Shown here: positions 1 to 64,000 of the stretch, in pieces
Numbering within the stretch: the stretch's first letter is position 1
Layout: every line of letters starts with the position of its first letter
NCBI RefSeq assembly: GCF_947623445.1
Contig: NC_135245.1
Span: 379,501-443,500 of the forward strand
From: Clavelina lepadiformis
Taxonomy: Eukaryota; Chordata; Ascidiacea; Aplousobranchia; Clavelinidae
Direction: 5' to 3'
Length of the DNA stretch: 64,000 bases
Notes under the pieces: generated by a model
Database searches by the model: none
Told to the model about the DNA's origin: nothing
What the model saw: the letters and a program-made list of their open reading frames with translations, nothing else
Made by a program: the position numbers and the translations under genes

Positions 1-255
1 CTTGCCCAAGTATCGAGGAATAACCAAACTTTACACATAAGAACGCGCCCAAACCGATGCTGATCGCGCCAAGAATAAACTCCACGACCTGCATAGAGTT
101 GAAGATAGTCAGCTACCGATCAACAAACTTAGTAACCCACTTTTCCGTGAAGCATTTTCACTCACCCCAAGACCCAAGATGACATTTTTGTTCTTAATCT
201 CTTGCATAGGATGAGTGGTTGTCACGGTAACAAATTGTTGCGTGTTGGTTGCCAT
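1..255 (-). CDS. MS4A/CD20-like four-TM membrane protein, 5' part only
   Basis: Two coding exons are visible on the minus strand. Exon 1 is 255-166 (30 codons, starts MATNTQQFVTV, ends INKNVILGLG-like, then a gtgagt donor). Exon 2 runs from 88 to the window edge after a ..ctatgcag acceptor and encodes VVEFILGAISIGLGAFL, a first membrane segment. The layout matches the complete gene at 15943-17794: short N-terminal exon beginning MAT, a conserved K-N-V-I just before the first intron, and a first TM exon with the E-x-x-L-G-x-x-S-I-x-L-G pattern. That pattern is typical of MS4A/CD20-family proteins, which are plasma-membrane or endomembrane tetraspanning proteins. The rest of the gene lies left of the window. 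The family call rests on the paralogue and the TM1 pattern, so it is moderately sure. Confidence 0.6.
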
Positions 256-1576
256 GGTAACCGAAGACGTAAACAAGTCACAGAACAAATTGGATCGCTT
301 TACTGAAATACCTACAATTACAAAATGCACTTGTGTCAAAACGCCTTATACAAAGCGAGTAATAAAAGCGCTGCCCGCAGATTAAGCACAATAACAATCC
401 TTCGACCATATTTAACCGAATGAGTGGTTCTAACATGAAAACGCGATTTAAATATTTTAAAAAATTTCTGTTGCAGTTTTCCTTAAACGAACATTCTTTG
501 CCTTTCCACTGTAAATCATAGGCCGACATTATCTCAGCTGCTGTTCACGTGATAACAGCGGCCGCATACTTTCCTGCTAACTGGTTACGCCACTGTTGCT
601 ACCTACTTGGTATTGGTTAAATGACGTCAAGCAAAGTCACACGATTGAGCGATCTCCTCGCTGAGTTTCTTTAACCAAAGCTGCCAGAAAGCGCGTCAGT
701 GCTTCTAAAAGCGTTTAAGAACAGTTTCGAAGCTCGGGCGACCTGTGGCTATAACTCTGCGAAGTAGTTTTCTACAGCACTGAAGTCACATTTCAATCAC
801 AGCAATATGATTTCCTTGTACTGCATCAACACTTTATTCACTTCAAATGACGTAATAATGTAGTTGAATGCAGCCGCTGGGGTCTGAGTGATGAATATAA
901 TCTCCCTCAGTTTCAAGTTCAACTGGAATGTGATAAAACTTCCATTCCCGCCGTTTTCAGACATTCTAGAATTCATTAGAACCTGGATTACCCATGCTGG
1001 TTTCCATTAAGTTCATTCGTTGATTTCGTCTCAAGATCTGTTGCCATACTCATAACCTTACAATACATAGCAGGCACATTCTAACCCTGGCGAACCTCTA
1101 CTTGATCGAGAGAAGCTTTTTCTCTCTGTTTGCGACGCCCGTTTCCCTTTTTTCATCGCTGTTGTGGCGTTATTCTAAAATATAAAGCTTGTTTTGAACA
1201 GGAAAGAATAAAATGACTGAGGGTGTGACGTCACACGACATGCCATAGGGACAGTGAAGCGTTCATGTGGAACAAATTTCCGTCTACGCGTGTTCTGAGC
1301 AAATATTTGGGTCCAACATGAAACCAACGTTAAGACGAATCTTAACCCTTGGAGCACAAATACAAAACGCGACGTTCATAACAGTAAACTCTTAACACGC
1401 GAGTTTTGTTCATTTTTTCGGCGACACTTTTAAAAGCTTAGATTGTTTATTGTGACGTAATGGTTTAGTAGCATGAAATCTGAACTAACACCACCAATAC
1501 TGAACACCTTGAGAAAAACTAAAAGCTGTCTCTAATTAAAAGGAAAAAATAGTAGGTGCAAAGCTATTTTTGATGG

Positions 1577-1770
1577 TTTCTTGTTAACTTAACTTAAAAT
1601 TTATAGCATAGTAGCATAGCTTAAACCCAACTAATCTAAATTTAACTTCAATGAAACCCTAAATAGCTTAAATCGACTTTTTTCGTACCCATTCTCCTAA
1701 CTTCAACGCCTATCTTTAACAACGGGCTGTGTGATCTACTTACGGCAAAATAGTCACTTCGAAAACTAAA
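1577..1770 (+). repeat. dispersed AT-rich repeat, copy 1
   Basis: This stretch aligns by eye, in the same orientation, with 61512-61705. Both contain TTCTTGTTAACTTAA near the left end, then CAACTTT or GACTTTTTT, CAATTCTCC or CATTCTCCTAAC, TATCTTTAACAACGG, and CTTACGG followed by AGTCAC. Neither copy shows an open frame. It may be the body of a SINE or a fragment of a larger element. Confidence 0.55.
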
Positions 1771-2576
1771 TCCTACAATTTACCAAATGTGTTATTTCCA
1801 GACGTGGTGGGAAATAGAATCAGTGCAGATTGGAAGGTTTGTTCACGGCAGGAAAGCTCCTAAGGCCTAAGCAAACAACCAAACTATCAACAAAGAATGA
1901 ATCAATAAAAAGAAATCTGACCGCCAACAAGGACACTTTGGTACCTGACAAGTGACAATCGGCTTCAAATCAACTTAAACTTCAAGTTTGTTGAGGCCCT
2001 GATCGGAGTTTTAAGAGAAAGAGCAGATGCTGAAAAACTCCAAATAGCAGCCATTTAACCAATGCAACTGAATCAGGTCAACTTAAGTAACAAAATCAAC
2101 CAAAAATGATGGGCCGGCTGGTAAATTAACCATATTTCCACGTCAACTATATTTTGGTACGCAAAATGGTTTCCAAGAAACTGCTTGCCCGACATTTACA
2201 ACTAAAATAATGAGCAGGACATCGACATTTCCATGCATTAATTCCCACCACTGCGAGAAATATCACACAACTATTATCACCGTTTGATAGCACTAACAGG
2301 GTGGATTAACTTTGCTTTCTGATCACGAACTTGACACAGTTGCCACCATATACCGAGTTCGTCTGTCTTGTTTACGCTGAACACATTGCTACCAAATCTA
2401 CAGCAGCCTAACTTCCGAGCTCACTTTTATCAAACCGTTGTCTATGTAAGTCTAATGAACAGACCTGCACATTGACATCACAATGGTAGCGCGATAGGTA
2501 ATAATAGCCTACTTCCAGCAACGCGTAACACGATAGGCCGCTTTTCTAAAGAACCTTATTTTAGGCCTCCTTGTGT

Positions 2577-3055
2577 TTAACCTTACTTACACTATGTTGT
2601 GGCGACCCTGCACACAGTCACAGCAAAACGTGGCGTACAGTTGTTTGTTTGTTGTAGAAATTTGGTGATTTTCGTAAAAAATGTTCAGCTATCTCTCCAT
2701 GTTTGTTTTATAAAGTTTGATTTTGTAATTTTTGAGATATTGTCATAGTTTCATAACTTTGCTCTCTCTCCGTATCCTTTACTCATTCATGCACAACTAA
2801 CTCGACTAACTGTTCTCTTCTCGCGGTCAGCTGGTTTTCAGCACAGCGGGGGCGCGGCGTAACAAGAAAAACTTCTAGAAATACTTAATTTACACTAATT
2901 TCACTTTCTTATAGTTTTACAATTATGATGTATACAGGAAGCCAGATGATTTTTCTACTAACCTGTAAAAATCCGATCAGTTTATGACGTATAGTTTTCT
3001 AGTAATTAACGATGGAAAATGTGTGTGCAGTGTCGGCCACTAAGATAAAATAGTG
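2577..3055 (-). repeat. TIR-bearing dispersed repeat (MITE-like), copy A
   Basis: It is an inverted copy of 26890-27411. Shared blocks include CACTATG..GTGGC, GACCCTGCACACAGTCACAG, CACAACTAACTCGACTAACT (minus one base in the other copy), CGGTCAGCTGGTTTTC, CGGGGGCGCGGCGTAACAAG and AATCCGATCAGT. The two ends are inverted versions of one another (GTGGC(C)GACCCTGCACACA at the left, TGTGTGCAGTGTCGGCCAC at the right), which suggests a non-autonomous DNA transposon. No coding capacity and no clear target duplication were found. Confidence 0.7.
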
Positions 3056-4215
3056 ATGTCGCGCACCCGGTTTGGAAATGGTTTGTGATAATAAGGGCAG
3101 ATTATACAAATCAGGGTTAAACCATTCACTGGGCGGGTCATTGCGCGCCCACGAATCTGAAATTGTTGGACGGAAGATATCAGACAACCTTCAAGGCAGA
3201 CATTGAACGTAGGACTTCATTGTCATGTTTGTGACGTAATAAAATCGAAGATTTTCGAAAATAAGATCCAAAAATAATTTTGTAACTCCAAACTTTCTGC
3301 GATCATTCCAGCAAAACTGACGTCACCGACTGATGAGATTTCGGTGAAAAACTGCAGAGTCATTGTCAGGTTTCGATCGGATCCGATAAAATTCAGTTCC
3401 AGTATGCTTAGCAGCGCCTTCTAGTGGGGGAAGTTCCACACAAAAATCACGTGATTGTTATTTACTACCGCGCTCTGAGGCAACTTTAATTGCACGAGTA
3501 TATCAACTACGTCATCAAAACCGAAAGGGATACACCTCTCAAAAACGTTACGTCACAAAGCAAGTCAATAGAAATAAAGTGCTTATATAAATGCGCAGAA
3601 TAATGTCTCTATATGACATACAAACCAATACTAAGCATGAACAATATAATACCTTTGCGGGGGTAACACTGCGGAATGAAATGTGGGTTAGACAATGCAT
3701 AGTGCCGCTCCTGCGCCATCTACCGGTGGCAACAACCAGCGCAGAAATTATAAGTTTAAAGAAATCAACCAGGACACGTTTGGCTGCAAAGTGATGAGAC
3801 AACACGACACAACCTTATTCCACTTTCACCGTATATAAGGATGCTTTATGTCAACCATGACCACACACATGCAGTGTTGGAAGGTCACCGATGTAACACA
3901 AAGTTCATTGACACTGACCTTGGGAGTAGTTATCAGGTTCAAGAAGCAGCGTTATGTTGGATGTGATACGGTCACCACGTGGGGCGGTATATAACACTAT
4001 TATGTCTACACAATATACAAATGCATCGTGAGAACAGTTGAAAAAACTACAAATCCGAACAATCAGCTCGTCCTGAAGGAATAAAGCGAACAAAAACCTT
4101 CCCTAAACACTTGATGAGGAATTTTACTTTTCAGAGCCACGAAAAGCAGTGACTAGCGCTCTGCTAATGCTCACAATATTGATAAAGAATGTAAAGGCAG
4201 AAGGGTTGGTGCAAA

Positions 4216-11685
<7,470 letters not shown>

Positions 11686-13342
11686 TACTTGGCAGATATG
11701 ATCAAGACAAATGTTGTCAATAATATGCACATGGACTGTTGCAGTGATGTAGTGGATGAGGCGGGCAGGGGCCGGCTGAGGACATTCAAGTTAATTTCGG
11801 TGAATTTTAACAAAATTACAGCCTACCATGAAAGATGAGTATGTTGAAACAATCTTGAGAATGAAAAAGATATTTAATTTAATCATCGCTGCATAAATTA
11901 AAATGCACAATTTTGTAAAATCTGAGATGTTCATAAAACACTGTAATAGGCTACGCAGTAATTTATACAACAATGAAAATAGGCAACAAGCATTTTTCCA
12001 ATATTATTATCATACTACAAATTGGTAATCGAGTTGCTCAAAAATTTAGATTTTCATTGAAGTCAAACAAATCCCCCTGCAAAAATAGCCGACACAATAT
12101 ACCACAACAATGGTGCAGGAAATGCAACCAATAGCAAGCGTCACTCCATATTACTGTTCAATATGTTTCTCCAGCACTGGAAGAGTGCTCACAGCCTACA
12201 GTGAGTCTAACACATCTCTCAGTCAGTGCAGATGGTTGCTGGACAGCTGCAAGTGCAAAGTGATTAACGGACACAGATCCCATTCAAAGCAGCGTGGGTT
12301 GTAATCCTTAATACTTTGCATCAAAATAGCAGCATCACTACTTAAGATTAGTTATCTACCGAACAACAATGAATGCAGTTCACACCCACAATATATTTGC
12401 GATGGCTTTTACAGCCAGATTTGGACTTGTGCTTATAGCAATGATGTTGTACCAGCAAAGCATACAGATAAGATCTATACAAGAAATGTAAAATTTTCCA
12501 GTTGATCAAACGTAAATCTGCCATTAAACAAACAACTCAACACCAAAATTTTATTATTTAGATTCATTCTCCCCAATAGTAAAGAAATCTAAACTATTTA
12601 AGATCAAAGATGTTAACAAGCAGGTACAAGATGGCCAGGCAATGAGTTAAAAATGCCAAGCCGGCTACTCCTTGCACCAACAACAAAAGATATACTGGTA
12701 TGACATATAGTTTAGATGGTGCGGCACAATGTCAGGATCGTTATTTCAGGATGCCCAATTCTTCAAACACATGAGAAAACCAAAAGTCATCATTGGTCCT
12801 GGATCGCATAATTGCAAGTCAAATTTTGTGCAATTGCACTACGACGGTTGCACAATTGATAAAATATTTGGTGTCACATCTGCTTGTGGGCTTAGGTACA
12901 GATTTTATTCTACTTGCAAATGTGTTAGAGACTGCTCTACACAAGCGACACTTGGGTTGATTGAACATTTGTCGCCTGTAAAATAAATAAATGGCCACTT
13001 TTAAAAGCTCGGCTTTTTCAGTGAGTACCAGCCAGGGCATTTTAGCCACATTTCCTCTGATGATCACATGACCACCACTAGCGCATTGGTAAAATTGTGT
13101 ATTCGGCTTTTTGCTGTTTCAAAGCAAACTAGCAAAGTGTTTCAGCAACACAATAAGTTTAACCTAATAGTCTGGTAATTGTCATCAGTCTAATACATTC
13201 TAGGTTCCCTTTAAACTTTAATTGCTGCAAAATTTAAAAATGTTTTTACAAATTGCAAAACGCTTCACGGCCTACTTTCACAATTATATAGAATTAACCA
13301 AGCTAAATGGTTTAATAGTTTCAGTTCAGCTCACAATTAACA

Positions 13343-13372
13343 GCTTCGCTTAGGCTACAGGCTAAGCGAAGC
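13343..13372. repeat. perfect 11-bp hairpin
   Basis: GCTTCGCTTAG at 13343-13353 and CTAAGCGAAGC at 13362-13372 are perfect reverse complements separated by 8 bases. There is no T-run after the stem and no gene nearby, so this is a palindrome rather than a terminator. It may be part of a decayed mobile element. Confidence 0.8.
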
Positions 13373-13417
13373 CTAACACTAAAAAATATCGACAGTGCTG
13401 AACAATATTATGTGGGC

Positions 13418-13501
13418 CTAGTATACAAGTGCACAACCAGATGACGTCACAATTTTGGTGGCTGAGGTCTAGTATACAAAGATATTCTGTGGTTGTGCAC
13501 T
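13418..13501. repeat. nested direct and inverted repeats around a TGACGTCA palindrome
   Basis: AGTGCACAACCA (13428-13439) is the exact reverse complement of TGGTTGTGCACT (13490-13501). CTAGTATACAA occurs directly repeated at 13418 and 13469. A TGACGTCA palindrome sits between the arms at 13442. This arrangement suggests the ends of a very small inverted-repeat element, but no target duplication was recognised. Confidence 0.7.
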
Positions 13502-15942
13502 ATCCACGGTGCCTGTGCTAACATTCTACCGTTTATAGCATCAATGTAGACATCTGGTTTGTTCCAAGCCTTTGGTTGCCTTGGGCGGTATTTTCCTAGC
13601 AGTCCTGTTTACCAAGATGCCATCATAGCAAGCTTTTGTTGTCGTTTAGGTTATACTTTCTGTAACATAATCCATCCATGCCGTAAGGTCATATTACCTG
13701 CCAGCAGTCAGTAGGCAACCTTGAACCTGCCTGTCATGCTGAAAAAACAGAACTGACTGTACGACTCAACGCACTAAACTCTGCAGCAGCAATGGTCGTC
13801 GCTCGCTCTTGTTTACATTATTCTGACAAAATGAGTAAGTTCCGTTGCTTTGCTCTTTAGCGCTACCACCACTCACAGTGAAATTACGTTAATGTTGGTG
13901 CCAGCCTCTCTGGTACGAAATATTCGTCGTCACTGCTGCAAATAGTACATTTGGAATCTCTCCGTGCAAGGTGCTGGATAGGCATGTTCGTTTAAATTGT
14001 TGTAATAATAATTTTTCCCAGTTAGCCACCACCGATATATAGTGTAATAGATTGCGGAATTGGTTGCGAAGTTTCAATCTCGCTCCCATGCTTAGGCAGC
14101 TCATATCTTCTTCACAAGAACTTACATGACATGAGCTTAATCATATCAACAAAATCGACTTTACCGAATAACACCGGCTGCTGGGATTCTTGTAAGCACC
14201 GCAATGCAATCGGGCTGACTTGGTTCGTTCACGATTGAATATGGATTTCTAAAATCATGAACCCGGACGAGTCTGTTTTTTTAATTAATTCACCGCCAGC
14301 TTGTGAAGGAAGATTTATATTTTGGTCACCATGAGATGAGACAATTGCAAAAGAATTTAAGAAAGTTAACGAAAACTTTTAAGACAATAAAGTTTCCATC
14401 GATTCAAGATCGACTGATCCTGAACTTTTTGAAAAACAAGAAGAAATGTTTAATTTTTGAAGCCTATCAAAGAAAGCGCTTTAGAATACGATGCTTACTA
14501 GTCTACCAGTAAAGTAACTTGCGTTTAATTTAAAAAGTGTTCAATCGCGAGCATAACATGAATCTTAGTATGCTTGGAGATTTTTAAAAAGAGTTTTCTT
14601 CTTGTGCTTAGATATGGAAAAATAAGGTTTGTAAGATTAATTCTTTATACACTATACGGTAATAGCAGTAGCTCGAGCTAATTGACGTGCCCGCTTGAAA
14701 AACGAATTTCGGCCAGAGTCTGACATTTGTCGGCCAACTTAATACTTTGGCGGCACGAAGAGTTTAATATAAGTTATGCATTTATAGAATATTCAATAAA
14801 AACGCGTCAACTTGCAGTGAGCGAGTGAGAAATCATCAACAACAACAAGCCACAGCGTTACGCTTCTCCTTGCTTAAATTCAAGTTTGATGAAGTCATGT
14901 GTCCAGTTTGTTAATTTGTTAAGCCTGAAGCAAAGTGCGGTTGTTATTGAGAAGCGAACCTTTATGCTATGTTAAGGAAAATTAAAAACACGTTCTGCCA
15001 CCACTTTAACATTTATTGTTGGTGGTTTATAAACGTGCAAGAAACTGCCATCGGAATTTTCATATGTTATTCGGGACGACCAATCACGTTTCGCTGCTTG
15101 ATGATGTCGACAAAATTTTTTGTTTCTTTATTCTCTTTTCCTTCTCTCACTAATTCTTCTCCTCGAGATAATTTACGCCGATTTAGAAACAAATTTTTTT
15201 TTATCAGATTAATTGTTTGTATTCGTCATCTAGAAAGAAATGCTTTATTTCACTTCACGCGTGATGCATAATGACGTCATAATAGAACACGTGATTTGTA
15301 AACTTGCCGCCCAAGGCAAGCAGTGGTTCTTCAAATCTACGATAAATATTGAAAGGATTTTGAAGTTGAAGTTATAAAGTGGGTGGAGATTTTACAGGGT
15401 TGCTTCTTCCTAAAGCTTATCCACCACCAGACAAAAGTCTTAGCTTTGACTTCAGAGTTTTCGGAGAGAGCGAAAGACATCGCAATTGAGATGACCTTGC
15501 AGGAAGAATTACGGCGCAGTACTTATAAAAGAATAAAGCTGTTATTGCCAGGTCAAACTAAGAAAGACATTAGCTCAGACCAAAGGCTCTCTTGATAATG
15601 TCTCGACTTTAATGAAGTCATTTTATACAAGCTAATACTTTTCAGTCAAAACAATCACCGCCGGAAATTTCCCTGTTGTAACGAGCACGCAGGCCGGAAA
15701 TAACGTCAGTGCTACATGACGTTTGTCTGTTGTGACTAGGATCCAACCATGAAAACAAAGTGATTGTAATAGCGGAGCCAGGCTATTAAGCTATGCGTTT
15801 GCGAAGAGGAATTCATTCCATGCGCAATTTATAGAAATTTTGTGTTTCGCGACAATTTCATTAACTTTTCTCTTCAGATACAAACTTTTTAACTTTATTC
15901 AAAACTGTTCACTGGAATTCATCCAAAATAATTTGCATCACC

Positions 15943-17794
15943 ATGGCAACACAAACTGCGATTCCAGTCACCTTTGCGCAAGCGCCACAACAGCAGATCA
16001 ACCACAAGAATGTTATCAAACTGTTCGCTGTGAGTTCAAAAAGTAGAAAACGTATAAAACAACTATGATGCGAGCCAGGATTAGTTTGCAATAGGTTATA
16101 ATATAAATGCTTTCCACGATGTGTAATTTATTAACTTTTAGCCTAAGTTATATATTTTGTGTCCAATTGACGCAATATTTGAAGTTTAACGCAGTTTCCT
16201 TGGTTTTATTTAGATTTTCGAGTTACTTCTGGGCATCGTAAGCATTATCCTTGGGATTGTTGTCGTCATAATTCTCAATTCTTACTCCTACCTCGTCTAT
16301 TATTACTATGCCTCGTCCATCGGGGAAGGAGTCTGGTGCGGTATTCCGGTAAAAACTTTTCCTTACCAGATTGATTTGTGAGAGAGATTTTCTTAAGATT
16401 TCGATGTTTTTTGTGGATGTAGATCTTGATTGCTGGAATACTTGGAATAGGTGCGGGCAGTGAGAGATCTACTGTGCGTATGGTGAGTCGCTTCGATGAT
16501 TTAACTTAGTTTTTTGGCTGATTAGTCGAATATGAACAACGACATGAACGTAAATGCGCAGCAGTAACTCCACATTCTATAATGCCTTCACATCTTCAAT
16601 TCATTGTCATGATCTTTCCAGGTCAACCTTCACATGGGCTTCAGTATTGTAGCAGCGGTGGCCGCTGGGGTCCTAGTTTGCGTCGGTGCAGTTCGAGCAG
16701 ATGCATTGACGACCACAGTGAGTGTTGGCCTAAGCAATGTGTTTAAAAAGCTGTGACCGACACCGAAACGGTCTCTTAAAGTTTTCAAAATTTGTAGCAG
16801 TCATAGTCTTTAAATGTCGCGGTATCTTAAAATTTTCCAGCAATCGCCAAAGTGAAACCTTAAAAAAGCCCTGGAGACGAGAGCTGGGGCAAAAGCATAA
16901 GTTTAATTTTTAATAAAACAAAGTTTAAACTGAGCCTCAAAGTACAATAAAATAGCGAGACTTCCGGTATTGTTTGCCGTCAAATATAAAGAATGGCTTC
17001 TACTGTTACTGCATAGACCTCGTCCTTGTTTGGAGTCTGGGTGGCTGAAGCTGCGGTCGGCTTCACAAGCCTTTTCTTGCTCATATTGAGTTCCGTTTAC
17101 TGCTGCCGCTCCACACCATACAACTGCTGTGGAAGATGCTGCGCTGACCAACAGGTACTCTTCTGTTCATAGACATATTATCTTTGAAAAATATTAGGCC
17201 CTACCCTTAATTTGTTTAATGCTTCCTCTTATGAAATGGTTCAAGATCTAAGATACAAGACTGTAGTTGTGTCTACAACGGGATCTTCTGTGACACAGCA
17301 TCGCAATATAGTGCATACCATCACATTACGTTCTCTTACATGATCAATTGATTAACCACAAAGCACTTGTAGGTTGTTCTTTCAAAGTTTCTTTTTCAAC
17401 TTATTTAACTCCAGAATTTTCTTGCAGACGCCAGTTTCAGCTGGACAGCAAACAACGCAAGTTATGACGCAACAACCAGTAGTTTCCCTGCACAGTAAAA
17501 CATTTGGTTTATTGTCTTTTTTAATTGAATTAAACTGTTTAGAAAAAAAGCGATAACCGACAGTGACGTCACAATTGCATCCTTTCATCGACAGATTCCA
17601 AAGCATTGCCAATGCAAGTCGTCACTGATGGAACATCAACACCAGCTGCCATAGCAACGGCACCAGCTGGTTACTACCTTCAACAACCAGTACAGCAACC
17701 AGTCCCGCAAGCAGTCTATCCAGCTTCAAAACCAGTGTTTGCCAGCAGTGGTTACGTTGCTCCACCTACCACGAAAAGCGAACCACTGAATTGA
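15943..17794 (+). CDS. MS4A/CD20-like four-TM membrane protein
   Basis: Seven exons (15943-16029, 16214-16348, 16423-16482, 16622-16717, 17017-17154, 17428-17494, 17595-17794) encode 260 residues. The start ATG follows ATCACC and begins MATQTAIPVTF. Four hydrophobic segments are split among exons: ELLLGIVSIILGIVVVIIL (TM1), IPILIAGILGIGAG (TM2), GFSIVAAVAAGVLVCVGAV (TM3) and AAVGFTSLFLLILSSVYCC (TM4). A cysteine-rich juxtamembrane patch and a Pro/Gln-rich cytoplasmic tail follow. TM1 and TM2 show the LG-x-x-SIILG and G-I-x-G-I-G-A patterns of the CD20/MS4A family, whose members associate with receptors and modulate signalling. No single orthologue can be named. The partial gene at 1-255 is a paralogue with the same exon 1 and 2 structure. 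The loops are short, and no signal peptide is visible. Confidence 0.72.
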
Positions 17795-18027
17795 ATTAAT
17801 TAAATTATCTACTACAGTGGTTACCAAGGAAACACAACACGGACAGTATCTACGACTCTACGTCATCACTTTAAGTTTTTTGAATTAGCACGATGCTAAG
17901 TTGAACTGGACAATTATGACCAATATAATCTAGGTCATTGTTATGTCAAAGTTGTAATCTTAGATCACTCGCGTGTTGCTTCCAATCCAGTGGCTGCTTA
18001 AACTTTAACCCGGCACCCTTACTGTAT

Positions 18028-18033
18028 AATAAA
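18028..18033 (+). terminator. polyadenylation signal of the MS4A-like gene
   Basis: AATAAA lies 234 bases after the stop codon on the coding strand. It is the nearest canonical signal. Cleavage site not determinable. Confidence 0.5.
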
Positions 18034-18054
18034 TGGTGCCTATGTTTTGTTATG

Positions 18055-18200
18055 TGCTTATGTTAATTATAAAATCGCAACTTGAAAGACAATGGAAACA
18101 GCGTCTTCCACCACCTTAAAAACTAAAATCGCCCCCAACTTCAAAAATTGTCACAATTGCCCCCTGGGGGGCGATATCGCTCCCGTTGAATAACCCTGAT
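18055..18200 (+). repeat. dispersed repeat family 2, copy 1
   Basis: It is an inverted copy of 52485-52645. Shared strings include AATTATAAAATC, GAAAGACAATGGAAACAGCG, CCCCCAACTTCAAAAATTGT, TTGCCCCC, CGATAT or CAATAT and CCCGTTGAA. It is non-coding. This copy lies in the 3' flank of the MS4A-like gene; the other lies in a KIF28 intron. Confidence 0.75.
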
Positions 18201-19214
18201 CTAAACGTTTTGTCCCGTGCTTTGTTGAGGCCGGTGTTCACTAAAGCTGCAGATAAATGAATTTCTACTGCAAGTCGACATGACCATAGTATTAAATGTG
18301 AACGCACAGTTAAGCAGACAGCGCGATCCTTTTATTGCTTAAAGTGTCCTAGTTGTGGGGATTCTGCAGTCTCTCATGTACTCGAGTGTAAATAAAAATA
18401 TTTTGGCAATGAAGTTTTACTTGACGTGTTGAACCTTACACGCGCACTCCAACACAACATCAGGTTTTAACCGGGCTCAAGGGGCTCAAGGCCCATCCGA
18501 AGGCCTATCTTAAACAATGCAAAGTAACATTTTTCAATTTGAATTTGCTTCTAAACAAGCCCGGTCACCTAGCTGAGTTTTTGCATCAACCGAGATGTAG
18601 GATAAAAGGACTTAATGCAGTATTTTGAGCAAATTCTCATATCTGGAAATCTCACACCAAATGCTTCAACTATTTTCCTTATATTTTTCAAAAAAATCAG
18701 CCAAAAAGCCTTAATTTTGAACCAACACAAAATGTCAACTGTAGCCTGAACGTACACTCAGGAAACGCCATAACAACAACAAACCATCACAAATTAACGT
18801 CACATGCGCACTAGACCGGAACCATTTATAGTTTTTCTATAGTGACGTCTTGCGTGCATGCGACCTTCGTCACAATCGCCGTTTCAAAACTGCTCAAAAT
18901 GGTACTACACGCCCTCAAGCAAACGCGACTGGTCTTGGCTACGAAGAAAGACACGAAATTTCTTGTGGCGCCGAAAGGTTCATTTCAGTTTATTTTTATA
19001 TTTTCACTCTTCCAGCACGAAGTCGGCATGACGTAATGACACTAACATATAACACAGTACCGGTAATTCAAGTGACGTCATTACATTATTTGGCTTTGTT
19101 ACACAAACAGCTGCTTATTTCATAAACGAACAACAAATTGAGCTTAATTCAACCGGGCCAGTGCCATGTCCCGCTTCTAAGCAAAATGAACTTTATCACG
19201 TCACAATGAACGTT

Positions 19215-22200
19215 TCAATCGTCATCATGGGAAGTGTAGGAGCTGCGGGAATGACGTCGTCGCTTCTGCTTCCGTTCCTTCTTCTGCTTCTTGCCGTGGT
19301 AGTCTCCATGGGAACGCTCACGTGACCGAGAATTACGTCTTAGGTCACGTTTCTTTGCTCTTCTGTCTGCTGATTCATCTCGATGTCGATGACGTACTTG
19401 ATCGCGATTATGTTTGTCACGTGAGTAATCTTTCCGCGATGATGATGACGTCAGTTCGCGCGATTCTTCCAGCGATCGTCGACGGCGTTTCCTGTCACGC
19501 GGTTCATCTTCGTCAAGCTTCCGCTTTGATCTTATTGGCTCCTCCTCGAGCTTCCGACTCTTCTTCCGACGTTTCTTTTCGTCATCGGACACGTTTGCTC
19601 TTTTCTTGCTCTCTTCCTCCTTTGGACTTTTATCAACATCTTCCTCCTGACGAAGCTTGTGCTTTTTCTTTTTCTTCTTCTTTTTCTTTGATTGTTTCTT
19701 GGCAGCTTTCTCAGAAGAATGATCTTCGCTTAAGTCCGACAACACGTCCTCCTTTGACCTTCCCTCGCTGTCCTGGCTCGACGACCTCATCGCCGTGACC
19801 TTCACCTGCTTCCCCTTCACCGCGACAACCGTCTTCTCCGGGGAACGCAATGGAGCAGTTGGTTCATCTCCACTGTAATCCGGGACAAAGTTGGCTTCAT
19901 CGGCATTCCCCAGCGACACTCTTCTTCCAGCAGAGGCGGTAGAATCCTCATCATGTTTTGAGTTTCGCCGGAGCGTAATCACCATCCGAGCATCGGTGAT
20001 GTTGTCCTCCGCGGCCTTCATCTTGGGAGCATTCTTCACCTCCAACTGGGCAGATTCGCTCTTCACAGTTTCATTCACTGGAGGTGGCTTCCTTTTAATC
20101 CGGATTCTTCGTCCCTTGGTCGGTTTCTCCTCTGCTTTCTTTACGACCATCCTGGAGGAGCTTGCTTGACTCGTCTCATCTTCTGAGTCCTCCCACCTAG
20201 GATAAAGAAAAAGAGGAATGAAAATTTCATCAAACACTTTGTACTTCTGACATATAAAATACTTGCAAGATAAAAGATGTTTACTTTGACTTTGGGATGG
20301 TGAGCTTCACCATCTCATCCCCAGTGGGTGGGGGGCCAGTGCCATCGTACTCAATCAGCTTCTTCTCATCACCGTCGCTCTTCTCTCGACGCGGGGCATC
20401 ATCACTCTCTGCTGGGGATTCCGTGCTGTAGCTCACGATCGATGAAGACGCCATTGGTTTCCACTTCATCTTTTCATGATTTGCATCCCGGGCTTTGTTC
20501 TTTGAAGCTCTGGGCTTCCTCATAACATCAACTACATCCGATTCTTCTTCTTCTTTCTTTTCAGATATCTCTGCTGCTGCAGGTCTTGAAGATTTGCCTT
20601 TCTTTGTGGAACGAACGGCTGAAGCAGATTTATCTTTTGCGGGAAGTTTCTCTTTGGCAGCATCCGATGCTTTTGGTGATGAAAGGGACTCCTCTGACTT
20701 CTTACGAGATTTAAACTCAACTTCATCGGACTGACTCATCCTCTCAAAATCCTGGAACTCCTGCTTGACAAGATCTGTTCCCTTGTTGTCCAGTCCCTTG
20801 TCATCTGGAGCTACACGATTCTTGTCCTTCACTGCCGGCACATCATCTGTCTCTTCATGAGCAGGAGAGGACAACTTGGAAGTTTCCTTTTTCACAATAG
20901 TCGGAGTCTTGGAGGAGTCCTTTAGAGGAATTGGCTCATCTGTCAATTTTGATTCTTTGATTTCCTCCATTTTATCTTCTTTTGATGGGGGCAGTTCAGA
21001 ATCATTGTACAGAGGCACAGCTTGCTTGTCAAATTTGCCATCACCAGTAGACTTGGCAGGTAGTTTGCCGGTGACTTGTGAAGAAGAAGTCTTGTCTTTC
21101 TTCTCACTTTCCGACCTCACTTTCACTTTCCTCGTCTCTCTCTTTTCCGACTTGCTCGACTCCTGCGGCTTCGATCGACTCGACTTGTTCTCCCTCCTGG
21201 TTGGCTTTTTCCCAACTTTTGGTAAATCTCCGGCTCTTCTTGTGGTCGTCGGCTGCTTCCTCTGCGGAAGATCAACTTCCTCAGGAGGAGGACGTTCGTC
21301 ACGAACGGGAGTACCATCACCATCCTGCTCTGGACCTGATGCTGGGCGACTCCTCCTACTTCCTCTGGAGGATCGATCTGGACTCATTCCTCGATTACTA
21401 CCACGCTTTCGACCTCTCTCATCGTAGTTACCACGACGACGCTGGTCCCAGCCTCGGTCATCCCTGTAATGGCCCCGGGAAGGTCGGTCCATGTTCCTCC
21501 TTCTATCGTCGTCATAGCGACGTTGAGATCGTGGAGATAGGCGCATGGCGGGATCAGGAGCTCGAGGGAAGTTGAGGAAAGGATCGTTCGGAGGCATCCC
21601 AGGTTGAGGTGCGTGGGGCAGCAAACGTTCGTGGGGTAATCTCCCACCAGGGTTAATGAACGGGGGAGGGGGAAATCTTGCATTGTATGGATGCTGGGGA
21701 GGGTTCAGCATGGGAGGGGGAGGAAAAGGGGGATTACCCAGAATAGAGGTGGGTCCAGTCCCGGGTGGCGAAGGTGACTTGGAGTAGCGGGACTGGATGA
21801 AGCGATCATACGGGGGAGGGGGCATGACCCCCCTCTCGTACCAGTCCCGTTCATAAGCCTGCCTGTAGTGAGCGTAGAGCGCCTGATCTCTCTCAAAATC
21901 CGCTGCTTCCTTTGATGGAAGTCCAGGGATGCTGGCATCACCACTCCCAATCACAGGGATGGATGGGAAGGCAGTGGGGGGGTGAATCGGCTCTTGTTGG
22001 CGTGGAAGCCACAACAATCCTGGGGAGCCACGGCGCCCTCTGCTGGCTTGCAGTGGTTGAGGTCGCCTTCGTGGTGATCGTGAATAACTTTGACTTCGTC
22101 TCCGAGGTGAAAGCTTTCTATCTCTCCTGTACAAATGACATAGGTTGTGATCATATTCTCACAGATCGCTTTATTGGGCAATGACGGAATAAATTCTACA

Positions 22201-25200
22201 GGAAAAAACTTTATAGGAAACCAAATGAAATATAACGATGCTGGAGTTGAAAACGTTTCAAGCGCAAGTGACATTCTGGCTTGCGGTGATATGAGGCTGA
22301 GTTTTACCTTTTCTTTTTTCGGGGGCTTCTCTCTCCCCTCTTGTACTTGCTGTTTTGCTTTCGAGAATAACTTGGACTCCTGTCGCTTCGACCCCGCGAC
22401 GAACCTGACCATGACCTCCGTCGTCTCCCCCTCGATGAGTGCTTTGATCGTTTCTGATGTCGGCGTCTTTTTCGTATAGCTGACCTCGAACGACCCCTCG
22501 AGGAATGACTCGACCTAAACAAACCCACTGCTTGATAAACTATTCCTCTATTGTGATGTAACAAGGGACATACCAGGATCGGCTGGAGTAAGAGGAGTAC
22601 GATGAGGATCGGGAGCCAGAAGAGTAACTTGATGAGTAAGATGATCTGGAGGACGGACTCCGGGAACGAGATCTAAAACAAAGTAAGACTTGCTAGACCG
22701 GGTTTGCACTACTGCCCCTAAGTGGCCAGTATGGCTTGGAACTGCTGTCGCTACAGTTTGTAAAGTAACTGCTGTATAGTCGAGCTCAACATGGAAACAT
22801 CCCAGCACTCACCTCCCTCGACGACGACGACGATGTCCTGATGAGCGAGATTTACTCAGTTTTTGAGCAAATTCATCAGACATAATATCCAGCTTGGATT
22901 TGTTCGATCGTTTCTCACTTCTTCTTCGTGGAGATTTATCATCGAGCGGGGAAGGTCTGTCGTGTCCAGCCAGCCGCCTCTCCGAGAACTCGCTGGAAAA
23001 ATATTGAAATCGTGAATCAACTTCCGTCTGTGATAGTTTATATGAATAGAAATCTGCTCAATCTCCAATTCTTTATACAAAGATAAACGCAATATTGTGG
23101 AAGGTTGTTAACTCGAAGCTGAAGGGCTTCAATATATTGCTTTGAATCAGCCACGTTATATGTTGCCCAGTTCATAAAATTGGCAGCAAATAGCATCATG
23201 GCAATGAAAGAGAATGAATATAGAAGCAACGTGGAATGAATACAAGACTTAAACAGCAGCATCTCGCTAACGTCAACCATTTTTTTGCTAAGATTGGAAG
23301 TTAATCGAAGTACTAAGGTTAATTTTTTTTGCAACTTTGCAGCAAATCATAGATGTTGCCAGGAAACAATCAGCTCTGAGCTTTATAATATATTGTGTTT
23401 ATCATTTGCTAAACTCCTTCCTTTAACAATGTAAATCAACCAAATAGGTCAAAACATTTTTCATGAACTTTCGGGTGAAGCAAAACTAAGAAAATGGACT
23501 TTGATGAATTCCACTGAGGTTTGTACCTGGCCTTGACAGATGAGAACCCATCGGTGCCTGGAGGTTGCGACGGAAGTTCAAGACCTGAAAATTTTGCTCA
23601 TTAAAAAAAAGACAATTAAAGTAAATCTTACAACGGATACGAGAAGCCTCACTCACCACTAGGTGGAGCTTTCACAAGAGAAGGGATCGACATCCCGGGG
23701 GGTGGCAGTGAGGAGGGGATCGGGGGAAATCCCAGTGGGGGGAACCGCGAGGATCCTGGAGGTGGCATGGGGAATGGAAACGGAAATGGAGGAGGCGGAT
23801 GTTGGTAGAGAGCTGATGACGAAACCTGTCACATCACATGAAATGATCATGACGTGAAGATCCAAGCAGCCTACTGTTATTTCATTCAAGAGCCAACTTA
23901 CCGGAGGTGGGGGCAGGCCGGCCAGACTGGGGGGTACCAATGCAGGGGGCACATGCAGGATGGAAGGAGGGGGGATGGTGATGGGGGTCACCGATGGGAC
24001 AATGTTCGGAGGCGGGACGGCGATATTTGGCTGGGGCATGCTCATCGGGATGTTCAGTGGGGGCTGTGTGGGGGGAATAAGAAGGGGTGGGGTTGGTGCT
24101 GAGGAAACTTGTGGAGGATTTCCAACGTCAGGTTTCGATGAATTCAAAGTATCATTGATGTCTATGGATGCTTCGTCAAGTTCTTTGTCTTCAACATCAC
24201 CATTGAGCGATGGCGCAGAATCATTTTGTGTCGATGGGGGAGGCACCGGGTCAGTGATTGGTGACTCACTTCCAACCTCATTGACTTCGACAGCAAGATT
24301 GCTTACAGCTGCCGTCGTAAGTTGCTCACTGCTTTCACCATTAGGTGGCGTAATGCCTGACTTTGCTTCATCTGTCTCGTTAATTTCAGCAGACGGTTGT
24401 GTGAGGGGTTGGATGCCTGACAGGTTCTGCTCCGTCGTTATTTCACCGGTCGGTGTTGAAGATCTGTGTAAGAACACACGATAAAACATCTAAGAGGACC
24501 CGAGCAAGACAACACAGTGATGTTCATCTTTACCTCGATGTTTCCATCAACGGCCGAACAACTTTGGCCACTGGGGGAGATATCCCGGGAGGGAGGGGCT
24601 CGCTCACATTTGCTGGCGGTCTGTCAAAAAGACACCGATTAACAGATTTGTGAGCGGACTCTGCTTCTTATTTCTATTCTCTTATCTTATTATCTTACTT
24701 CTGTTCTCCGCTGTCAGGAGTGGAGTTGAATGTGTAAACATCGCTCTGTGGAGTTCCGCTCGTCTCCGAGACTGCAGGAGTTGATTGCGCAATCGGCTGG
24801 CTTACCACAACTGCTGACTCACCATCGCGAGGTGTTGACTCGACACTTTGGCTTACTTCTTCAGGTTTCTCGTCTTTCAACCCAAACTTGATCCTGATTG
24901 GCTGAGTTGGATCACGTGGTGAGCCACTGCCGCCCTCAGGTGCCCGCTTTGCAAGCTTGACGGCAATTTGCTCAGATTTTGCTTTCACCACATAACCACC
25001 CGTAGCAATGACCTTGCGGTCTACAATGGCTTTGCCCTGAGGTGGACCATATGTGACCTTCATCTGCGGGGTCGCGACTTTTTTCACTTTATTGGGGTCG
25101 GCCGGAGCCGGTCTGGGCCACACGGGGGTGTTAGATCTTCTCTTGACTATTCCTGTGTCGTTGCGAAATTTATTGACAGCCTATTGTCAAGAAAAGTTTG

Positions 25201-28200
25201 ATTAATATCATAAATAAAACGAAGACGTAAGGTCTCAGTTTTATGCATCAGCTCAGTCCACCACCTGGCGTAAGAATTTATTTGCAATGAGGGAATCTGG
25301 TGAGATGCCGGACTTCTGGCAAGTTGGACACTGATGAGAATCTGAATCCAGGAGTTCATTTCTTATACCTGGAAATATCAACATTAACTCAGTCCAAAAC
25401 CGACAACAAGGATAGTCTCAAAACTGCAAGAGGTTGGAAAATACAAGAAGAAGAGCAGAATCCACGGATTAAGCTTGGAGTGGATCTCACATTCATCGCA
25501 GTAGCTGTTTCCACAACACGGGATGACCACTGCATCGATGAGGAGATCCTTGCAGAGGAGACAGATCAGCTCATCCGGGATCGGCTCCTCCTCCTCTTCC
25601 TGCACGGATGCTGGAGCTGGAACAAATGGGGGGCGCTCTTTCTTCCCAACCTCATAACCTCTCCTGGAATTAAAAAGATGATCATTTAAGATAACTCATC
25701 CCTGAAGAATCTTAACCAATCAATGTATGCTGGATGCAGATGAATGTATATTAGCAAAGGCTCATACTTGTCCAGGACTGGCACGACATATTTTCCATCT
25801 CTGGAGAGCATTGCTCCCTTCGCATCTTTGTTCACTTCGACCATCTGCGTGCCAGGGATGCCAGTCGCATGGTGGATCTGCCGGACCGCCTCCGTCTAAG
25901 TAAACAAAGTTCATTGAAAGTCACTTAGTTACCTCAGCAAGATCATGGCATGAGTTAGTTGGAAAAGAGCAGTTTCACTAAAACAAAAAGCACAGTAAGT
26001 TCTCGTATCACCTTTGGTTGTGGACAATTTGGTGAGTAATGGCCGGCCTGGTTGCATCGATAACAACGAACATGGCTTGGTAGCGATGAAGATGGCTGAT
26101 TGGGGAATTTGTAACTCCCATATCGAGGAGGACGAACAAAACTAAAAACAAAAAATATTGAATGTTTTCAACAATTATGATGCAAATGTGACTCACTTTT
26201 CACAACTTACTTGGCAGGGTCATAGTCGCTGGTGGATTGGACGATCGCAGCCTTCATCTTGTCCTCCTCTGAAGCATTGGCTTCGGCAAGATTGCTGGTC
26301 TGAAAATTTACGTAAGTTGATTAACGAAGATGGCATTATGTAAATTATATCTGACACAATGCAACAAACGCAATCACCTTGGTGAGTTCTTCCAGGGACA
26401 TTTTCGGTGCAACATCGTTTTCCTTAATAAGAAAAGAAAATAGGTTAAAGCGTCAATAAAAGCCATTTAATTTTTCAAGCAAAATACTTTTCGGCATATT
26501 GGTTACGCTCAGCGTCATTCCTTGCGTCTTCTTCGAGGCTTGATGATGTCACTATCAAAATTTACTCCCACTGCGCATGAATATAATGACTTGTAATCGC
26601 CAGAGGTTTTAAACGCTTGTCGTTAGCAAAAGGACCTTCTATATTCTACTGGGAACACAAGCGTGAAAGATGTGGTTTATCTTAACTATCAGTCATGCTG
26701 AATTTGTTTCTAAACACGAAGATGTAAAATATTTTCCAAATGATGAGAAATTTAGGGGAAAGTTGAATCACAGGAAACTATCTGGGCCAAGTCAAGTTAC
26801 TGTCGGTGATGGTTGCGCATTTTTGGCAATTTTTTAGCTTTTTTTACTGCACAGCAAACAAAAACACAACCCAACCTGCAATGTATGCGGTATGCCCTTA
26901 TTTTAACTATGTGTGGCCGACACTGCACACAAATTTTCAATCGTTAATTACTCAAAAACTATACGTCATAGACTGATCGGATTTTTACAGGTTAGTAGCA
27001 AAAAAATCTGGTTTCCTGTATACAGCATAATTGTAAAACTATAAGAAAGTGCATTTAGTGTAAATTAAATATTTATACAAGTGATACGTTTCTGGAAGAT
27101 TTTCTTGTTACGCCGCGCCCCCGCTGTGCGGAAAACCAGCTGACCGCGAGAAGAGAACAGTTAGTCGAGTTAGTTGTGCGTGAATGAGTAAACGATACGC
27201 TTCAATACGTGAGAGAGCAAAATTATGAAAATACAACAATATTTCAAAAATTACAAAATCAAACTTTATAAAACAAACAATGAAAGATAACTGAACTTTT
27301 TTTAGGAAAAGTCACCAAATTTCAAGTTTCTGCAGCAAAAGTGCAACTGTATGCCACGTTTTGCTGTGACTGTGTGCAGGGTCGGCCACCACATAGTGTA
27401 GATAGGGTTAAGGCAGTTGCTTACTGGCAATACAACTTTAATAATTGGGTAAGAAGCGAAATGAAGTGTCGTGTTTAAGTTTAACAGAAATAATCAACTA
27501 TGGCCAACTATCAAAGTGAGCATAATGGCAGACAACGTCGCAGCACGAATGGCTGATATTTTAATCCAAACCACAGCAGTGGCGACAAAAAACTGAAGTC
27601 TCACTACAAGGCCCAACATCGTATTGCACTTCAATATATCTGTAGAAGTTTGTTGGTAACTTACAAAATAATGTGAACTAGCCAACTATCAGCAAGTTTT
27701 ATTCAACCAGCAGTAAATCATGACAAAACATAGCAATGCAAAAACAACACAAGAAAATGAACTGCCCTAAACTGTCACTTTCTACATATTTTGTGAATCT
27801 TTCCTCCCACTGACTGACTCGTACTAAATATGACTTCATTTAGCAAGAAGTCTGCACTAATATAAACATTCCATGTTGAGTGTTCATCATAGCAACCCTG
27901 ACTGAGTTTCTTCCGTGTAAATCCTTTGTAGGTCATTCAACTTATATACATGCATAGTAAGATACAGATCGTACAAAGCCGACAACAGTACAAGAAACCA
28001 AATCGCTAAAGTTACAACATTTCTATGAAAGTTGAAGTTAAAACATTGTATCATACTTCAAAGTGCTAAATTTTAATTTTAAACAACTATAAAACTATAG
28101 GAAAATACATGAGGAAATTTTAAAAGGCACTTTGCAGAAATGTGTATAAAGTAATGTGCTATGGTTGGTGCTTAACATCAACGAGCAGATTAAATGCAAC

Positions 28201-30852
28201 AAAGTGAACAAAAACCTTATTTCAATAAGCAAGTAAAATGTATACAACACTATGCAGAACTATTGCACTGAGTTAAACAACACAAAAATCAAACATGAAA
28301 AGCTTTCATAATTATAAATGATAACTTTCTACATTAAATTTATTGTCCATTTCATCGCTAAGAAAATTACTTATATTACTTGTGCACTAAAATATTGCGA
28401 TTCTAAACAAGGCAATATAAATTGCACAGACAAGCAATAGCCTTTATCAAATCTCCACCCTATTTATCCATAATCATACATTACTGGTATACACATTAGA
28501 TTGCCCAAAATTTCTTAACATGACAGCAAGGTCTAATGCTTTCCTGCTACCAATCATTTATATCATATGTATATATATAATATATACCACATGGAAATGA
28601 TATAACACAAATCCAATAACAGTAAAAAGTGTGAAGGAGGCAACAACATGGTAGAAGCTGCAACAAATAGAACAGCAAACATGATAAAAGAACAAATTGA
28701 GTGAGTCGCACATAGGTCACAGGTCGTACAACCCTTATGCATAGAAGGAATAAGCTGAACACAACACTACACTTAAAATTTCACAATACAAAAATTACTT
28801 ATAAAACATTTGTGTTTACAGAATAATCAAACAAATAAATTTTCAAAAAAAGGTAAATAACAGTCGTTAAAAATACCAAAACACAAAACTATAAAAATAC
28901 ATACGTGAGTGACTTTTTGGGAACTAACAGCTGTGTATGCAGTGGAAAGATTCTTTTTCCTGCAACCAAACAAGAATACGGTGTATGGTGATGTAATAAA
29001 CATAACTTGTGATAAAACAAAAACTAAGGTTACATATAGGGTTGGATTATCCGGATAACGGTTAACCGATTAACCGCAAGTTTTTTTCTATCTGATATCC
29101 GGATATAATTCTGCCGGTTAACCGGCTAAAAGAGTATCGTTGCTAATGCGTTTTACACTTTTTAGTAAGTTTGAACATTCTTTGTTACGTAGAGGCTGAC
29201 TCCCGCTGAGCGCAATTAAACCTTTGTTCACACTTCTATTGTCTTATACTTTCAACTACGGTACTCGTAAAATGCTCGAGTGAAATTTAGTATCACGTCA
29301 CAAAGAAAGCATAATGAATGATTCTTTTAATAGAAGACTGCATTCTCATGGCAAGGTAAAGTCTGTGAAGTGTCAGTTGAAAAGCTTTGGCTACAACCTA
29401 GTTTGAAGTGACTAAATTTAAGAGATGGAATTTAAACGTTTCAAAAGTGATAATCCAGTTTGGGGCTACTTTCTACGATCAAGAAATGGTGAGAGGGCAA
29501 AATGTGAAACCTGTGAAAACACGATTTCTTGTAAAGGTCTCACTTAGCAGTTATTATCCGGTTAACCGGTTAGATAAATTCCAAATATACGGATATATTC
29601 GTTATCCGGATAGTAAAAATTATTGATATCCGAACTAACCCTAGTTACATACAACTTGTGCTGATAGAAGCAGTTTAACTCTGATGAACTTTGAACTTAC
29701 ACAACATAAACCTTTGAACTTCTCACGGGTCCCAATGGAACACGACGTACGAGAACTGCCGTGTTTTTTGGGATCAAAGCTGCTTCATCTTTGTAAACTA
29801 CGAACAAAAGAAAAACATTTACACCAATGATCCTTTGCCAGCATGTCAACAGCATGCAACACACGGTTAAATCCTACATAGTCTACTGCTATATTCACAC
29901 CATCACACGTATCAATCTTTCTTTCTAGAAGAAGTCAAATTAACATTTTTTGAGTTTACTGCAACTGCACAACGACAGGATTCATTTGTATACTAGGCTC
30001 CAGCTACTCAAATTGTGACATTATTTGGATGTGCGCTTCAGCACTAGATCTGTTTTTTTAACAAAATTCTCACAATCTTCTTTCACGTATCGTGCGTTCC
30101 CAAGGACAAAATAGAGTTTTTAATACAAATGACGTGACAGTAAAACATCTTGTTCAAAGATAAAGCATTTACAGATATATTTTGATAACCTCAACAAATT
30201 TTCACTGACAAGGTGAAATATATTTTTAGGCTACTTTTTCGGGAAATATCAATTTTCACAAATGTAAACTTGCTTTAAAAAACTTTTTGTTAAAAAGATT
30301 CTTATTTGGGAAGTTTCTGTCTCAGAATGAAGTTTTTCGTTTTGATCTACTGTTATACCCGACTGCAGAATAGCAAGTGCGCAACAGAGAATCTTCAGCA
30401 GACGGGTTGTTATGTCAGTCCGCGACTGGTAAGTACGACAGTTTGACAACAAATTATGCATGCAAAGATGCTGATTTTGGTATGATGGCGTGCACCAAAG
30501 CCTTAATTCCTTGTTATTTATTATAAATTGGCTTTCAAACTAGGCTATCCCAGTAGGCCTATACACAAAATTTAGCATGTTCTTGGAAAAAGTTCATATC
30601 AGTTGCTCATGCACTTAGCAAACTTCTCAATAATACGACGGTTGCTTGAACAAAGCAAAAGTGTTTTAAATTTTAAATTGACCCACCTTGCAATGTTTGG
30701 GCGTTGGTAATATGAAGGTCAAGCTCAGTGCTTTTCAGCTTCTGTTTTTCCATGATCGCCTTCTTGAGGTCTAAAAGCGAGACGTTGAGCCCGTCAAAGG
30801 TGATATTCTTGTATTCATTGCTGCTTGAAAACTTGTAATGTATGGCGGACAT
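19215..30852 (-). CDS. RBBP6: E3 ubiquitin ligase RBBP6
   Basis: In known family members this nuclear E3 ligase acts in mRNA 3'-end processing and binds p53 and RB. Nineteen exons give 1884 residues (human protein 1792): 30852-30687, 29797-29701, 28959-28905, 26422-26378, 26299-26211, 26141-26012, 25895-25768, 25663-25491, 25368-25265, 25180-24699, 24620-24534, 24463-23902, 23825-23657, 23584-23527, 22992-22813, 22672-22574, 22514-22308, 22126-20285, 20196-19215. Domains in order: ubiquitin-like DWNN (MSAIHYKFSS..ITFDGL, LVRRVPLGP; residues 1 to about 80), CCHC zinc knuckle CYRCNQAGHYSPNC (about 177-190), RING-like CLLC..CCGNSYCDEC..CPTC (about 271-310), a proline-rich middle, RS repeats, then a long Lys/Arg/Glu/Ser-rich tail with SKWEDSEDE and FVPDYSGDEP, which resemble human tail motifs. 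5' introns are long and hold transposon copies; 3' exons are tightly packed. Confidence 0.97.
26890..27411 (+). repeat. TIR-bearing dispersed repeat (MITE-like), copy B
   Basis: It lies in the RBBP6 intron between the exons at 28905 and 26422 and is the inverted counterpart of 2577-3055. The left end reads GTGGCCGACACTGCACACA and the right end reads TGTGTGCAGGGTCGGCCAC, which are inverted repeats with one mismatch; the similarity continues outward through ACTATGT. Length is about 0.5 kb and there is no open frame. The outermost bases and target duplication could not be fixed by eye. Confidence 0.75.
29037..29643. mobile_element. non-autonomous hAT-type DNA transposon
   Basis: The ends are TAGGGTTGG at the left and CTAACCCTA at the right. 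They are flanked by a perfect 8-bp direct duplication GTTACATA (29029-29036 and 29644-29651), the length produced by hAT transposases. Subterminal palindromic words TATCCGGATA and CCGGTTAACCGG recur near both ends, as expected for transposase binding sites. The 607-bp element sits in an RBBP6 intron and retains a piece of BED-finger coding sequence, so it looks like an internal-deletion derivative of a larger element. Confidence 0.88.
29425..29547 (+). pseudogene. BED zinc-finger remnant of a hAT transposase
   Basis: A 40-codon open frame inside the hAT element contains VWGYFLRSRNGERAKCETC then ENTISCKG before a stop. This is the first half of a BED finger (aromatic residues, then C-x2-C, then I-S-x-K-G), which normally opens ZBED/hAT transposases. 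The H-x-H half and all catalytic sequence are missing, so it cannot be functional by itself. Confidence 0.7.
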
Positions 30853-31588
30853 TTTTCGTAGACGGACGTACTTTCTTGAAAACTTGGAAATCCAAAACCA
30901 GAAGACGAGAGATCAAACTACAGTGCCAGTCTAGGCAGCTATACCACAAGGTGTGAAGGTCAATAGCGAAGCGCTAGGCTGGACTAAAAACTAGTCTAAA
31001 TGGTCTATAACCAGGAGTAGAACTTCAATCTTGCTCGCAAGTGACGACCAGGACTGGGTCTGGCTATTAACCAGCCTATTTCTTATGCAATGAACTCTTT
31101 TGTCGACGAATATTTTAGAAACTCAGAAAATTTTCTTCCCTGCCGAAATGACGCGTTCAAGATTCGTCACGTGAATAACAATGAACTGGATCACGTGATA
31201 CAGGAAAATTTATCTCACAGCAGTCAAATTAAAGTCATGGAAATCTTATTACTAAATAGATCACAAATATTTCAGTTATATGAAAAACTTCTTTCGGGTG
31301 ATTGATAAAATGTGCAAATACTTTTTTCAGTCCGTGGATAAAGATTATTTACCGTACTATACCAAAACACAATCTCTTACTAATTACTGAAAACATCTAA
31401 AGAAAAAGTTCTACAAGAACTCCATCACCAACATTGACATTGACATTGATGGACCAGTCGGCGTTTTTTGTCAATGAATTGCGCCTCCAATCACATGGTG
31501 ATTGACAACTTAAAGCATCTCGGCCATACCTGCTATGATAAAAGCATAAATTGGGAGCATTTGATTTGCGGTTAGGCGCATTAAAATT
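30853..31588. other. upstream region of RBBP6
   Basis: This is the stretch immediately upstream of the RBBP6 start codon, before a decayed Gag relic. The presumed RBBP6 promoter lies here. No gene was recognised. A short GACATT repeat occurs near 31434. Confidence 0.5.
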
Positions 31589-32407
31589 TCACCTAGTTCT
31601 TTGAGCTGAATCTATTGAGCCAGGAAAGAAGCGTGGTCGTTCATTGTTGAAAGCTCTGCCTGAATATTCAGCACCTCGGCTGTTGGGAGAAAAGTTCGGC
31701 CGAAATTCATTGTTGTAGAAGCGGTTACGCCAGGGTGATTGACTCGACCAGCTGGGTCGGGCGAACGAGCGTTGATTTGTATCAGGTCTATTATTGCTAA
31801 CGTAACGTTGCATTCGCAGCCTTGCCAGTTCGGTTTCTAACATGTCCACACGTTTGGTAAGGACTGCATTCATGGAGGAAAGATTTGAATTGACATTTTG
31901 GACGCTGACTTCTGCTGGGTGAGTTTTATCAGAGTACGACATAATTTAGTCCGCGCGCCAAGCAAGGATAAGTAGCTTTTTCATTTGATATAAAAGTTCA
32001 GTAGGTCTTAGGTTACCCAATTGGACATAATACAGTAACTGATTTAACGTCTGATATTCATCAAGTTCCAATTCCTTTAATAACGCTTCCTTCAACGCGG
32101 TATATGGCTTATCTTGTGGTTTATGACAAATAATATGTTCAACACGAGTCGCATGTCTTGAATATAGCGCACAAAGCACAAGATCATATTTTTCATACTC
32201 AGAAATTATTCCGTTCTGTCTAACTCTAAAGACTCCATCTGTTGATTGAAACCATACACGCGGGGCGTGTGACCAAAATGGCGGTAAAGAAACTTTAATC
32301 CCAACGCGAGGAGGATAATCCAGAGTCGATTGGAAGAAATTGAAATCAGGATTTCGACTGCTAGTCGGGAAATTAGTGCCAAATTTCGCTCGAGACCTTC
32401 GGAACAC
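31589..32407 (-). pseudogene. Ty3/Gypsy-like retrotransposon Gag relic
   Basis: An upstream part (32407-31946) contains LPPFWSHAPRVWFQ, a spaced KYDLVLCAL, and YTALKEALLKEL then LRPTELLYQMKKLL. This is the capsid-like pattern of Gag from metazoan Ty3/Gypsy LTR retrotransposons. The frame is interrupted by an in-frame TAA at 31946-31948. Two codons on it continues as a coiled, Arg/Asn-rich stretch (ELARLRMQRYVSNNR) ending at 31589. No zinc knuckle, protease, reverse transcriptase or LTR was found nearby, so this is a dead fragment. It could also be a retrocopy captured during host repair. Confidence 0.7.
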
Positions 32408-35400
32408 AATCTTGGCGAATTTTGACCTCTCAATTCTGACGTAGGCCTATGTGTTGTATCAAATTGTTGTACCAGTTCAATCGAGGTCTTTCCTTTGTTT
32501 TTGATCACGAGGTCTTCACATGATCGTTTCTGATGCAGATGTTTTCCAAACGTAGGCTTATGACGTAGCATAAAGCCACGTGGTTATGGTTTGGTTGTCA
32601 CACTACTAGTCCTGCTATTTGTTCGTCAACCTTATCTTTATATATCAAACATTTGCAATTAAAGCAACAACAACACGAATCATGTTCATATATCGCTTAA
32701 TCTTGCTTCGGACAAAAGCGTGGACAAGCTTCTTTCCACTACAAGCTTATACGAATGCTGTAGATAAAGAGCTAAACTCATAAAACAACATTTTTTGATA
32801 TTTTCACCAAAGCACGTTATCTTGAAGATTAATGTTTTGTTTTAATGACGTGGTCTTCTTTGTCTCGCAACGGACACCTAGTTACAAGAACACCGCTGGC
32901 CTGTCTATAATGTACACAACTTTATTAAACTTATTCGGCAACAAAACATAAATAAAATCGCTTCTATCGCTTGGCGTAATACCCACACGCATCATCGCTT
33001 AGGTCAGGGTGACTGGTATCAAAGTCATACAAGAAAGAATCATGGAAAAGTCACAATTAATATACGAGCCGAATGGTAACAACGTCATAGAAGAAGACAA
33101 CAGCAAGGACTAATTGTTGGCAAGGTCGAGTAATTTGAAGTAAAAAGATTCTACCAAAGCAGAGATGCTGACGTTCCAAGTATAACTTCACTCATTCTCA
33201 ATGCGAGTTCGCGCAGTACTTCTACGGAATAATCTTGAAAATGTGATTATTTGCTACTTGAGCACGGCAAGTCCTGCCACTACTTGAAAGAAAGGAAACG
33301 TTAAACGTATTTAACAAAGCAATGCAGCTTGTGCAGCTCGCAGGTGGGATATGACGCACCAGTCGTAATCTCTATCCCAGCCCCAGGTAATTACTGCGCC
33401 TGCGCAGTAGGGAACTTCTTTTTTCATTATGACGTCGAGCTTAGCGCCTATCTTTTCTTATCGGCGTCAATTATTTCATAGAAATCAGATTGCTCGCACT
33501 GTTTATGTCATAGTTATATTTTATTTTTCTTTCACCCTAAGCATCTTGGCATTGAATAACGTAACTAATGCAAATAATCACGTGGTTTACTGGAGTAGAA
33601 ACAGTTGCCAACTGCGGATGAAGATAATTATCACGTCATGCCGGCATACTATACGTTATCTGATGTCTATATGGGACGATTTATGGTCAATAAAGTTTAA
33701 GGGTTTCGTAAAAGTACAATTTTATGTTTATTGGTGAATTCCCTGTTTTCAGGTCAAGGTAATCTTATTCAAAGGTGACTAAACATACTGCGTTACTTAA
33801 AGTTAGAAGATTATAACATTGACAGTTTTCTGCGTAAAACAACATACAAAAACAGTATCAAGTTATTATCCTTGCAACGGCAAAACGTAAAAAATTAAAA
33901 CTGAAATCCAAAACAAAACAAAACCGATAAAGAAATGTCTATAACAACTGTCCATTTATTTGTGCTCATGATAATAAATATATGAAGAGACGAGTGAAAA
34001 ATATACGAAAAAGTCTCTAATACATATATAGCTACCCAGCACATGGCCTACTGACATGTCATTCAGAGATGGAACAAATTAGCAGAGAAACGTATTTTTT
34101 AAAGCAGCTTTACTCGATTTAAAGCAGTAAAGCACAAAATGTTCGGATATTTGTCAATTAAATGTCACATTGGGCTCAGTGGGCAAGCATAAATGTTTTG
34201 CTCAACTTTCAAATAATTTGTTCAGATCTGTAACGATAGATCTGACCTTTTAGTATAAACAATTTAAGTTGTTCAACATGGAATAAGATTTTCACAGTTT
34301 TATCGATGTTTAATTGTTAATTAGATGATGAAAGAAGGTTTTCTCGAAACGCGTTCAAAGCAAAATCACTGAAAAACAACAAAAAACATCCCTCTCCGTG
34401 ATTTGTTATTTCTTCGAATAACTCACAATTCCCAACACCTAGTTCCTAAAAAGAACTTGATTTTAAAAAAAATAAATCAGACGCTTTTAACGCTAAATAT
34501 CAGTTTTCGTAAACAACTTTATCATTTCTCTGTCGAGTCATTCCCGAGATGGTGCCGGAAAAATGCATTAATATTCATTAAATATTCATCATCTTGTCGC
34601 AAAGTACGTGTTTGTCGAGCATTTATCTGCGGTTGCCAAGCAACAATGATAGATCACAATCTACCTTTTGTTTGCTTTTTGCGCTCATAAATTAGAGCGA
34701 ATTTTCATCGGCCAGCGCTGGTGATGTTATTGTGACGTAGGTTCCCACGAACAATCAAGAATGTAGTTTGTTATTTTGGTCGACGAGTCGCGAGTGACCG
34801 ATGATGAGAGGTTGCGATTGTTCCATATTTCTTTATCGTTCGAAAGCGCGCGGTGAGATGGGCAGCGCGATTAAGCTTCGTTCGGGGCCACTTGAAAGCG
34901 AGTTGCCATTTTGCTGAAAGCGAGTCGAGAGCTGGCAATTGTTCCAAGTCCTTACTCGCCACTTCCACTTTGAACAAATCGGTTTTCGCTACTTTAGTTA
35001 GTTCCTCGCCTGGCAACTGACCACAAGCGTCGTTCGAATGATTTTAAGCAAACTTTGCCAAAAATTAGGAGCTTGTGGCATTGGCAGAGGGCTTCAACCA
35101 GGATTTACAACTTCAAAGAGAAATGAAAGTTCGGTTTCAGTCGCAAGACACAGGACATTAGAACGTGGACGTATTTAGCGCCGGTTGCTTGAGTTGAAAA
35201 CGAAAGCGCGTTTATTGAATTTTTTACAGGGATTAAAATTTTCTAACATCGGGCAAAAACATGCGTCATACCTAATAATGGGTGTTTCCACATGAGCGCA
35301 CAGGGGTTAGGCTTGCCGACTTAATCGATAAATTATGGCATCGTCTGCGGGGTTGGGTTAGTTAGTTATAGGTTGTGGTGGAAACGAAATTGAATTAGTT

Positions 35401-35981
35401 GGGCAAGATAGGAAGTTACAATATGGAAAAAGCGGTCAAGCAGCGTGGGTTGGCTGCTGTTAGCAGAGTGTTCGTCAAAACTTACAAAAGAGTCGAAGCA
35501 ACTTGTTAACTAGATCGTTCTGAATTAGGTCGAGCTGTACCTTTGTGTACAAGGTTGGTGTGTACTACGCTTTATAAAGGTTACCCCTAATTTGTACGCT
35601 ACGTACGCTATATGCGCTATGTGTACTTTGTGCATTATTCTTTAAGTGCGCAAATAGCGTTATGTGGTCATAGAACTCATTAAGTTCATGTCATAGACTA
35701 TTGATCTCGTAGCTTCGCCAGATAGTTCAGATAACGCAACGAGCAAGATATCAAGGGACCGCTTTAGAAATGCGGAACTTTGAACTCGAGAAGAACTCTG
35801 AATGAACTCAGCGCTATTGCTGCGATGGGGTCAGGTTTGAAGTTATATCTCGCGCTTTATCTTCATCACATTATTTTCTCGTCGCAGGTCTATGGCAGCA
35901 GCTTCCAGATATTCAAGAAGTGTTGTAAGAATTTCTGTTTAATGTGTTTTCGATGACGTCAGGTGAGAAAACGTCATAAAG
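32408..35981. other. intergenic spacer
   Basis: About 3.6 kb without a supported gene. Short open frames on both strands (for example around 33429-33737 and 34771-35016) show no domain or splice support. A TGACGTCA palindrome lies at 35954, just before the start of the next gene. Nothing else was recognised. Confidence 0.55.
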
Positions 35982-37304
35982 ATGAAGGAAAAAGTTGATA
36001 TTAAAAACTCACTGTCCAATCAGCTCACACCAAAACTTGGTGCGAAATCACTCAAGCGTAGAAGACCCCGTTTGACCGGAAAAGACTCAGAAGTTGAAAG
36101 GTCAGCTCAGGAACTTCTCAATGCTTTAAGGGGTGAACTGCCCTCCGAACTTAAAGGGTTCGAGCCCCTGCCCGCGATTCAACCACAATGTGGCGCTGAT
36201 GAGAATGTGGACAACTTCAACAAAAAGAAGAAAGAAAAGTACTCCAACAATAATGACGTCACAATGATAGACGTATCTCTTACTGGATATACTGATGTGG
36301 AGAAGAAGAATCCGCTGTTTGCATCTGGACGTCGGCGGAACACTCTGATAAGCGCAAACACGATGGGAGAGGATGAGATAGAAGATGAGGAGGAGAAAGG
36401 GAATCGCGGGAGCAGGAGGAAGATCAATGGAAGAGAGTTTTCTTCATTTGGAGATTTTTCTGAAGAATTTGAGAATAAGAAGAAGAACTTCACGAGACGA
36501 AGCAAGCGCCGAGAACCACAGATCGACGCCACATCGTCATCATGTACTCTGGAAGAGAGCAAGGACGTTCTAGAAGACGAAGAAGTCTCGCTAACTCCTC
36601 CAAGGAAGCGACTCGATCCTTCGAATTCAACGATGGACACCCCGATTAGGAACCTCTCGCTTCGAGATACTTCTTCCGACTTCCCTAGCTCTAATCCTAG
36701 AAGAAAAGAACGCCGGAACAGGAGAACATCAATTCTAGATGAGGAGTCCCAGATGACGGGAACTTCCTCGGATTGTCTAAAGATACCTCATCACAATAAC
36801 TCCCTTGATGACCCACACAATCTGCGCCGTAGACGACCGCGCAGATCGCGTCGCCCTACCCTAGGAGCGACGTCAGAAAGTGCGATTGATTGTGGAGTTT
36901 CTGACGTCACAAGCGTTTTTTCTGACGACTTAAATGAAACCTACGACCCTACGTTTGGTGACGTCACTGCAAGAAGGAAGGATTCAAAATGTAGTATTTC
37001 TGGGAACTTGGTTGATTCAAATGACTTCATGGAAGACTTAGACAATACTGCTGGTATATTTACGTCACCGAAACGTCATAAAAAACGATCTCAGCGTCGT
37101 CTGACTGAGCACGAAAACGAAGACGCTGACGACCTTTTCAGCTCAGCCAATCAACGTTCATTATCGAGAATGTCTAAATATGGCTCGAATGACGTCAACA
37201 AACATGATTCCAGTTTTTCGAATGACGTCATGACTAATTACGCTCGACGTCGATGCAGCAAATATCTTCCCCCACTTTCCGAAAACTCGACAAAATTTTC
37301 TTGA
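35982..37304 (+). CDS. uncharacterised 440-residue basic, serine-rich protein
   Basis: A single long open frame starts at ATG 35982; an in-frame TGA lies 15 bases upstream, which supports this start unless a 5' exon is spliced in. No known domain is recognised. The protein alternates clusters of basic residues with Ser/Thr and acidic stretches: KRRRPRLT, RRRNTLIS, RRNRRTSILDEES, RRSRRPTLGATSES and KRSQRRLTEHENE. These fit basophilic-kinase sites (R-R-x-S/T). TPPRKR and TSPKR resemble proline-directed kinase sites next to nuclear-localisation signals. A nuclear, phosphoregulated, mostly disordered protein is inferred; function is unknown. Five TGACGTCA palindromes lie inside the coding sequence. 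An AATAAA signal follows at 37417. Confidence 0.75.
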   Translation: MKEKVDIKNSLSNQLTPKLGAKSLKRRRPRLTGKDSEVERSAQELLNALRGELPSELKGFEPLPAIQPQCGADENVDNFNKKKKEKYSNNNDVTMIDVSLTGYTDVEKKNPLFASGRRRNTLISANTMGEDEIEDEEEKGNRGSRRKINGREFSSFGDFSEEFENKKKNFTRRSKRREPQIDATSSSCTLEESKDVLEDEEVSLTPPRKRLDPSNSTMDTPIRNLSLRDTSSDFPSSNPRRKERRNRRTSILDEESQMTGTSSDCLKIPHHNNSLDDPHNLRRRRPRRSRRPTLGATSESAIDCGVSDVTSVFSDDLNETYDPTFGDVTARRKDSKCSISGNLVDSNDFMEDLDNTAGIFTSPKRHKKRSQRRLTEHENEDADDLFSSANQRSLSRMSKYGSNDVNKHDSSFSNDVMTNYARRRCSKYLPPLSENSTKFS

Positions 37305-37416
37305 AATTATTTTCCTGTTATTGAGTTATCGAAGACTTTGTTCGAACGTGGCGTGTTTTTAACGCCACTCTTGTGACGCCACAAAGTGTTTTCTAAAAAT
37401 CATTAACCTCAGAGAA

Positions 37417-37422
37417 AATAAA
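37417..37422 (+). terminator. polyadenylation signal of the 440-residue gene
   Basis: AATAAA occurs about 110 bases after the stop codon, with a second AATAAA close behind near 37460. The convergent gene ends at 37790, so transcription must stop in this short gap. Confidence 0.5.
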
Positions 37423-37789
37423 AGTATTTTTAAAGTTTATGACGTAAAACTGTTTTGGAAATAAAAGTGTCGTTTATATTTTGCCATTGACTCTGGGAAG
37501 CGGAAATTACGATGCTAACCACTATAGCGCAATAAAGAGCATGCTGACGTACAATTAGTGAACAAGGGCTTTGTTAAAACATGCAAGATAATACAATTGT
37601 GCTACATGTTGGTAGCATGGCCAGCAAACCCACAATACGGTGTAAGTGTATTAGCCTTGACCTCCCTTCGAGTGCTCCCAGGGTCGGACACCTTTCATTC
37701 ATGACATTCACCGCTGGGTGACAGTAGGAAGCCTTTGTACACAGAAACAAAATATTCTTCGAAACTTTTCTTTTTTTAATAAATTTTTT

Positions 37790-40700
37790 TTATTTGGAAA
37801 ACTTCATTATTTCAATTACGTCACATACGTACCTCCTGTCGTCGGAAGAGGTTTCACTTCCTGATGACGTAGGGCTTGAACTTTTCTGTTTATGAGGGAT
37901 TACAATCTTACCACGAGATGGCGTGTTGGAATGTTTTTTTTGTCTGCTTGCGGTGAGGGCTGGACGTTGACTAACCACTGGGAGGGCCACCTGGTGTTGA
38001 AGACAATTTATGACGATCCATCGAAGTAAAACCGCGATTTTTGGCGTTACATTTTACTCCATTGCATCTCACCTTCTTACTGATGACGCAGGTGATATCC
38101 TGCAGTGGCAGAAAGAGCCCGTGTTTCTGTTTGGTGAAGAAATATCTTTTGCCGTTCAAGTATCCATCATGGAGGCCATCTGGCATATAAAAGTGAGCAG
38201 TCACAATGGGCATTCTTGCATCATAACGCTCTAAAATGTGCACTGTACGTACCGGCCGTATCGAGCTCTAGACCGACGTAGACCACATTGGCCGTCCTTA
38301 CCGCATCGAGGTGGCCCAGGTACCTGACCAGCCCTACCTTGTTACCCTTGAACAGAACTTGATCGTTCATGTGCACTCGTAGCTTGGAACTAGGAAACAG
38401 AATATGTTAGAAGTCAGTTTTCTACTTTTGACCTGGTAAGAATTGAACAAACGTCAAAAGGAAATATACAGTCGCGTGTGAATTTGTGCTAAGCTTGACA
38501 TTTGGCATAAACTGACAGAGTAAAAAATGTTTTTCTGGCGCAGATAAAAAAATTTTTTTTATCCAAAGTTTCGACAATCTCTGCTGGTTCGCTTCATCAT
38601 GGCAAGTTCAGAATAAACAATAATTTTAATTTAAAGCAATAAAATAATAATAGAGGACAATTAAGGGATAGTTGGGATGATTGAGAGCAAAGTTTTCGAA
38701 GTAACTCCTCATGCACAGAAGTGGTCTTAGAACCAAGACAGTGGAAAACATATTTATTAATAAGAACCCGAAATCTTGTATCTGCTCATACTTCTGCAGG
38801 TAGATCAGCTTCCTCAGGTCCCGTAACACTGGGTTCCTACCAGAGCTATCAGTGACGTAAGGACTCGATGCAAAACCTAGCAGACCACTGCTCTTGAAGA
38901 AAGAGGTGCACATCTGGCACTTGCATCCGAGGATGGGACCAGGGAATATGGAAGATGAGGCGGAACTTTAAAAGAAAATGTTTTCATCCTGAGAAAGATT
39001 CTGTAGCGATGACGTGATGCATGTGGTATTGTGCTGTCATAATTACCTCTTTGATCTTGGCGAACTCAGAGACACGATTCCTTTATCTCTCTGATTGCTC
39101 ACACCACTCGTGCCATATTTCGTCATAGTTACGTCATCGCTGACGTCATCTAAACTCTCATCATCATATTGAACGTCGACGCTGTAATCATCTTCAACTC
39201 TCCTTCGCTCATTCTCGTATTTCCTCAACTGCACAATGACGCATTTATCACGTAATAATTTGTCACAAGAAGCGAGCGGTGAGAAAAAATGAGACCAATT
39301 CGAAATTATTATTTCCCAAAAATGTCTCTACTTTTCATTATGACGTCATAATTACCTGTATGTTTTGTATTGCTTGCTGCAGTGAGACGATTTCTTTCTT
39401 TGCCTGGCTCAGCTCTGATTCAAGTACCACATTTTTATCACTTCTCTTCCGCGATAAAACCTTAAGATCGCGATTTCGCGTCTCCAGTTGTTTGTGACGA
39501 TGCTCGAGATTCCGATGATCGAAGTATCCGAGATCGGAAGAATACCTGGAGCAAAATCAGATGATCATCATCCGCTGAGTTTGAAAGAGAAGAATCATTT
39601 AAACCCACTTCCTGTCCGATGTGCCTGTTCCGACCGAACTTTGCACCGGGTTCTGTGTCGATGACGTCGTCAACTTTGGGCACAAACAGCGGACGTTTAA
39701 TTTCTTTCCGCATTCGAAGCGGATTCCTTTGATATCGATGCTGTTAGGGCTTTCCTGATAGTTCAAGAAACAGAGTGAGGTTTAAAATCGATGATTTTTT
39801 GCGGAAATACGGATTTACTTTGTGGTTTGTTTCACCAACCATGACTTCACATTCCTCCAACGACTTGATTTGCGTGCAGGGAAGCAGAATTTCCTGGAAA
39901 ACAGGAAGTAGCCAAACGTGATTGCATTATTCGTTTCAAACTCATCCATTTAGCTTTTTACATCTTATTATTGTTATTCAATTTGTTAATTAGCGAATTA
40001 CGTCAGTTTGCGAGCCGACGTCAGTCAGGCAAATCGTTTGGCAATCCATTTCCTGTACAGTTTGCATCGAAAAATGCGTCATTTCCGGTGGGGGAGGAGA
40101 TGGACTTCTGGGAAGAGCCTGGTTCTCCAGAAGTTGTTGTATTTCTCGCTTCTGTTCTTCGACCAAATTTTCAAGTCTATGAAATATTAATGGACAGTAT
40201 GTGACGTCACAGTGGGCTGGTCATGGCTCGATCGAAAGGAATTGTCAAACACCAGCTCGGAGATGAAAATTAGATCTTAAGCGCTTAATTAGATTGGAAT
40301 TAACTCGTAAACAGGCAGCTTTGAAATACCAGCGCCCGAGGCAAGGAAAAGATGAAAGAAACATGTAATTATGACGAAACCATGTTCGTGCTACGTCACA
40401 ATCACAGAAAATTTACTCGAACCTGCGTTTTTCTTTCAACAAATCTGCAACTTCCGCACATAGGGGAACCACCCCACGTCGTGACGCTCTGATGACGAAA
40501 GCAACTGCTTGTGACGCAGTCGATTTATCAGCATTGACATCGGAAAGTGGAAAGTCTGCATCTGAGAGAAGGTCATGATTATGATTAGCCAAAGCGCGAC
40601 AGAAAGATGAACAAGTTCAACACATCAAAGGATTTGAACTTGATCACAGCTCTGCTTATTTGATGTTTTCCAACAAATGTATCAAAAAAACATGAGATAC

Positions 40701-41967
40701 GTCACAAAGAAATATGATTACGCTAAGCACGTGACACCACTCGCTCAAACGAGATGAGAAAATGTCCATCTGCTTGGGTTCCCACGCTCGTATGAATGAC
40801 GTAATAATGGGGTAACCAGTTAATGTTATACCAAGTAGAACAAACAATGGCAAAATTTTTTCGCAAATTACAATAATCGCGTCGTGGTTATTATTTCCAA
40901 TCAAGGAATTGGGAAGAGCATTGCTACCTAATTTTCACTTGTTTGTTACATCACAAACACTTGTAAATTAAACAAATAAAGACGTAATAAAGGCAACATA
41001 TGACGTATCTAGACTCGCAATACGATGTGATTGTGAAATTAGTTGAAGACGACCAATTAACTTTTTTGACACACTCAACTGCACAAGGACGATCACTGTT
41101 CACGCATGACTGCTCTTACTATTAAGTTGACCCCAATCGACCTCTAGAGCCTCGTCAATGACCTCCTGGAATGGTTCCAAGACGGACAACGACGAAGCGA
41201 TCCCACATCCGTCTTTCCTCTTGTTCTGCTTTGAACCTGAAGAGCTCAAAGATCTCCGCGCGAACATCTCCCCTCTACCCTCGTCCAACGCATTATGACG
41301 CCACAATTGTATTATGACGCGATGAAATATTGATGACCGTCACGTGAAATCATTCATTATGCATGAACCTTAACACCTGACGTCATAATCACCTTTTAAC
41401 GATCTTCTCATTTTGCGAGTAGCCCGTGACGTCAGTAGTGATGACTTGTTTTCATCTCCACTTCTGAAACGAACAGAAATCTTCTTTCTCGCTAAGTCAT
41501 TATGACGTAGACCGTCGTCACTGTTATTGATTTCATCTTGAAGGAGATTTCCCTCGCGTTCGAGGCTTGGCAACGTCACCATTGATGACGTCTGTGAGCT
41601 AATAAACTACGGTTTCTGAGAGGCTGAGTTAAAAGTGATTGTTTATGACGTCATAATTACCTCACATATGACTCGTTTTTGCAGCTTGAGCTTGGTGACG
41701 TATCAGTGACATCGCCATGACAACTGTCGATAGATAAAATACTGTGAAAACTCATCAGAGCAAAGTTGAAATAATCGAACTGGAATGAAGCTGATTCTGG
41801 TCGCGACCAGTTGCGCGCGATCTTCGTCTAAAATGAGACGAGGCAGAAATCAGGGCGAGTTTAGTCTATAATCAGATGAAAGCCAACTCAGCTTCAATTA
41901 TCGACGACAAACCGACACTTACTCGAGGCGTTGTCGCTGTGTTGTCATGACAATTAGAGGTTACCAT
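37790..41967 (-). CDS. coiled-coil protein with C-terminal CAP-Gly domain
   Basis: Fourteen exons: 41967-41923, 41779-41666, 41591-41393, 41236-41120, 40561-40423, 40176-40002, 39893-39819, 39754-39609, 39545-39356, 39228-39047, 38965-38792, 38389-38253, 38179-38073, 37990-37790 (666 residues). The start sits in ACCATGG, a strong Kozak context. The N-terminal half is Ser/Asp-rich. A coiled coil (HRHKQLETRNRDLK..ELSQAKKEIVSLQQ) and a cysteine cluster CKCQMC precede a CAP-Gly domain built from GNKVGLVRYLG, VVYVGLELD, HDGYLNGKRYF and KHGLFLP. CAP-Gly domains bind the EEY/F tails of tubulin and EB proteins, so a microtubule or centrosome role is inferred. The usual GKNDG reads GLHDG here. I cannot name an orthologue; the last exon has a possible further donor (gtacgt near 37832). 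Confidence 0.78.
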
Positions 41968-42360
41968 GGTTTCTGCGACTAATTTCGTATTTTGCTTTAT
42001 CTTTGAAATGCCGCCAAGCTGCTGCCGAGAAAAAGCTCTGTTGTGGGTTGCCTTGTAAATTTCCTTCGTTCATTTGATGGATAACTTTGTTGGTTTCATT
42101 GTTTCTTGAATGGATGGATTCAGGTTTTTCATTCAATGATATCATCATAATCTTATCGTCATGATTTTGTCTTTGTCGATTTAATTTTGCTGACTGGGCA
42201 GTTATAGCGACTCGCTCCTTTCGTTCAATCGCTACAAAGAGAGACGACGCGGGATGTTCATCCATTCAACCGTAACATCAGCAAATATTTAACTTACAAA
42301 GACGCCGACGTCGCGCTTGCATTGTTTCGTCATAATTACTGTAGAGTAGCTTGAAGTAGG
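41968..42360. promoter_or_regulatory. candidate bidirectional promoter
   Basis: The start codons of the CAP-Gly gene (-) and the NHL gene (+) are only 393 bases apart and face away from each other. The gap contains GACGCCGACGTCGCG near 42301. An open frame of 103 codons runs through it on the minus strand, but it ends in a stop beside the CAP-Gly start and does not join that gene's frame. No TATA box was assigned. Confidence 0.5.
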
Positions 42361-43661
42361 ATGGTTTGGAAATTGAATTTCTTCTACAACAAGCCAGGCA
42401 GTGGTGAGGGAGAGTTCGAATACGCGCGAGGGCTCAGCGTGTCCCCCCACACTGGAAACGTCATAATAGGAGACATAAACAACAAAAGAATCCAGGTTGT
42501 TTTTGAATGACACTGAAGAAGGTTCAAGGTCAAAATTAGCAAGATATCGATATTTTGGGGGGAATGCAGCAGGAACCATTTCCGATTTGCTGACGTCATA
42601 ACATGGCTTGGTTTGTTATATTTTTAGATTTTGGACGACCAGTATAATTACGTCACAGGATGGAAAATTAAAGTGAATGAGTCTCTCCTCTGCCCTCATG
42701 CACTCCACCGCGTCAACAACGAGATTTTAGCAGCAACCATTGAAGGCTACACAACCCTGTGGCACTGCCCCGACGTAAAAGGTAATGACGTGAATCACCC
42801 ATTATTGCTTCACTTATAAATACTTTTTCACTTTCTTGTAACCAGTTATAAGTCGCCACGTGCAAGAATTAACCTAGTCTTGTGCTCTCCTGCTCTACCT
42901 TGCGGTCATTTCACTTCCATTTTAATGTTATTGGACAATGCTTGTATTGTGACGTGACATATCACTGTAGACCTCAGCGATTATAAACCCGAGCTTCGTC
43001 TTGCATTCGGCAACGATTACTTTGTCTTCCCGCGCGCAATCTCAACTACGAGGAAGGGCCATCTCGTGGTATCGGATGTGGGGAAACACCGAATATCTTT
43101 GCACGACCTGAATGGAACTTTGATTAGAGATCTCGGTATGGTCTGCTCTGTAACGCAAATTTGTGTGAAGCCTCAACCTGCAAAAACTTTCATAACTTCT
43201 AGGAAAGCTTGGAACTGATGACGCAACAGAGTTCAATTGGCCTTATTACGTAAATTGTGACGCAACAGGCCGAATTATGGTGTCGGATTCGCATAACAGA
43301 TGCGTCAAGTTGTTCGATGAGGATCTGAGATTTCTCGGAAGTTTCGGGAAAGACGTCTTCACCTGCTGCACCGGGGTCAACTACCTCGACCAACACGGGG
43401 GGTGAGTCTGCCCCTGGGTGCGAGTGCTTGGTGGTAGCTTCTGTGACGTAATAATAAACGTGCCATACATTTGGCAGGAGGTACTTTGTTGGCGATTATG
43501 ACTCACAAAGCTTCATCGAGTTGAGCAAGGAAGGCAAAGTGGTCGACTACATCGCGCGTGACTTGAAATATCCTTTGTCACAGGTTGAATTCGACCAACA
43601 AGGAAGGATTGTGACGACATGCTTCCCGGGATTCTACGTCTACTCGGAAGAACAGTTGTGA
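42361..43661 (+). CDS. NHL-repeat beta-propeller protein
   Basis: Five exons (42361-42495, 42628-42781, 42971-43135, 43203-43401, 43478-43661) encode 278 residues. NHL-type repeats are clear: GSGEGEFEYARGLSVS then GNVIIGDINNKRIQ; LAFGNDYFVFPRAIST then GHLVVSDVGKHRISLHD; LGTDDATEFNWPYYVN then GRIMVSDSHNRCVKLFDED. The length is about one six-bladed propeller. In TRIM2/3/32/71-type proteins such a propeller follows RING, B-box and filamin domains and binds RNA or protein. None of those domains is visible upstream, and the neighbouring opposite-strand gene leaves little room. Either this is a stand-alone propeller or a 5' exon has been missed: an AG directly before the ATG could be an acceptor. 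Confidence 0.8.
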
Positions 43662-45905
43662 CCAAACAATAAGAATATTATGTTGTCACAAAGCCATCGC
43701 GTGTATAATGCAAATAATTAATTTTCAGGACAAATTTATTCAAATATAAAGGCTAATCATCGTCACCTGGCGAAAACAATTTAAAATTTCATGATAATTT
43801 TGGCTGGATGAGAGTAATCAGCGCACACATTAAATGAACTTTGAACTAGATTAAAATTCGCCTCAGAATAATCTTAGCTGCGTATAATCTGACAATTTAT
43901 TAAAATGTTATGAAAACTTTTGCCAACTTCAACCCAAACCACCAAAAACATTTCAAAATATCGCGACTATCGCATGTGTAGTGGTGCAGGGCGTTTGTGA
44001 CATAACAATGTGGAAACGACAATTCAAAAATTACTGTGCTGATCTTCTTCACATGATCAGACATGGAGCAACATGATCGACTTCCCTTGTCATTTAGGAG
44101 TATACGTCATAATATATCCGCTTTATGACTTCACAATGCACCACATTATAGATTTGTTACAACACAGATTAATTGAGATTGACCTATCTTATCCACTGTA
44201 GAAAAACTTGGAAAGGTCAGAGGGTAACCTGATTGTCACGTCATCCTGACGATCTATCATGAAATTTTTATGCAATCGCGAATATATTAAACGATTGGAT
44301 TCAAAATCAGTTCCAAGACAAAAAATGCAGCGAAACAAGAAGAAGAATTCAAAAACTAATCTTGCTCCAGCTTTAGTCGTTAATTCATTTTCTCTGACCA
44401 TTGTTATCCAATAACGACAAATTATGACGTGGCCGAGAATTGAATGTAAATTCGGTCGAAGAAAATTTCCATCCAAGTTATTTTGCAAAAAGATTGAGCA
44501 AAATATTCCCGGTGAGCTTTCATTGGTTTAAAATTTCACTCATGACGGAGCATGAATGACGTCGACGTTCGTCTAAATTTTTTTAAATGGACGTCATTAG
44601 CGGTGCTGACGTCACAGCCAAGCTAATAAATCTAAAATGTTTATAAATGCTGATAAGGATAACCGCAATCCTATGGGCAGGCCATGCTGTCAGATGCTGC
44701 TGTAATGTTGGCTACGACTTAGCTTCAGGTCATGTTAACACTAGTTATAAGATGCAGGTTGTAGTTCTACGGATAGAACGATTAGAAAGGTTGAAGGAAG
44801 GGAAAATGGAACTTTTCATTCATCTGTTCCACGGATGACGTTTGCTCGGTGAATGAAGCGATAAATTTATCGTCTCCCTGAACAATTGCTAACGTGACGA
44901 AGTCGAATTAAAACAGCGATGGAAAGTGGATTGATTTTTTATTCAGAACGTCGGGAGCTGCTAAGTCGACAAATTAGTTAAAAGCGTCGATTGTAATGAA
45001 GCGGACAGACACGAAGGATAAGAATCGTGAAAAGTTCTTTTCAACTGAGCGGCAAATATAGAAGATCGCCGCGCAAAAGATTGTGACGTAGATTGTGGTG
45101 AATTATGAAGCGATGACCGGAAAGCTATTGCATTGTCAGGCGTGTGTTAGAACGGAAATTGTCTTATAAGTGTAAACACAGTGAGACACAAATAAGTGGA
45201 AATGTTCCTAGAAGGAGCGTTGATTTGTTTTTACAGAATAAACAGCGGTTGATTGCTCGCAATGTCTCGCTTAGACGTTTACATGTCAGGTCGTGACTAG
45301 AATTTCTGGAGATGAAACTTTGAGATTTGATTAATTTCTTTTTTGCAATCTAGCGAGTCTGGCAAGTAAGTCTCGGGAAACGACTCATTAATCTTTGTGA
45401 CGTAACAATCAGCCATTTCGATGCAAAAATCTCCGTGGCAGAAGTAACATTTCATTGTGTGCTTTGGAGTTTGTCAGAAAAGAAAAGGATAAAAGGTTGT
45501 TGAGAGAAGTTATTATGATGTCACAAACAAATATTAAAAAATTAATAAAAAAAATATTTGTTTGGTCAATATTTCGTATTTTTAATTAGAAAGCAAGAAA
45601 GGTTTTTGCTGAATTAATGCGGCGTAAATGATACAACTTTGCCAATCAAGGTTATTACGTCATTGAAATTATCAACTTGATGCTTACACAGGCAAGCTCA
45701 GTATCAGTAAAAGTTTGAGTTTTTATCTAAAATGGAAGTTTTTTAGCCTTTCTTAAACCCTTTTTGGTTTAGAAAAAGATCTTACCCCAGTCTTCCCGTA
45801 AAGTGCAACAACTTCTGCGCTAAACACATTTATTTATCGGACAGCTTTTACTATTTTTAAGGTGGTTGTTGTTAAATTACTCCGGACCATAAATTTTGAT
45901 GCAAA
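43662..45905. other. intergenic spacer
   Basis: About 2.2 kb with no supported exon. It holds one exact TGACGTCA at 44607 and several near-variants such as TGACGTAA. The promoter of the GPCR gene is expected at its right end. Nothing else was recognised. Confidence 0.55.
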
Positions 45906-48900
45906 ATGTCATTGATAGCCACCTCAAATGGGCCACTCACTGAAGTTGGTGAGTTGGGTTGTAATTTATTATGAAAAAACAAAATTTTTAAAATTTGGTA
46001 AAAATATTCGAAACGCCCTCAGCAGTTATAGACGAAAACTTGGTACTTTTCTCAAAATTAAAAACGAAATGATATGGTGGAAAATTTTTAAATAAATTTG
46101 AACAATTTCCAGAGAAAGAGATTTGTAAGATCCAACAGGAACCTCAGATCGCGTTTGGTGTTGTCATGATCGCGCTTATCATCATCGGATTGGTCGGCAA
46201 CATCCTCGTAATCCTCACCATTCTGCTCCTCCAAGAGTTTAAGAAATCCGTCACCAACTGGTGAGGTCATCAACGCTGATGACGTACAATTGACTTGTAA
46301 AGAAGTAGCCAAGGAAGTTATAAGCACCTTGATGCTCCAACAAAGTTTTGCTCGTGACAGATATGACGCTATTTTGGTTGATTAATGTCAATTTGTGATG
46401 TTTGTTTTATGCAGGTACATTTTGCAACTGGCCCTGGCTGACACATTATTCCTTGCCATGCTCTCCCTCACAGCTCAGAGTTCAATCATTGGGAGGTGGA
46501 TCCACCCGGAGTGGGTTTGCAAGTTCAAGGAGGGAGTCATCTTCATCAACTATTACGCAAGCATCTACTTTCTCGTGGTGAGGAAATGACCATGATTTGG
46601 ATTTTCGATGAAAACTTTGTAGATTTTTAGTTGTGTTGTGGCCTTGAAATTTAAATCATATATAGATTAGTATACACCGGTGTTTGCTGGTACATATTAC
46701 TTCAGTTTGCTAAAACCTGGAGTATGTTCTAGGCCTATTCTTTAAATTACAAATGTGCTTGATGAATTCTTTAAATGTGAGGATAGTAGAACGTGACGGG
46801 TCCAAAGCACAAAGATTGTGACGCAATTTCGTGATTGGTAGGAAGTCCAAAAATACTTTGCTGAGCATTGATTGATGACTTGGAACAATTTCATAATTAT
46901 AATTGGCTCGCATCAGAGAATTTTTAATCATTTTATGTTACTTCTGGCCAAAATTTGCTTTGTTTTGAAGGTTTGTGCTGGCCACTAAAGTTATAGTAAA
47001 TAAAGAAGATGGTATTTTGGCAAAGTGTAAGTTTTTATCTTTTCCACTGGCCCCTTAATTTTAAGTAAAATTGCTCATTATCCTAATTCAGTGCTAAGTC
47101 AATTTGGTAATTGCTGGTTTGCTGCTCATCGCTTTATGTTAGTATCGCTCGACGTGCTTTGTTTCAAAGCATTGTTTGCTAACAAGCACGATAAAGCGGA
47201 ACGCTTCTTTGATAATATGAGGGAGCAGAGCGGAGTGGATTATGACCAAATAAGTTCATTGATTTCGTCAAATATGTCGTCATATATACGTCACCGTTCA
47301 ACGTTGCATCACTTAAAAAATGTTTTGTCGTCGTTTTATGAAACTCCCTCCCACTCAAAAAATCCAAGCTGCACGATTTGGACGTCGTAGAAATAAATTG
47401 TTGGGTCATAATTAACATTTCTTATCTTTGCAGGTGATGAGCCTTGACCGCTACCTGGCTGTGACGAAAGCATTTGCGTCAAGCACATGGGTGACGTCAC
47501 TACGTAGCCCTATTGCGTCTTACATCATCAGCATAGTAGGGTGGTCGGCGAGTATTCTGGCCTGCATCATTCTCTACCAGAACGCCAAGGTCAACGATTG
47601 CCAGATCTGTGGCTTCGACTTCGGCCACGTCAGTAACATTCCAACATCACAACACGTCACCGCCTCACAGACGACGAACGAAAACTTCACCGAGATAAAC
47701 GTCAACATGACGTCACCAGAGGGGGATGAAAATACAATAGATTTCTCAGAAAACTTGGATGAATTTGAAGCAGGATTCTTCGACTACGAGCTGCCTTACG
47801 AAGTACTTCGGCAGATTTATGAAGATTACCTGAATGAAGCGATGAAGAGAAGCCAGTCAACAGGTGCCCACCTCGCCTCCATTCATAGTGTTGCTCGCTT
47901 CGATTGGTTAAGTGATGAGTTGGTTGTTTTATAGCGTCGCCTGACGTCAAGCCAACAGCTCCAACGCTCTCTGGTGAAGAAGAGGAGACAACGTCCACGG
48001 AGGGGTTGAAATATGTCCTCACTTTCCACCGATTCTGCAAGTAAGTCTCGAGATTTTGTTTGTACGACACCACGTCCAACCATATGCTTCATGGTAAACA
48101 TATCTTGCCAGACACACCAACCAACCAACCTTGTTCGTCTGGTTGTGGACCAACTTCATCATCGCCTTCCTCATCCCATTATTCCTCATCTCGTTCTTCT
48201 ACGGCATGATCATCTCCACCATCATGAAAGCCAAATCCGTCGGAAATAGCGAGTCACAGGTGAACTGGTTGTTTCGTATCTTGCCGTGTTATTTATTCTT
48301 CACCATTGACTGTGGGGAGGGGGGGAATGGTACTAACATTGTTACGTCATAGTAATACAATAACATACTGACAACCAACCAATCCATGAAGGTAAAAAGG
48401 AGGCAAAGTCATGTGGTCTTAAAACGTGCAAGATGTTTATCTACTTATATATTTTATTTTAACAACCCCATACTTATGACTCTTTCCAGCGGACCTATCG
48501 TCGCAAAGTCACCATGATCGTATTGGGGCTGGTCATATTATTCGTGGTCTCCTGGTCGCCATGGTATATCGTCAAAATTGCTCAGATCTACGGGATTGAC
48601 CTTGGCCTTGAAGCTTGCAGGAAACTGGGGGACGCGGTTCGCGCCATTGCTTACCTCAACAGCGCCCTCAATCCATACTTTTACAGGTGAGTGACGGTAA
48701 TGATGACGTCATGAAGTCATGTTAAGCTTACGGTACGTGACAGTTGGGACTAAGATTTCAGCGATTTTGTGTGATTTATTCGGTAAGTTTAATGGAGGCT
48801 GGTGATTGGTTGGCGCCCTGTCACGTTTCAACCTTTCACATCCGGAATCGTAACAGCGGAAATACGCAAATAATTCTCTTCTTACTCTGGGTATTATTAC

Positions 48901-49371
48901 GTCATAAATCACAATGTCTTAGATGTATTATTACCAGATATGTTTGACTAGCGCTGGCAACTTTCCTTGGACAATCGTGACAACTTCATGCGATTGTGAT
49001 GACCCGCCAGCATGAGTCGACAAATTAAAATATTTTAGCATCTCGCTTATTTAATCAGCCGACCACTTTTGACCTTTCATTGCGTAGCAACTTTTGTGAC
49101 GTCATAATTACATCGCAGCTTCCTGGGCAGCCACTTCCGGGATAGGTTGATGAGAGCAGGAAAGAAGGTCCGGATTCCATCCACGAAAGGGAGCCGCCTC
49201 AGCTCCGGAGGATCTGGTCGTCGCAGGAGGAAGTGGAGCACCAGCAACAGCGGGAGCAACAAGCAGGTCCGGATGCAGTGCGTCAAGCAGGGGGAAGCAC
49301 CTAAGGAGGAAGAGCTGATGGTGCAGAGCACTGCGCAGAAGACGGAGCGGACCATCCTCCCCATCGTATAG
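45906..49371 (+). CDS. rhodopsin-class G-protein-coupled receptor, peptide-receptor type
   Basis: Eight exons (45906-45948, 46113-46260, 46415-46577, 47434-47863, 47935-48040, 48112-48259, 48490-48686, 49119-49371) encode 495 residues. TM1 has GLVGNILVILTILLL, TM2 LQLALADTLF, TM3 ends SLDRYLAV, TM4 PIASYIISIVGWSASILAC, TM5 FIIAFLIPLFLISFFYGMII, TM6 VTMIVLGLVILFVVSWSPWY and TM7 NSALNPYFY. The TM2, TM3 and TM6 wording is closest to the somatostatin/opioid/galanin group; the ligand is unknown. TM6 has S-W-S-P in place of C-W-x-P. The loop between TM4 and TM5 is exceptionally long (about 150 residues), acidic, with possible N-glycosylation sites NFT and NMT. The C-tail is basic and Ser-rich, offering kinase/arrestin sites. 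The short first exon, MSLIATSNGPLTEV, fits in phase but is less certain. Confidence 0.9.
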
Positions 49372-49507
49372 ACGCTGGTGGGGGAGGGACTCGAGAATAA
49401 TGGGATCGCGGCTCGGAACGATTTTGTTTGAAATCCTTGATGTTTGACTTAACTTTCTGCACAAATATCCTGCAAATGAACCACCTTGCTCTACTTGCTT
49501 GTAACAT

Positions 49508-49513
49508 AATAAA
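49508..49513 (+). terminator. polyadenylation signal of the GPCR gene
   Basis: AATAAA lies 137 bases after the stop codon; further AATAAA words occur near 49607. This is the expected 3' end. Confidence 0.5.
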
Positions 49514-50208
49514 AATGTTACCGCGCAACCTGTTGTGGTTAGATGAGCGATCATTGTTTACATTTTTGTGACATCATAATATACGAATTCACAGTTTAAC
49601 AAGAAAAAATAAATATTGGAATATTTCAAGACAAAAATATTTCACACAACTTTATAGACTAAGACTTAAAAACTTGCAACTAATAACAGCGCCAATTGTT
49701 TCATAGAAGCAATATAATTCCATTTTTGCTCTGGCGACGTTCTTCTAATATGAGTCTTTAACTTTCCGTCTGTTTTGTTGCGTCATAATCGAGAACCTTA
49801 GTTTGGCAAAAATGTCGCATACTCGCAGTTTCGGACAGGTATTGATGACGCAATAGACGGTTGAAAACTAATGAGAGCAAAATTATATGAACAATGCGCA
49901 TAAGGAAGCAAAATGAAGTATTTTTACATATCAAGGATTCTTCTTCGGCGTAAAAACTTTTCTAATGCTGTATTTCCAAGTTCATGATCGTTCCAAGATA
50001 GTTGCGAAGTAAAACTTCATAACATCGTCAGTTTGTGACGAAATAAATAAAAGGGATTTATAGTGGCCCTCCCACTTCCGCAATTTCATCACCTGGCCAA
50101 GGCTGGACACGAGCGCATGTCGAGTCTACTTTTAAGGTTTTTGAAGCACATTGTCGTTACATTCATGGTTTATGACGCAATAAAGCGATGAGAACTTTCT
50201 CGAACAAC
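49514..50208. other. spacer between convergent GPCR and KIF28 ends
   Basis: About 0.7 kb of AT-rich sequence separating two genes that converge. It must contain the KIF28 polyadenylation site on the minus strand. No exon or named repeat was recognised. Confidence 0.5.
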
Positions 50209-53200
50209 TCATTTGATGGGGGGAGGCCTTTCCATCTGCTGGAGTCGAACTGCGTTCGAAACCGATTGTTTAAGACTTAATAAAGTCGCGTCGAGATCTT
50301 CAGATAATTTCTCAATTTCTTTGTTGCCCTTAAATCCATTGTGTGACGTCATACGTGCTAGATTTTGTTGCAGAGGGCGGATGTCGCTGAAGAAACATTT
50401 CAAAGCTCGACCTAGCTCCGCTTGCGCTCTGTTGCTACCTGACGGTTTTGTTTTGGTGTTATTGATATGTCTGACGTGGCTTGTCCCAGATCTTGTGGCG
50501 CCTTTCTCTGAAAGAATTAAAGATATTATTGCTGAGAATTATCACCAATACGAAGAGTGCAAGGGAGATAACTTTTCAAATTTCCTTACCGTGTTCTGTG
50601 GCAATCCTTGCTTCGAATTTCTTCCGAAGCTTTGAGTTTTCTTTCTTTAAAACCTGAAAAAAAGATTCGATGACAAACTGATCATGTGCTGCATGCAACG
50701 TTGAGATCCTACGTTGCAAATCCTCCTCAGATCTTGGTTATCTTCATCCCTCTCTTTCAACATCTTCTTCGCTTCCCTGAGCTCGCTCTCCTGAAAGAAA
50801 AGTCGCAGCAATTGAAGTTGAAGCTTCGACGATTCGAGTCTAAGCGACATCGTGTGACTTCATTACCAGCATTTCCACGTCACTGCTGCTTGATGACATA
50901 GATGGTGACGGAGTCGGTGACGTGTGCGTGACGTGAAAAAATCCTGAATCTTGCCTCGAGTTCCTTTTTCCGGTCCTGCCCTCTGCGCAAAGCAAATTAA
51001 AGTACTTTGATGTCGTCGAAGATAAAAAAGTTGTTAATTTTAAGACACTTCGCTTCGCTTAAGTCCATGCTCAGGAACTTTCGGTCAGATTTTTAGAATT
51101 TTTGGTTTGCTTAATTCTGCTTTGTTTATCGGACACCTTGCAAACCCCAACTATTACCTTGCAGACCCAAAACTATCACCTTGCAGACCCCAAAGTTCGA
51201 CGATGAGGGCCGATGAGTTGAGGTAGTGAAGGAGGTCCTGGTCCACACGTTCCACTGTGATCAGCTGCTCCATGTTGAAGCTCGGGTTGATCGTGCGCCA
51301 CACAGCGGCGGTCTCATGTCCGTATTCTTCGTCGTAGAACTTAAACCTTAAAAGAGCAAGCATGAAAGCAGAGACCTGGAGGCGATAACGTGAGAAGTCA
51401 TCTTTGAGCTTCTCACCTCAACATTGCTCCCCTGCTTTTCTTTTCTCTGATCCATTCTACGCCTAGACAATGCGGAATGTTGATGATAAAATCCATCCGC
51501 TTACCGACCATCTCCGTCGGATCAATCACCAGAGAGTCCTCTCCTTTCATCCTGGAGGAAGAGGAGAACGGATGTTGGACTCATATTTCTAGGGAGACTA
51601 CCGAGAAAAAGTCCATGAAAATAACTTACTCTTTCGTGGGAGTGCAGGGATTCATAGACACCTGCAGGATAGCGACCTCTTCTCCAATATCGTTATTTAT
51701 CGGTACTTGGTCATCTAACGGCATGTTGTAAGACAAACTGTGCAACCACACGTGGGCGCTACAATAAGAAAGAAGCAGTAAATATGATCTAAACGTTTCA
51801 CTCTACGGAACTTTGAAACCTAGAAACTATTCGCTCATCCAGCAACAAAATCTTCAGCGATGACGTAAACAACACACCATCCGAGATAAATGTCCTCCAC
51901 CGGATCCCAGAACGGATCGAGATCTTCCGATAACTCCACCATCCATGTGGGATCATCCTGATGCTTCATGTAAAGCTCCTCGATCATGTAGCGGCGGTTG
52001 ATGAATTTGCTTTTGGACCAGATCCAAACCTGGTCTGTCACCTGGTGGAATAAAATAAGCTACTTTAAACACTTTAGCATCTGAAGAAAGATTTTTGGGG
52101 TCGTCTTTAACACCCACCACAGTATCATTGTCGCTACCTATCGGTCACACCTAGCCAATCTTTTTCCCACCTGGTGTCGTACTTCCACCGCTATTTCTTT
52201 TGGGATTTCGTTTCCCCGCGCGTCATAAGTGGCTAGGTTTTTAACAAAGAGTTCAAAGTCTCTTTCCTTCTTAAGTTCTTGGCTGATGGCGTTCATACTG
52301 GCCACAACCGGCACCAACCGGATGTACTCGGCGTAAACTGCATCTGTGATGCTCTGAAGATGTCGGAATAAAAAGGAATTCAAAGTTTAAAAACAAAGAA
52401 CTTCAATAATGACACTTACCATAGTGTTTAAGCAAACCACAAGTATTCGCTGAAATTAATTCACATCAGCCATAAGCTCTCGTTCAAGGTTCTTCAACGG
52501 GGGCGATATTGTCCATCAAGGGGGCAACTGAGACAATTTTTGAAGTTGGGGGGAGGGGGATTTTAGATTTTAAGGGTGTGAAAGACGCTGTTTCCATTGT
52601 CTTTCTAGTTGTGATTTTATAATTATGTATCTGTTATTTACCGCGCTATTATTGCATAAGGTCATACTTGCTTTGTTTCTGATTGTTCTTTCCTTTTTGT
52701 GATAATTTCAAAGCATATTGAATATCGCAAGAAGAAAAATAATCGTAGGGGCAATTTTGACGAAGAACTCCGAAAAGGGGTGATTTTACAAGAAAAGGTG
52801 GATGACCACTGAGTTTAGCTTCTCTTGTGTAAACGTCAAAACTTCTTCAAAATCAAACTTGGAAACTGTCTTCCAACACCAACCTCGTTTTTATGACGTT
52901 TTGCTCTTGGTGACGTATTAGGTAACTCATGAGTGATGTCACTGTAGGTGAGGAGTTCGTTCTGGAAAAAGTCGAAGTTGCATCGCTCTGTGACGCTCTC
53001 GACGCTCTCGCGAGATCTTTCCGATGGGAATCCGATGAAGAGGAAGAGCGAGTTTGAACCGACCTTGAGTCGATCCTTTCAGTTAAGAACAAAGATGTGT
53101 ACGTCAAAATGAGCAAACTCATTCAAGGTCAAGAATCTCAAACTCAAGTTCAAGTTCACCCCGTGGTTGAGTGAAGTCTGGATGAGGATTTTCCTCCCGT

Positions 53201-56200
53201 TGATGGTGACGTCATCGTTGGCGCAGGGTTCCATTATCACCTTGCCCTCTCCATTGCTCCGGATGATGAAATGCTCCTCCTGGATTCTGTGAACAAACAA
53301 AGAAGTTCTTTGTTGATTAGAAACTGAAGACGATATGAAGTAAATTGAACTTCGATCTCACAAAATCTTTTTGCAGATTCCACTGCAAAGGTGAGGAAGT
53401 TTATTTCTCACATCATTAACATCACAAAGATCATTACAAATGTCACAAAAAAATTTGAAAAGGAATCTTTTTCAAAAGCACAAACTCTCCATTACCCGAG
53501 TCCCCTCAGCACAATATAATGGATTTCTTCTTTTCTCTGCTTGCTGCATCTTCCCACATTGGTGACCCCGTCGTATATCGGGTGCTTGATGATGCCACTT
53601 AGCTGTGGGTCTTCATTCACATTCTTAAGCGAAGTTAAGTCATTCGACTTTTTGTTGGAAACCTTAACTTACTTAAATAAAACAAGATTCATGAAGAGAT
53701 TCCAACCTGTAAGTACGGGTAGCATTGGTTTCTCTGTTGGGGCATCCCCTCAATCGATCTTTGTTCTGCCTCCCATTCCTTCCGGGCAGTTTCCAGCTTC
53801 TGTTCCCATGATGTCATCATCTCCTTCATCTGTCGTTCGTTTTGCGTGAGCAGTCGCTGAACATCGGCTAAAATCATCACAACATGGTTGTGACGTAAGC
53901 ATTCTTATATAATAACAAGGAACCGCTAATGACCTACAATTATCACTGACGCCATCATGGGGAGATTTTCGCGATAATTGAGCAAGAAGTCGCGCGTTTT
54001 CCGCCTTCAGTTGTCGAATCAACTTGTCGGTCGGACTCTCGTTGACAACCGCCCTGTTCTTTATCTTTTTCGCTCTGTTCGCGTACCTCAGGGTAGAGAG
54101 GGTCTCCTCGTAATTGATGTCGGCCGGACTAAGCGCCGCGATCTGAGAAAAAATTCAATATTTAACAATTCAACAAATTCGAGATTTATCTTCCTGATGT
54201 GAAGTAGAATGGAGCCACCATGACAGTTTTGCTGTTCCCGCCCAGGGCAGATTTGAGAAGTTTAGTGAGAACGGAGTCCCGGTAAGGCACAACCGATTTG
54301 GGGTCAGCAGTTGCTAAAGTCTCAATCACAGTTCCCAGCATCAAAAGACTTCGGTTGATCGCAGAACCTTCTTTTAGTCTGTCACCTGCCGCGGAAAGTT
54401 TATTTCATTATAAAGTCTTTTTCGATTTCTATGTTCATGCGTCTCGATAGCTTGTAATGATGTTGAAGTAATAAACTACAACGTCATAAAGTACGCTAAT
54501 ATGGGGTAATAAAAATCTTACCGGTTGCCCCTGACGACTCTGCTCTCTCACTTCCGGCGAGATCGACCAGATTTATCTCACTCGTCTTCGTGGTGCTCTC
54601 ACCAAGGTCATTGTTGAAAATCTATGGCATACGTGCATTATTCGGTAACAGAGAGCACGATTGTTTCGGCGCTTGCAGGCCATGACGCGTCGAACACTGA
54701 GCTACGCTCTGACGACATGATTTGGTTTAAATTGGCAAACCTGTTTGAACTTAATGCTGATGACCATGTGCGATCTGCTGCTCGTAGCGTTCATATTTGT
54801 CGCAGCAGTTGTCCGGTTGATGGCGCCAACTTCCATCAATTGTTCTACTGAGTTGTAATCTCGGCATGGATGTTGCGTCAAGCCTTCGACGTAAAAACCT
54901 ACGTCACGATTTTCACGAACCTGCAAAAAGAAATGGTTTGACCGAAAGCAACATCACGTGGGACTTAAGCACGGAAGGAGTCAATCAAAGATTAATCAGA
55001 GATAAACCAAAGTAAACAACGGGGAGTTTCTTACCTTCAAGTTTGTTGACTTATGTTGACTTTTATTGAAAAGCAGGTCGCGAGTTTGCTCGTTGTAAAT
55101 CTCAAGCATCGAAAAAGTGACCTTTAAACAACACGGCGCGTTGGTTCGGCAGGCAAGGCAAGGTAATGCAGGAATGTGGAAATGTAAATTACATCATCGG
55201 TTTGAGATTTTTTTATTACTTTGTCGCCAGATGTGGTGTTGCCATAACAACCTGTAGCTCATTGTTAAGCGATAAAATTTATGGTTTCTGACATCACAAT
55301 TAACCTTTACGATCTAACGATCATTGGAGCTTGAAATTTAGGGAAATTTTGAGCCAAACGACGATTTGTTCAAACAATTTGTAAATATCCGCTCAGCCTT
55401 GGCGACCACAACATAAATCAAAATACAACTAATCTGGAGCCTCTATCTTAGCGCAGAAAAGAAAGAGGTGTCTAGTTTCTTGCTGGAAATACGCCCTGAG
55501 CTTACGATGAACTTGGTAGGAAACTTATCGCCTTTGTTGACACCATCTTACCTGTAGCTCTTTATCGCCCTCTCTGGCCTCATCGATAGCTCTGAAGAGG
55601 TTCCCGCAGGTGATTGGGACAATCCCCTTATTGCTCCCGTGTCCCACCATGGAGTAACTTTTGCCGCTCCCCGTCTGTCCATAAGCGAATAGGGTCGCGT
55701 TGTAGCCCGCCCACGCGTTCTGGAGGACCCCCCTCCCCAGATCATCGAAGACGGTCATCTGTAAAGATGGGGAATGTTGATTGTTCAATAAAAATTATTT
55801 CATAATAAAAAGTTGACAATGGTTTATTGTGGCGTCATAATTAGAAAAAAGAAAGTGCCCTTTCTCTCCATATCGCCCTCTCGTGGATCATGAGACAGGA
55901 CCCTTGACATTGGAATGGCGGAAATAAAAATCTTCTTCAAACATGAAATTTACAACCAACCCCTAGCAAGCACGATCGTCAATTTCGTGGAATCGATAAA
56001 GACGGAAGATGTCATTAACTTTATTACGTCACAATATGTTTGTTTATGTTCTAATAAAATCTTTCGCTCCTCACCTGATCCGCATAACGACTGCTCGCTT
56101 CTGATTGGATTAATCGTCCATTCTGATCCACAACGTAGCCATCGTGCGACCAATAGGAATAGTCGAAGCTGAATTGCTTTGTCTCTTTGTTTGTTGGGTT

Positions 56201-58790
56201 GGTGATAGTCGTGGAATTCCCCTGCATCGATACCACACATTTCGCCTTTCGACTCAATTCTCTCTAAAAAGTAGCAAATGAAGAAATTAAACCAACTTAT
56301 GTCGGATGCTTAGAGCGAAGGTTGGTCCGTCTGAGACAATTGAATGACTTTATGATGCAATAATTGGTAGAGCTACCCCTAAATGTACTTGGTTGAAACC
56401 TTTTGACAACCATAGCAGGGGTTTGCACATGTATTTCATGGCAGTGGAATTTATACCTTCGTTTAACTTAACCGAACCAGCTGAGTTAAACAAATGTAAC
56501 ATTTCAGAGGGAAACATGTTGCATGGGTCTAGATCAAAAAGATCGAAGCAAACGCCATTTTCGTTCTTACAAAAGACATAGATACATTAGTCATGACGAA
56601 CAACTCCCATAGAGCTCGCAAAAGATGATTTTTTTAACCCGAGTTTATCAGGATAAAACGCAGCAGCTCACATGTCAAGGTTGCCATGAAACGATCAGAT
56701 TTGAAGCCTTCGCCGGTCTCTGACTTCTGACACAAAATCCTCTTGGACTATTATTTTAACCAAAATATTTAATTGAAAAAGAGATTTTGTGCCGGTATTA
56801 GCATTTGTGCCAATTAGCACCAACTTTCCCGCTACCATAATTTCTTTATAAATTGTATGAAAGTGCGTAGAGTCAATATTATGACGGCACAATGTGCTTA
56901 TGACACAACAAAAGCGACAGAAGGAACAGGATGTGGGCAAACAGAGATTGTTAAGTAAACAATGCTTTATTATTCGTTTACAAAGTCGATTGTGTTTCGT
57001 ATTAACAGGATGCGTTGTTGCTTTTGAGCCAAGGCCGTCATGTTGGTGGTTTCATGACATCAAAGCGCTTAGGCCAGAACGATCCCGGTCCGAGATGGGA
57101 AACACAGATCACGGTGACCTTGGAATTCGGGTCCATTTTAATTTTTAACTGATACATCCGACTTTCTGGTTAATTCCACACAAACTATAAACATTGGACT
57201 TTGTTGTCTGCTGTGCCCAAATATGAACTCACATTAAAATGGCAAAATAGAATCTTCGAGTGACGTGTTATGTAAGTCCTGTGTTACATTAACTCACTTA
57301 CATTAAGTAAAGGAACTTCACTTAACGAGTTTTCTTCGTGTGCGCTTGCATTGGAATCATTTCTTTCTTTGTAAATATTGCATCGTGACCTATGCCCTTG
57401 ATGAGGTCATAATAAATAGGAAACATTTATTGTGAAATGGTAGACCAGCTGTAACAGATATGGTGCAGGAATGTCCATAGATAAGCCATGAACCGACATC
57501 TCGTCTTAATTAAGTCGAGTTGATGTTTGTTTTTGGCGACCGAGCAAGGAATCATGACAAGAAAGTTTGTTTGCCGAAGCGAAGTTCCCACAAGCAGTCA
57601 GGTAGCTTCAACTTCTTCACAAGGAACTTGCCACAACGAGCGATGAGAAGACGGTTTGTGTTCAAAGCAATTTAATTGATTCAGTCTATCGTGGGATTTG
57701 TTTTTAACCCCAACACGATCTGTAAAAAGTAATTGTTGTCGCGGTTTCTGCCGATATTTATCGCTTTGAAAGAGTATCTGCGTTTCTCTGGCAACCAAAT
57801 AAAGCGCACGCAAGGCGCTATTTGTTTATTGAGCCAAGCGCTTGTGAAGGGAAGTTGAGCGATACGTGAGTGCTGATAAGTAACAAATTATGACGACGGA
57901 TATTTTGTATCTTATGAAACTCAACTATGAGGTCACTGCTGTCCTATCTATTTCAAATGCCTATTATGTCGTCACGATATCGCAACAATGTTCCCTGAGT
58001 TAACAAACGAGTGATCCGACACTAACGCAATTACTTCATTGTTTTGCACCGAAACGTCACAATTAAAATTAGATTAAAAGTTGAAGTGAACTGAGACTTG
58101 TGACGTAATATGATCCAAACAACTGAATTTTCCACAGACACCAAGATATCAATCGTAAAAAACAGGCAACAAACGACCAGTAGTAGAGGGTAAAATCACA
58201 CACACACACACACACACATCATACTGTAACAATAAAAATTCCCAAGCATTGTAAATTTTGTGAGATTCATGAAATTTCCAAAACTTTAATGACGTGTCTC
58301 ATTTAGAGCAAGTTTTGGTAAAAGGCCTCGCGCTAATCTCTAAATTTATGACGTACTGTCGCTTTTTAACGACGACCTCCGACCCCATGCTGGGAGGAAC
58401 ACAAAAGACGAACCTTCCCCATCCATTACTGCTCGTTGTAAAACAAAACGTCAAAGAAATTCTTTGCGAGACTTTGACCAGCTTCAACAGCTGCATCGGT
58501 TCCACATACAACGAAAAGCAACAACAGAAAAAAGGCAGATTGCAGCTTTAGAGAAGAAATAACTGTATTTCTCGAAATAAACCTCTGACAGTCTGACCAT
58601 TGGAAATTGTATTAACAGGTATATGTTGTAATTGCTGACCACTGGCAAAAATTTGTAAAAAGACACATTTGGTGTACAGCGCTGGTCGTAACGCCCTGGA
58701 TCTATCAGCAGGAGACTGAAATGAACTCACCTGGTTGAAAGGTCGCACCCTCACCGCTACTTTTATGCTATCTCCGCCCGATAAAGGCAT
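50209..58790 (-). CDS. KIF28: kinesin-3-type motor KIF28
   Basis: Microtubule motor; the rat homologue is linked to mitochondrial transport. Exons: 58790-58731, 56263-56075, 55758-55552, 55121-55035, 54920-54741, 54621-54522, 54385-54219, 54142-53938, 53867-53707, 53623-53496, 53286-53160, 53075-52884, 52353-52171, 52041-51878, 51758-51630, 51551-51417, 51346-51180, 50982-50867, 50790-50713, 50653-50590, 50507-50209 (1045 residues). The motor domain (about 1-360) has [13 protein letters not shown]-loop GQTGSGKS (about 110-117), switch [11 protein letters not shown], switch II DLAGSER and [16 protein letters not shown] coiled coil and FHA domain (about 453-560; [30 protein letters not shown]) follow, then the kinesin-3 neck/tail pattern [30 protein letters not shown] in the motor is characteristic of KIF28 rather than KIF1 or KIF13. 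All ATPase motifs are intact. Confidence 0.94.
51132..51196 (-). repeat. threefold tandem repeat of a 5' splice junction
   Basis: The end of KIF28 exon 17 and its donor are repeated about every 22 bases. On the coding strand the three units read TTGGGGTCTGCAAG/GTGATAG, TTTGGGTCTGCAAG/GTAATAG and TTGGGGTTTGCAAG/GTGTCCG. The frame-consistent donor is the first; reading through it gives a stop after a few codons. Confidence 0.75.
52485..52645 (-). repeat. dispersed repeat family 2, copy 2
   Basis: It lies in the KIF28 intron between exons 12 and 13 and is the inverted counterpart of 18055-18200 (shared strings are listed there). It contains a G-rich run near 52550. It is non-coding. Confidence 0.75.
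58197..58218. repeat. (CA)11 microsatellite
   Basis: Eleven uninterrupted CA units lie in the first intron of KIF28. Confidence 0.95.
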
Positions 58791-61319
58791 TATGATGTCA
58801 CAACTGAGGTTCTTCTCCTTATTTTGCTGGTTTTAACAGACCTGCAGTTGCAGGAAGGTGATTGCACATTGACCATGAACCAACTATACTTTAAACGCAA
58901 CGCTCTAAACACTAACTGAGGTTGTCTGGCAGCCCTCTTCCAAGCGAGTGAATTCCGCCTTCTTCGTAACCTCACATCCACTTCCACACCGTTGGCATAA
59001 AGGTTGTAGACCGCCACCTAACGGCTAATGAACTATTGCAACCTTTACCACTTTATATTTACGAGCAATTTGCCATAGAGACGCATTTCTTCATCAGTAA
59101 CGGAATATTAGAATGAAAACAAAATGGTCCTAAAAGTTTCATAAAAACTAATTTCTTGTGTCCTTTCTATTATTAACTCAGCAAGTTGTTGATTTCAGTG
59201 ACAGCTGACGCTGGCTGATGTGCACGCGACCGTTACATTTGATGGTTACTGAGCTAAAATTTTTTGGGAGACTTCCCACAATCTGAACCTTTCTGCTTAG
59301 AGTGATGAGCCAGACATAAAACCAGGCGCTCTAATCAACATCACATTCCTCATCTGGTTGTTAACAATCAATATTGTATAATTTTTCAAAAATATGATAA
59401 AACTGATAACAAGGAATGAAAAGAAACAAATAGCGACTGTACCGTTTTCGATACCAAACAAAGACAAGATTTTTAAAATTTCACGAGCACAGAACTTGCT
59501 AAAACATTTTATTTTTATTTTGAACAGAGTATAATATTTTTCTCAGAAGTAGATGCAGGTCAAAAATTTAAAAGACATGCATTTATTAAGCCTGTTGGCT
59601 TATTTGATAATTTAACTATTTAAAACAAAAAATCTATTTTACTTGGGAATACTCTTATATTCAAAATTGCATAAATCATAATTTAGAGCCTTTGAAATTT
59701 AATTTACCATAAAAAACATGTAATCCAACTGTTGGAAAACAATTTGAACCTATAGTGAGAGACAAGTACAGAAACAAGTTGATCTTACACGAAAAAAAAA
59801 ACTATTAACTGAACATTCGGGTAAAACATTTTTAAAAATAAATAATTCGTGGTTAGGTAGTTATCGGAAAAATAAAATCGCAAAAGATCTCAGTTTTTGG
59901 CCTTCATTCTGACATAGATCAAGGCTTTTGTTATGTCATAGAGTAGTCAAATTGCTTGACAACATGCTGCTGCTGTTGCTTTCTTTGCGCGGTAGCCGGT
60001 AGTCAACTGAAGTCAGAAGTGTAGGTCATAGGAGTTTAGCCTATATCCAGTTAGGCGTCATGTCATGAATAAACTGCGATTGCTTTAACTATAAAATATA
60101 CGTCAGCTCAATCATTAGCGTCCCGTAAAATTACGGTATCCTTTGTACCGCTAAGGCTAACCGTCAAACCAGTACCGTACTGGTTGCCGTGTTTGGGCAA
60201 TAGGCTGTCACCTATCAAGCTATTGGCAGTTAGAGCAATCTATTCAGTTGTAACAGATACATACGTGATGTATATAAGGACAAAGGTGGTAGGCCTATTG
60301 CTAAATTTATGAATTTGCGAATGTTGTCTGTGATTACCTTGTAATGAAATGATTGTTTATCGTTCCTTAGCCTGTAAGGACGACCACTTCAATTACAATG
60401 TTTGTCTGTAGAATTGCTTAATGTCCTCGAAATGAAATGAGTCTCAGGTCGTTGTTTCGCTTCTCTTAATCTTAGAATTAATTGTACACCTCGACAACTG
60501 TATAAACTGGTTATATTGAAGTTTCATTGAACGAATAAATCAAGATAGAACATTGTGACAGCTACAGCACAAAGACATGTTGCGGCGTTGAACGTAGAAA
60601 CCAAAAGGACTGAATAAATCAAAATGCACGCACAGGGGAAGCAGTCGATTACGTCACGCAGTGTTATGCTTCACTGATTCCATAGATGAGAATTCTATGT
60701 AGTACACAATTTTATATTATATTAAGTGATATATTTATCACAACCTGTAACATCACAAGAGCCTTGATCTACGCCACAATTAAGGCCAATTTTGCAATTT
60801 TATTTTGTTTATAATTACCTAACCAAGAACTATTTTTCAAAAATATTTTACCGGAATATGTAGTGAATGGTTTTCTTTCATACAAGATCAATTTGTTTTT
60901 GGACTTACCCCTCTCACTTTAAGCAAAATATTATTAACGTGTACCAAGTAAGGTTTGCACGTAGTACCACAGCAAGCTGACTTCGTAGTTTGTTAATAGT
61001 AAGTTGAATGTAAGTGTTTTGTGTGTGCCAGCGTCTATTTACCGGCTGCCAATTACCAAATTTGGATAAAGCTACCTCGGTAAACGGCGGCGGGTGATGC
61101 AGACTCATATTGTGACGTCATCTGGAAGTGCACTTGTATAGTAGACCCGGAAAATACGAATATGATCAACAGCAATAAGGCTAGCTTGTGAATTGAAATG
61201 CATGCTAACTTAAAACATATTAATTTTTCCAAATTAACCTAAAACTAATCCCCTCTGACCTAAACTCTCACCTTTTATGACTAAATTAAGTCAAAACTAA
61301 ATCTGAACAAAAAGAAACA

Positions 61320-61385
61320 GCAGCAAGATTTGAACCCAAGACCTCCAGCATACGAGTCCCATCATTAACTCCACGCCACCTCATT
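61320..61385 (-). repeat. tRNA-like SINE head, decayed
   Basis: On the minus strand the sequence reads GAGGTGGCGTGGAGTTAATG, then ACTCGTATGCTGGAGGTC, then GGGTTCAAATC. The last string matches the RNA polymerase III B box of tRNAs (GGTTCRANTC), and the first part loosely resembles an A box. The acceptor and T stems do not pair well, so this is more likely a tRNA-derived SINE fragment than a tRNA gene. Confidence 0.4.
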
Positions 61386-61511
61386 GCTTTCTTCCCCTCT
61401 TATATAACGACGGTGATAAACACATCAACGAAAATCTGTTCGTCACCGTATGTAAAAGGCTGCCACTATTTCACCGGAAGAAATTGTACTTTCTAAGCTA
61501 TAGTTTTCACA

Positions 61512-61705
61512 GCTTCTTGTTAACTTAAATGCTATGTCATGCCTCGTAACCTATATCTACCGTCTAATATGAATCTAACTTTAATTAAAGCCATAAGTAA
61601 CTAAAATCAACTTTCTGCGTTCCAATTCTCCCAACCTAACGGCTTATCTTTAACAACGGAACGCGTGACACACTTACGGTGAAAGAGTCACTCTCTTCTT
61701 ACTGC
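61512..61705 (+). repeat. dispersed AT-rich repeat, copy 2
   Basis: It matches 1577-1770 in the same orientation (strings listed there). The tRNA-like stretch at 61320-61385 lies shortly before it and could be the head of the same SINE, but the copy at 1577 lacks that head. Confidence 0.55.
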
Positions 61706-61970
61706 TGCATAAACCACATTCATTTTAAAATTCTTAATTGTGTGTGCATAATGTTTTGTTGAAAACTATCAAATTCCCAGACTACACTGGAACTCCTTTC
61801 ATTGGAATTTTGGAAACACTGCATAATAAATTGATAACACTCGGTGCATGCTGCTGAGAACAAGTCATAAGCTGGTGATCCTATCATTTTTGGTCGCTTA
61901 GCATTTTAAAAACTTTTGTTATTTTTCTCAGAACTTCCTCATTTTTGTTACTGGTTTTTATTTAAGTACA

Positions 61971-63907
<1,937 letters not shown>

Positions 63908-64000
63908 TAACAGAATACATGCCCTAGAATCTACCCTATTTTATCTTAAGGAAACCGTACAACCTTCGTTACAAACAATTCTTCACCTTGTTCAGATACT

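Follow-up and report, generated by a model that had tools for sequence, protein, structure and literature searches.

HIP1, the highly iterated palindrome of cyanobacteria, was reported at about 500-2500 copies per Mb (PMC4390886), and it is itself accompanied by cognate methyltransferases. In tables of human bZIP proteins, the CREB/ATF site (CRE) and the CRE-CAAT word (TGACGCAA) appear as dimer sites (PMC5349851), and a survey of CREs reported a bias to transcription starts in vertebrates only, not in Ciona (PMC1796609). The core word ATGACGT is bound by a CREB/ATF pair, Atf1-Pcr1, at the M26 hotspot of fission yeast (PMC9775316), and clusters of NRF1, PRDM9 and CTCF motifs in human were reported to have grown by germline insertions (PMC8559717).

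We analyzed 64 kb of the genome of the tunicate Clavelina lepadiformis (hereafter the window; positions 379501-443500 of contig C6), in which TGACGTCA, the 8-mer of the CREB/ATF site, is present in 32 copies, or 500 per Mb. The genome note describes nine chromosomes and a published assembly of 210.1 Mb in 102 scaffolds (PMC10884593), slightly larger than the copy that we searched (209.06 Mb, 95 contigs). As in the CRE, the exact palindrome carries purine/pyrimidine flanks, and the 8-bp spacing of half-sites, not the 7-bp AP-1 spacing, is found together with variants tolerated by bZIP proteins such as TGACGCAA (PMC5349851). What sets these putative CREs apart is their density (500 per Mb across the window, 92.5 per Mb genome-wide), the broad domains and the sites in exons. 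HIP1 is the nearest analogue that we found; both are 8-bp palindromes far over expectation, coding sequence included. The window and its dense part (875 per Mb) reach the HIP range locally only, whereas the genome mean of Clavelina lies below it; in addition, the word is here clumped in domains and degenerate, with bZIP-like variants. The likeness to M26 lies in the core word; a perfect CRE was reported to be inactive in yeast ade6 (PMC9775316). The human clusters likewise gather the motif of one factor, possibly by a germline origin, but here the domains extend over tens of kb and the one block that we aligned showed no insertion. A repeat or transposon family differs in that no homologous flanks surround the window copies, although some copies elsewhere in the genome lie in duplications. 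A literature search, covering titles and abstract starts with most subscription journals outside its scope, returned no description of an excess of TGACGTCA.

Counts of the palindrome in the window and the genome

The initial annotation had listed 31 copies of TGACGTCA against an expectation of about one per 64 kb. All 31 positions were correct and one copy, at 19446, had been overlooked; the expectation agreed with the mean of 1.07 (maximum 6) obtained from 300 dinucleotide-preserving shuffles of the window. Markov models gave 1.09 (order-1) and 1.44 (order-2). The z-score of 25 placed TGACGTCA at the top of the 256 palindromic 8-mers of the window, the runner-up having 8.6. Scans of the window with Rfam and for tRNA gave no match.

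We then counted the word in the whole genome, with Markov expectations computed from the trinucleotide frequencies of a 235-kb sample of 27 loci. The results showed 19,339 copies of TGACGTCA (92.5 per Mb) where 2,222 were expected, and 4,891 copies of the reversed-word control where 4,074 were expected, that is, O/E values of 8.7 and 1.2, respectively. This excludes a local accident, the outcome that the initial annotation had named as its refutation. Relative to the genome mean the window is itself rich, with 32 copies against 5.9 expected (Poisson P 6e-14). The variant TTACGTCA, counted on both strands, was found 21,400 times in the genome (O/E 3.6; its control 1.0). Longer versions of 14 to 16 bases reached O/E values of 112 to 535, partly through duplications: the 14-mer TTGTGACGTCACAA was counted 132 times versus 2, the 15-mer 215 versus 1 and the 16-mer 99 versus 1. 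The count of TTGTGACGTCACAA is inflated by segmental duplications, as three of the four loci fetched for it were copies more than 99% identical, and the 15- and 16-mer counts may be inflated in the same way.

The 235-kb sample held 26 copies of TGACGTCA, 13 of them in just two loci; the distribution is therefore clumped. Without these two loci the word was still in excess (13 vs 2.17). For the 16-mer ATTGTGACGTCATAAT, 65 of the 99 places in its full list lay no more than 5 Mb from a chromosome end, where 43.0 were expected, a bias obtained without a matched control word, as the candidate AAGTCGACTAAA was dropped (29 places, a tandem array on C5 supplying several of them). The average was 278 per Mb in the nine loci lying within 1 Mb of an end and 56 in the remaining 18. 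Across all 27 loci, which were placed by hand, density nevertheless did not follow end distance significantly (rho -0.21, P 0.30) and did not follow GC at all (rho 0.07, P 0.75). Because the central deserts include satellite-like DNA (sampled loci L012 and L021), the outward bias may be one of repeat content. Of the genome-wide sequence preference proposed at the outset, the excess across the genome thus stood, while its distribution proved domain-like and outward-biased, not uniform. The role in chromatin or punctuation that was also proposed, like one in replication, would be hypothetical.

Variants, flanks and bZIP proteins

Near-variants had been described as very common, and they were: the window holds 23 copies of TTACGTCA/TGACGTAA (2.1 expected), 10 of TGACGCAA (2.7 expected) and 10 of TCACGTCA (2.2 expected). 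Single changes of TGACGTCA were not random, with TTACGTCA, TCACGTCA, TGATGTCA and TGACGCAA enriched and the transition variant TAACGTCA rare. The enriched variants TTACGTCA, TGACGCAA and TGACGTAG retain the TGACG half-site. This half-site matters most, because the looser words TGACGTAG and TGACGTAT were likewise enriched in the window, an enrichment that fits the half-site better than one defined dimer. The 7-bp AP-1 word TGASTCA showed no excess in the window (8 vs 11.2 expected), nor was there a clear excess of TTACGTAA or TTGCGCAA. TTACGTCA is a mixed bZIP site. In its letters, then, the word acts like the CREB/ATF site that the initial annotation took it for, as the variants keep the half-site and the AP-1 words are unenriched.

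The core was flanked by a purine on its 5' side and a pyrimidine on its 3' side at 78-79% of site ends; further out there was little information, and the copies share almost no flank. The apparent constraint would thus be affinity for a CREB/ATF-type dimer, not the copying of a fixed sequence. A longer composite motif was considered and rejected, because TTATGACGTCATAATTA occurred at 15 places, of which the window has two, and this leaves no large separate element. We also rejected an expansion of bZIP genes as the explanation: the genome gave 18 matches to the bZIP_1 family (bZIP_1 profile only), a number not unusual for animal genomes. A search for PRDM9 by its SSXRD domain gave no match, and its controls were silent as well.

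The dense domain and its coding sequence

The sites are not spread window-wide, as had been claimed. A dense domain at 32001..56000 (unstranded) holds 21 of the 32 copies among many near-sites, at 35954, 36254, 36902, 36959, 37190, 37223, 39141, 39341, 40202, 41378, 41427, 41646, 42591, 44607, 47492, 47708, 47942, 48704, 49097, 50344 and 53207. Ten sites are scattered over 622..19453 (622, 1226, 3318, 4510, 4627, 13442, 15272, 17564, 19073 and 19446), and the last is isolated at 61113..61120 (unstranded). The intervals separating the site at 4627 from that at 13442, and the site at 19446 from that at 35954, are empty. The first of these blanks (4635..13441, unstranded) lies over a protein-kinase gene with Pkinase exons, identified by eye, and the second (19454..35953, unstranded) over a gene that by eye resembles RBBP6, its exons giving a zinc-knuckle match above the cut-off and RING matches below it. 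The density of near-sites by kb also outlined a broad domain, with limits at about 32 and 56 kb. By eye, the 170 near-sites of the window showed no clear regular or nucleosome-like spacing and no clear gaps.

The dense domain had a CpG o/e of 1.06 and a TpG/CpA o/e of 1.11. It contains 150 CpGs inside TGACG/CGTCA, and the CpG o/e was still 0.92 after these motif CpGs were removed. The first blank, measured at 4001-13000, gave 0.72 for CpG and 1.32 for TpG/CpA, values that make a good case for its past methylation; those of the second blank, measured at 20001-32000 (0.78 and 1.15), make a weaker one. Across the 27 loci, half-site density rose with CpG o/e (rho 0.58, P 0.0016), and the relation for the palindrome was weak (rho 0.35, P 0.08).

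Several of the dense-domain sites fall in coding sequence. A predicted gene with a 440-aa open frame (35982..37304, + strand) contains five, all read as (x)T GAC GTC A, that is, Asp-Val. This frame matched no Pfam family. It has 8 Asp-Val pairs versus a mean of 1.29 in 5000 protein shuffles, none of which reached 8, and GACGTC encodes five of the eight pairs. Among nine frames tested for Asp-Val it alone was extreme; two more gave P 0.02-0.03, one of which sits in a blank stretch (4 Asp-Val vs 1.12, none encoded by GACGTC). Two further sites, 47492 and 47708, lie in the exons of a rhodopsin-type GPCR (46386..48687, + strand; Pfam 7tm_1 on four exons, two below the curated cut-off), where they are read as Val-Thr-Ser and Met-Thr-Ser. 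The site at 53207 is read as Asp-Val in an FHA-like exon of a kinesin gene (53082..53357, - strand), which is similar to KIF1A (E 3.6e-4) and matched no Pfam family itself; the motor exons with Pfam matches are at 53753-55794.

Taken together, these selected coding sequences, namely the 440-aa frame and the GPCR and kinesin exons (4.1 kb), carry 8 of the 21 dense-domain sites, 1.94 per kb versus 0.65 elsewhere (P 0.018), where "elsewhere" includes unrecognised exons. This rate rests mainly on the predicted gene, as the set without it has 3 sites in 2.8 kb. Sites are present in exons, and one predicted protein, that of the 440-aa frame, is distorted.

Explanations for the excess

That a repeat or a segmental duplication multiplied the word is very improbable. 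Tandem and segmental duplications do occur on C1, a recurring 21-mer carries two sites, and the near-identical loci that inflate TTGTGACGTCACAA are of this kind. However, the flanks differ between copies, and when we applied repeat finders, BLAST of the window against itself and against 31 fetched loci, and a search of the genome with the 39-47 kb segment as query, only one of the 32 window sites (13442, in a dispersed repeat) lay in a repeat common to the window and the sample. Repeats contributed 55 kb and 5 sites to a set in which the window and chosen loci were included, against 66 sites in the 264 kb outside. Between 32001 and 52000 we found no repeat common to the window or the 31 fetched loci, a single 142-bp repeat lying at 52484-52625, and 39001-47000 had no other match in the genome. 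With most of the dense domain free of repeats, a repeat origin was refuted as the main cause in the window. We give even less credence to the idea that CpG preservation alone is responsible, in that unmethylated domains retain every CpG word, TGACGTCA included. The CpG o/e of the dense domain is indeed higher than that of the blanks, but it remains high without the motif CpGs, and five CpG palindromes with the base composition of TGACGTCA were present in only 0 or 1 copy each in the window and in 1-3 copies each in the 235-kb sample, versus 32 and 26 for TGACGTCA. The deaminated words TGATGTCA/TGACATCA were not concentrated outside the domain either (5 in the 24-kb dense part, 7 in the first 32 kb and 3 in the last 8 kb). 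CpG preservation is thus excluded as the sole cause of the excess, though it may be a condition for it. A germline mutation bias, in which bound sites break and are repaired by short insertions that copy the motif, is improbable. Motifs were reported to be duplicated by short insertions at human spermatogonial sites (PMC8559717), and in Clavelina close pairs (gap 0-22 bp) occur at 250 places versus 4 for the control; among the 50 pairs listed, however, 13 are the one repeated 21-mer, and flanks are not copied. At a site, the GPCR has four extra residues, VTSL, opposite a gap in somatostatin receptor 2 (a weak alignment, E 0.05), but in the FHA-like exon of the kinesin gene and in a semaphorin exon from sampled locus L034 the residues coded by the motif align to solved relatives ungapped at the site. 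The same locus contains a duplicated 895-bp block found at eight genome places, one partial. Seven copies, 84 to 100% identical and including two identical pairs, were aligned, and all 11 near-site blocks were ungapped across them; in one, TGACGTCA stands opposite GGATTTTA, from which it differs by substitution at four of the eight bases. For this one element the alignment speaks against insertion as the principal route, and the insertion bias offered by the initial annotation was not seen there. Motif columns of the block were not significantly more conserved than the others (variable in 15/88 vs 167/789, P 0.41), and selection was therefore not demonstrated.

Ordinary regulation, that is, many separate CREB/ATF enhancers and promoters in unusual number with a pressure of local gene control only, we consider unlikely. 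The word and its variants are CREB/ATF site types, and since CREs in Ciona were reported without a transcription-start bias (PMC1796609), scattered CREs may be usual in tunicates. Against this, the sites occupy a broad domain, with no clear gaps or spacing, instead of separate points, coding sequence is no poorer in sites than the remainder of the domain, and one predicted protein is distorted by Asp-Val; both the breadth of the domain and the sites in exons agree with the suggestion that the sites act as something other than individual enhancers. Meiotic recombination seems to us about equally doubtful. CREB/ATF-bound sites would steer breaks or repair in the outer parts of chromosomes, and biased conversion or selection on crossover placement would multiply the word. 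The M26 hotspot offers a precedent in ATGACGT (PMC9775316), a word with 40 copies on the window's + strand, and the places of ATTGTGACGTCATAAT lean toward chromosome ends. However, the densities of the 27 loci follow neither end distance nor GC, satellite DNA is among the central deserts, and a natural TGACGTCA in yeast ade6 was reported to be neither bound by Atf1-Pcr1 nor a hotspot (PMC9775316). There is also the fate of the word itself to consider. Because the initiating allele is usually converted away, initiation alone should erode the word.

Our results thus point to sites of CREB/ATF type (bZIP), of high affinity as read from their letters, that are in excess genome-wide and in a domain-like manner. 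Our tentative explanation, held at somewhat under even confidence, is that open, unmethylated domains are under a weak, diffuse pressure for CREB/ATF sites, in which selection, biased conversion and mutation are not told apart. A CREB/ATF-type dimer would bind the dense domains in the germ line, these domains would be unmethylated, and a weak pressure on each site would favour alleles of higher affinity. The likeliest source of this pressure would be weak selection in favour of dense binding, through which entire domains stay open and unmethylated. A local enrichment of about 40-fold would require a scaled bias per site as small as about 3.7, which could be sustained at thousands of sites in a very large population by diffuse selection or biased fixation. 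A bolder form, which we regard as possible though rather doubtful, is a germline drive at the level of DNA: affinity-proportional selection or biased conversion would multiply CREB/ATF sites over open domains, exons included, and so reshape the encoded proteins. The word would then be a eukaryotic equivalent of the punctuation words of bacteria.

Should this pressure prove real and act on the DNA word itself, one transcription-factor motif would shape both noncoding DNA and proteins over much of an animal genome. Weak selection or drive acting on binding sites across a genome could then be counted and tested in this case, and the word may mark, at the level of sequence, domains that are open in the germ line or that recombine in tunicates, which are the sister group of vertebrates.

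Duplicated and dispersed copies of the motif

On contig C1 of the genome, the pattern of CREB/ATF-type motif positions between about 0.32 and 0.47 Mb recurs every 62,675 bases, three times or more, and we therefore placed a large tandem duplication there. Three further loci on this contig (L001, L002 and L003, at 3.17, 3.42 and 3.81 Mb) showed more than 99% identity between copies over 2–3 kb. These copies are a recent segmental duplication, and because of it the counts of long words are inflated. A 21-mer holding two motif sites, TGACGTCACGATGTGACGTCA, was found dispersed at many places on C1 and C2, with a cluster of several copies at 12.3 Mb of C2, and it accounted for 13 of the 50 close pairs of motif copies listed.

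Other repeats and words in excess

Stretches consisting entirely of repeats, with a GC content of 27–28% in two of the three, were found in loci L012 (C1, 17 Mb), L021 (C3, 12 Mb) and L015 (C1, 25 Mb). These stretches, from which the motif was absent, are probably satellite arrays. One repeat of the window forms an inverted pair (2577–3040 and 26913–27411, in opposite orientations; ~85% identity over 0.5 kb).

The palindrome TAGGCCTA occurred 16 times in the background sample (loci L005–L031) vs. 2.1 expected, and 4 times in the window vs. 0.2 expected. Another palindrome, AGCGCGCT, was counted 14 times in the sample vs. 0.75 expected, an excess that perhaps represents satellite DNA. Enrichment of CAAGGTCA, which is similar to a nuclear-receptor half-site, was moderate, both in the window (10; 2.4 expected) and in the other loci (18; 6.6 expected).

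A receptor gene and a candidate binder

Within the rhodopsin-type receptor gene of the window, in the segment 47416–47931 (forward strand), a motif copy encodes Val-Thr-Ser-Leu. By a weak alignment, these seem to be four additional residues in the second inner loop.

The best and third-best bZIP matches in the genome lie about 1 kb apart on the reverse strand of contig C7 (18819520–18820743), an arrangement that resembles the alternative DNA-binding exons of CREM. A protein encoded there is a candidate for binding the motif.
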